Below are positions 1 to 38,916 of a stretch of 38,916 nt of DNA, in pieces. A model generated the notes under the pieces. It was not told the DNA's origin, did not search any database, and saw only the letters and a program-made list of their open reading frames with translations. The stretch covers positions 1-38,916 of the forward strand of contig JAFAKN010000634.1 of NCBI GenBank assembly GCA_019235415.1, given 5' to 3'. Origin of the DNA: Alphaproteobacteria bacterium. GTDB taxonomy: Bacteria > Pseudomonadota > Alphaproteobacteria > Reyranellales > Reyranellaceae. Position 1 is the stretch's first letter. Each line of letters begins with the position of its first letter. Position numbers and translations under genes: made by a program.

Positions 1-144
1 GACCTCAGCAAGGCCTTGAGCGACGACGAGGTCGATCGGCGCAAGCTCTCGAAAGCGCTCCTGCCGCACGTCCGCAAGTTCTACGCCGACTACATCGACA
101 CGTCGAAGCATCAGCCGTTCTACCGGCCGAGCTCCATGGTGTAG
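1..144 (+). CDS. C-terminal end of an unidentified protein (partial)
   Basis: The frame is open from the first base and ends with TAG at 142-144, giving the last 47 residues of a protein that begins before the window. The tail is charged and amphipathic (Lys/Arg/Asp-rich, then HQPFYRPSSMV at the end). I do not recognise a family from this fragment. It converges on the MHYT-GGDEF-EAL gene on the other strand, with a short tandem repeat between the two stop codons. The coding call rests on the open frame and codon-like GC3 bias only. Confidence 0.55.
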   Translation, partial: DLSKALSDDEVDRRKLSKALLPHVRKFYADYIDTSKHQPFYRPSSMV

Positions 145-151
145 CGCCCTC

Positions 152-194
152 CCGTCAGGTCGCCGGTCCGTCAGGTCGCCGGTCCGTCAGGTCG
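152..194. repeat. 16-bp tandem repeat, about 2.7 copies
   Basis: The unit CCGTCAGGTCGCCGGT occurs at 152-167 and 168-183, and its first 11 bases again at 184-194, without mismatch. It lies between two convergent genes, and the last partial copy contains the stop codon of the MHYT-GGDEF-EAL gene (TCA at 187-189 on the plus strand). A 16-bp unit shifts frame, so copy-number slippage would change the C-terminus of that protein little, because every unit carries a TCA. Confidence 0.8.
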
Positions 195-2310
195 ATTGCG
201 GCGCAATGCCTCCCAGCGGCCTGTCACGAGGCACGGCGCCTCGAGCAACGGCGCCGACGACGATGGTCGACGGCATGGGCGCCGGCCTGCCCAGCAGGAA
301 GCCCTGCGCTTCGTCGCAGCCTTCGCGGCGCAGCACTTCGAGCTGCTCGTCGGTCTCGATGCCCTCGGCCAGCACCGGGATCGCGAGACTCTTGCCGAGC
401 GCCAGCACGGCCCGGACGATGGCGATGGCCTGCGGGCTGTCGGCCAGGCCAGATATGAAGAACCGGTCGAGCTTGATCTTGTCGAAGGGGAAGACGCGCA
501 GCGTCTCGAGCGAGGAAAAGCCGGTACCGAAGTCGTCGAGCGCCACACCGACGCCCAGCGCCTTGATCTGCTGCAGGATGTGCAGGGCGCGGACGCGATC
601 GGTCACGAACGCGGTCTCCGTGAGCTCGATCTCGAGCCGCCGCGCGGGAAGCCCGGTCTCGCCCAGAACCTGGCGAAACAGGCCGGGCAGATCGGCATGC
701 GCCAGCTGCAGCGGCGAGACGTTGACCGACACCTTCGATTGGTTGGGCCAGGTCGTCGCGTCCCGGCAGGCCTGCCGCAGCACCCATTCGCCGAGCGGCA
801 AGATCAGGCCGCTTTCTTCGGCAACCGGAATGAACACCTCTGGTGGAATGTTGCCGCGCAGCGGATGGTGCCAGCGCAGCAGCGCCTCGTAACCCGTGAC
901 CTCGCGCGTCGTGATCGAGGTCTGGACCTGGTAGTGCAGCGCGAGCTGGTCCTCCTCGATGGCGCGGCGCAGGTCGTTGGCGAGCTCGCGCCGCTCGCGC
1001 ACGATCTCGTCCAGGCTGGCGTCGTAGAATCGCGGCTCGAACGAGCCCTCGTGCTTGGCGCGGTACATCGCGAGATCGGCGTTGTTGACGAGCGCCTCCA
1101 CACTCTCGGCATGGTCCGGGAACACCGCGACGCCGATGCCGGCTCCGACCCGTGCACTCATCGTCCCGAAGCTGACCGGCGCCTTCAACGCGGCGTCGAG
1201 CCGGGCCGCGAACTTCGCGAGATCGCCACGCTCCTGGAACCGCGTGAGGGCGACGAATTCGTCGCCGCCCAGGCGTGCGACCACCTCCTCGCCCTGCAGT
1301 TGGTCCCGCATGCGGTCGGCCAGCATGACCAGCACGTCGTCACCAGCCTTGTGGCCATGGACGTCGTTGATTTCCTTGAAACGGTCGAGATCGATGGCGA
1401 CGACGGCAAGCTTGGTTCCCGCCGTGCGCGCCACGTCCACCTGCCGCTGCAGCTCGGCCTGGAAGCTCGACCGGTTGGGCAAGCCGGTCAGGGCATCGTT
1501 CATGGCCATGTGCCGCAGCCGCTGCATGGCGTCGGAGCGGGTGTGACGATCGATCAGCGCCGCGGCGATGCCGGCGGCGATGACGATCAGCCCGACCAAC
1601 GCGGTCGCCAGGCCGAGCGCGCGCATGCCTTCCGACGTCAGTGGCTTGTCGCTGAGCGACAGCGGCGCGATGCGCAGCGCCGTCATCGCCACGAAGTGCA
1701 AGGTGACGATGGCCGTGGCGAACAGGCCGGCGCCCAGCCACAGGCGCCGGCGTCCGCTGAGCCGCGCCGAGCAGAGGGCGGCGAAGGCGGCGGCGGAGAA
1801 GGCGATCGAGCACAGCACCGACGCCACGACATAGGGGATCCGCCATTCGACCAGGCCGTCGACGCGAAACGCCGCCATGCCCGTGTAGTGCATGGCCGAG
1901 ATGGCGCCGCCGGCCAGCGCGCCGCCGATCAGCGGATAGAGCGCTCCCGCACCCCACAAGCCGACGGCCAGGCCGATCGACATGCCGACGATCGCCACGA
2001 TCAGGGAGACGATCGTCAGGACCGGATCGAGATGGACGGGTACGTCGACCTCGTAGCCGAGCATCGCCACGAAGTGCGTGCACCAGATGGTGGCGCCGGC
2101 GGCTATCGCCGTCAAAAATATCCAACCGAAGCGCTGGATGCCGGACGTGGTCCGCACCTGGACGAACATTTCGGCGACGACGAAGGCGCCGACGCAGCAG
2201 ATCAGGACCGCGAGCAGCACCAGCCAAGGGTCATGCTCAACGGCAATGCACCTCACAACGTCCAGCAATTCGCCTATCCCCAAAAACCTTTCGCCATGCT
2301 CCGACCGCAC
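187..2310 (-). CDS. MHYT-GGDEF-EAL cyclic-di-GMP signalling protein
   Basis: This is a membrane sensor predicted to make and/or degrade cyclic di-GMP. Residues about 28-255 form a seven-helix MHYT sensor domain with its repeated motifs: CTHFVAM near 77, SAMHYTGM near 138 and TLHFVAM near 203. MHYT domains are thought to bind copper and sense O2, NO or CO. A GGDEF domain follows with an intact GGDEF at 348-352, then an EAL domain with EALLRW at 475-480 and DDFGTG at 592-597. Both catalytic signatures are intact, so either activity is possible. The longest frame starts at GTG (2310) without a clear ribosome-binding site; a TTG or GTG up to about 17 codons further in is equally plausible. It stands alone, convergent with the gene at 1-144. 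Confidence 0.9.
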   Translation of the reverse strand: MRSEHGERFLGIGELLDVVRCIAVEHDPWLVLLAVLICCVGAFVVAEMFVQVRTTSGIQRFGWIFLTAIAAGATIWCTHFVAMLGYEVDVPVHLDPVLTIVSLIVAIVGMSIGLAVGLWGAGALYPLIGGALAGGAISAMHYTGMAAFRVDGLVEWRIPYVVASVLCSIAFSAAAFAALCSARLSGRRRLWLGAGLFATAIVTLHFVAMTALRIAPLSLSDKPLTSEGMRALGLATALVGLIVIAAGIAAALIDRHTRSDAMQRLRHMAMNDALTGLPNRSSFQAELQRQVDVARTAGTKLAVVAIDLDRFKEINDVHGHKAGDDVLVMLADRMRDQLQGEEVVARLGGDEFVALTRFQERGDLAKFAARLDAALKAPVSFGTMSARVGAGIGVAVFPDHAESVEALVNNADLAMYRAKHEGSFEPRFYDASLDEIVRERRELANDLRRAIEEDQLALHYQVQTSITTREVTGYEALLRWHHPLRGNIPPEVFIPVAEESGLILPLGEWVLRQACRDATTWPNQSKVSVNVSPLQLAHADLPGLFRQVLGETGLPARRLEIELTETAFVTDRVRALHILQQIKALGVGVALDDFGTGFSSLETLRVFPFDKIKLDRFFISGLADSPQAIAIVRAVLALGKSLAIPVLAEGIETDEQLEVLRREGCDEAQGFLLGRPAPMPSTIVVGAVARGAVPRDRPLGGIAPQST

Positions 2311-2336
2311 GCTTTCGTTGTCAATCGGCGGCGGAG

Positions 2337-2524
2337 CTATCGCGTGATCCTAATCACCCTGTCGGGCAACCAGATGGCGATTTCGGGGGCGAAACAAAGC
2401 ACCACGACGGCTAGGGTCACGAGGACGACGAACGGCAGCAGGCGCCAGATCACCTCACCGAGCGGGACGTCGGGGGCGATGTTCTTGATCACGAAGATGT
2501 TCAACCCGACCGCGGATGGATCAG
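2337..2524 (-). pseudogene. Relic of the C-terminus of a TRAP transporter large permease (DctM)
   Basis: On the minus strand this stretch translates as LIHP, then after a one-base shift VGLNIFVIKNIAPDVPLGEV and about 37 more residues, ending IAIWLPDRVIRITR and a stop. It matches the conserved end of TRAP DctM permeases and aligns with the tail of the intact DctM in this window (LIHPPVGMNVFVIKSV...LPF...ALWLP). Restoring one C in the CCGCGGTC stretch near 2513-2517 would rejoin the frame (HPPVG). The rest of the gene is missing: the relic begins immediately at the rsmB stop codon. It differs too much from the neighbouring dctM to be a recent copy, so it is probably what is left of a second TRAP operon. 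Confidence 0.75.
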
Positions 2525-2528
2525 AAAA

Positions 2529-3833
2529 TCAATCCTGTCGGATGACCCGCGCGATATAGAAGCCGTCCATGCCGCCGCGCTCGGCCCACATCGAGGGCAA
2601 GGTCCGCACGTCACCGGCAGCGGTCACCGCCGCCTCCAGGCCGGGTACCTCGGCGGACTGGACAGGAAGGCGGCGCAACCGGTTGTCCCGCGCGAGCAAG
2701 GCCTCGATCCGCACCGGACCTTCCTCAGGTTGCAGCGAGCAAACGGCGTAGACCAGCTTGCCGCCGGGCTTCAGCAGCTCGACCGCGTGCTCGAGCAGCC
2801 GGTCTTGAGTCGCAGTCAGGCGGCGGATGTCCTGCTCGTCTTTCAGCCAGGCGATGTCGGGATGGCGTCGCAGGGTTCCGGTGCCCGAGCACGGGGCGTC
2901 GAGCAGGATGGCCTCGAAGCTCCGCCCAGGTTGCCACTTTGCGGCGTCTGCCGTGACCAGGTCGGCGGCCAGGTCCGCAGCCAGTCCGGCGCGCGCAAGG
3001 TTTTCGCGCAGCCGCTGCATGCGGCGGGCGGAAATGTCTACCGCAGTGACCCGCGCGCCGGCCGCGGCAAGCTGCAAGGTCTTGCCGCCCGGCGCGGCGC
3101 AGAGATCAGCGACCTGCTTGCCTGCCACGTCGCCCAGCAACCGGGCCGGCAGGCTGGCGGCGGCATCCTGCACCCACCACGTGCCATCGATGTAGCCCGG
3201 CAGGTCGGAGACTGCGCCGCCAGCCGGCCTGCGGATGGTGCCTGTGGGTAGTAGTTCGCCGCCGAGCCGCTGCGCCCACTGCGCGGCATCGGCGCGCGGC
3301 ATCAGGTCGAGCGGTGCTTCGGCGAGATGTGCTGCGGCCAGGGCGCGAGTCGTCTGCTCGCCGTAGGCCGAGAGCCAACTCTCCCACAGCCACGCCGGGA
3401 CGTTCAGTCCCGCGCGATCGCGGACCTCGAGCAGGGCCGCTCCCTCGCGCGACACGCGACGCAGGACGGCATTGGCGAGGCCCTTCAGGTGGGCGAGCCC
3501 GGCATCGACCATCAGACGCACCGAGGTGTCGACTGCGGCATGGGCCGGCGTGCCGAGGAACAAGAGCTGCGCGGCGCCGAGGCGGAGCACTTGCCGCCCG
3601 ATGCTGTTGCTCGCATCGAGCGGACGCTCGATCAGACCCGCCAGCACGGTGTCGATCTCGCCCAGCCGCCGGAGCGTCGTCGCCAGCAGGAGACGCACGA
3701 AGGCACGGTCGCGCGGTTCGAAAGCCGCCAAGCCGGAATGACGCGCCAGCGCATCGTCCAGAGGCTGGCGCTTGTCGAGGCAGGCCACGAGCACGTCGAG
3801 CGAGGCGCGGCGAGAGGCGAGTGGGGAATCCAT
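2529..3833 (-). CDS. rsmB: RsmB-type 16S rRNA (cytosine-C5) methyltransferase
   Basis: The product is predicted to transfer methyl from S-adenosylmethionine to a cytosine in 16S rRNA (C967 in E. coli). The first ~135 residues form a NusB-like RNA-binding domain. The methyltransferase half shows the SAM-binding motif DLCAAPGGKT, the acidic VTAVDIS loop, the motif IV Cys in DAPCSGTGTLRRHPD and the motif VI Cys in VCSLQPEEG, the two cysteines needed for C5 methylation. The C-terminus DGFYIARVIRQD is typical. The start chosen (ATG at 3833, MDSPLASRR) gives 434 residues, the usual size. Upstream ATG (3872) and a longer frame are possible but would overlap the dctP promoter. Confidence 0.9.
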   Translation of the reverse strand: MDSPLASRRASLDVLVACLDKRQPLDDALARHSGLAAFEPRDRAFVRLLLATTLRRLGEIDTVLAGLIERPLDASNSIGRQVLRLGAAQLLFLGTPAHAAVDTSVRLMVDAGLAHLKGLANAVLRRVSREGAALLEVRDRAGLNVPAWLWESWLSAYGEQTTRALAAAHLAEAPLDLMPRADAAQWAQRLGGELLPTGTIRRPAGGAVSDLPGYIDGTWWVQDAAASLPARLLGDVAGKQVADLCAAPGGKTLQLAAAGARVTAVDISARRMQRLRENLARAGLAADLAADLVTADAAKWQPGRSFEAILLDAPCSGTGTLRRHPDIAWLKDEQDIRRLTATQDRLLEHAVELLKPGGKLVYAVCSLQPEEGPVRIEALLARDNRLRRLPVQSAEVPGLEAAVTAAGDVRTLPSMWAERGGMDGFYIARVIRQD

Positions 3834-3856
3834 TGGCGCCGCGCCTATAAAGCGCG

Positions 3857-3885
3857 TTGGCGGTCTTGTCATGCGCCGATATAGT
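3857..3885 (+). promoter_or_regulatory. Sigma-70-like promoter of the TRAP operon
   Basis: TTGGCG (3857-3862) and TATAGT (3880-3885) are separated by exactly 17 bases. They would start transcription near 3892, about 25 bases before the dctP start. Strong GGGAGGA follows at 3904-3910. The -10 box also argues against a longer dctP reading frame beginning at 3857. Predicted by eye only. Confidence 0.5.
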
Positions 3886-3916
3886 TGGGGGAGCAAACAA
3901 TATGGGAGGAGCCGCC

Positions 3917-4942
3917 ATGAAAAGAATGGCGCTGGCGCTGGTGATCGGGCTGCTGGGCACGTCGGCCGTGGCGCAGGCAGTGATGGCGCAAGATAGGCCG
4001 GTCGACCTGAAGATCTCGATCTGGCTGCCGCCGGCGCATCCGCTGGTTCCGTCGACCAAGGAATGGGCGGCCGACATCGAGAAGCAGTCGGGCGGTACCA
4101 TCAAGTCGGCGATCTTCCCGTCCGAGCAGCTCGGCAAGGCGTTCGACCATTATGACATGGCGCGTGACGGCATCGCCGATATCACCTACGTCAATCCCGG
4201 CTACCAGCCCGGCCGCTTCCCGATCATCGCGGTCGGCCAAATTCCCTTCACCTTCGCCGACGCCAAGAAGGGCACCGCGGCGCTCGACGCCTGGTACCGC
4301 AAGCTTGCCGCCACCGAGATGAAGGACACGCACTTCTGCTTGGCCTTCATCCTCGATCCCGGCACCTACCACGGGCGCAAGAAGGTGACGGTGCCCGAGG
4401 ACATCAAGGGCATGAAGATCCGGCCGGCGCAAAGCACGCTCGGCCAGATGGTGACCATGCTGGGCGGCACCAACGTGCAGGCCTCGGCGCCCGAGGCGCG
4501 CGACGTGCTGGAGCGCGGGGTCGCCGACGGCATCTTCTTTCCCTGGGGCTCGATGTTCCTGTTCGGCCTCGACAAGGTCACCAAGTACCACATGGACGTG
4601 CCGCTCTTCTCGGCCGTGTTCACCTACTCGATGAACAAGGCCAAGTACGACGCGATGTCGCCCGCCCAGAAGAAGGTGATCGACGATCATTGCACGACGG
4701 AATGGGCGGTGAAGCTCACCTCGCCGTGGCATGATTTCGAGGAGTCCGGCCTCCCCAAGATGAAGGCGGCGGCCGGCCACGAGGTCTATCCGCTCACGCC
4801 CGACCAGCTGAAGCAATGGAAGGCGAGCGTCGAGCCGCTGCAGAAGGCCTGGGCCGAGGCGGTGAGGAAGACCGGCGCCGATCCCGACGCGCTCTACAAG
4901 GACTTCCAGGCGAGCGTCGCGAAATACCAGGCGGGATTTTGA
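3917..4942 (+). CDS. dctP: TRAP transporter periplasmic solute-binding protein, DctP family
   Basis: This is the extracytoplasmic receptor of a tripartite ATP-independent transporter, catching a carboxylate-type solute in the periplasm for DctQM. The ATG at 3917 follows GGGAGGA by six bases and begins a signal peptide (MKRMALALVIGLLG..., probably cut after AVMAQ near residue 25). The mature part has the DctP fold signatures: GGTIKSAIFPSEQLG, ADITYVNPGY, and GMKIRPAQ with Arg169 at the position of the family's carboxylate-binding Arg, followed by GGTNVQ. At 341 residues it has normal length. It heads an operon with dctQ and dctM, but 188 bases carrying palindromic repeats separate it from dctQ. 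The substrate cannot be read from sequence. Confidence 0.93.
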   Translation: MKRMALALVIGLLGTSAVAQAVMAQDRPVDLKISIWLPPAHPLVPSTKEWAADIEKQSGGTIKSAIFPSEQLGKAFDHYDMARDGIADITYVNPGYQPGRFPIIAVGQIPFTFADAKKGTAALDAWYRKLAATEMKDTHFCLAFILDPGTYHGRKKVTVPEDIKGMKIRPAQSTLGQMVTMLGGTNVQASAPEARDVLERGVADGIFFPWGSMFLFGLDKVTKYHMDVPLFSAVFTYSMNKAKYDAMSPAQKKVIDDHCTTEWAVKLTSPWHDFEESGLPKMKAAAGHEVYPLTPDQLKQWKASVEPLQKAWAEAVRKTGADPDALYKDFQASVAKYQAGF

Positions 4943-4949
4943 CCTATTC

Positions 4950-5057
4950 GTCATCCCGACCGGAGCGAAGCGTAGTGGAGGGACCCGTCCTGTCGATGCC
5001 TCTACAAGAAAGGTCCCTCGGCTGCGCCGCCCTTCGGCCGGCTTCGCTCGGGATGAC
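4950..5057. repeat. Family A palindromic repeat (full copy, between dctP and dctQ)
   Basis: The outer arms are GTCATCCCGA (4950-4959) and TCGGGATGAC (5048-5057); the inner arms are GAGGGACC (4978-4985) and GGTCCCTC (5012-5019). The same layout occurs at 8860-8930 and 30587-30700. The element is not coding and lacks a terminal T-run, so it is not a classical terminator. Its place between a binding-protein gene and its permease genes is like REP elements in E. coli malE-malF, where they shield the upstream mRNA; that role here is inference. Confidence 0.8.
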
Positions 5058-5081
5058 GGATAGGCGAGGCCCATCGTGATA

Positions 5082-5124
5082 CCTCGACTTCGCCGCCCTT
5101 CGGGCGGCTTCGCTCGGGATGACG
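5082..5124. repeat. Family A palindromic repeat, right half only
   Basis: A second, truncated copy follows the full one. It consists of the hairpin GCCGCCC-TTC-GGGCGGC (5092-5108) and the terminal CTTCGCTCGGGATGACGG. It ends only a few bases before the dctQ start, and the ATG in its GGGATGACGG end is in frame with dctQ. Confidence 0.7.
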
Positions 5125-5130
5125 GCTAAG

Positions 5131-5637
5131 ATGAACCGCTCCGTCATGGACCGCATCATCGACACGATCGAGGCGATCGCGGCGCTGTTCGTGGGGCTGG
5201 TGGCGGCCGACATCTTCCTGGCGGTGTTCCTGCGCCGCTTCTTCAGCGTGCAGATCCCCGATTCCTACGACTTCGGCCGCATGCTTTTGGGCATCCTGAT
5301 CTTCTGGGGTATCGCCGCCACCTCCTATCGTGGCGGCCACATCACCGTCGATCTCGTGTGGGCCTCGGCCAGCCGGCGCTGGAAGCGGGTGATAGACGTG
5401 TTCGCGACGCTCGTGCTGCTGTTCGTGGTGACAGTGCAGACCTACACCCTGTTCGACAAGGTCCGTGCCACCTACCAGGACAACGTGCTGACCTACGATC
5501 TCGGCCTGCCGACCTGGCCGTTCTTCGCCGTCGCCTGGATCGGCGACGTTTCGGCCGTGGTGCTGATCGCCATTCGGACCTACCGCCTGATCTTCCATCC
5601 CGAGGACCTGCACCCCGAAGGCGCGCCGGCCCGATGA
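5131..5637 (+). CDS. dctQ: TRAP transporter small permease, DctQ family
   Basis: This is the small membrane subunit that holds the binding protein receptor and the large permease together. It has 168 residues, with four hydrophobic segments near 12-35, 50-67, 90-112 and 130-155. It carries the DctQ pattern of a first helix, a charged DSYDFGRMLLG stretch, and GGHITVDLVW, a variant of the family's RGGHIxVD motif. I start at ATG 5131; an in-frame ATG at 5119 lies inside the repeat's conserved GGGATGACGG end and is less likely the native start. No strong ribosome-binding site is seen, so translation may be weak relative to dctP. Its stop overlaps the dctM start (ATGA). Confidence 0.88.
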   Translation: MNRSVMDRIIDTIEAIAALFVGLVAADIFLAVFLRRFFSVQIPDSYDFGRMLLGILIFWGIAATSYRGGHITVDLVWASASRRWKRVIDVFATLVLLFVVTVQTYTLFDKVRATYQDNVLTYDLGLPTWPFFAVAWIGDVSAVVLIAIRTYRLIFHPEDLHPEGAPAR

Positions 5638-6932
5638 GCCCCGACGGCGTCGCCCTCCTGGGCTTCCTCGTGCTGTTCGCGCTCATGCTGCTGCGCGTAC
5701 CGGTCGGCATGGCGATGGGGCTGGTGGGCGTCAGCGGCTACGCCTACCTGAGCGGCGGCGCGCCGTCGCTGAAGCTGGTCGGCCAGACGTCGATGCGCAC
5801 CGTCACCGACTACCAGTTCGGCGTCATCCCGATGTTCCTGCTGATGGGGGCGTTCGTCTCCAACTCGGGCGTGAGCCGCGAGCTGTTCCGCGCCGCCAAT
5901 ACGTTCGTGGGTCATCGCCGCGGCGGGCTGGGGCTCGCCACCATCGTCTCGTGCGGCGCGTTCGCCGCCATCTCCGGCTCGTCGGTCGCGACGGCGGCCA
6001 CCTTCTCGACGGTGGCCTATCCCGAGATGCGTCGCTACGGCTATCCGCAGAGCTTCTCGACCGGCGTGATCGCCGCCGGCGGCACGCTTGGCGCCATGCT
6101 GCCGCCGTCCACAGTGCTCGCGGTCTACGGCCTGATCACCCAGCAGGACATCGGCAAGCTGTTCATGGCCGGCATCCTGCCGGGCCTGCTGGCGATGACG
6201 ATGTACATGGCGACCATCGCTCTGATCTGCCGCGTGCGGCCCGACTTCCTGCCGATCGTGAAGAAGGCGTCGTGGGCCGACCGCGTCGAGGGCCTGCGCG
6301 ACGTGTGGGCGCCGATCGTGCTGTTCCTGTTCGTGATCGGCGGGCTCTATGGCGGCTTCTTCACGCCGACCGAGGCGGGCGGCGTCGGCGCGGCGGGCGC
6401 CTTCCTGCTCGGCCTGGCGCGGCGCCGGTTGGGGCGCGCCGAGATCCGCGCCTCGCTCCTGCAGGCGACGCGCACGGCGGCGGCGGTGTTCACCGTGCTG
6501 ATCGGCGCGCTGCTGTTCGGCTACTTCCTCACCATCACCCAGGTGCCGCAGAAGGTCACCGAGTTCCTGACCGGCCTCGGCATCGGCGCTTACGGCGTGC
6601 TGGCGCTCATCATGCTGATGTACCTCGTGCTCGGCTGCCTGATGGACGCCATGGCCATGATCATCCTGACCGTGCCGATCATCTTTCCCGTGGTCACGAC
6701 CCTTGGCTTCGATCCGGTGTGGTTCGGCGTCATCATCGTCATGACGGTCGAGCTCGGGCTGATCCATCCGCCGGTCGGCATGAACGTGTTCGTGATCAAG
6801 AGCGTGGTCCAGGACGTGACCTTCTCCTCGATCTTCAAGGGCGTGCTGCCGTTCATCGCCACCGACATCCTGCGGCTGGTCGTCCTGATCGTCTTCCCGA
6901 TCATTGCGCTGTGGCTGCCGTCGCGGATGTAG
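5634..6932 (+). CDS. dctM: TRAP transporter large permease, DctM family
   Basis: This is the ion-coupled membrane translocation subunit of the TRAP transporter. The 432-residue protein begins MSPDGVALLGFLVLF and has about twelve hydrophobic segments. Family motifs include LRVPVGMAMG near 20, the serine/glycine loop AAISGSSVATAATFSTVAYPEM near 110-130, the mirrored GGTLGAMLPPST near 148, and FTPTEAGGVGAAGAF near 243. The end, LGLIHPPVGMNVFVIKSV, is the DctM hallmark. It starts in a four-base ATGA overlap with dctQ, implying translational coupling. With dctP and dctQ it makes a complete system; no regulator or catabolic gene is beside it to reveal the substrate. Confidence 0.95.
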   Translation: MSPDGVALLGFLVLFALMLLRVPVGMAMGLVGVSGYAYLSGGAPSLKLVGQTSMRTVTDYQFGVIPMFLLMGAFVSNSGVSRELFRAANTFVGHRRGGLGLATIVSCGAFAAISGSSVATAATFSTVAYPEMRRYGYPQSFSTGVIAAGGTLGAMLPPSTVLAVYGLITQQDIGKLFMAGILPGLLAMTMYMATIALICRVRPDFLPIVKKASWADRVEGLRDVWAPIVLFLFVIGGLYGGFFTPTEAGGVGAAGAFLLGLARRRLGRAEIRASLLQATRTAAAVFTVLIGALLFGYFLTITQVPQKVTEFLTGLGIGAYGVLALIMLMYLVLGCLMDAMAMIILTVPIIFPVVTTLGFDPVWFGVIIVMTVELGLIHPPVGMNVFVIKSVVQDVTFSSIFKGVLPFIATDILRLVVLIVFPIIALWLPSRM

Positions 6933-7115
6933 CCCCTATCTCGCTCGCCCGTAGGTGCCGTCGAGGGACGCGGCAATCTCGCAGAAGTGATGCGCCGAAC
7001 CCGGCGCGAAGGGGCGAGTGCCTTAGATTGAAAAGATTTAACCGGCAGCACCGTCGCCGGACCGTTCCAGCGGATGGGAACGTGCCCTAGTGTGCGCGCC
7101 AAAGAGGATTTTCGC

Positions 7116-8834
7116 ATGAGCAAGGTCGGTTCGTTCGTCGGCGACTGGTGGCGCCTGGTTGTGCCTTATTTCAGGTCTGAGGAATGGCCGATCGGCCTTG
7201 CGCTGTTGATCGGTGCCATCCTGCTCACCTTGAGCACGGTCGGCACCGAGGTGCTGTTCAACGAATGGAACCGGCGCTTCTACGACAGCATCGAGAACAA
7301 GGACCAGGCGGCGTTCTGGACCGAGATCATCACCTTCTCCTGGCTGGCCGCCATCTACATCGTGATCGGCGTCGCGCGGGCTGTCGTCAGCCCCTACTTG
7401 CGGCTGCGTTGGCGACGCTGGCTGACGCGCCTCTACATCGACCATTGGCTGGGCGACCGCGGCTACTACCGCATCGAGCTGCAACGCACCGTCGACAATG
7501 CCGATCAGCGCATCTCGGAGGATCTGCGCTTTCTCGGCGAGTACACCATGCAGCTGCTGCTGGGCCTTATAGGCGCGATCGCGACGCTGGTGTCGTTCCT
7601 CGCCATCCTGTGGCGTCTGTCGGGGCCGCTGTCGCTGGCGCCGATCGGGATCGACGTCACCGTGCCCGGCTACATGGCCTGGGTCTGCCTGGTCTACGCC
7701 GTCGTCGGCACGCTCCTCGCGCATATCGTCGGCCGGCGTCTCATCCCGTTGAACTTCTTGAGGCAGCGCTACGAGGCGAACTTCCGCTACTCGCTCGTGC
7801 GGGTGCGCGAGAATGCCGAGGGCATCGCCCTCTATCGCGGCGAGGCTCAAGAGGCGGATCAGCTGACCCTGCGCTTCGCCGACGTTTTCGCCAACGGCTG
7901 GAAGGTGCTGTTCACCCAGGCCCAGCTCATCCTGTACCAGGTCGGCTATGGCCAGATCGCGATCGTGTTCCCCTACGTGGTCACCGCGCCGCGCTTCTTT
8001 GCCGGCGCCATCACCTTCGGCATCATGACGCAGACCGCTTCGGCGTTCGGGCAGGTGCAGGGCGCCTTGTCGTTCTTCGTCGACAACTACACGACGGTGG
8101 CGGAGATGCGGGCGGTGATGGATCGCCTCAAAGGTCTGCTGGTCGCGACCGACGCCAAGCCCGAAACCGAGATCGCGCTCGCGCCGGACCCCGGCCGCGA
8201 GGTGCGCGCCGGTCCTCTCACGCTTGGCCTGCCGAACGGCCAGGTCCTGCTGCGCGACACGGCGCTGGCCCTGACCCCGGGACGGCCGACCCTGATCACC
8301 GGCCGTAGCGGATCGGGAAAGAGCACGCTGTTTCGCGCCCTGGCTGGAATCTGGCCCTTCGGCAGCGGGACGGTCCGCGTGCCGGCGGGCGCCCGCGTGC
8401 TGTTCCTGCCGCAGAAGCCATACATCCCGATCGGCACCTTGCGTGACGCGGTGAAGTACCCCGATCATCATTCGACCGCCAGCGACCAGGAGCTCGTCGA
8501 CGCACTCGAGGCCGTCGAGCTCGACGATCTCGCCAGCCGCCTCGACGACGTGATGCACTGGTCGAACGTGCTCTCGGGCGGCGAACAGCAGCGGCTGGCC
8601 GTGGCGCGGGCGCTGGTCTTCAAGCCGGACTGGCTGTTCCTCGATGAGGCGACGTCCTCGCTCGACGAGTCGGCCGAAGCCAAGGCCTATGGCGCCCTCA
8701 AGAAGCACCTGCCGAACACCACCATCGTCTCCATAGGCCACCGTTCGACGCTCCGGCAGTGGCATGATCGGGAGATCGAGCTCAGTCGCGAACGGCGGGA
8801 GGAGGGGCGCCTGCTGGAGGCCGCGGTCGCGTGA
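7116..8834 (+). CDS. ABC transporter, fused permease and ATPase (SbmA/BacA, ABCD-like type)
   Basis: A 572-residue half-transporter with an N-terminal membrane domain of the ABC_membrane_2 type (helices between about 20 and 330; typical NEWNRRFYDSIENKD near 48 and RWRRWLTRLYIDHWL near 100) and a C-terminal ATPase. Walker A GRSGSGKST is near 396, the signature LSGGEQQR near 486 and Walker B WLFLDEATSS near 506. Related proteins (SbmA/BacA with an added ATPase; YddA) move peptides, cobalamin or very-long-chain fatty acyl compounds; the cargo here is unknown. ATG 7116 follows AAAGAGGA by seven bases. It stands alone, with 183 bases of unassigned DNA before it and a family A repeat after it. Confidence 0.9.
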   Translation: MSKVGSFVGDWWRLVVPYFRSEEWPIGLALLIGAILLTLSTVGTEVLFNEWNRRFYDSIENKDQAAFWTEIITFSWLAAIYIVIGVARAVVSPYLRLRWRRWLTRLYIDHWLGDRGYYRIELQRTVDNADQRISEDLRFLGEYTMQLLLGLIGAIATLVSFLAILWRLSGPLSLAPIGIDVTVPGYMAWVCLVYAVVGTLLAHIVGRRLIPLNFLRQRYEANFRYSLVRVRENAEGIALYRGEAQEADQLTLRFADVFANGWKVLFTQAQLILYQVGYGQIAIVFPYVVTAPRFFAGAITFGIMTQTASAFGQVQGALSFFVDNYTTVAEMRAVMDRLKGLLVATDAKPETEIALAPDPGREVRAGPLTLGLPNGQVLLRDTALALTPGRPTLITGRSGSGKSTLFRALAGIWPFGSGTVRVPAGARVLFLPQKPYIPIGTLRDAVKYPDHHSTASDQELVDALEAVELDDLASRLDDVMHWSNVLSGGEQQRLAVARALVFKPDWLFLDEATSSLDESAEAKAYGALKKHLPNTTIVSIGHRSTLRQWHDREIELSRERREEGRLLEAAVA

Positions 8835-8859
8835 GCGCCGCCCACAATGCGAAGCCCCA

Positions 8860-8930
8860 GTCATCCCGAGGCTGCAGGCCGAGGGATCCTTCCGGTTGCC
8901 TCAAGGATCCCTCGCTGCGCTCGCGATGAC
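8860..8930. repeat. Family A palindromic repeat (compact copy)
   Basis: GTCATCCCGAG at 8860-8870 faces CGCGATGAC at 8922-8930. The inner arms GAGGGATCCTT (8881-8891) and AAGGATCCCTC (8903-8913) are perfectly complementary over 11 bases. It sits between the convergent ABC exporter gene and the moxJ/xoxJ-type gene, where a bidirectional transcription stop or mRNA 3' shield would be useful. No T-run is present. Confidence 0.8.
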
Positions 8931-8941
8931 AGAGGCAAGAG

Positions 8942-9739
8942 CTATCGGCTCGGACGGTCGACGCGCGGCACGGCGTAGGCTGCGAGGATCGCGTCGATCT
9001 CGACACGGTGGCGCGCGATCGCCGCGTCCAGCTCGGTGCGGAGCGACGTCTCCTGCCGTGCGACGCCCATGGAGATGTCGAACACCATGGGAAGCCGCGG
9101 CCCGTCCAGCCATGGGGTCACCGGCGTCCATGCGAGCGGCACTGGTTCGCGCGCCGCGAAGTATGCCGCCTGCGGCCCCCACGCGATGGCGAGGTCGACC
9201 TCGCCTGCCGCTACCGCATTCACGATCGGCGCAGTCGGCGCCTCGCTCCGGTAGTCGCCGTAGATCATGTAGCCCTTCACGTTGCTCGTGATGCCGCGTC
9301 GGGCGAGTGCATGGGCCGGTGGCGTGTTTGCGCCGTCGTCGCCGATCATCTGCACGCCGATGCGCAGCGTCGTGAGGCGCGGGTCGTCGAACGAGGCAAT
9401 GTCGAGCCCATCCGACCGGCGTGTGACGAACACGTAGGTCGACCGGTAGTAGGGGCGGGTGGTCTGCAGCAGCTCGAAGTTGGCAGGCACGCCCATCACG
9501 ACGTCGCAAAGACCGGCCTTGATGGTGTTGCGCACGAAACCGCGTCGCTGCGCCCACCAAGTGTATTCCAGCTCGGCGTGCAGATCTTCGGCCATCAGCT
9601 GGGCGATGCGGTTCTCGAAACCGTCGCCCTTGGCATTGGAGAACGGCAAGTTGTTGGGATCGGCGCAGACCCTGAGCGACCCCGCCTCGGCAGGCACAGT
9701 CGCCACCCCTGCGAGCAGGAGCGCGGCCAGGAATCTCAT
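8942..9739 (-). CDS. Quinoprotein-dehydrogenase-associated periplasmic binding protein (MoxJ/XoxJ-like)
   Basis: This 265-residue periplasmic protein belongs to the SBP_bac_3-fold group always found near PQQ dehydrogenases. It has a signal peptide (MRFLAALLLAGVATVPAEA) and the group's signatures LRVCADPNNLPFSN, GFENRIAQLMAEDL, EYTWWAQRRGFVRNT and CDVVMGVP. In methylotrophs MoxJ/XoxJ help mature or activate the dehydrogenase rather than import a solute. It is the last of five genes transcribed away from the Crp/Fnr gene, and its ATG overlaps the stop of the ABC permease (ATGA). Its presumed partner is the PQQ dehydrogenase at 19745-21682. Confidence 0.88.
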   Translation of the reverse strand: MRFLAALLLAGVATVPAEAGSLRVCADPNNLPFSNAKGDGFENRIAQLMAEDLHAELEYTWWAQRRGFVRNTIKAGLCDVVMGVPANFELLQTTRPYYRSTYVFVTRRSDGLDIASFDDPRLTTLRIGVQMIGDDGANTPPAHALARRGITSNVKGYMIYGDYRSEAPTAPIVNAVAAGEVDLAIAWGPQAAYFAAREPVPLAWTPVTPWLDGPRLPMVFDISMGVARQETSLRTELDAAIARHRVEIDAILAAYAVPRVDRPSR

Positions 9740-10542
9740 GCCGCCCCTCCGGCCAGCTGCCGGCGCAGGATGCGGCCGCTGTCGTAGCGCCATACCGCGA
9801 GCGCCATGACCACGATCGCGGTTGCCGCCGTGACCCCGAGTGAAAGCGTATCGAGCTGCTCGTAGAGGGCGAAGCGGATCAGCTCGACGCCGTGGCTGAA
9901 CGGGTTGAGCCACGCCACGGCGGCGAGCACCGGATCGGCGTCGCTCAGCCGCCATAGCGGATAAAGCGCGGTCGAGGCGAAGAACATGGGGAAGATCACG
10001 AAGTTCATGACGCCCGCGAAGTTCTCGAGCTGCTCGACCATCGAGGAGACCAAGAGCCCGATCGCGCCCAGCATCAGGCCGGCGAGCACGACGGCGGGCG
10101 CGACATAGAGCAGGCCCGCGATCGGCGGACGGATGCCCCACAGCCAGGCGAAGGCGAGGAAGGCGTAGACCTGCGGCAGCCCGACGACGACACCGGAGAG
10201 CAACCGGCAGGTGAGCAGGTACCAGCGCGGCAGCGGGCTCACCAGCAGCACCTTCATGCTGCCCATCTCGCGGTCGAACACCATCGAGAGCGCCGTCTGC
10301 ATGGCATTGAACAGCAGGATCAGCCCGACGAGGCCGGGCACGATGTATTCTTCGTACAGCACATACGTCTGATACGGTGGAATGCGCGACAAGCCGAGCA
10401 CGGCGCGAAAGCCGGTCGCGAAGATCACCAGCCAGACCACCGGTCGCACCAGCGAGGCGAAGAAGCGGCTGCGCTGGCGCAGGAAGCGCAGGAACTCGCG
10501 CGTCACGATGCCGGCGAAGCAGCGAAGCCACAACGCGCTCAT
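9736..10542 (-). CDS. ABC-2 type permease of the PQQ-alcohol-dehydrogenase ABC system
   Basis: A 268-residue membrane protein with six hydrophobic segments and the ABC-2 pattern: FFASLVRPVVWLVIFATGF near 27-45, MVFDREMGSMKVLLVSPLPRWY near 85-107, and FPMFFASTALYPLWRL near 182. It matches the permease (PedC-like) that goes with PQQ-dependent alcohol catabolism and is thought to export or tolerate alcohols or their oxidation products. The ATG at 10542 overlaps the end of the ATPase gene by four bases. It acts with the ATPase just upstream; two copies of each would make a full transporter. Confidence 0.88.
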   Translation of the reverse strand: MSALWLRCFAGIVTREFLRFLRQRSRFFASLVRPVVWLVIFATGFRAVLGLSRIPPYQTYVLYEEYIVPGLVGLILLFNAMQTALSMVFDREMGSMKVLLVSPLPRWYLLTCRLLSGVVVGLPQVYAFLAFAWLWGIRPPIAGLLYVAPAVVLAGLMLGAIGLLVSSMVEQLENFAGVMNFVIFPMFFASTALYPLWRLSDADPVLAAVAWLNPFSHGVELIRFALYEQLDTLSLGVTAATAIVVMALAVWRYDSGRILRRQLAGGAA

Positions 10543-11255
10543 GCCGCTGCCTCCAGCCCGACCAGCCGCGCAAACCGCCGCGGTAGCGGTTCCCTCGCCG
10601 TCCTTGTCGTCCCATCGTCGACGATGCGGCCCTCGTGCAGCACGATGATCCGATCGCCGTCGGCAATCTCGTCGAGGAGATGCGTCGCCAGGAGCACGGT
10701 GCAGCCCGTCTCGCGGCATACCGCGCGCACCCGGTCGAGGATTGCCTTGCGGCTCGGCATGTCGAGCCCGACGGTGGGCTCGTCGAGCACCAGCAGGTCG
10801 ACCTCGTGCAAAAGGCAGCGCGCGATCTCGACTCGGCGGCGCTGGCCGCCCGACAGGGTGCGGACGAGGTCGCGCTTGCGATCGGCGAGCCCGCAGCGCG
10901 CCAGCTCGGCGTCGATGCGGCGGAACGCATCACGGCGCGACACGCCGTGCAGGGCGGCGTGGTAGGCGAGCGTCTCGGCGAGCGTGAGGTCGAGGTCGAG
11001 CGCCGGCTGTTGGAAGACGAAGCCGCAGCGGGCCAGCGCCCGGGTCCGCTCCTGCGGCAACGCGTGTCCCAGCACGCTCAGCGCTCCCGTCTGCAGCGGC
11101 AGCAGGCCGGCGATCAGCGAGAACAGCGTCGTCTTGCCCGCGCCGTTCAGCCCGAGCAGGACGACGAACTCGCCGCGGCCGACCGTGAAGCTCACCGCGT
11201 CGAGCGCCGTGCGCTTGTAACGATGGCCAAGGCCCTGGGTCTCGAGTGCGTTCAT
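10539..11255 (-). CDS. ABC transporter ATPase of the PQQ-alcohol-dehydrogenase system
   Basis: A 238-residue ATP-binding subunit with Walker A GLNGAGKTT near 35, a Q-loop in FVFQQPALDLDLT near 80, signature LSGGQRRR near 136, Walker B LLVLDEPT near 156 and the switch His in LLATHLLDE near 190. The sequence fits the PedB-like ATPase group found with PQQ dehydrogenases. ATG 11255 overlaps the beta-propeller stop codon (ATGA) and its own end overlaps the permease start, so the set is translationally coupled. It energises the ABC-2 permease at 9736-10542. Confidence 0.92.
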   Translation of the reverse strand: MNALETQGLGHRYKRTALDAVSFTVGRGEFVVLLGLNGAGKTTLFSLIAGLLPLQTGALSVLGHALPQERTRALARCGFVFQQPALDLDLTLAETLAYHAALHGVSRRDAFRRIDAELARCGLADRKRDLVRTLSGGQRRRVEIARCLLHEVDLLVLDEPTVGLDMPSRKAILDRVRAVCRETGCTVLLATHLLDEIADGDRIIVLHEGRIVDDGTTRTAREPLPRRFARLVGLEAAA

Positions 11256-12223
11256 GGCACGGAAACCACGCCCCATGGCGAGCGGCCGACGCCCAGCGAC
11301 TTCACCACGCGGTCGCTCTCCAGATCGAGGACGGAGATGTCGTTGCTGCTGCCGTTGGTGGTGTAGAGCCGCTTGCCGTCGGGCGAGAAGGCGAGGTTCC
11401 ACACGCGCTGGCCGACCAGGTGATAGCGCAGGACCTTGAACTGCCGGGCATCGATCTCGGCCACACGGGCCGACGGTCCCAGGGCCACGAAGGCGCGCTC
11501 GCCGTCGCGGGCGATCGCCACGCCCACGGCCTGCACCAGCTCCAAGGGCACGCCGGGCGGCGCGAAGTCGATGTGCGCCAGGATGGCGTGCGATCGCGCG
11601 TCGAGCACGCTCGCCGTGCCGCGCAACTCGGACGTTATCCAGACGTGCTTGCCATCGCGGGTGACCTGCGCGACCCGCGGCCGGGTGTCGACCAGCACGT
11701 TGTCGATCAGCTCCAGCGTCTTGCTGTCGATGAAGTGTGCCATGCTGGTGGTCTCGGAGGTGCACACCACGAAGGCGCCGTCGGGCGACACCGCCATGCC
11801 CTCGGGCTCGATGCCGACCGCAATGTCGGCCGTGATCTTGCGGCCAGCGATGTCGAGCACCGAGACCGTGTTGTCGTCCTCGTTGGCAATGTAAAGGCGG
11901 GCTCCGTCGGGCGAGACCGTGAAGCGCTCCGGGTCGGGACCCGAGGGCAGGTTTCCCGTCACCTTGCGCGACGCCACATCGATCACGTCGATACGATCGT
12001 CGTCGCCCAGCGCGACGTAGATCGTCTTGCCGTCGCCGCTCGCCTCGATGCCACGCGGCCGGCGGCCCACTGCAATGGTGGCGGCGACCGCGAGCGTGCC
12101 GCCGTCGATCACCGATACCGTGTTGTCCTGCTCGTTGCTGACGAAGATCGTCTCGGCGCGGGCGTCGGCCGCCGCGAGCACGACGGCCGCCATCAGCGTG
12201 GCCAGAGGCATCGCCTTGATCAT
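11252..12223 (-). CDS. Secreted YVTN beta-propeller protein of the PQQ catabolism cluster
   Basis: A 323-residue periplasmic seven-bladed propeller. It has a signal peptide (MIKAMPLATLMAAVVLAAAD, cut near ARA-ET) followed by repeated blades of about 40 residues with IFVSNEQDNTVSVIDGGTL, RLYIANEDDNTVSVLDI and RLYTTNGSSNDISVLDLE. This matches the PQQ-dependent-catabolism-associated propeller family that always travels with the PedB/PedC-like ABC genes. Its molecular role is not established. I start at ATG 12223 because it overlaps the preceding stop codon (ATGA); an ATG four codons upstream is also in frame. Confidence 0.88.
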   Translation of the reverse strand: MIKAMPLATLMAAVVLAAADARAETIFVSNEQDNTVSVIDGGTLAVAATIAVGRRPRGIEASGDGKTIYVALGDDDRIDVIDVASRKVTGNLPSGPDPERFTVSPDGARLYIANEDDNTVSVLDIAGRKITADIAVGIEPEGMAVSPDGAFVVCTSETTSMAHFIDSKTLELIDNVLVDTRPRVAQVTRDGKHVWITSELRGTASVLDARSHAILAHIDFAPPGVPLELVQAVGVAIARDGERAFVALGPSARVAEIDARQFKVLRYHLVGQRVWNLAFSPDGKRLYTTNGSSNDISVLDLESDRVVKSLGVGRSPWGVVSVP

Positions 12224-13413
12224 GGCCGCCGGCATTTGCTGTCGGCGGCGTCGAAGCCGAGCGAATCGAGGTTCGAGCCTTCGTGCAGGAACTCAGGCTG
12301 CGGCGAAACCGAGACCAGCATGCGCGGGCCCGCGATCAACACCGGCTGGCGCAGCTGGCCGTCCCATGGCCGGAAGCTCATGGACTCACCCTTGAAGCCG
12401 GCCAGTCGGAAATTCTTGCCCGTCATGAACGAGAGGATCGTATGAGCGTCGTTGCTCTGGGTGCGCAGCGCCGCTTCGCCGAGGGCACGAACGGCGAGCC
12501 ATGCCGTGTAGTCGCGCGATGTCATGGCTCGACGGGCTTGCTTGTGGAAGCGGCTCTGCAGCTGCAGCGCGCCCCACTGCTCCTGCACGGGGCTCCAGGC
12601 CGTTGCGATCAGGCCCTCAGTGCCGGCGACGGGTCGCGGTGCGGCGGTCCTGTACGGCAGCGAGTCGCCGAACTCGTCCGCCTCGTCGGCCACGATGAGC
12701 ACGTCGTGATCGGGTCCGCGCGTGGCGGCCGGTACCTCGGCCTGCAGGTTTACGTGGCCTGTGTCGGCGTGCGGATTGCCGGCCTCAAAGGTCCATCGCC
12801 TCTCGGCGACGATCCGCGCGCCGAACCGCGCGGCGGCACGACGGATCGCGGCGCTATAAAGCTCGTCCTCGGGATGCCGGCCGATCACCAGCAGCCAGCG
12901 GTTCCAACGCTTGACGGCAAGGTACTGCGCCAATGCATCGGCCGTCATGGCCCGGCTCGGTGCGACATGGAGAAGCGAGCCGCGACAGCCTTCATTGCGC
13001 AACTGATCGTCGGTGACGCGCGTGTTCAGCACCGTGACCCCGTCGGAGAGCGCCCCGAGTGCCGCCTGCAGGGCATCAGACGGCAGGTCGGCCACGATGA
13101 AGGCGGTCGCATCGCCGAGCTGGCGCACCGCGTCCGCGGCCGACTGGGGATCGGATACGACCCTCTCGGCGAGCACGAAAGCCTGGCCGGTGAACCGCCC
13201 GGTCGTGGCATTGTCGGACAAGGCGAGCCGCGCACCTTGGAGACCCTCGTCGTCGGCGTTGACGTCGAGCGGGCTGGCGGACTGGGTGTGGTGCTGATGC
13301 TCGGTCACGAATCCGATGACGACCGATTGCGGATTTGCCGCGACCGGCTCGCCAGCCTCGGCACTCACCCCGACCAAGCAGGTTACGGCAACGATGCTCC
13401 AGCGCAACCACAT
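12220..13413 (-). CDS. Periplasmic binding protein of the PQQ-alcohol-dehydrogenase ABC system
   Basis: A 397-residue type I periplasmic binding protein (branched-chain amino acid receptor fold) with signal peptide MWLRWSIVAVTCLVGVSAEA. The pattern SVVIGFVTEHQHH, then LQGARLALSDNATTGRFTGQ and FIVADLPSDAL near 130-140 is that of the substrate-binding member of the PQQ-dependent alcohol dehydrogenase ABC set. The C-terminal FRPWDGQLRQPVLIAGPRML is also characteristic. The ATG at 13413 shares one base with the stop of the Crp/Fnr gene (TGATG), which suggests co-transcription and coupling. The ligand is unknown. Confidence 0.88.
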   Translation of the reverse strand: MWLRWSIVAVTCLVGVSAEAGEPVAANPQSVVIGFVTEHQHHTQSASPLDVNADDEGLQGARLALSDNATTGRFTGQAFVLAERVVSDPQSAADAVRQLGDATAFIVADLPSDALQAALGALSDGVTVLNTRVTDDQLRNEGCRGSLLHVAPSRAMTADALAQYLAVKRWNRWLLVIGRHPEDELYSAAIRRAAARFGARIVAERRWTFEAGNPHADTGHVNLQAEVPAATRGPDHDVLIVADEADEFGDSLPYRTAAPRPVAGTEGLIATAWSPVQEQWGALQLQSRFHKQARRAMTSRDYTAWLAVRALGEAALRTQSNDAHTILSFMTGKNFRLAGFKGESMSFRPWDGQLRQPVLIAGPRMLVSVSPQPEFLHEGSNLDSLGFDAADSKCRRP

Positions 13414-14207
13414 CACGCAGTCGTTGCCGGCGAGAGCAGGGGCGGTCGCCCAGCCCCGGCAAGCTCTGCCGGAAAGCGCAGGTACCCGTTGTGAAAGCGC
13501 ACCCGGGCGGCGAGGGCTTGTGGATCGCGCAATTCGAGCCCGAGCGGCGTCAGGGCGAGAAAGCCGCTCTCGCGCATCGAGCGCAAGATGCGGTTGACGT
13601 AAGGAGCGGTGAGACCGGTGGCGTCCGCGACCTCGAGTTGGGTCAGAGGGAACGCCGCGCAGGCGATCGCCGGACCTCCGTCGGGATGCTGTCGGTGCGC
13701 GAGCTCGAGGAGAAGATGCCCAACGCGGCAATAGGCATCCCGGCGACCCAGACCGACCATGCGCTCACGCAAGAGGGTGCCGTTGCGACAAGCGAGAAGC
13801 GCAAGCAGGGACGTCAACGCCGGTGCGCTTCCGCTCAATTCCTGCAGCTGATCGAGAGACAGCCGCGAGATGCGGGCAGGCGTGAGCGTCGCAACGGAGA
13901 ACGTGGCGTTCCTGGTTGCGAAGAACTCCACGCCAGCGACGTCGCCTGGCAGCCAGAAGTTGAATACCTGCCGACCGCCGTCCGGCAGCTGCCGGAAGCC
14001 GGCAAGCCAGCCGGCATGCACGAGGAACAAGTCGCGGCAAGAGCGGCCCTCCTGCACAATTTTGCGGCGCGCGGGAAGTTGTTCGGTAGCGAACGCAAGC
14101 CGCTCGATCGATGCCCGGTCGCGCGGGCTGAGCGGCAAGTACCTTGCAAAGGCGCTCGAAATGTCCAACACGACTTCGCTCGGGATGCCATGACGTCCGT
14201 CGAGCAA
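13413..14207 (-). CDS. Crp/Fnr-family transcription regulator
   Basis: A cyclic-nucleotide-binding-fold sensor domain (YLPLSPRDRASIERLAF... to FWLPGDVAGVEFF) is followed by a dimerisation helix and a winged helix-turn-helix whose recognition region is QLEVADATGLTAPYVNRILR. There is no Fnr-type N-terminal Cys cluster, so it is not an Fnr oxygen sensor; the ligand is open. The frame contains no early ATG. I chose TTG 14207 because GAGGA lies seven bases upstream; the frame stays open to 14285. It is the first gene of the ABC operon and is divergent from coxB, so it is the obvious candidate regulator of both arms of the island. Confidence 0.85.
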   Translation of the reverse strand: MLDGRHGIPSEVVLDISSAFARYLPLSPRDRASIERLAFATEQLPARRKIVQEGRSCRDLFLVHAGWLAGFRQLPDGGRQVFNFWLPGDVAGVEFFATRNATFSVATLTPARISRLSLDQLQELSGSAPALTSLLALLACRNGTLLRERMVGLGRRDAYCRVGHLLLELAHRQHPDGGPAIACAAFPLTQLEVADATGLTAPYVNRILRSMRESGFLALTPLGLELRDPQALAARVRFHNGYLRFPAELAGAGRPPLLSPATTA

Positions 14208-14245
14208 GGCAGAATCCTCGTTGGTCTTGGATCGAATCGTTGAAC

Positions 14246-14258
14246 GTTGCAAAGCAAC
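14246..14258. promoter_or_regulatory. Short inverted repeat in the Crp/Fnr-cox divergent region
   Basis: GTTGC-AAA-GCAAC is a perfect 5-bp inverted repeat in the 194-base region between the Crp/Fnr start and coxB. A perfect AACTAGTT lies at 14307-14314. Either could be part of an operator serving both divergent operons, but neither matches a canonical Crp or Fnr site. Confidence 0.3.
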
Positions 14259-14401
14259 AGCAGTTCCGCTCGCACCGAGCAGCAAAGGTTGCGACGCTGG
14301 CCATTTAACTAGTTTGCCGTGTTGCCACTTGAGGGCGAGCCAAGGGCGGGGCGATCGTGGGCGACCTCGTCATCATCAGTCGCGAGCGGATACCGACTGC
14401 C

Positions 14402-15430
14402 ATGAACCGCATCTCCTGCGCCACAGCACTGGCGGTCGCCGTCGTTGCGGTGTCGGGGCCGGCGGCGCGCGCCGATGCGCCGATGTCGCTGTTCAGTGCC
14501 TTCAGCGACAAGGCGCGCTCGATCCTCAACCTCAACTACGCCTTGCTCGCGGTCTGCGTGATCGTTATCGCCGTGATCGGCGTGCTGATCGGCACCGGAC
14601 TGGCGCGGCCGCGTCTTCGTTTCCAGGGTGGCGGGGCCGGGGTGTGGCCCGTGTCGCGACCGCCGGGTGGGCTGCGCTGGATCTATTTCGGGCTGGCGCT
14701 CACGGCGTTGACGCTGCTGGGTTCGCTGGTCTGGAGCATGGCGGTGATCGCGCACGTCGCGGCGCCGCGCACCACGCCGGCCCTGACGATCGACGTGACA
14801 GGTCATCAATGGTGGTGGGAAGCGCGCTATGCGGCGACCATCCAATCGCGTCAATTCACCACCGCCAACGAGATCCACATCCCGGTCGGGCTGCCCGTCC
14901 ATCTTCGACTCAAGAGCGCCGACGTCATCCACTCTTTCTGGGTGCCCGCCTTGTCGGGCAAGACCGACCTCATTCCAGGCCAGGTCAACGAGACCTGGAT
15001 CGAGGCCGGCGAGCCCGGCGCCTATCGCGGCCAGTGCGCCGAGTATTGCGGCCTGCAGCACGCCCACATGGCGTTCTCGGTGATCGCCGATCCGCCGGGC
15101 GCCTTCAACGCGTGGTGGGACGCTCAGCTTCGGCCTTCGCCCCCGCCGACGGACGGTCCGGCGGTGGTCGGCCAGCAGGCCTTCGTCCGCCGCTGCGGCG
15201 CTTGCCATGCGGTTCTCGGCACCATGGCGGGCGGCATCTACGGACCTGACCTCACGCACCTCGCGCGGCGCACGTCGCTTGCCGCGGGCACGTTGCCGAA
15301 CACGCCTGGCCATCTCGCGGCGTGGATCGCCGATCCGCAGGGCCCGAAGCCCGGCAACAAGATGCCGCCGCTGGCGCTCAGCGGGCCGGAGCTCGTGTCG
15401 ATCCAAGCCTATCTCGCAACCCTGCAGTAG
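14402..15430 (+). CDS. coxB: Cytochrome c oxidase subunit II with CuA and C-terminal cytochrome c (caa3-like)
   Basis: This subunit takes electrons into the oxidase from periplasmic cytochrome c. The 342-residue protein has a signal sequence, two membrane helices near 42-66 and 90-118, then a cupredoxin domain with GHQWWWEARY near 134. The CuA ligands His177, Cys212, Glu214, Cys216, His220 and Met223 are all present (QCAEYCGLQHAHM). A fused class I cytochrome c follows, with CGACH at 265-269 and Met321 in NKMPP as likely axial ligand, the arrangement of caa3 oxidases. ATG 14402 starts the signal peptide; an in-frame GTG at 14357 is less likely. It opens the plus-strand arm of the island, seven bases ahead of coxA. 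Confidence 0.93.
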   Translation: MNRISCATALAVAVVAVSGPAARADAPMSLFSAFSDKARSILNLNYALLAVCVIVIAVIGVLIGTGLARPRLRFQGGGAGVWPVSRPPGGLRWIYFGLALTALTLLGSLVWSMAVIAHVAAPRTTPALTIDVTGHQWWWEARYAATIQSRQFTTANEIHIPVGLPVHLRLKSADVIHSFWVPALSGKTDLIPGQVNETWIEAGEPGAYRGQCAEYCGLQHAHMAFSVIADPPGAFNAWWDAQLRPSPPPTDGPAVVGQQAFVRRCGACHAVLGTMAGGIYGPDLTHLARRTSLAAGTLPNTPGHLAAWIADPQGPKPGNKMPPLALSGPELVSIQAYLATLQ

Positions 15431-15437
15431 GGAGATC

Positions 15438-17390
15438 ATGGTGACGGTCGCCGACTACAGCAGAGTGCCCGAGGTCACACCGGCCGATTACGGCTCGCCC
15501 TTGGCGGAGCGGCTCGAGACGCTGTGGGAGACCAAGCCCGGCCTCATCGGCTGGTTCGGCACGGTCGATCACAAGGAGATCGGCCTCCGCTACCTCGTAA
15601 CCTCGTTCGCCTTCCTGATCCTGGGCGGCATCGAAGCCGCCGTGATGCGCTTGCAGCTGTCGTGGCACGATCAGACGGTGCTGACGCCGACGCAGTACAA
15701 CGAGCTGTTCTCGATGCACGGCGTCACGATGATCTTCCTCTACGCCATGCCGGTGCTGTCGGGGTTCAGCAACTACCTGTGGCCGCTGATCCTGGGCTCG
15801 CGCGACATGGCGCTGCCGCGCCTCAATGCTTTCTCGTACTGGCTGTACCTGTTCTCCGGTCTGTTCCTCTACGCCGGCTTCATCATCGGCGCAGGGCCCA
15901 ACGACGGCTGGTTCAATTACGTGCCGTACGCCTCGAAGCCGTACAACCCCGGGCTCAACCAAGATTTTTACGCCCTGGGCTTCATCCTGTTCGGCCTGTC
16001 GCAGACGGTGGGCGGCATCAACTTCATGGTGACGGCGCTGCGCACCCGTGCGCCCGGCATGTCCATCAATCGCTTCCCGATGATGATCTGGGGAACGCTG
16101 ACCGCCTCGGCGGGCAACCTGCTCGCCATCCCTTCGGTCAGCCTCGCCTTCTTCATGCTGTGGACCGATCGACAGCTCGGGACGCACTTCTACAACGCGC
16201 CGGAAGGCGGCCAGCCGCTGTTGTGGCAGCACCTGTTCTGGATGTTCGGCCATCCCTGGGTCTACGCCATCGTGCTGCCCGCCATGAGCATGGTGTCGGA
16301 TGCCCTGCCGGTATTCTGCCGCCGGCCGCTGGTGGCGCAGACCGCCGTCGCATTGGCCACCGTGGTCACGATGATCATCGGGTTCGGCGTGTGGGTGCAC
16401 CACATGTTCGCCACCGGCCTGCCCAACCTCTCGATGTCGTTCTTCAACGCCGCCTCGCTGATCATCGTCGTGCCAAGCGCGATCTCGGTGTTCGCCTGGA
16501 TCGCCACGATCCGCACCGGCCGCTTCGTCCTTTGCACCGCCTCGCTGTTCTTCGCGAGCTTCATCTTCCTGTTCGTTATCGGCGGCGTGTCGGGCTTCCT
16601 CACCGCCGCGATCCCCGTCGACTGGCAGGTCACCGACACCTATTTCGTGGTCGGCCACATCCACTACGTGCTGATCGGCATCAACCTGTTCGCCGTGATG
16701 GGCGGCATCTACTTCTGGTTCCCCAAGATGACCGGCCACATGCTGAACGAACGGCTGGGGCGCTGGAACTTCTGGCTGATGTTTGCCGGCTTCAACCTCG
16801 GCTTTTTCCCGATGCACATCGCCGGCCTGCTGGGCATGCCGCGGCGCATCTACACCTTCCCCGACGGCGTCGGCTGGAACATTGTCAATCTCATCACGAC
16901 GCTCGGCGCCTATCTGTTCGCGATCGGGTTCGTGGTGCTGCTCGCGAACGTCCTCCTGAGCCGCAAGCACGGCGCAGTGGCGGGACCGAACCCGTGGGAC
17001 GCGGCCGGCCTCGAATGGTCGGTGCCCTCGCCGCCGCCGCCTTACAACTTCGTCGTGATCCCGACGGTCTCGAGCCGTCACCCCTTGTGGGAAGACCGCC
17101 TGCGCGAGACCGAGGGACATTCGTCGATCCACGAAGGCGCCGTGCTCGACGCCGACAAGGAGACGCTGGGTGTCAGCACCATGGATGCGATCCCCGACGT
17201 GATCCTCAAGATGCCGCACGATTCAGTGATGCCGTTCGTGCTGGCGCTCTGCATCACCGGAGTCTTCGTCGGCCTGTTGCTGCTGTCGCTCGTCGCCATC
17301 GGCACCAGCCTGGTCCTGGGTCTGGTGGCCGCTCTCGTCTGGCTGTGGCCGCGCGCCGAGCTCGGCCAGCGCACGGAGGCCGTGCCGTGA
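15438..17390 (+). CDS. coxA: Cytochrome c oxidase subunit I lacking the usual proton-channel residues
   Basis: This is the catalytic haem-copper subunit that reduces O2 to water. It has 650 residues, with twelve core helices and an extra C-terminal helix near 597-635. The low-spin haem ligands His94 and His409, high-spin haem His407, CuB ligands His272, His321 and His322, and the cross-linking Tyr276 are present. Asn112, Asp123 and Asn130 match the D-channel entrance of aa3 oxidases (N121, D132 and N139 in Rhodobacter). However, the Glu of the GHPEVY motif is Trp274 (GHPWVY), without the YS pair that replaces it in A2 enzymes, and the K-channel Lys in PTGIK is Ser350 (PSAIS). Pumping may therefore differ. 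ATG 15438 follows GGGAG; the end overlaps coxC (GTGA). Confidence 0.93.
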   Translation: MVTVADYSRVPEVTPADYGSPLAERLETLWETKPGLIGWFGTVDHKEIGLRYLVTSFAFLILGGIEAAVMRLQLSWHDQTVLTPTQYNELFSMHGVTMIFLYAMPVLSGFSNYLWPLILGSRDMALPRLNAFSYWLYLFSGLFLYAGFIIGAGPNDGWFNYVPYASKPYNPGLNQDFYALGFILFGLSQTVGGINFMVTALRTRAPGMSINRFPMMIWGTLTASAGNLLAIPSVSLAFFMLWTDRQLGTHFYNAPEGGQPLLWQHLFWMFGHPWVYAIVLPAMSMVSDALPVFCRRPLVAQTAVALATVVTMIIGFGVWVHHMFATGLPNLSMSFFNAASLIIVVPSAISVFAWIATIRTGRFVLCTASLFFASFIFLFVIGGVSGFLTAAIPVDWQVTDTYFVVGHIHYVLIGINLFAVMGGIYFWFPKMTGHMLNERLGRWNFWLMFAGFNLGFFPMHIAGLLGMPRRIYTFPDGVGWNIVNLITTLGAYLFAIGFVVLLANVLLSRKHGAVAGPNPWDAAGLEWSVPSPPPPYNFVVIPTVSSRHPLWEDRLRETEGHSSIHEGAVLDADKETLGVSTMDAIPDVILKMPHDSVMPFVLALCITGVFVGLLLLSLVAIGTSLVLGLVAALVWLWPRAELGQRTEAVP

Positions 17391-17992
17391 CCTACCTGAC
17401 CCTCGAGGAACGGCCGCTGCCGATCGGCAGCATCGGCACGCGCTCCAGCGGCTGGTGGGCGATGCTCTTCGTGATCATCACCGAGGGCGCGATCTTCGTC
17501 TTCCTGCAGTTCAGCTACTACTACATCGCCCTGCAGCAGCCGCCCGCCGCGGCCTGGCCGCCGAGCGGTCCACCCGCCATGGACCTGTCGCTGCCCAGCA
17601 CGCTGATCTTGTTGGCGAGCAGCGCCACGTTCTGGTGGGGCGAGCATTCGATCAAGTGCGGCTCACGCCTGTGGCTGACGCTCGGGCTGTTGGCGAGCCT
17701 CGTGCTCGGCGCGGTGTTCGTGGCCATCCAGGGACTGGAATGGTCGCATCAGCATTTCAACTACGCCACGCACATCTACGGCTCGCTCTATTTCACCCTC
17801 ACCGGCTTCCACATCGCCCATGTCGTGGTCGGGCTGGTCATCATTGCGGCGCTGCTGGCGTGGTCGCTGCTCGGCTACTTCAACGGCGCCCGCTACGCCG
17901 CGGTCTCGACCGGCGGCCTCTATTGGCATTTCGTCGACGCGGTCTGGCTCACGCTGTTCTTCACCTTCTACATCATGCCGCGGCTGCGATAG
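17387..17992 (+). CDS. coxC: Cytochrome c oxidase subunit III
   Basis: A 201-residue integral membrane subunit with five hydrophobic helices, the short form found in bacterial oxidases and bo3-like enzymes. Family landmarks include WWAMLFVIITEGAIFVFLQF near 22-41, LEWSHQHFNY near 117, FTLTGFHIAHVVVGL near 134 and YWHFVDAVWLTLFFTFY near 177. It stabilises subunit I and its proton uptake. It starts at GTG inside the coxA stop (GTGA), so it is translationally coupled to coxA. Confidence 0.93.
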   Translation: MTYLTLEERPLPIGSIGTRSSGWWAMLFVIITEGAIFVFLQFSYYYIALQQPPAAAWPPSGPPAMDLSLPSTLILLASSATFWWGEHSIKCGSRLWLTLGLLASLVLGAVFVAIQGLEWSHQHFNYATHIYGSLYFTLTGFHIAHVVVGLVIIAALLAWSLLGYFNGARYAAVSTGGLYWHFVDAVWLTLFFTFYIMPRLR

Positions 17993-18005
17993 GGGAGGGC
18001 AGGAT

Positions 18006-18431
18006 ATGGCGCCGAACGCTTTTCCCCATCCGTCGCCGCAACGCGATCGGGCCTCGGCGCTGTTGCTGGCGTTGGGCTTCGCCACCGGGCCGGTGGTGCT
18101 GGCGCTGCTGCTCACCATCACCTACGCCTTGACGAGCTACCGGTGCTTCCCGGACGGCACACGGCTCGAGACGCCGCACGCCGGATGGAACTGGGTCTCG
18201 ACGGCCGTGCCCCTGATGTACGTCGCGGGCATCGCGCTCACGGCGATCGCCGCCTTGATCGCCTGGCGCCTTTGGCAACGCACCAAAGACGAGGGGCCAG
18301 GCGCGACGATCGAACTGGGCGAGGGGCGCACGCGCTTTCTCGGAGTCTGGGGCCTGATCACCAGCGCGCTGTTCATCGCCATCCTGGCCTTCGATCTCAT
18401 CAACACCTTCCTGGTGCCGACATGCGCGTGA
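18006..18431 (+). CDS. Small membrane protein of the oxidase cluster, unknown family
   Basis: A 141-residue protein with three predicted membrane helices, near 18-43, 66-88 and 113-136. It has a short loop, SYRCFPDGTRLETPHAGWNW, between the first two and ends FLVPTCA. I cannot assign it to a named family; it does not show the CoxD/subunit IV pattern. ATG 18006 has AGGGGAGGG upstream, and its stop overlaps the ctaG start, so it belongs to the cox operon. By position it is an accessory or fourth subunit of this oxidase, perhaps like CoxP of alternative rhizobial oxidases, which is inference. Confidence 0.75.
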   Translation: MAPNAFPHPSPQRDRASALLLALGFATGPVVLALLLTITYALTSYRCFPDGTRLETPHAGWNWVSTAVPLMYVAGIALTAIAALIAWRLWQRTKDEGPGATIELGEGRTRFLGVWGLITSALFIAILAFDLINTFLVPTCA

Positions 18432-19732
18432 CCAGGCTCGCGCCCCTGGCGTCGATCGGCGCCCTTTGCATCTTGCCGGCGCTTTGCACCTGGCCGGCAT
18501 GGGCCCATGGCGGCGATCACGAAGGTGTCGGATGGTCGGGGAATCCGGCGATCCTCGTGCCGATGATCATTCTCGCCATCTGGTATGTGCGAGGCGTTCA
18601 TCGACTGCGGATGGGCCGGCGGGGGCGGCCGCTCGTGGGAACCGGGCGGATCGCGGCCTTCGTGTCGGCGCTGCTGGCGGTCTTTGTCGCCCTGCTTTCT
18701 CCGATCGACGCGTGGAGCGAGGGGTTGTTTACGGCGCACATGATCCAGCATCTGGCGCTGATCGTCGTGGCGGCGCCGTTGTTCGCGTTGGCCGCACCGA
18801 CGCCAGTGCTGCTGGCGGGATTGCCACGCGGCTGGCGCCGCAAGGTGTTGCGGATTTGGCGTTGGCCGCCGGTGCGTGGCGCCGTCCACGGGCTGTTCCA
18901 TCCGGCGGTCGTATGGCTCGCGTTCTGCGGGACCATCGTCTTCTGGCACATCCCCGCACCGTACCGTTGGGCGTTGCGGGGCGGACCGCTGCATGCCGTC
19001 GAGCATCTGAGCTTCCTGCTGGCCGCCCTGCTGTTCTGGACCGTCGTGCTCGACCGCTCGCCGCGTCGCCGACTGGACTACGCCGCTACGCTGGTCTTCA
19101 TCGTCACCGTGGCGCTCCTAAGCGACCTGCCGGGCGCACTCATGCTGCTGGCACCGCGCCCGTTCTTCGCCAGCAGCGCCGCGGCCGCCGCCGCCTGGGG
19201 TCTCACGCCGCTGCAGGACCAACAGCTGGCCGGCGTCATCATGTGGGTGCCCATGAGCTTCGCCTTCATCGGCGCCGGGATCTGGGTCTTCTTGCGCTGG
19301 ATGGAGGCGGCGGAGCTCCAGGCCGAGCTGCAGGACGCGCGCTCAGTGCGGCGCACCAGGGTTGCCGCGGCGGCGGCGATGCTGCTCGCCGTGCCGTGTC
19401 TTGCGCTGCTGGCGGCGCGCCAGGCTGATGCGGCGTCACCTTCCGGGCCACAGGGCGATTCACGACGTGGCGCTCAGTTGATCGATCGGCTGGGCTGCGG
19501 CGGCTGCCACACGATTCCCGGCATCGACAACGCCAAGGGCCGTGTCGGCCCGCCGCTCACCGCCTTCGGCGATCGTCTGTACGTGGCGGGCATGCTGCCC
19601 AACACGCCGGACAATCTCGTGGCGTGGCTCGAGAACCCGCAGCGCATCGTGCCGGGCAACGTCATGCCCGTGCTCGGGATCGACGAAAGCGACGCGCGCG
19701 ACATCGCCACCTACCTCTTCACCCTGCACTAA
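18422..19732 (+). CDS. ctaG: CtaG-type oxidase assembly membrane protein fused to cytochrome c
   Basis: Residues 1-295 form a CtaG_caa3 domain. It has a signal-like start, the motif AWAHGGDHEG near 27-36, and helices carrying SPIDAWSEGLFTAHMIQHLAL near 93, HAVEHLSFLLAALLFW near 191 and SDLPGALMLL near 234. CtaG of this type helps form the copper-containing active caa3 oxidase. Residues about 340-436 are a class I cytochrome c with CGGCH at 359-363 and Met415 in GNVMPVLG. A further hydrophobic segment (313-333) joins the two and would place the haem in the periplasm. The fusion is unusual; CtaG is normally haem-free. It overlaps the preceding gene by ten bases. Confidence 0.88.
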   Translation: MRVTRLAPLASIGALCILPALCTWPAWAHGGDHEGVGWSGNPAILVPMIILAIWYVRGVHRLRMGRRGRPLVGTGRIAAFVSALLAVFVALLSPIDAWSEGLFTAHMIQHLALIVVAAPLFALAAPTPVLLAGLPRGWRRKVLRIWRWPPVRGAVHGLFHPAVVWLAFCGTIVFWHIPAPYRWALRGGPLHAVEHLSFLLAALLFWTVVLDRSPRRRLDYAATLVFIVTVALLSDLPGALMLLAPRPFFASSAAAAAAWGLTPLQDQQLAGVIMWVPMSFAFIGAGIWVFLRWMEAAELQAELQDARSVRRTRVAAAAAMLLAVPCLALLAARQADAASPSGPQGDSRRGAQLIDRLGCGGCHTIPGIDNAKGRVGPPLTAFGDRLYVAGMLPNTPDNLVAWLENPQRIVPGNVMPVLGIDESDARDIATYLFTLH

Positions 19733-19744
19733 GGGAGGCCCGCA

Positions 19745-21682
19745 TTGAGCATCCTGTCGCCATCGGCTCCTCGAATGACCAAGCGCAGGCGTAGCGCGCT
19801 GGGGCTGGTGCTGTGCGTGACCGGCTGGTCCGTGCTGTGGCTGCAGCCGCTGATCGGCATCTTCGCCGTTCCATCCCTCGGTGCGGCGACCGCGTTCGTG
19901 GTCGGCCTAGTGATCGGTGCGCAGGCGGCACAGTCGCAGGATCTCGCGACGCTGTCGCAGGACGACAAGCAATGGGTGATGGCGCCCAAGAATTACGCCA
20001 ATACCCGCTTCAGCGGTCTCGACCAGATCAATGCAGGCAACGTCGGCCAGCTCCGCCTTGCCTGGACCTTCTCGCTGGGCGATCCGCATGGCCAGGAGGC
20101 GGCACCCCTGGTCGTCAACGACACCCTGTACGTGGTCGGCCCGTATCCCAACAACGTGTTCGCGCTCGACGCCACCTCGGGCGAATTGAAATGGAGCTAC
20201 CGGCCGAATACGACGCCGTCGGCGCAGGGCGTCGCCTGCTGCGATGTCGTGAACCGCGGACTGGGCTACGACAACGGCAAGATTTTTCTGAACACGCTCG
20301 ACAATCACACCGTCGCGCTCGATGCCGCGACCGGCAAGGAGCTGTGGGTCGCGACGCTCGGCGACATCTCGCGCGGCGAGACCATCACCATGGCGCCGCT
20401 GGTGGTGAAGGGCAAGGTGCTGGTCGGCAACAGCGGCGGCGAGATGGGCGTGCGCGGCTGGGTGACGGCGCTGAACGAGGATGACGGCAAGATCGCCTGG
20501 CGTGCCTACGGTGCCGGACCCGACTCGGACGTGCTGATCGGGTCCGACTTCAAGCCATTCTACGACGAGTACAAGGGCAAGGACCTCGGCGTGGCGAGCT
20601 GGCCGGCCGACGCCTGGAAGAAGGGCGGCGCGACCATGTGGGGCTGGATCTCCTACGATCCCGAGCTGAACCTGATCTATTACGGCACCGCCAATCCCGG
20701 GCCGTGGAACGCAACGCAACGGCCGGGCGACAATCTGTGGACCGCGACCCTGTTTGCGCGCAATCCCGACAACGGCCAGGCGCGCTGGGCGCTTCCCCTC
20801 AATCCGCACGACGTGTTCGACCATGACGAGATCAACGAGACCTTGCTGCTCGACCTCGACATCGACGGCAAGCCGCGCAAGGTCGCCGTCCACGTCGGCC
20901 GTGACGGCTACATGTGGGTGGTCGATCGCGCCACGGGCGAAGCTCTGTCGGTCGAGCCCTACGACTACCTCAACGGCTACAAGGGCTTCGACTACAAGCG
21001 CGGGCGACTGATACCGAACGAGGACAAGTCCCCGAAGCTCGACAAGACCGTGCACGACATCTGCCCGACCGCGCCGGGCGCCAAGGACTGGCAGCCCTCG
21101 GCCTGGTCGCCGCGCACCAAGCTGATCTACGTGCCGCACCAGCATCTCTGCATGGACTGGAAGTCCTCGGAAGTGGGCTACATCGCCGGCACGCCGTTCG
21201 TCGGCGCCACGGTCGACATGTATGCCGGGCCCGGCGGCTATCGCGGCGAGTTCCTGGCGTGGGATCCCGTGCAGAAGAAGCGCGTCTGGCAGATCCAGGA
21301 GAACTTCCCGGTATGGAGCGGGGCGCTGGTCACGGCGGGCGATGTCGCTTTCTACGGGACAATGGATCGCTTCTTCAAAGCGGTTGATGCGCGCAACGGC
21401 AAGGTGCTGTGGCAGTTCCGCGGCGGGTCCGGGATCATCGGCCAGCCCGTGACCTACCAGGGCAGCGACGGCCAGCAGTACGTCGCGATCCTCGCCGGCG
21501 TCGGCGGTTGGTCGGGGGCCGTCGCCAACGCCGAGCTCGACCCGCGCGCCCGCAACGGCGCGCTGGGCTTCACAGGTGCGATGCAGGACCTGCCTGCCTA
21601 CACGACCGGCGGCAGCGAGCTTTTGGTGTTCGCGTTGCCCAAGGCGGGCGGCACGGAGGGAAGCAATGCGCCAGCCAAGTAG
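19745..21682 (+). CDS. PQQ-dependent (quinoprotein) alcohol dehydrogenase with lanthanide-type D-x-D site
   Basis: This periplasmic enzyme oxidises an alcohol or aldehyde with PQQ and passes electrons to cytochrome c. It is an eight-bladed propeller of 645 residues with vicinal Cys165-Cys166, metal ligands Glu233 (GGEMGVRGW) and Asn317 (TANPGPWN), catalytic Asp359, and Asp361 two residues on (FDHDE). The second Asp is the mark of lanthanide-dependent XoxF/ExaF enzymes; calcium enzymes usually have Ala, Ser or Thr there. No haem c domain is fused. TTG 19745 is chosen because GGGAGG ends six bases upstream. The N-terminus is oddly long, with two hydrophobic segments (near 18-42 and 47-62) before an AQA cleavage-like site. 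The substrate is unknown. Confidence 0.92.
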   Translation: MSILSPSAPRMTKRRRSALGLVLCVTGWSVLWLQPLIGIFAVPSLGAATAFVVGLVIGAQAAQSQDLATLSQDDKQWVMAPKNYANTRFSGLDQINAGNVGQLRLAWTFSLGDPHGQEAAPLVVNDTLYVVGPYPNNVFALDATSGELKWSYRPNTTPSAQGVACCDVVNRGLGYDNGKIFLNTLDNHTVALDAATGKELWVATLGDISRGETITMAPLVVKGKVLVGNSGGEMGVRGWVTALNEDDGKIAWRAYGAGPDSDVLIGSDFKPFYDEYKGKDLGVASWPADAWKKGGATMWGWISYDPELNLIYYGTANPGPWNATQRPGDNLWTATLFARNPDNGQARWALPLNPHDVFDHDEINETLLLDLDIDGKPRKVAVHVGRDGYMWVVDRATGEALSVEPYDYLNGYKGFDYKRGRLIPNEDKSPKLDKTVHDICPTAPGAKDWQPSAWSPRTKLIYVPHQHLCMDWKSSEVGYIAGTPFVGATVDMYAGPGGYRGEFLAWDPVQKKRVWQIQENFPVWSGALVTAGDVAFYGTMDRFFKAVDARNGKVLWQFRGGSGIIGQPVTYQGSDGQQYVAILAGVGGWSGAVANAELDPRARNGALGFTGAMQDLPAYTTGGSELLVFALPKAGGTEGSNAPAK

Positions 21683-22298
21683 GATCGCGCGTTCCCCGGG
21701 CGGCCAGGGCGTCGTGTGGAGCGTGGTCGCAATCGCAACGATGCTCGGCGCGTGGGACGCCTTGGCCCAGGGCCGGACCGGTTTGGCCGGGCAGGGCGAA
21801 CGGCCGAGCTATGCCAGTCGGGCCGAGGAGCTCTTGGCCGTACCGGTGACGGGCATCCTGCCGGGGGCGGTGCCTCCGCCGGAGAACCTCAAGAACCCCT
21901 TCGACCACGACCCAGCGGCCATCGAGCGCGGCATGCAGCACTTCATTGCCTTCAACTGCGTCGGCTGCCATGCGCCGAACGGCGCGGGCGGCATGGGACC
22001 CGCCCTCAGCAACAGCAAATGGCTGCACGGCGCAGAGCCCGCCAACATCTTTCTCTCGATCTACCAGGGGCGCAGCAACGGCATGCCAGCCTGGGGTAGC
22101 ACCTTGCCGCCGAACGTCATCTGGGAACTGGTGAGCTACATCCAGAGCATCAGCGAGGATCCCGACAGGGTCCACTTCGGCCAGACCATCTCGCGCCAGC
22201 CGCAGTCGCCGGCCATCGAGCAAGTGCCGGCGCAGGAGCTGCAAACCGCGACCCCCTGGAAGCACACCGAGCCGATCAGCAACGGTCACAAGCCATGA
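21666..22298 (+). CDS. Periplasmic cytochrome c, likely electron acceptor of the PQQ dehydrogenase
   Basis: A 210-residue monohaem class I cytochrome c with an N-terminal signal or anchor helix near 16-35. The haem-binding motif CVGCH is at 98-102 and the likely axial Met140 lies in NGMPAWG. About fifty residues of Pro/Gln-rich tail follow the cytochrome fold. ATG 21666 sits inside the end of the dehydrogenase gene, with GGAGGG just upstream, so the two are coupled. By position it is the XoxG/MxaG-like electron carrier between the dehydrogenase and the caa3-like oxidase. Confidence 0.9.
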   Translation: MRQPSRIARSPGGQGVVWSVVAIATMLGAWDALAQGRTGLAGQGERPSYASRAEELLAVPVTGILPGAVPPPENLKNPFDHDPAAIERGMQHFIAFNCVGCHAPNGAGGMGPALSNSKWLHGAEPANIFLSIYQGRSNGMPAWGSTLPPNVIWELVSYIQSISEDPDRVHFGQTISRQPQSPAIEQVPAQELQTATPWKHTEPISNGHKP

Positions 22299-22309
22299 GG
22301 AGGCGAGAC

Positions 22310-23095
22310 ATGCAGCGACGCCGACTTGCCTGCGCCGTGGGATGCGCCGTGATCGCCACGAGCGCCGCGTCCGCCTGGGCCGCCGACTGCCCGGTCAATC
22401 ACGACCAGCTTCAGCAGGCCTTGAAGCAGAGCGTCAAGCCGAGCGGCGGCCCCGGCAATGGCGGGCTCGACAACAACGAGTGGGCGGCCGTGGTGGCGCG
22501 CGACGGCAGCATCTGCGCCATCGCCTTCAGCGGCGGCAAGCCGGACGACCAGTGGCTCGGCAGCCGCGCCATCGCCGCCGAGAAGGCCAATACGGCCAAC
22601 GCGCTCAGCCTGCAGAAGTTCGCGCTCTCGACCGCCAACCTCTATGCCGGCACGCAGCCGGGCGGCCCGCTGTTCGGCCTGCAGACCAGCAATCCCGTGG
22701 CGACCGAGGTGCTGTACGCGGGCGACGCCAAGCAGTTCGGCGCCGCGAACGACCCGCTGGTCGGCAAGCACCTGGGCGGCGTCATCGTGTTCGGGGGTGG
22801 GCTCGCCCTCTACAACGGCCAAGACGTCGTGGGCGGCGTGGGGCTGAGCGGCGACACGTCATGCGCCGACCACAACATCGCCTGGCGCGTGCGCCAGAAG
22901 CTTGGCCTCGACAAGGTGCCGGGCGGCGCCTCGCCCGACCACAACGACGCGATCATCTATGACATCCAGCCGGACAAGACGAGCACCTCGGGCTACGGCC
23001 ATCCCATGTGCAACGGCCAGGAGGCGAAGATCGCGACCGAGCTGAAGGCGGGCATCGTGCCGGTCTGGAAGAAGGACATGGCGCAAGACAAATAG
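22310..23095 (+). CDS. Exported GlcG/HbpS-like (DUF336) protein
   Basis: A 261-residue protein with a signal peptide (MQRRRLACAVGCAVIATSAA, cut near AWA-AD). The mature part shows the GlcG/HbpS pattern: NNEWAAVVARDGSICAIAFSG near 54, SRAIAAEKANTANAL near 84, LFGLQTSNPV near 118 and the Gly-rich GGVIVFGGGLALYNGQDVVGGVGLSG near 156-181. Some members bind haem; others sit next to alcohol or glycolate oxidation genes with unknown function. A Cys pair (Cys183 in TSCADHN and Cys in HPMCNG) could form a disulfide. ATG 22310 follows AGGAGG by seven bases, directly after the cytochrome gene. It is the last gene clearly in the oxidation operon. Confidence 0.82.
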   Translation: MQRRRLACAVGCAVIATSAASAWAADCPVNHDQLQQALKQSVKPSGGPGNGGLDNNEWAAVVARDGSICAIAFSGGKPDDQWLGSRAIAAEKANTANALSLQKFALSTANLYAGTQPGGPLFGLQTSNPVATEVLYAGDAKQFGAANDPLVGKHLGGVIVFGGGLALYNGQDVVGGVGLSGDTSCADHNIAWRVRQKLGLDKVPGGASPDHNDAIIYDIQPDKTSTSGYGHPMCNGQEAKIATELKAGIVPVWKKDMAQDK

Positions 23096-23175
23096 CCTCG
23101 ACGCTGTGGGCCTTGCGAGCAACGTCGGCCTTTGTTGCCGGTTGCTACAGAGCGGGTTGCAAGGAGGTGGCGAGG

Positions 23176-24150
23176 GTGGCGCGGTCGCGATCGCAGGGCA
23201 ATGCAGCGACGTCCAAGCGGGTCGTCCATGTCGCGCTGGCCGGCAACGTGCTGGTCGCCGTGACGAAGTTCGTCGCCGCGGGGCTTTCCGGCAGCGCCTC
23301 GATGTTGAGTGAAGGCGTGCATTCGGCGATCGATTGCAGCAACGAGCTGCTGCTGCTCTATGGCTACCGCCGAGCGTCGCGGCCACCCGACCCGGTCCAT
23401 CCCTTCGGCTACGGCCGTGAGATCTATTTCTGGAGCTTCGTCGTGGCGCTGCTGCTGCTCACGCTCGGGGCCGGTCTGTCGATCTACGAGGGCGTGCGAC
23501 AGATCCGCCAGCCGCAGTCCCTCTCCGACCTTACCGTGAGCTACATCGTGCTGGCCGCCTCGGCCGTGTTCGAAGGTGCCTCATGGCTGACGGCCCTTCG
23601 CGCCTTTCGCGCCAAGAAGGGCGATTGCAGCTACTGGGAAGCCGTGCGGGAAAGCAAGGACCCGCCCTCGTTCATGGTGCTGTTCGAGGATTCGGCGGCC
23701 CTGATCGGTCTCGTCATCGCGGCCGCCGGTATAACCGCGGCGGACCGGTTCGCGATGCCGATCCTGGATGGCGTCGCATCCGTCATGATCGGCGTGCTGC
23801 TGGGCGTTGCGGCACTGCTGCTCGTGCGCGAAACCAAGGAGCTGCTGATCGGCGAGCGGGCCAGTCCGCGCATCAACGATTCGCTGGTGGCGCTCGCTCG
23901 CGAACAGCCCGGCATCGAGGACGCCAACGGAGCCGTCACCGTTCAACTTGCGCCCGATCAGATCGTCGCGACGCTCAGCCTCGAGTTCGAGGACGAGCTG
24001 CATACGCCGCAGATCGAGCAAAGCGTGCAATCGCTCGAGCACCGGATTCGCGAGCGGCATCCCGAAGTCGTGGCCTTGTTCGTGAAGCCGCAGACGCGCC
24101 GCACTTTCGAGCAGGCCCTCGCGCGAGGCGGGATCAGGAAAGCTCGCTAG
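23176..24150 (+). CDS. Cation diffusion facilitator (CDF) family transporter
   Basis: An inner-membrane metal/proton antiporter of 324 residues with six helices and a cytoplasmic C-terminal domain. The CDF metal site is seen as LSEGVHSAIDCSNE near 42 (His-x3-Asp) and FEDSAALIGLVIAA near 172. The HPFGYGREIYFWSF loop near 77 is typical. Start GTG 23176 follows AAGGAGG by eight bases. It lies 80 bases after the HbpS-like gene on the same strand, so it may be co-transcribed. A metal exporter beside a metal-rich oxidation system is suggestive, but the metal is unknown. Its stop overlaps the convergent gene's stop by three bases. Confidence 0.88.
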   Translation: MARSRSQGNAATSKRVVHVALAGNVLVAVTKFVAAGLSGSASMLSEGVHSAIDCSNELLLLYGYRRASRPPDPVHPFGYGREIYFWSFVVALLLLTLGAGLSIYEGVRQIRQPQSLSDLTVSYIVLAASAVFEGASWLTALRAFRAKKGDCSYWEAVRESKDPPSFMVLFEDSAALIGLVIAAAGITAADRFAMPILDGVASVMIGVLLGVAALLLVRETKELLIGERASPRINDSLVALAREQPGIEDANGAVTVQLAPDQIVATLSLEFEDELHTPQIEQSVQSLEHRIRERHPEVVALFVKPQTRRTFEQALARGGIRKAR

Positions 24151-24416
24151 CGGTTCACGAACTTGGAGAAGCGGCTAATCTTGCCGGACGCTGTCTTGTC
24201 CTGCTCGAGCAGCGCGAGCTCGTTCTCGTCGAAGATGCGGAAGAACTCGTCCCAGCTGATGTCCTCGAGCGCAGGGTCCTTTTCGGCGAAATCGAAACGC
24301 AGGACGCAGCTGCCACGCTTGTCCTCGGTTCGCTTGACGCAGGCGGGCCGACCACCACGTTCCTCAGCCCATTGCCTGATCTCGTCGTGATCGGTGATCT
24401 TCTTGGCTTGAGCCAT
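24147..24416 (-). CDS. Small conserved hypothetical protein (89 residues)
   Basis: A soluble acidic/basic mixed protein: MAQAKKITDHDEIRQWAEER, a short beta-rich centre GRPACVKRTEDKRGSCVLRFD, and the conserved SWDEFFRIFDENELALLEQD, ending SKFVNR. Homologues are widespread in proteobacteria and are often wrongly named 1,4-alpha-glucan branching enzyme; at 89 residues it cannot be that enzyme. Function is unknown. ATG 24416 is preceded by AAGGGAG, which is part of a strong hairpin. It may be the last gene of the hydrolase-LLM-cupin operon (78 bases away) or have its own promoter. Confidence 0.85.
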   Translation of the reverse strand: MAQAKKITDHDEIRQWAEERGGRPACVKRTEDKRGSCVLRFDFAEKDPALEDISWDEFFRIFDENELALLEQDKTASGKISRFSKFVNR

Positions 24417-24421
24417 GCGCA

Positions 24422-24443
24422 TTCTCCCTTCACTGAGGGAGAA
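24422..24443 (-). promoter_or_regulatory. 5'-leader hairpin that buries the ribosome-binding site
   Basis: Read on the minus strand the leader is TTCTCCCT, loop CAGTGA, AGGGAGAA, followed by TGCGC and the ATG at 24416. The arms (plus coordinates 24436-24443 and 24422-24429) pair perfectly over eight bases, and the downstream arm is the Shine-Dalgarno sequence itself. The structure should block translation until melted, bound or processed, as in RNA thermometers or protein-controlled leaders; which of these applies is inference. It could also act weakly as a terminator for the cupin operon. Confidence 0.5.
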
Positions 24444-24494
24444 ACAGGGACGCCTTGCGACGGTTGCCAGGCGCAAGGTGCGCCAAAACGATCG

Positions 24495-24911
24495 TCAGCG
24501 CTCGAGGTCGATCTCCTGCGGTGCCGGCGCCGCCTTCAGGTTCATCCGTCCGTCGTAGATCGGGCGGCCGCCGGTGGTCGGGCCGGGATACTGGACGAAG
24601 AGGACAGTGCCACCTGTCTCGGTGTGCATCGCGTCCTCGAAGTGCGGGTCTTCCATGTAAACGATGGTACCCGGCCCGTACTGGCGCTCGCCCATGCGGA
24701 ACTCGCCCTCGATGATGTACCAGACCTGCGCGAAGTCGTGCTTGTGGAGAGGGAAGCTGGCGCCGGGCTCATAGCGGAGGAAGCCGGCATTCGGTGTGTT
24801 GGGCTGCGCGGCCGTCGGATGGAACAGGAACTTGGTGGCGTTCCTGAAGCGGCCCATCTCCCAGGCCATGTCGTCAGGGTGCCTGAACTGCGGTGCGTGA
24901 TGCGTGGTCAT
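24495..24911 (-). CDS. Cupin-domain protein
   Basis: A 138-residue single-domain cupin beta-barrel. Motif 1 is seen in SFPLHKHDFAQVWYIIEGEF near 57-76 (two His and a Glu-type position for metal) and motif 2 around DPHFEDAMHTETGGTVLFVQ near 95. It probably binds a divalent metal and acts as an isomerase, dioxygenase or sugar/ligand-binding protein; no specific reaction can be named. ATG 24911 has GGGAGGA six bases upstream. It lies 23 bases after the LLM oxidoreductase gene, so the two are probably co-transcribed and may act on the same compound. Confidence 0.85.
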   Translation of the reverse strand: MTTHHAPQFRHPDDMAWEMGRFRNATKFLFHPTAAQPNTPNAGFLRYEPGASFPLHKHDFAQVWYIIEGEFRMGERQYGPGTIVYMEDPHFEDAMHTETGGTVLFVQYPGPTTGGRPIYDGRMNLKAAPAPQEIDLER

Positions 24912-24934
24912 GTATCGTCCTCCCGAGCTTCCGG

Positions 24935-26023
24935 TCAGGCCGCTTGCGCGCGGTCCAGTTCCTGAGCGCCGGCGCGCAGCCGGGGGATCAGCTCGCGGCC
25001 GAACTCGATCGTGTCCTGCAACGGATCGAAGCCGCGCATCAGGAAGGAATGGATGCCGAGCTTGTAGTATTCCAGCAGGGCTTGGGCTACTTGCTCGGCC
25101 GTGCCGACCAGGCAGGAGGTATTGCCCATCGCCCCGGTGGCCTGTGCGATCGGCATCCACAACCGCTCGTCATGCGTCTCGCCGGCCGCGGCGAAGTCGA
25201 GCAGGCGGCGCGCCGACTGATCGAGCGGCCTCATGCCGTTGCCGAAGCCCGTCGGGTCGCCCGGCTTCCGGACCGAGGCGAGTATGGCTCGCGCGCGGTC
25301 CCACGCTGCGCCCTCGGTGGCGCCGAGGATCGGGCGGAATGACATATTGAAGGTCGGCGTGCGGCCGTACTTGGCCGCACGGGCGCGAAACTCCGCCATG
25401 CGCGCCGCCGTCGCCGCCAGCGGCTCGCCGAACATGGCGAACACGTCGCAATTCTTCGAGCCCATCGCCAGCGCGCCCTCCGACGAGCCGCCGAAGAACA
25501 GGAGCGGATGCGGCTTTTGCAGCGGCTGTATGTCCGACTTGGCGCCGCGCACGCGATAGAACTCGCCCTCGAAGTCGAAGCGCCGTTCGCTGGTCCAGGC
25601 GAGCTTCATGACCTCGATGTATTCGCCCGCACGCCGGTAGCGCACGTCCTTGGGCGCGAAGTCGCCGTCGCCTTCCTGCTCGGCGTCGCTGGCACCCGAG
25701 ATGATGTGCAGGGCGACGCGGCCGTCGGTCAGATGGTCGAAGGTCGCGATCTTGCGCGCCGCCAGGGTCGGCGCCACGAAGCCCGGCCGGTGCGCGATGA
25801 GGAAGCCCAGCCGCTTGGTGTGCCGGGCGGCGTATTGCGCCACCAGGAATCCTTCGGCCGAGGACGCGGTGTAGCCGACCAGTGCCAGGTCGAAATCGGC
25901 CTCGTCATGGGCCTGCGCGAAGGTCCGCAGATAGGCCGGAGAAATTCCGCCCTTGATGATGTGGACCGTGGCCTCATCGCTGGGCGGCGCCACGCCGATC
26001 ATGCCGATCACCCGCACGGGCAT
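24935..26023 (-). CDS. LLM-class flavin-dependent oxidoreductase (bacterial luciferase/SsuD-like)
   Basis: A 362-residue TIM-barrel flavin monooxygenase-like enzyme. The family pattern includes FDLALVGYTASSAEGFLVAQ near 44, LGFLIAHRPGFVAPTLAARK near 71 and the flavin-loop DHLTDGRVALHIISGASDAE near 96-115. KPHPLLFFGGSSEGAL near 170 and CLVGTAEQVAQALLEYYKLG near 312 are also typical. The nearest type is alkanesulfonate monooxygenase SsuD, which uses FMNH2 from a separate reductase; none is encoded here. I start at ATG 26023 because GGAGG is five bases upstream; a GTG nine codons earlier is open. It is the middle gene of the hydrolase-LLM-cupin set. Confidence 0.88.
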   Translation of the reverse strand: MPVRVIGMIGVAPPSDEATVHIIKGGISPAYLRTFAQAHDEADFDLALVGYTASSAEGFLVAQYAARHTKRLGFLIAHRPGFVAPTLAARKIATFDHLTDGRVALHIISGASDAEQEGDGDFAPKDVRYRRAGEYIEVMKLAWTSERRFDFEGEFYRVRGAKSDIQPLQKPHPLLFFGGSSEGALAMGSKNCDVFAMFGEPLAATAARMAEFRARAAKYGRTPTFNMSFRPILGATEGAAWDRARAILASVRKPGDPTGFGNGMRPLDQSARRLLDFAAAGETHDERLWMPIAQATGAMGNTSCLVGTAEQVAQALLEYYKLGIHSFLMRGFDPLQDTIEFGRELIPRLRAGAQELDRAQAA

Positions 26024-26065
26024 CCCGACCTCCGTCTTTTGGATCGGCACGATGTTACAGCGGTC

Positions 26066-26971
26066 CTAGCTGCGCGCGAAAGCGAGGATCTCGCGTGTGA
26101 GCTGCTCGCGATGCGAGATGACAAGGCCATGCGGGGCGTCTTCGTACATCTTGAGCTCGCAGCGCGGGATGAGCCCAGCGGTCATCTTGGCGGTCAGTTC
26201 CACCGGATTGACTTGATCCTTGGCCCCGTGGACGATCAGCGTCGGCACATTGATGGCACGTAGGTCCGCTTGAAGATCGCTGCGCGAGATGGCGCGCAGG
26301 CAGTCGATGGTGGCCTTCGGCGAAGCCCGCATGAACTGCGTGACCACCCACTCGGTCATCTGGGGAGAAACGGCGGGATGGCCGCCGGTGAAGGCGGTAA
26401 CGCCCTTGGCGAAGAACGCCGGACGGTCCTGCTTCAGGGCGGCGACGAGACCGTCGAATTTGCCGGGATTGGGCTGGGGCGGCACCGTGCTCACCATCAC
26501 GAGCCGGGCGATGCGCGCGCTGCCATGCCGCGACAGATAGCGGACCGCCTCGCCGTTGCCCATCGAGAAGCCGATCAGCGTCACGTCGTGAAGGTCGAGC
26601 TGGTTGATGACCGTCGCCAGATCGTCGGCCAGCCGGTCATAGTCGTAGCCGCGACCCGGGTCGGTGGAGCGCCCATGGCCGCGCCGGTCGTAGGCGACGC
26701 AGCGCAGGCCCTGCTCGCTGAGCTCGGCAAGCTGGTATTCCCAGATGTCGGCATTGAGGGACCAGGCATGGGTGAACAGCACCGGCTTGCCGCTGCCCCA
26801 GTCGTTGTAGAACAGGCTGACACCGTCGTCGGTCTCCACGAAGGAGGGCCTTGCCGGCCGCGCCGCGGGCGTGGCTTGGGAAGACTGGGCGTCGGCCGCT
26901 GCGTCTTTCGCAGCAATGATGGCCGAAACGGCTGCGGCGGCGAACGCGGTCGCCGCACTTCTTCTGTCCAT
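26066..26971 (-). CDS. Exported alpha/beta hydrolase (non-haem chloroperoxidase-like)
   Basis: A 301-residue alpha/beta-fold hydrolase. The nucleophile Ser136 lies in GFSMGNGE; the probable acid Asp252 (HGAKDQVNP) and His281 (DAPHGLVISH) complete the triad. The oxyanion region is FTHAWSLNADIWEYQ, and YDRRGHGRS near 94 is typical of the chloroperoxidase/esterase branch. The N-terminus MDRRSAATAFAAAAVSAIIA has a twin-Arg pair and a hydrophobic run, suggesting Tat export. ATG 26971 follows GAGGAGG by six bases. It is the first gene of the minus-strand operon and is divergent from the broken sugar ABC operon. Confidence 0.87.
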   Translation of the reverse strand: MDRRSAATAFAAAAVSAIIAAKDAAADAQSSQATPAARPARPSFVETDDGVSLFYNDWGSGKPVLFTHAWSLNADIWEYQLAELSEQGLRCVAYDRRGHGRSTDPGRGYDYDRLADDLATVINQLDLHDVTLIGFSMGNGEAVRYLSRHGSARIARLVMVSTVPPQPNPGKFDGLVAALKQDRPAFFAKGVTAFTGGHPAVSPQMTEWVVTQFMRASPKATIDCLRAISRSDLQADLRAINVPTLIVHGAKDQVNPVELTAKMTAGLIPRCELKMYEDAPHGLVISHREQLTREILAFARS

Positions 26972-27028
26972 GGCAAACCTCCTCTCGGGTGCGCGGCGAC
27001 CCTATGTCTGCGAAGGCCGATCGGTCGA

Positions 27029-27043
27029 TTACCTGACAGGTAA
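27029..27043. promoter_or_regulatory. Perfect palindromic operator candidate
   Basis: TTACCTG-A-CAGGTAA is a perfect 7-bp inverted repeat with a one-base centre. It is in the 132-base divergent region between the hydrolase gene and the sugar ABC relic, 12 bases upstream of the plus-strand -35 box. This looks like a binding site for a TetR-, GntR- or MarR-type regulator, but no such gene is nearby. A CCGATCGG palindrome lies at 27017-27024. Confidence 0.5.
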
Positions 27044-27054
27044 CTGGGCGAAGC

Positions 27055-27083
27055 TTGAGACGCCGCCATGCGGTCTCTAGGAT
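27055..27083 (+). promoter_or_regulatory. Sigma-70-like promoter of the decayed sugar ABC operon
   Basis: TTGAGA (27055-27060) and TAGGAT (27078-27083) have a 17-base spacer. Transcription would start near 27090, just before the Shine-Dalgarno sequence AAAGGGGGA and the ATG at 27104. The promoter seems intact although the operon behind it is not. Confidence 0.45.
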
Positions 27084-27103
27084 GTCGCCAAAAGGGGGAA
27101 ACG

Positions 27104-27365
27104 ATGGGCATCTTCTTCACGCGGCGCCGCGTGCTCGCGGCTGCCGTCGCCGCACCGGCGATCGGCCGCGCCCATGCCGCGGGTTTCGACTGGAAACGCT
27201 TCAACGGCACGCAGCTGCGGTTCATGGTGTCGGTCCATCCTTGGACCGAATGGGCGCACCTTGATGGCCGCCGCCACTTTCATCACGCTCCCGGTCCTCG
27301 TCCTGGCGCTCAGCGTGCAGCGCTACATCGTACGCGGCCTGGTCGCCGGCGCGGTGACCGGCTGA
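27104..27365 (+). pseudogene. Chimeric relic: start of a sugar-binding protein joined to the end of an ABC permease
   Basis: ATG 27104 (with AAAGGGGGA before it) begins MGIFFTRRRVLAAAVAAPAI, a Tat-type signal, then FDWKRFNGTQLRFMVSVHPW, the start of an extracellular sugar-binding protein of the ABC family. The similarity stops near 27250. From 27252 another frame reads GRTLMAAATFITLPVLVLAL, then SVQRYIVRGLVAGAVTG and TGA at 27363-27365, the conserved C-terminus of MalG/UgpE-type carbohydrate permeases. An internal deletion has evidently removed the rest of the receptor gene and the permease genes between. The original frame continues past the join as nonsense. No function is expected. Confidence 0.8.
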
Positions 27366-27375
27366 CCCTGTTTTT

Positions 27376-27485
27376 CTCCCCATCGCGGAGCCCGCGATGG
27401 GGAGGTGTCCGCGCAGCGGACGGAGGGGTCATGACCCCTCCGTCGCGGTATGACCGCGACACCTCCCCAACATTCGTTGGGGAGG
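27376..27485. repeat. Family B five-hairpin palindromic element (copy 1)
   Basis: Five perfect hairpins follow one another: 27376-27404 (13-bp arms, loop AGC), 27407-27421 (6-bp arms, loop GCA), the 20-bp palindrome GGAGGGGTCATGACCCCTCC at 27422-27441, 27442-27460 (8-bp arms) and 27462-27485 (10-bp arms). It lies between the permease relic and the stop of the DUF900-type hydrolase gene. The same order of hairpins with different stem bases occurs at 34715-34847. Confidence 0.85.
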
Positions 27486-27490
27486 AGGGA

Positions 27491-28456
27491 TCAGACGAAT
27501 GCCGCCACGGTCTTGGCGATGTCGGTGCGCACGCCGGGTGAGCGACGGTAGTATTGGTGCGAGCTCGCGAGGTCGATGGCGTAGTCGTTGAAACCCGTGC
27601 AGTCGACGACGCGGTATTTCTGCGGCGGGAAGCGCGCGGTGTCGAAGCGGTCGTGCGGGCCGTCCTGGCCCAGCCGCTTGACGCCGTGATTGATCGCCAT
27701 GCTGATCTTGAGCACGTCGTCGCGGCGGCTGGCGTAGGTCGAGATGCGCCGCGCCAGCCGGTCCAGCCCGCTCAGCCGTCCGATCGGCAGGAAGTCGAAC
27801 GTGTCGTACTTCTCGTCGGCGGCCGCCAGGATCGCCTCGTCGAACAGAGCCGCATCGCCGTTGCCGTGGGCGAACCAGCTCTCGACCGCCCCGGCCAAGG
27901 CCCAGTTGCCCATGCTGTGGGCGAGCAGGGTGACGCGATTGCCCGCCGCCCGCGCCGCCCGGACGATCGGTTCGAGGTTGGCGAAGAAGCTCATCAGGTG
28001 CACCGCGGACTGGCCGGCCATGGTCTGGTCGGCGAGGTAGGCGGAGTCGGGGAAGGGCAGCGTGATCAGCTTGCCGCGCGAGGGCCAGCTGAAGGCCATG
28101 ACGCTGGTGTCGGCGCCGGCGATGCCCGATTGCGCCAGCCATTCGCGGTTGAAAGCGGCGCGGGTGATGGCGTTCTCGAAGGTGTTGTCGAAGCCGTGGA
28201 TGAAGACCAGCAGGTTGCGGCCTGGGTTCGACAGATCGTCGATCGCGCTCTGGCTGAACCCTCCCGACTGGATGTCCTGGATGGTCGTGATCGCACCGAC
28301 GGTGTCGGCGGTGAGGTCGACTTCGTTCACGAAGGCGACGGCGTAGGTGACGGCGGCCGGATCCGACGGCCGCACGATGTCCGCCGCGTAGCTCTGCACC
28401 TGATCGGCGGCGCCGTTCAAGGCGCGGTTGGTGGCGAAATAGACCGTGATCGGCAT
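27491..28456 (-). CDS. Alpha/beta hydrolase of the DUF900 type
   Basis: A 321-residue predicted serine hydrolase. The strand-turn FIHGFDNTFENAITRAA at 85-101 supplies the oxyanion hole, and the nucleophile is Ser181 in LLAHSMGNWAL. DSAYLADQTMAG near 137-148 and the C-terminal HQYYRRSPGVRTDIAK (with a candidate catalytic His) fit DUF900 proteins. No signal peptide is seen (MPITVYFATNRALNG is the family's usual first strand), so it is cytoplasmic. Start ATG 28456 is preceded by GGAGGG, and a good promoter lies just upstream. The substrate is unknown. It is a single gene, divergent from the adenylate cyclase. Confidence 0.87.
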   Translation of the reverse strand: MPITVYFATNRALNGAADQVQSYAADIVRPSDPAAVTYAVAFVNEVDLTADTVGAITTIQDIQSGGFSQSAIDDLSNPGRNLLVFIHGFDNTFENAITRAAFNREWLAQSGIAGADTSVMAFSWPSRGKLITLPFPDSAYLADQTMAGQSAVHLMSFFANLEPIVRAARAAGNRVTLLAHSMGNWALAGAVESWFAHGNGDAALFDEAILAAADEKYDTFDFLPIGRLSGLDRLARRISTYASRRDDVLKISMAINHGVKRLGQDGPHDRFDTARFPPQKYRVVDCTGFNDYAIDLASSHQYYRRSPGVRTDIAKTVAAFV

Positions 28457-28485
28457 CTTTCCCTCCCCGGTGGTGGCGGCGCGAA

Positions 28486-28514
28486 AGTGTACGACCTTTT
28501 ACAACCCATGTCAC
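28486..28514 (-). promoter_or_regulatory. Sigma-70-like promoter of the DUF900-type hydrolase
   Basis: On the minus strand GTGACA (28514-28509) and TACACT (28491-28486) are 17 bases apart. The start point would be near 28479, giving a leader of about 23 bases that contains GGGAGGG before the ATG at 28456. Confidence 0.5.
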
Positions 28515-28626
28515 GAGCCGCTGCGGACCTCGAGCTCCTTGCCATGCGTTATTGACACCTTGTGCGCCTGCGGACCGCCGCCGTACGCTCGGGCGACAGG
28601 GAGGCCGTTCTGAGCAAGGGCTGGGC

Positions 28627-30567
28627 GTGAACACAGTTGGTCTGCTGCCCCGCGCGATCCGGCTGCAAGCCAGCATCGCGGCGGTGTTCGCCGCGCTCAG
28701 CCTGCCGGCACTGGCGATCGTCATCGCCTTCAGCTACGTCGAAAACTTGCGCAACCTCGCCGCGGTGTCGGAACGCTTCATCGCACGGGCGAGGGACGAT
28801 GCCGTCGAGATGACTCACGAGATGATCGCCCCCGTCGCCGCGACCTTGCGGCTGTTGGCAATGGCCGAGGCGACGACGCCGGGCTTCTTCCGCTTCGACC
28901 GGAGCGCCGACTTCCTTTTCGAGGCGTTGAATGCGGCGCCGCAGATCGATGCGGTCTATGCCAGCTTCGAGGACGGCTACCACCGCGTGGTGACGCGGAT
29001 CGACGAGGATCGCCGGCGCAGCGATCAGCGCATTCCGGGCAACGCGCGATGGCACATGAGCTACATCGACAGCTTCTCGGCCGGCGCGGACCGCCAGCGG
29101 CACCGCACATTCTATGAGAACTGGCCGACGGTGATCGGCGGCTATTCCTTCCCGACGACGCTCGACGTCCGGAGGGCCGCGCCGCACTACGAGTTGACGC
29201 GCGAGACACGGGCTCTTTCGGTGTCGGATCCGTTCATCAATCCCGACACCGACTCGCCCGTCATTGGCATCGGCTATCCGATCCGCGGGGAAGGCGACTT
29301 CGTGGGCGTCGCGTCGGCGCAGATCACCCTCGACGGGCTTTCCGACCTGCTGGCCGATTACAAGGCCAGCCCCAACAGCATCACCGTGGTTGCTGACGAG
29401 CGCGGCTCGGTGCTGGCCATTTCCTCGCACCACAATATCGTGCAGCGGGTCGACGGGAAGCTCAGGCTGATCGATTGGGCCGACATCGACGTGCCGCAGA
29501 TCGCGCAGGCGGTGCGGCGCCAAGCCCGCGACAAGACCGAGAGGGTCGCCTTCGATCTGGACAGCGAGGAGTATGTCGCCCTGTTCAGCTCGTTCTCGGC
29601 CGGACCACGGCAGTGGCAGGTCCTGGTCGTGACGCCGCTTGGCGACTTCGTGGGCGCGCTGGAAAGGACCAACCGCCTGCTGATCTGGCTGATGCTGGGG
29701 CTGGTGGTGGCCGAAAGCGCGCTGATCTATCTCATGGCCCGACGGCTGTCGCGGCCGATCGAGGTGGTGTCCAAGGCGATCCAGCGCGTTCGCTCGCTGT
29801 CGTTCGGACAGCACGCCGCGCTGCGCCGCTCGCGGATACTGGAGATCGCCGAGCTGCAGCAGGCGACGGCGCTGCTCGAGAGCACGCTGCGCTCGTTCTC
29901 CCTGTTCGCGCCGCTCGGCGTGGTGCGCGACCTCATCCAGTCCGGCAAGCCGCTGGAGCCGCACGTCGAGCCGTGCTCGGTGACGCTGATGTTCTGCGAC
30001 GTCGAGAACTTCACCGGCATCGCCCAGCGCCTGTCGCCAAAGGAGCTGTCAGACCAGACGTCGCGCTACTTCGAGACCGTCACCCGCGCCGTGGTGGAGG
30101 AGGGCGGCACGATCGACAAGTTCATCGGCGATGCCGTGATGGCGTTCTGGGGAGCGCCTGCGGCCATGGACGATCACGCCTTCCGCGCCTGCGTGGCCGT
30201 GCTGAAGGCACGGCGGCGCATGCGGCGGCTGAACCAGCAATGGTCCGCCGAGGGCCGGCTTTCCATGCCGATCCGCTTCGGGCTGCATAGCGCCACCGTC
30301 GTGGTCGGCAACGTGGGCTCGCCGGAGCGGCTGAACTACACGGCGATGGGCGACGGCGTGAACGTCGCATCGCGCATCGAGGGTCTCAACAAGCGCTTCG
30401 ACACGGCGATCTGCATCAGCGACACGGTCTACGAGCTGGTGGCCGACCGCGTGGTCGCGCGGTCTTTGGGATCGGTCGCCGTGAAGGGCCGGCAGGGCGA
30501 GATCGCCGTCTACGAGCTGCTCGGCATCGCCGGCAGCACCGACCCCGACCTCGCCGCCGCGAGCTAG
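28627..30567 (+). CDS. Membrane class III adenylate cyclase with extracytoplasmic sensor
   Basis: A 646-residue receptor cyclase: a first membrane helix near 17-40, a long periplasmic dCache-like sensor (about 45-345) with YSFPTTLDVRRAAPHYELT and DPFINPDTDSPVIGIGYPIRG, a second helix near 355-375, a HAMP-like linker (ARRLSRPIEVVSKAIQRVRS), and a C-terminal cyclase domain. Metal-binding Asp458 (LMFCDVENF) and Asp502 (FIGDAVMAFWG), adenine-selecting Lys498 and Asp576, and transition-state Asn579 and Arg583 are all present, so it should make cAMP. GTG 28627 is chosen with AAGGG seven bases upstream. Its ligand is unknown; cAMP could feed Crp-type regulators such as the one at 13413-14207. Confidence 0.9.
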   Translation: MNTVGLLPRAIRLQASIAAVFAALSLPALAIVIAFSYVENLRNLAAVSERFIARARDDAVEMTHEMIAPVAATLRLLAMAEATTPGFFRFDRSADFLFEALNAAPQIDAVYASFEDGYHRVVTRIDEDRRRSDQRIPGNARWHMSYIDSFSAGADRQRHRTFYENWPTVIGGYSFPTTLDVRRAAPHYELTRETRALSVSDPFINPDTDSPVIGIGYPIRGEGDFVGVASAQITLDGLSDLLADYKASPNSITVVADERGSVLAISSHHNIVQRVDGKLRLIDWADIDVPQIAQAVRRQARDKTERVAFDLDSEEYVALFSSFSAGPRQWQVLVVTPLGDFVGALERTNRLLIWLMLGLVVAESALIYLMARRLSRPIEVVSKAIQRVRSLSFGQHAALRRSRILEIAELQQATALLESTLRSFSLFAPLGVVRDLIQSGKPLEPHVEPCSVTLMFCDVENFTGIAQRLSPKELSDQTSRYFETVTRAVVEEGGTIDKFIGDAVMAFWGAPAAMDDHAFRACVAVLKARRRMRRLNQQWSAEGRLSMPIRFGLHSATVVVGNVGSPERLNYTAMGDGVNVASRIEGLNKRFDTAICISDTVYELVADRVVARSLGSVAVKGRQGEIAVYELLGIAGSTDPDLAAAS

Positions 30568-30586
30568 CGCGTGATGGCTCTTAATC

Positions 30587-30700
30587 CCGTCATCCCGACC
30601 GGAGCGCGAAGCGCGAAGTGGAGGGACCTTTTGGGTATGCTAGGAACAAGAAAGGTCCCTCCACTACGCCTCGCTTCGCTCGGCTCGGTCGGGATGACGG
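30587..30700. repeat. Family A palindromic repeat (best-conserved copy)
   Basis: The outer arms CCGTCATCCCGACC (30587-30600) and GGTCGGGATGACGG (30687-30700) are perfectly complementary over 14 bases. The inner arms AGTGGAGGGACCTTT (30617-30631) and AAAGGTCCCTCCACT (30651-30665) pair over 15. It sits between the convergent adenylate cyclase and cyclase-family hydrolase genes, as the copy at 8860 also sits between convergent genes. Confidence 0.85.
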
Positions 30701-30722
30701 ATCAACTTGAACTCATTGTGCG

Positions 30723-31706
30723 CTAGAGGATCGGGCTGTCGACCAGCGGCATGGCGACGGGGCGCATTGGTGCGCCCGTGGCGCCGCGCAGCTTTATGCA
30801 AGCGCCGAAAAAGGCGAAGCTCCACACCTTGTCGGCGGCGAGCTCGTCGAGCTGCATGATTTCGATGATGGGAATCCCTGCTTCGGCCAGCAGGTAGGTG
30901 TGCACCGGAAAGAAATTGATCGGATCCGGCGTCGGCGTCTGCTCCAGCGTGAGATTGTCGGCGCCGATGGTGACCGCGCCGTTCTTCGCCAGGAACTCGG
31001 CGCCCTCGCGATTGAGGCCGGGCGTGTTCATGACGTACTTGCCGTCGGGCCAGAGCTTCATCTGGCCGGTGCGGATCAGCACCACGTCGCCGCTGCGCAG
31101 CTCGGTGTTCTGATGCCGCAGGCAATCGACGAGATCCTTCTCGCCGATCGCGTGGCTCGGCGCGAGGGTGTCGAGACCGTGCATGCCGGCAATATCGAGC
31201 AGGATGCCGCGGGCGAAGATCGGCGGCTGCTTTTCGGCACCGCACTTGCGCCAGGCCCGGCTGCCGAGATGGTCGTGGGCGGTGAAGTTGTTGAAGATGG
31301 CGCCGTTGTAGCCGAAATGATTGAAGGTATCGATGTGCGTGCCGCAATGGGTGTACATCGAGATGGCGTCGCCCGAGTAGGCGACCAGCGCGTTGGCGTC
31401 CTTGCCCTTGTTCATGCTGTCGCCGACGATCTCGCCTTGCGGCGTATGCGTCATCCAGATCTGGTAGGGCTGGTCGCCGGCGCCGGTCCAGCCGGGCATG
31501 CCGACGAAATGATCGACCGAGAGGTCGTAGACCCGGGTCGGATCGGCGCGCCGCAGGATCGCGGTTCGCGACTGCGCATCGATGAGGTTGAGCATGCCGA
31601 TCTCGTCGTCGGCGCCGAACGGGCTCGACGCGACTTTGTGGAATTCGGCGTTACGGGCGATGATCTTGTCCTTTATCGCCTCGTCGATGAAGCACATCTC
31701 GCACAT
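30723..31706 (-). CDS. Cyclase-family metal hydrolase (kynurenine formamidase/isatin hydrolase-like)
   Basis: A 327-residue protein of the putative cyclase family. The metal-site motif HCGTHIDTFNHFGYNG is near 120 (usual form HxGTHxDxxxH), followed by GILLDIAGMHG near 167 and the barrel strands LRSGDVVLIRTGQMKLW near 202 and INFFPVHTYLLAEAGIPIIE near 265. Members hydrolyse amides or lactams such as N-formylkynurenine or isatin with a divalent metal. The N-terminus MCEMCFIDEAI has a Cys-x2-Cys pair whose role is unclear. ATG 31706 has AAGGAG eight bases upstream. It is 98 bases downstream of korB on the same strand and may or may not be co-transcribed. Confidence 0.85.
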   Translation of the reverse strand: MCEMCFIDEAIKDKIIARNAEFHKVASSPFGADDEIGMLNLIDAQSRTAILRRADPTRVYDLSVDHFVGMPGWTGAGDQPYQIWMTHTPQGEIVGDSMNKGKDANALVAYSGDAISMYTHCGTHIDTFNHFGYNGAIFNNFTAHDHLGSRAWRKCGAEKQPPIFARGILLDIAGMHGLDTLAPSHAIGEKDLVDCLRHQNTELRSGDVVLIRTGQMKLWPDGKYVMNTPGLNREGAEFLAKNGAVTIGADNLTLEQTPTPDPINFFPVHTYLLAEAGIPIIEIMQLDELAADKVWSFAFFGACIKLRGATGAPMRPVAMPLVDSPIL

Positions 31707-31804
31707 GGCTGGCGCTCCTTGGCATGTCCGCGCCGGCGGACGATGCAAGAAGCGTACTCAGCCGGATCGGCGCCTGACAACGGGCAGGTGCCGGCCAATC
31801 TCTG

Positions 31805-32860
31805 TCAGCGCAATCCGGCGTTGATCCGGTCGAGCGTCGCCGAGCCGGGGCAGAGGTCGGACGTGCCGAGCGTGTTGAGCGGTGCCTCGACCGTGTTGAG
31901 ATGGTGGTGCAGGTCTTTTGGCGCGGCGTCGAGGTAGAGCAGGCCAGTCACGACCTCGCCGGCCGCCAAGCCCTCCTGCACGCGCTTCATGGCGGCGATC
32001 TTGTCGGAGGGATCGTAGTCCTCGCCGAGCTTGCGCAGGCGCAGGATCGAGCCGTCGTGCTGCTGCACCGTCGTGAGCGTGCCGGGATCGTACTGCGTGG
32101 TGATCTCCTCGCGGCTTTCGATCACGTCGATGCGGTTCAGGGCCTCGTTGTGCTCGCGCACGTAGTCGTAGCTCTTGGTCGAGCCGGCGTGGTTGTTGAA
32201 CGCAACGCACGGGCTGATGACGTCGAGGAAGGCCGCGCCCTTGTGGCTCATCGCCGCCTTGATCAGCGGCACCAGCTGGTGCTTGTCGCCGGAGAAGGAG
32301 CGCGCCACGAAGGTGGCGCCCATCAGAATGGCGAGCGAGACGAGGTCGATCGATTCGTCGGAGTTGGCCTGGCCCTTCTTGCTGATCGAGCCCTTGTCGG
32401 CGGTGGCCGAGAACTGCCCCTTGGTCAGGCCGTACACGCCGTTGTTCATGACGATGTAGGTCATGTTCACGCCGCGCCGCATGATATGGGCGAACTGGCC
32501 GAGCCCGATCGACGCCGAATCGCCGTCGCCCGACACGCCCATGTAGATGAGGTCGCGGTTGGCGAGGTTGGCGCCGGTCATCACCGACGGCATGCGGCCG
32601 TGCACGGTGTTGAAGCCGTGGCTTGCGCCCACGAAGTAGGTCGGCGCCTTGGACGAGCAGCCGATGCCTGAGAGCTTGGCCATCTGGTGCGGCAGGATGT
32701 CGAGCTCGTAGCAGGCCTGGATGATGGCGGCGCTGATCGAATCGTGGCCGCAGCCGGCGCACAGGGTCGAGACGGCGCCCTCGTAGTCGCGGCGGGTGTA
32801 GCCGGCCTTGTTCTTGACCAGCGAGGGATGATGCAGCTTGGGCTTGGTGATGTAGGTCAT
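31805..32860 (-). CDS. korB: 2-oxoacid:ferredoxin oxidoreductase, beta subunit
   Basis: The thiamine-diphosphate subunit of an enzyme that interconverts a 2-oxoacid plus CoA with acyl-CoA, CO2 and reduced ferredoxin. It has 351 residues. The ThDP motif runs from GDGDSASIG (111-119) to the NN pair at 139-140. Cys34, Cys37 (LCAGCGHD), Cys68 (GIGCSSK) and Cys218 (SPCVAFNNH) are placed to hold the family's [4Fe-4S] cluster. The general sequence favours a 2-oxoglutarate-type enzyme, but the acyl specificity is inferred. It starts in an ATGA overlap with korA. In aerobes such enzymes may run in either direction to supply low-potential electrons. Confidence 0.92.
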   Translation of the reverse strand: MTYITKPKLHHPSLVKNKAGYTRRDYEGAVSTLCAGCGHDSISAAIIQACYELDILPHQMAKLSGIGCSSKAPTYFVGASHGFNTVHGRMPSVMTGANLANRDLIYMGVSGDGDSASIGLGQFAHIMRRGVNMTYIVMNNGVYGLTKGQFSATADKGSISKKGQANSDESIDLVSLAILMGATFVARSFSGDKHQLVPLIKAAMSHKGAAFLDVISPCVAFNNHAGSTKSYDYVREHNEALNRIDVIESREEITTQYDPGTLTTVQQHDGSILRLRKLGEDYDPSDKIAAMKRVQEGLAAGEVVTGLLYLDAAPKDLHHHLNTVEAPLNTLGTSDLCPGSATLDRINAGLR

Positions 32861-34698
32861 GACGCAGCTTTCTCGAACGAGACCACCTTGAACTGGCCGA
32901 GCTTTTTGGCGATGTCGGCGGCGATGAAGCGCGCCGTGATCGGCGTGCCGTCGTAGTGCAGCACCGGCACGAGCTTGCGTGCGTCGAGCGTGAACTCGTT
33001 CATCAGCATCGAGCGCAGCTGGCCGTCGCGGTTCTGCTCGACCACGAACACCCGGTCGTGCTCGTGGATGAAGTCCTCGACCGCCTGGGCGAAGGGGAAG
33101 GCGCGCACGCGCAGCGCATTCACGTGATGGCCATCGGCCTCGAGATGGTCGAGCGCCTCGGCCATGGCCGGGCTGGTCGAGCCGAAGTAGATGACGCCGA
33201 AGCGGGTCGCCTTGGGCGAGGAGTAGCGGACCGGCTGCGGCGCGATCCGGCGGGCGGTGTCGAACTTCTTCTGCAGCCGCTCCATGTTGCGCACATAGAC
33301 CGGGCCTTCCTCGGAGTACTTCGCGTACTCGTCCTTGGTCGTGCCGCGCGTGAAGTACGAGCCCTTGGTCGGATGCGTGCCGGGATAGGTGCGGAAGGGG
33401 ATTCCGTCTCCATCGACATCGAGGTAGCGGCCGAAAGTCTTGCCGGCCTCGAGCTCCTCGGCGGTCATCACCTTGCCGCGATCGAACACCCGGTTCTCGT
33501 CCCATTGGAACGGCTGGCACAGCCGATGGTTCATGCCGATGTCGAGGTCGGTCATGACGAAGATAGGCGTCTGCAGCCGGTCGGCCAGGTCGAAGGCCTG
33601 GGCGGCAAAGTCGAAGCACTCCTTGGGATCCTCGGGGAACAGCAGGACGTGCTTGGTGTCGCCGTTGGAAGCATAGGCGCAGCTGAGCAGGTCCGACTGC
33701 TGGGTGCGCGTCGGCATGCCGGTCGAGGGCCCGCCGCGCTGCACGTTGACGATCACCGCCGGCACTTCGGCGAAATAGGCGAGGCCGATGAACTCGGTCA
33801 TCAGCGAGATGCCGGGGCCCGACGTGCTGGTGAAGGCGCGCGAGCCGTTCCACCCCGCGCCGATCACGATGCCGATCGAGGCGAGCTCGTCCTCGGCCTG
33901 CACGATGGCGTACTTGGCCTTGCCGGTCTCCTTGTCGTGCCGCAGCCGCTTGCAGTGGGTCTGGAAGGCCTCGGCCAGCGACGAGGAGGGCGTGATCGGA
34001 TACCACGCGCACACCGTGGCACCGCCGTAGACGGCACCCAGCGCCGCGGCGTTGTTGCCCTCGACGAAGATGCGGTTGCCGACCGCGTTGGCGCGGCGAA
34101 CCGTGAGCTTCACCGAATCGGGATCGAGATGCTGGCTGGTCCAATCGCGCCCGAGCGCGAGCGCCTTGGCGTTGGAATCGAGGAGCTTTTCCTTGCCCTT
34201 GTACTGCTCGCCGAACAGCCGCTTGATCTCCTCGGGGTCGATGTCGAGCAGGACTGACAGCGCGCCGAGATAGATGATGTTCTTGAACAGCTGGCGCTGG
34301 CGGGCGTCGGTGTAGGTCGCGTTGGTGATGGCGGTCAGCGGCACGCCGATGACGTTGATGTCGTCGCGGAACATCGACGAGGGCATCGGCTTGGTGCTGT
34401 CGTAAAACAGGTAGCCGCCGGGCTCGATCTCCTTGACGTCCTGCGCCCAGGTCTGCGGGTTCATCGCGACCATCATGTCGACGCCGCCGCGCCGGCCGAG
34501 ATAGCCCTTCTCGGTGACGCGGACCTCGTACCAGGTCGGCAGGCCCTGGATGTTCGAGGGGAAGATGTTGCGCGGGCTGACCGGCACGCCCATGCGCAGG
34601 ATGGAGCGGGCGAACAGCTCGTTGGCCGAGGCCGAGCCCGAGCCGTTGACGTTGGCGAACTTGACGACGAAATCGTTGACGGCGGCGAGCGCGGGCAT
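32857..34698 (-). CDS. korA: 2-oxoacid:ferredoxin oxidoreductase, fused gamma-alpha subunit
   Basis: A 613-residue partner of KorB. The N-terminal ~190 residues are the gamma domain (FVVKFANVNGSGSASANELF, GVPVSPRNIFPSNIQGLPTW). The alpha pyrimidine-binding domain follows with GATVCAWYPITPSSSLAEAF near 230, TSTSGPGISLMTEFIGLAYF near 285 and VQRGGPSTGMPTRTQQSDLL near 313. A C-terminal domain ends in VFVVEQNRDGQLRSML. The fusion is the normal form of the OAFO/KorA subfamily. I use ATG 34698; a GTG three codons upstream is also possible. Its leader begins right after a family B element, which separates it from the GltD-like gene upstream in the same operon. Confidence 0.92.
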   Translation of the reverse strand: MPALAAVNDFVVKFANVNGSGSASANELFARSILRMGVPVSPRNIFPSNIQGLPTWYEVRVTEKGYLGRRGGVDMMVAMNPQTWAQDVKEIEPGGYLFYDSTKPMPSSMFRDDINVIGVPLTAITNATYTDARQRQLFKNIIYLGALSVLLDIDPEEIKRLFGEQYKGKEKLLDSNAKALALGRDWTSQHLDPDSVKLTVRRANAVGNRIFVEGNNAAALGAVYGGATVCAWYPITPSSSLAEAFQTHCKRLRHDKETGKAKYAIVQAEDELASIGIVIGAGWNGSRAFTSTSGPGISLMTEFIGLAYFAEVPAVIVNVQRGGPSTGMPTRTQQSDLLSCAYASNGDTKHVLLFPEDPKECFDFAAQAFDLADRLQTPIFVMTDLDIGMNHRLCQPFQWDENRVFDRGKVMTAEELEAGKTFGRYLDVDGDGIPFRTYPGTHPTKGSYFTRGTTKDEYAKYSEEGPVYVRNMERLQKKFDTARRIAPQPVRYSSPKATRFGVIYFGSTSPAMAEALDHLEADGHHVNALRVRAFPFAQAVEDFIHEHDRVFVVEQNRDGQLRSMLMNEFTLDARKLVPVLHYDGTPITARFIAADIAKKLGQFKVVSFEKAAS

Positions 34699-34714
34699 CG
34701 TTTTCACTCTTCTC

Positions 34715-34847
34715 CTCCCCTTCGCGGAGCCCGCGAAGGGGAGGTGCCCGCGCAGCGGGCGGAGGGGTCATGAGCGCCGAAATCGATGCTCATGACCCCT
34801 CCGTCGGCGTGGGACGCCGACACCTCCCCACGCGTGGCGTGGGGAGG
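34715..34847. repeat. Family B five-hairpin palindromic element (copy 2)
   Basis: Same five-hairpin order as at 27376-27485: 34715-34743 (13-bp arms, loop AGC), 34746-34760 (6-bp arms, loop GCA), 34761-34802 (15-bp arms with a 12-base loop), 34803-34821 (8-bp arms) and 34823-34847 (11-bp arms). All arms are perfect. It lies inside the operon, between the GltD-like gene and korA, and could affect mRNA stability or processing there. Confidence 0.85.
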
Positions 34848-34858
34848 GAGTGATTGCG

Positions 34859-36673
34859 CTAATGCGTGCGGCATGCTTGCTCCGCGTGAGTCATCTCGAT
34901 GTAGTACTTGCGCATGTCCCACGCGCCGGTCGGGCAGCGCTCGGCGCACAGCCCGCAATGCAGGCAGACGTCCTCGTCCTTGACCATGACGCGGCCGGTC
35001 TTGAGGTCGTTGCCGATGTAGAGATCCTGGGTGGGATTGACGGCCGGCGCCATGAGCCGGTGGCGCAGATCCTTCTCCTCGCCGTTCTCGGTGAAGGTGA
35101 TGCAATCCATCGGGCAGATGTCGACGCAGGCGTCGCATTCGATGCAGAGCGAGCCGGTGAACACCGTTTGCACGTCGCAGTTCAGGCAGCGCTGGGCTTC
35201 CTTGAAGGCGAGCTGTGGATCGAAGCCGAGCTCGACCTCGGCCATGATGTCCTTCAGCGCCTCCTGCTTGGCGCGATGCGGCACCTTGAAGCGATGATCG
35301 ATCGTGGGGTCGTTGTCGTAGCTCCACTCGTGGATGCCCATCTTCTGGCTGACGATGTTCATGCCGGGGGCCGGCCGCTCCGTCAGGTCCTCGCCTAAAA
35401 GCATCTTGTGGATGGAGATCGCGGCATCATGGCCGTGCGCGGCGGCCCAGATGATGTTCTTTGGGCCGAACGCCGCGTCGCCGCCGAAGAACACCTTGGG
35501 CTGGCTGCTCTGCAGCGTGCTCTCGTCGAGCTTGGGCAGACCCCAGCGGTCGAACTCGATGCCGGCATCGGCCTCGATCCAGGGGAAGGCGTTCTCCTGG
35601 CCGATCGCCACCAGGACGTCATCGCAGGGGAAGTGCTGGTCGGGCTCGCCGGTCGGCACCAGGTTGCGCCGGCCCTTGGCGTCGTACTCGGCCTTCACCT
35701 TCTCGAACAGCACGCCGGTGATCTGGCCGTCGTTGTGCGTCACCTCCTTCGGGACGAGGAAGTTCAGGATGGGGATGTCCTCGCCCATCGCGTCTTCCTT
35801 CTCCCAGGGCGAGGCCTTCATCTCCTCGAAGCCCGAGCGGACGATCACCTTGACGTCCTCGCCACCTAAGCGCCGCGCGGTGCGGCAGCAGTCCATGGCG
35901 GTGTTGCCGCCGCCCAGCACGATCACGCGCTTGCCGACCTTGGTGGTGTGGCCGAACGAGACGGACGATAGCCAGTCGATGCCGATATGGATGTTGGCCG
36001 CCGCTTCCGTGCGGCCGGGGACGTCGAGCTCACGGCCGCGCGGCGCGCCGCATCCCACGAAGATCGCGTCGAAGTCTTCTGACAGCAGTGCCTTCAGCGA
36101 ATCGACCTTCTTGTGCACGAACGCGATGTTGCCGATGCCGGTGATGTAGCCGACCTCTTCGTCGATCACCGATTCCGGCAGCCGGAAATGCGGGATCTGT
36201 GTGCGGATGAAGCCGCCCAGCTGAGGATCCTGGTCGTAGATCACGATCTCATAGCCCAGCACCGCGAGGTCGCGCGCCACGGTGAGCGAGGCGGGGCCGC
36301 CGCCGACACAGGCGATGCGCTTGCCGTTCTTGGCTGGCGCCTTGGGCATGCGGTCTAAAATGTCGTCGTCCTTGTAGTCGTGGGCGACGCGCTTCAGCCG
36401 GCAGATGGCGACCGGCTCCTTCTTGCCGTTGACCAGCGTCTCGTCCTCGACGCGGCTGCGGCGGCAGGCGGGCTCGCAGGGGCGATCGCAGGTGCGGCCG
36501 AGGATGCCCGGGAAGACATTGGACTTCCAGTTGATCATGTAGGCGTCCGAGTACCGGCCGTGCGCGATCAATCGGATGTACTCGGGCACCGGGGTATGGG
36601 CAGGGCAGGCCCACTGGCAGTCGACGACCTTGTGGAAATAGTCCGGGTTCTTGATGTCGGTCGGCTTCAACAC
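34859..36673 (-). CDS. GltD-like NAD(P)H flavoprotein with C-terminal ferredoxin domains
   Basis: A 604-residue electron-transfer flavoprotein. The N-terminal Cys-rich part (CQWAC at 19-23 and TCDRPCEPAC at 61-70) holds [4Fe-4S] clusters as in glutamate synthase small subunits. The FAD site is ACVGGGPASLTVARDLA near 121 and the NAD(P)H site VIVLGGGNTAMDCCRTA near 249. Two bacterial ferredoxin motifs follow, CIECDACVDICPMDC near 508 and CLHCGLCAERCPTG near 569. It probably moves electrons between NAD(P)H and ferredoxin for KorAB, which follow in the same direction. The frame starts at GTG 36673 or the adjoining TTG, with TGGAG just upstream; the exact start is uncertain. Confidence 0.9.
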   Translation of the reverse strand: MLKPTDIKNPDYFHKVVDCQWACPAHTPVPEYIRLIAHGRYSDAYMINWKSNVFPGILGRTCDRPCEPACRRSRVEDETLVNGKKEPVAICRLKRVAHDYKDDDILDRMPKAPAKNGKRIACVGGGPASLTVARDLAVLGYEIVIYDQDPQLGGFIRTQIPHFRLPESVIDEEVGYITGIGNIAFVHKKVDSLKALLSEDFDAIFVGCGAPRGRELDVPGRTEAAANIHIGIDWLSSVSFGHTTKVGKRVIVLGGGNTAMDCCRTARRLGGEDVKVIVRSGFEEMKASPWEKEDAMGEDIPILNFLVPKEVTHNDGQITGVLFEKVKAEYDAKGRRNLVPTGEPDQHFPCDDVLVAIGQENAFPWIEADAGIEFDRWGLPKLDESTLQSSQPKVFFGGDAAFGPKNIIWAAAHGHDAAISIHKMLLGEDLTERPAPGMNIVSQKMGIHEWSYDNDPTIDHRFKVPHRAKQEALKDIMAEVELGFDPQLAFKEAQRCLNCDVQTVFTGSLCIECDACVDICPMDCITFTENGEEKDLRHRLMAPAVNPTQDLYIGNDLKTGRVMVKDEDVCLHCGLCAERCPTGAWDMRKYYIEMTHAEQACRTH

Positions 36674-36875
36674 ACACTCCAGGCGCCCACGCGGCGACCC
36701 AGTAAATGACTATTTATAGTAGCCCAAAACGGGTCGCGCATTGGGGAGATTTGCAGGCGTTCCGTCAAGGATTCCTTGTGGCAAGTAGTTGCTACATCTC
36801 ATTAATCCCCACGCACAACATGGCCTTGCTGCCGGATCATGAACGGGCTGCTCGTGCTTCGTGTTGCCTGACTGC

Positions 36876-37679
36876 TCAAGACGTCGCAGCGCTCATGCTC
36901 GCCGGCCGCAAACGGCTTGGCGAGGCGCCGGTGGCGCGGCGGAACATGGCGCAGAAGGCGCTGACGCTGTCGTAGCCGACGTCGAGCGCCACCTGGGTCA
37001 CCGGCTGTCCGGCGCCGAGCCGGCCCATCGCTTCCAGGACGCGCACTTGCTGGCGCCAGGCGGCGAAGCTCAGGCCGGTTTCCTTCTGGAACAGTCGTGC
37101 CAGCGTGCGTTCGCTGGCATGCACGCTGTTGGCCCAGTCGGCCAGGGTGCGCCGGTCGCCTGGGTCGTCGAGCAGCGTCCGGCAGAGCGCCTTCAGGCGC
37201 GGCGAGGTCGGCATCGGCAGCTGCAGGTCGAGCGTCTGGGATCCGTGCAGCTCGGCCAGCAGCAGGGCGATCAGGTGGCCGGGCATGCCGTCCTCGTCGT
37301 AGTGCAGCGGCAGCTCGGTCGCGCGCACGATCAGCTCCCGCAACAGCGGCGAAACGTGCAGCACGCGACACGCGTCGGGCATCGCCGCCGCCGCGTCGCT
37401 GCGCAGATAGAGGGTCCGCATCGACACCGCCTGCAGCATCTCGATGGCATGCGCCTCGCTCGCCGGCATCCAGAGCGCGCGCTGCGGCGGCACCACCCAC
37501 ATCGCTGTCTTGGTCATCACGCGCATCGTGCCGGCAGTGGCGAAGATCAGCTGCGCCCGCTCGTGGCTATGCGGGTCGATCACGAAGGCCGCCGGGAACT
37601 CCTTGGGCATCGCAGCGACTGCACGCGGAACCCGCTGATAATCCGCAGCATCGGTGGATTTTTGACTGGTACGCGACAT
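36876..37679 (-). CDS. AraC-family transcription regulator with cupin sensor (NimR-like)
   Basis: A 267-residue regulator. The N-terminal cupin-like ligand domain contains HSHERAQLIFATAGTMRV near 37 and WVVPPQRALWMPASEAHAIE near 61, as in NimR/YeaM relatives. The C-terminal AraC DNA-binding domain has two helix-turn-helix units: TLADWANSVHASERTLARLF near 178 and PVTQVALDVGYDSVSAFCAM near 227. It is divergent from an MFS transporter gene with only 53 bases between, the arrangement of nimR-nimT in E. coli, so it probably controls that transporter and itself. Start ATG 37679; no strong ribosome-binding site is visible. Confidence 0.9.
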   Translation of the reverse strand: MSRTSQKSTDAADYQRVPRAVAAMPKEFPAAFVIDPHSHERAQLIFATAGTMRVMTKTAMWVVPPQRALWMPASEAHAIEMLQAVSMRTLYLRSDAAAAMPDACRVLHVSPLLRELIVRATELPLHYDEDGMPGHLIALLLAELHGSQTLDLQLPMPTSPRLKALCRTLLDDPGDRRTLADWANSVHASERTLARLFQKETGLSFAAWRQQVRVLEAMGRLGAGQPVTQVALDVGYDSVSAFCAMFRRATGASPSRLRPASMSAATS

Positions 37680-37682
37680 CGA

Positions 37683-37708
37683 TTGGCAGTCTAGCGCAAG
37701 ACGGCCAA
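37683..37708. promoter_or_regulatory. Inverted repeat, candidate operator between the AraC and MFS genes
   Basis: TTGGCAGTCT (37683-37692) faces AGACGGCCAA (37699-37708) across a six-base centre, with one mismatch in ten. It fills half of the 53-base space between the two divergent starts and ends 25 bases before the MFS ATG. A bound regulator would cover both promoters. Confidence 0.45.
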
Positions 37709-37732
37709 ATGACCAATTACTAGGCTGCGGTC

Positions 37733-38916
37733 ATGAGCCACTCCAGTCCGTCGTCCATTCTCCTCAACATCGGCCACGCCATGGATCACTGGATCATCGT
37801 GGTCTTCGCCTACACTTGGGGCGTCATCGCGGGCGTCTGGGGCGTGCAATGGACCGAGCTCACGCCGTTCAACTACGGCGCGCTGTTCATGTTCGGCGCC
37901 GGCTCGATCGTGAGCGGCCGGCTCGGCGATCACTGGGGCCGCTGGATCATGATGATGGTCTTCTTCGTCGGTATGGGAGTCTCCTGCCTGCTGATCGCGC
38001 TCTGCAGCAACAAATGGCAGATCGGCGTCGCGCTGACGCTGATGGGCGCCTTCGCCTCGATCTACCATCCGGTCGGCATTCCCATGCTGGTGCAGAAGGC
38101 GAAGAATCCTGGCTTCACCATCGGGCTCAATGGGCTCGCCGGCAACATGGGCATCGCCATCGCCGCCGGCGTCTCGGTCTACATCGCGCAGCGCTTCGGT
38201 TGGCAGTCGGCCTTCCTGCTGCCCGGCGCCATCAGCCTCGCCTGCGCGATTGCCTTTGTCATCCTGGTGCCGCGCGAGCAGGAGGCGCCGGCCAAGCGCA
38301 AGCAGAAGATGAACGACCTGCCGCCGTCGGTGATGGCGCGCGTGTTCGGCATCATGACCTTCACCGCCGTAACGGGCAGCATCGTCTTCAACTTCACCAC
38401 CAACGGCAACGGCGAGCTTTTACGCGAGCGGGTGAAGGGCGCGGTGCAGGACCCGGCCGAGCTCGCCATGATGCTGTTCGTGATCTTCGCGCTCGCCTCG
38501 CTGGCCCAGCTGGTGGTCGGCAAGCTGATCGACCGCTATCCGCTGAAGAACATCTACATCCCCATCGTGGCGCTGCAGGTGCCGCTGTTCCTGATCGCCT
38601 CGCAGGTCGAGGACTGGGCGCTGTTCATCACGGCGATCGGCTTCATGCTGCTGGTGTTCGGCGCCATCCCGTTCACCGACGCCATGATCGTGAAGTACAT
38701 CGACGACCGCATGAGGAGCCGCGTCACCGGGGCGCGGCTCGCCATCGGCTTCGGCGTCAGCTCGGTCGTCGTCGCCTTGATCGGACCGACCGTGAAGGCG
38801 GCCGGTTTCCCGGTCGTGCTGATGGTGCTGGCAGGCGTGGCGTTCCTCGGCTTCTGCGCCATCTCGATGCTGCCCGGCGATCGCGACATGAGCCAGGCGG
38901 CGCTGAAGCCGGCGGA
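37733..38916 (+). CDS. MFS transporter (fosmidomycin-resistance/NimT-like), partial at window end
   Basis: The frame begins at ATG 37733 (MSHSSPSSILLNIGHAMDHW) and is open to the last base, giving 394 residues; by family size only a few more are missing. About twelve hydrophobic segments are seen. Motif A-like GRLGDHWGRW near 62, and MGAFASIYHPVGIPML near 104-119 with the YHP signature of the Fsr branch, identify the superfamily and likely branch. A second-half motif A copy is VGKLIDRYPLKN near 263. It is probably a drug or metabolite exporter controlled by the divergent AraC regulator. The cargo is unknown. Confidence 0.88.
   Translation, partial: MSHSSPSSILLNIGHAMDHWIIVVFAYTWGVIAGVWGVQWTELTPFNYGALFMFGAGSIVSGRLGDHWGRWIMMMVFFVGMGVSCLLIALCSNKWQIGVALTLMGAFASIYHPVGIPMLVQKAKNPGFTIGLNGLAGNMGIAIAAGVSVYIAQRFGWQSAFLLPGAISLACAIAFVILVPREQEAPAKRKQKMNDLPPSVMARVFGIMTFTAVTGSIVFNFTTNGNGELLRERVKGAVQDPAELAMMLFVIFALASLAQLVVGKLIDRYPLKNIYIPIVALQVPLFLIASQVEDWALFITAIGFMLLVFGAIPFTDAMIVKYIDDRMRSRVTGARLAIGFGVSSVVVALIGPTVKAAGFPVVLMVLAGVAFLGFCAISMLPGDRDMSQAALKPA

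Follow-up and report, generated by a model that had tools for sequence, protein, structure and literature searches.

A 16.1-kb segment in a Reyranella-like alphaproteobacterium predicted to encode a lanthanide-dependent alcohol-to-oxygen respiratory chain

Do a PQQ dehydrogenase, a cytochrome c and a terminal oxidase encoded side by side form a self-contained module that leads from substrate to oxygen and is inherited as a unit, as the initial annotation of this locus proposed? The locus lies on contig JAFAKN010000634.1 (assembly GCA_019235415.1) of a Reyranella-like genome; below, the window means the whole stretch of 38,916 nt that was analyzed. Our analysis makes it rather probable that the genes of a 16.1-kb segment of this window work together as a predicted lanthanide-dependent respiratory chain.

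All genes initially listed for the plus-strand array, from coxB to the CDF transporter, are found at the positions given for them, with curated or Pfam family support, and the minus-strand array comprises the expected Crp/Fnr gene and five further genes (TIGR03863, TIGR03866, TIGR03864, TIGR03861, TIGR03871; Table 1). The 141-aa membrane-type protein has no Pfam or NCBIfam match. The gene starts had been set at the earliest possible ones, and likelier starts for coxA, coxC, and the CtaG and dehydrogenase genes are given in Table 1. With the starts chosen, the tight packing described initially is retained, as 9 of 13 joins overlap (4/8 on the plus strand and 5/5 on the minus strand) by up to 17 bases, coxC overlapping coxA by 4 bases.

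Table 1. Features of the segment, with positions in the window, strand and support.
Feature	Position	Strand	Support
Segment without counterpart in congener G004	8789..24914	.	41 unaligned bases there instead
MoxJ/XoxJ/PedG-like periplasmic protein (MoxJ_2), last gene of divergent operon	8942..9739	-	TIGR03871 308 bits, cut-off 212
PedC-like ABC permease	9736..10542	-	TIGR03861 367 bits, cut-off 241
PedB-like ABC ATPase	10539..11255	-	TIGR03864 286 bits, just below cut-off 302
PedA2-like PQQ-associated beta-propeller protein	11252..12235	-	TIGR03866 440 bits, cut-off 287
PedA1-like substrate-binding protein, start inferred from reading frame	12220..13413	-	TIGR03863 447 bits, cut-off 414
Crp/Fnr-type regulator, first minus-strand gene, true start possibly ~14175	13413..14285	-	PF13545, PF00027
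Perfect palindrome GTTGC-AAA-GCAAC, candidate operator near divergent gene starts	14246..14258	.	Sole exact match in window
coxB, CuA subunit II fused to C-terminal cytochrome c (caa3-like)	14402..15430	+	TIGR02866 152 bits, cut-off 148; PF00034
coxA, subunit I, 650 aa, C-terminal extension	15438..17390	+	PF00115 471 bits; TIGR02891 641 bits, below cut-off 671
coxC, short subunit III, 201 aa	17387..17992	+	PF00510
Membrane-type protein, 141 aa, between coxC and CtaG	18006..18431	+	Homologues in many loci, same position
CtaG (CuB assembly factor, Caa3_CtaG) fused to cytochrome c	18422..19732	+	PF09678 178 bits, PF00034
XoxF-like PQQ dehydrogenase, lanthanide-type Asp-x-Asp (FDHD)	19775..21682	+	TIGR03075 631 bits, cut-off 480; 4MAE alignment
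Periplasmic cytochrome c	21666..22298	+	PF13442; MoxG model 32 bits, below cut-off 148
HbpS-like protein	22295..23095	+	PF03928 41 bits
CDF cation efflux transporter, start approximate	23167..24150	+	TIGR01297 129 bits

The dehydrogenase had been annotated as a PQQ alcohol dehydrogenase; the PQQ family is confirmed, and the protein is better read as a predicted XoxF-type, lanthanide-dependent methanol/alcohol dehydrogenase. Its best solved relative is 4MAE (628 bits, XoxF/MxaF grade), and in the alignment with it the motifs FDHD, GGEMG, TANPGPW and ACCDVV retain all the residues used here to recognize the XoxF type, namely Asp two residues after the catalytic Asp (Asp-x-Asp), Glu and Asn as metal ligands, and the adjacent Cys pair. 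The second Asp of the DxD motif is replaced by Ala in 4tqo in the same alignment, and DxD is present in 20 of the 21 aligned dehydrogenase rows (L171 has DHS). A PedH/ExaA-type ethanol dehydrogenase was considered and rejected, as its scores with solved enzymes of that type are 349 and 295 bits versus 628 with 4MAE; here 6zcv (349 bits) is presumed to be PedH, and the division of the solved entries among PedH, ExaA and XoxF is partly our own assumption. Judged by gene neighborhood and an acidobacterial relative (L101, in two pieces, 58 and 62%), the enzyme may belong to XoxF3. Among 65 genomes of the genus, a dehydrogenase of this kind occurs in two, the host and G014 (55% identity, elsewhere in the genome, beside oxidase genes of its own).

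In the divergent array, genes for the substrate-binding protein, propeller, ATPase and permease follow the Ped order. Since pedA1A2BC is described as the lanthanide transporter of Pseudomonas putida (PMC12997753), the minus-strand set likely encodes, as judged by homology, a lanthanide transporter of the PedA1A2BC kind. The ped cluster shares with the window the order and kinds of these four genes, a lanthanide-type PQQ dehydrogenase, a cytochrome c and a periplasmic protein (PedG), but the passages of that paper on the cluster name no oxidase gene, the regulators stated there are PedS2/R2 and AgmR, and the window dehydrogenase is closer to 4MAE than to 6zcv, as scored above. The Crp/Fnr-type regulator matches the FixK model with 60 bits, below both the FixK and the Fnr cut-offs. 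A repeat search yielded no operator for it in the window; the palindrome of Table 1 comes from a pattern search and stays a candidate, the pattern with one mismatch being found three times in the window versus 1.62 expected.

The pairing of dehydrogenase and oxidase is not new in itself, having been described for COX operons of type a-II that include PQQ dehydrogenases (Degli Esposti 2014, PMC4013037) and for XoxF3-Cox-CtaG clusters (2024, PMC10875860). Type a-II is reported to have a COX1 of 630-670 aa that is extended at its C terminus by a COX4-like part, a five-helix COX3 and, often, MxaF-related PQQ dehydrogenases in the operon; with a C-terminally extended CoxA of 650 aa, a CoxC of 201 aa and the dehydrogenase, the window is a candidate for this type. 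The available text on that type names neither a PedA1A2BC set nor loss of the Glu and Lys channel residues (see below), but the legend of Fig. 3 there has symbols for an ABC transporter/permease and a regulator, and such neighbors may be drawn. The XoxF3 systems contain the same kinds of genes, namely CoxI-III, CtaG, CytC, XoxG, XoxJ and a YncE-type propeller, and there too a small protein is encoded between CoxIII and CtaG. As far as the text covers them, they belong to Acidobacteria, Gemmatimonadetes and Verrucomicrobia and are accompanied by NRAMP or TonB, whereas the window comes from an alphaproteobacterium and has PedA1A2BC, HbpS-like and CDF genes; the small protein has 141 aa in the window versus about 110-130 there, and XoxG is assigned by position, the MoxG score being below the cut-off. 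No published union of transporter, dehydrogenase and oxidase was found in the literature on such clusters.

Comparison of gene order, suggested as a check of the initial proposal, has shown that the dehydrogenase-oxidase pair recurs in Proteobacteria, Acidobacteria and Gemmatimonadetes. Cultivated bacteria with the pair include Sphingomonas sp. Root710 (L037) and Rhodanobacter sp. T12-5 (L042). The four closest other dehydrogenases found (G200, G131 and G197 from a sample of 289 genomes of the class, and G014 from the genus) all adjoin coxBAC-CtaG, while among 20 examined of the 35 listed loci with dehydrogenases of 41-50% identity only one does so. In trees built for 18 loci, 7 of 15 splits are common to the dehydrogenase and CoxA, compared to a mean of 0.24 and a maximum of 3 in 5000 label shuffles, and four of these seven unite members of different classes or phyla (taxa as labelled in the records). 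Chance adjacency as the whole story is rejected by this agreement and by the four closest dehydrogenases. The neighbors of the window differ between the two trees: CoxA data do not reject grouping it with L029 and L163 (p-AU 0.247; 0.092 with L165 added), and a grouping taken from a preliminary CoxA tree had p-AU 1e-5 when tested on the dehydrogenase tree. Adding three loci of another oxidase clade abolishes the agreement (r 0.07, p 0.24), therefore oxidases are exchanged.

The CoxA loci compared are the best 80 of at least 595 confirmed ones, some genomes contributing two or three. Among them, 49 of the 64 loci of this oxidase clade have no dehydrogenase of at least 300 bits in the flanking DNA compared, and of the 42 clade loci with at least 7 kb on both sides 32, many from Burkholderiaceae, have none; Burkholderia, Methylobacter and Nitrosospira loci contain cox genes alone. 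Thus, over the whole clade in this set of the best 80, cox genes stand mostly without PQQ genes, which had been named as an observation against the module, but the CtaG-linked loci of the same set with at least 5 kb on both sides behave differently, 10 of 14 having the dehydrogenase. The former counts are consistent with an alternative terminal oxidase serving the general cytochrome c pool, with the dehydrogenase as a frequent, not obligate neighbor and electrons mixing in the pool. The CtaG-linked loci, the agreement of the trees and the arrangement of the genes as one array in which neighbors overlap or lie close together argue against it, and we consider a pool oxidase rather doubtful.

In the same comparisons, HbpS-like homologues occur near the oxidase in L038, L041, L101 and L165, and no CDF transporter of at least 100 bits was found in the 80 oxidase loci (the best 80 of at least 595).

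The segment is slightly longer than the gene array (8942..24150). In blastn alignments with the G004 locus (L173), window position 8788 corresponds to 3520 and 24915 to 3562, so that in G004 the ABC gene of the left flank faces the monooxygenase gene of the right flank across 41 unaligned bases. In five further congeners (G012, G020, G047, G014, G054) the flank genes are 0.78-9.7 kb apart, and no island genes are present in the gaps of any of the six. Among the 16 congeners with a monooxygenase of at least 83% identity, the flank genes are less than 10 kb apart in these six, on different contigs in nine, and 3.5 Mb apart in G016. An integrase- or tRNA-borne island was rejected as a candidate: the window has no tRNA, and none of the scanned genes (from part of the window frames) is an integrase. 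No words of 10 or more bases are shared between 8790-9100 and 24001-24935. The genome consists of 768 contigs with an estimated contamination of 4.55%, which would fit a binning or assembly chimera, but both flanks are on one contig in the same order as in congeners, with DNA identity to these of 76-78% in the adjacent ABC gene, 84-86% in the next stretch outwards and 84-85% in the monooxygenase gene, and GC content is 65-69% throughout, which makes such an artifact highly improbable.

The Ped part does not follow the recurring pair. Neither PedC nor a PedA1-like gene is present in any of the 21 other oxidase-linked dehydrogenase loci (the propeller occurs in two of these, L037 and L041), and the PedA1-like gene is found in only one of 65 genomes of the genus, the host itself. 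Four of 64 congeners have relatives of PedC with 76-77% identity at other sites of their genomes, and because of this the two halves of the island may have separate histories; in G012 such a relative is located beside a more distant PQQ dehydrogenase. Moreover, in 7 of 20 more distant dehydrogenase loci (20 of 35 listed), the dehydrogenase is near PedC without oxidase genes. These observations would fit two independent units that have come to be neighbors: a cox-XoxF unit, and a lanthanide uptake unit of Ped type working for a different PQQ dehydrogenase, for instance the second one of the host (contig C29, 42% identity). Such independence seems somewhat unlikely to us, with one divergent control region common to both arrays, an XoxJ-like gene at the end of the minus-strand array, and both arrays within one inserted segment. 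The idea of an inheritable unit is accordingly retained in part: recurrence of the pair in distant bacteria, the trees, the closest dehydrogenases and the six congeners lacking the island at this site speak for it, while PedC and PedA1, the core of the divergent half, are outside the recurring unit.

In the chain predicted here, the transporter would carry the lanthanide across the inner membrane, and PQQ, presumably made by the host from genes elsewhere, would be loaded into the periplasmic dehydrogenase; PQQ biosynthesis genes are absent from the window, as noted initially, but the host carries pqqBCDE on another contig, C436. The dehydrogenase would oxidize methanol or another primary alcohol, and two electrons would pass to the cytochrome c encoded at 21666-22298, likely its electron acceptor, and from there through the cytochrome domain and CuA of CoxB to the heme-copper centre of CoxA. 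Gene content, motifs, the island-free site in congeners, recurrence of the pair and agreement of the trees are seen in the sequences themselves; the flow from the dehydrogenase to the island oxidase is what we infer from them. CtaG would supply CuB, and the divergent Crp/Fnr protein may control both arrays. As a single transferable unit, the island would probably enable its host to respire alcohols. If so, a bacterium could acquire lanthanide-dependent alcohol respiration all at once, metal uptake and oxygen reduction included, and would not have to rely on its resident chain; this would bear on the spread of methanol oxidation by non-classical methylotrophs.

The oxidase itself deviates from canonical enzymes. 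Trp274 of CoxA occupies the position of the D-channel Glu (FGHPWVY aligned to FGHPEVY of 6adq), and Ser350 that of the K-channel Lys (PSAIS aligned to PTGIK). The D-channel residue is Glu278 in type A1 and Tyr in type A2 (PMC3084760), and CoxA has neither of them, nor Lys354 of the K channel (Paracoccus numbering). Trp replaces Glu in 64 of the 80 CoxA loci (the best 80 of at least 595), and in none of these 64 is the Lys kept, its position being occupied by Ala, Ser, Gly or Thr in 62 and by Gln in two. A separate alignment of 65 rows was selected by Trp itself, with L087 and L092 removed, and its 65/65 Trp is no evidence. The active-site histidines (by eye) and Tyr (by its column) look kept in CoxA. 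The host has at least four canonical COX1 genes, and the four other than coxA retain both channel residues. For family A, PMC8239418 reports variants of both the K- and the D-channel and recurrent loss of the K-channel, hence channel-residue loss as such is not new; no literature report was found of the joint loss at the Trp and Lys positions in this oxidase clade.

Because the canonical Glu and Lys of both channels are absent, protons are predicted to enter CoxA by a different route, and fewer of them may be pumped. An oxidase with little or no pumping might act as a low-yield electron sink, the role of the module then being to dispose of alcohol or aldehyde and not to conserve energy. The replacement pattern, the apparently intact active site and the canonical COX1 genes of the host are compatible with this, but B- and C-type enzymes without D-channel residues use an alternative K-channel (PMC3084760), and the absence of a single residue is no proof that the channel is gone; we regard a sink as unlikely. 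Still more speculatively, the clade could represent a third A-family design (Trp/small residue). One of its branches would then have moved between phyla as the dedicated oxygen-reducing end of lanthanide alcohol dehydrogenases, with altered or no pumping, and in this genome would have been combined with a lanthanide importer to give a single mobile chain. An oxidase that consistently lacks both textbook channel residues and has apparently kept its active site provides a natural test of the role of these residues.

The two divergent gene arrays and the genes assigned to them in the initial annotation are confirmed by family profile matches on both strands, with overlapping neighbours at 9 of the 13 joins inside the arrays (for the gene starts chosen in the analysis).

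Features of the island and its surroundings (window positions)
Feature	Position	Strand	Basis
ABC transporter gene, left flank	7074-8834		
Minus array, in order: Crp/Fnr, TIGR03863, TIGR03866, TIGR03864, TIGR03861, TIGR03871		-	profile matches
Perfect palindrome GTTGCAAAGCAAC inside the divergent control region	14246-14258		
Plus array, in order: coxB-cytochrome c, coxA, coxC, small membrane-type protein, CtaG-cytochrome c, PQQ dehydrogenase, cytochrome c, HbpS-like protein, CDF transporter		+	family profiles (none for the small membrane-type protein)
Small frame	24147-24476		
Small cupin-like frame	24495-24902		
Monooxygenase gene, right flank	24935-26050		
Outside the island: TPP-enzyme-domain frame adjoining a 4Fe-4S-domain pyridine nucleotide-disulphide oxidoreductase	31805-36673		

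Six congeners have the flanking ABC transporter and monooxygenase genes facing each other at distances of at most 10 kb. In G004, counterparts of window positions 8788 and 24915 are separated by 41 unaligned bases; in G012, G020, G047, G014 and G054 the flanking genes are 777 to 9714 bases apart. In these six gaps tblastn found no island genes, the sole matches (E up to 1e-4) being those between the ATPase and the native ABC gene. Relative to these six sites, which lack it, the island is an insertion. Since the two small frames are likewise absent from the congener gaps, the end of the insert is placed near 24914. The six congeners come from 16 with a monooxygenase match of at least 83%; in nine others the flanking genes are on different contigs, and in G016 they are on one contig but 3.5 Mb apart. 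At the six congener sites (L173-L178) the gap (window 8834-24935) is occupied by other DNA, 0.04 to 9.7 kb in length. It is a possible insertion hotspot.

The best solved-structure match of the island dehydrogenase is 4MAE (628 bits), which we take to be XoxF from a verrucomicrobial methanotroph, followed by the methanol dehydrogenase large subunit 4tqo (558 bits). Solved entries named XoxF score 543 and 526 bits, other methanol dehydrogenases 448-513, and quinoprotein ethanol dehydrogenases 349 (6zcv) and 295 (1flg). As 4MAE and the methanol dehydrogenases outscore the ethanol dehydrogenases, the enzyme is assigned by sequence to the XoxF/MxaF grade. In the alignment it retains Glu, Asn and the adjacent cysteines, and carries Asp-x-Asp (FDHD), a mark of lanthanide enzymes, where 4tqo has Asp-Tyr-Ala. 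Of 21 aligned dehydrogenases, 20 have this motif; the exception, in the congener G014, has Asp-His-Ser. TIGR03861 carries the NCBIfam name PedC, and the lanthanide transporter of Pseudomonas putida, PedA1A2BC, shares its four gene kinds and their order with the minus-strand set (PMC12997753, excerpt). The minus-strand array is most simply read as a lanthanide-uptake set plus a XoxJ/PedG-like gene. The genes pqqB, C, D and E score above NCBIfam cut-offs on contig C436 of the same genome, outside the window.

Subunit I of the oxidase (CoxA) was aligned with structurally solved mycobacterial and quinol oxidases. It has FGHPWVY versus GHPEVY in the solved oxidases, so that Trp replaces the D-channel glutamate, and PSAIS versus PTGIK or PTGVK. 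Among 64 loci with this Trp, the K-channel lysine position is occupied by Ala, Ser, Gly or Thr in 62, Gln in two and Lys in none. The histidines appear to be kept (alignment inspected by eye). The active-site tyrosine is conserved in the alignment, and so, with rare exceptions, are the aspartate and asparagine of the D-channel. The canonical Glu and Lys are present in four other COX1 genes of the host genome, three further COX1-family places on C360, C164 and C544 lying outside that alignment. Two actinobacterial CoxA (L089, L091) have Asp for the D-channel Glu and Gln for the K-channel Lys. Type A1 is defined by Glu278 and A2 by tyrosine at the same position, while Lys354 is among the residues that define the A-type K-channel (PMC3084760, excerpt); judged by these fingerprints, the Trp-type clade is neither A1 nor A2. 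The novelty of the substitutions is weakened, since channel variants and repeated K-channel loss have been reported in family A (PMC8239418, in part) and type a-II has been placed under A1 (PMC6431628, in part). No account of the double substitution in dehydrogenase-linked oxidases was found in literature short of most subscription journals.

To assess recurrence, every island gene was looked for at the best 80 of at least 595 confirmed CoxA loci from GTDB genomes; many of these loci end at contig ends, and absence of neighbours refers to the DNA covered. A dehydrogenase match of at least 300 bits is present in 16 of the 80. The initial annotation held that its idea would fail if the cox genes occurred mostly without PQQ genes in relatives; this is the case clade-wide, with 49 of 64 Trp-type loci lacking the dehydrogenase in the DNA covered and 15 having it; among the 42 whose flanks reach 7 kb or more in each direction, the figures are 32 and 10. 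It is not the case for the CtaG-linked loci, 10 of 14 of which have the dehydrogenase (CtaG on the same strand, at least 5 kb on both sides). The four closest other dehydrogenases found, in G200, G131 and G197 (61-63% identical; class sample of 289 genomes) and in G014 (55%; genus), all adjoin coxBAC and CtaG. More distant dehydrogenases (41-50%) have an oxidase neighbour in only one (G337) of 20 loci chosen by hand from 35 listed matches, and in seven of the 20 PedC is close to the dehydrogenase without oxidase genes. In that one locus (L190, G337:C73:9000-28999), a 44% identical dehydrogenase adjoins cytochrome c, coxBAC (oxidase 45% identity) and CtaG-cytochrome c; since this distant dehydrogenase also adjoins oxidase genes, the pairing may have more than one origin. 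Within the flanks covered, PedC or a PedA1-like gene was found in none of the 21 other loci with both dehydrogenase and oxidase, and the propeller gene in two (L037, L041).

Maximum-likelihood trees of the dehydrogenase and CoxA from 18 loci with a Trp-type oxidase and a dehydrogenase have 7 of 15 splits in common (5000 label shuffles: mean 0.24, maximum 3), and path distances in quick trees are correlated (r 0.47, p 0.0005). Organism descent is not the simple cause of this agreement, because four of the seven common splits unite different classes or phyla by taxon label: an acidobacterial contig groups with Rhodanobacter (L035, L042), Lysobacter with Sphingomonas (L079, L082) and gammaproteobacterial bins with Sphingomonas, the latter group being joined in turn by a Beijerinckiaceae bin; errors of binning among the metagenome-derived loci could obscure this pattern. 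With L101, L164 and L171 added, the correlation is lost (r 0.07, p 0.24); the dehydrogenase there is paired with an oxidase of a different clade. The proposed inheritance as a unit is supported in part. The dehydrogenase tree groups the window with L029, L163 and L165 (99/97), and with L029 and L163 alone at 71/66. The CoxA tree places it weakly; the CoxA data are compatible with the window plus L029 and L163 (p-AU 0.247), also with L165 added (0.092), and the dehydrogenase data reject the window neighbours from the quick CoxA tree (1e-5).

The PedA1A2BC-like set would import a lanthanide, and the dehydrogenase is predicted to oxidise a primary alcohol in the periplasm. Electrons would pass via the linked cytochrome to the island oxidase, a route suggested by the order of the genes, the recurrence of the pair and the agreement of the trees. 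Oxygen would be reduced there using an altered proton path. What the sequences show directly is the gene content, the motifs, the six congener sites lacking the island, the recurrence and the agreement between trees. In its simple form the idea of a dedicated oxidase is not new, since PQQ dehydrogenases related to MxaF are frequent in COX operon type a-II (PMC4013037, excerpt), and XoxF3 clusters with Cox and CtaG genes have been described (PMC10875860). The legend of Fig. 3 in PMC4013037 also includes symbols for ABC transporter/permease and regulator. No account of the dehydrogenase-oxidase union with the PedA1A2BC set was found in literature short of most subscription journals.

Among 65 genomes of the genus, a dehydrogenase of the island kind is present in the host and in G014 only, where it has another location and adjoins its own oxidase genes. 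In the G014 cluster (L171, G014:C33:1-16000), CoxA retains the D-channel Glu, and Val replaces the K-channel Lys. The PedA1-like gene is found in the host alone (1 of 65), and PedC relatives (76-77%) are at other locations in four of the remaining 64 genomes, adjoining a more distant PQQ dehydrogenase in G012. Because these genes occur separately in the genus, the two island halves may have different sources. The host is probably a relative of Reyranella, as the nearest genus-named homologues of the right-flank monooxygenase among 120 matches listed are from Reyranella (85%), Enhydrobacter (83%) and Vineibacter (80%).
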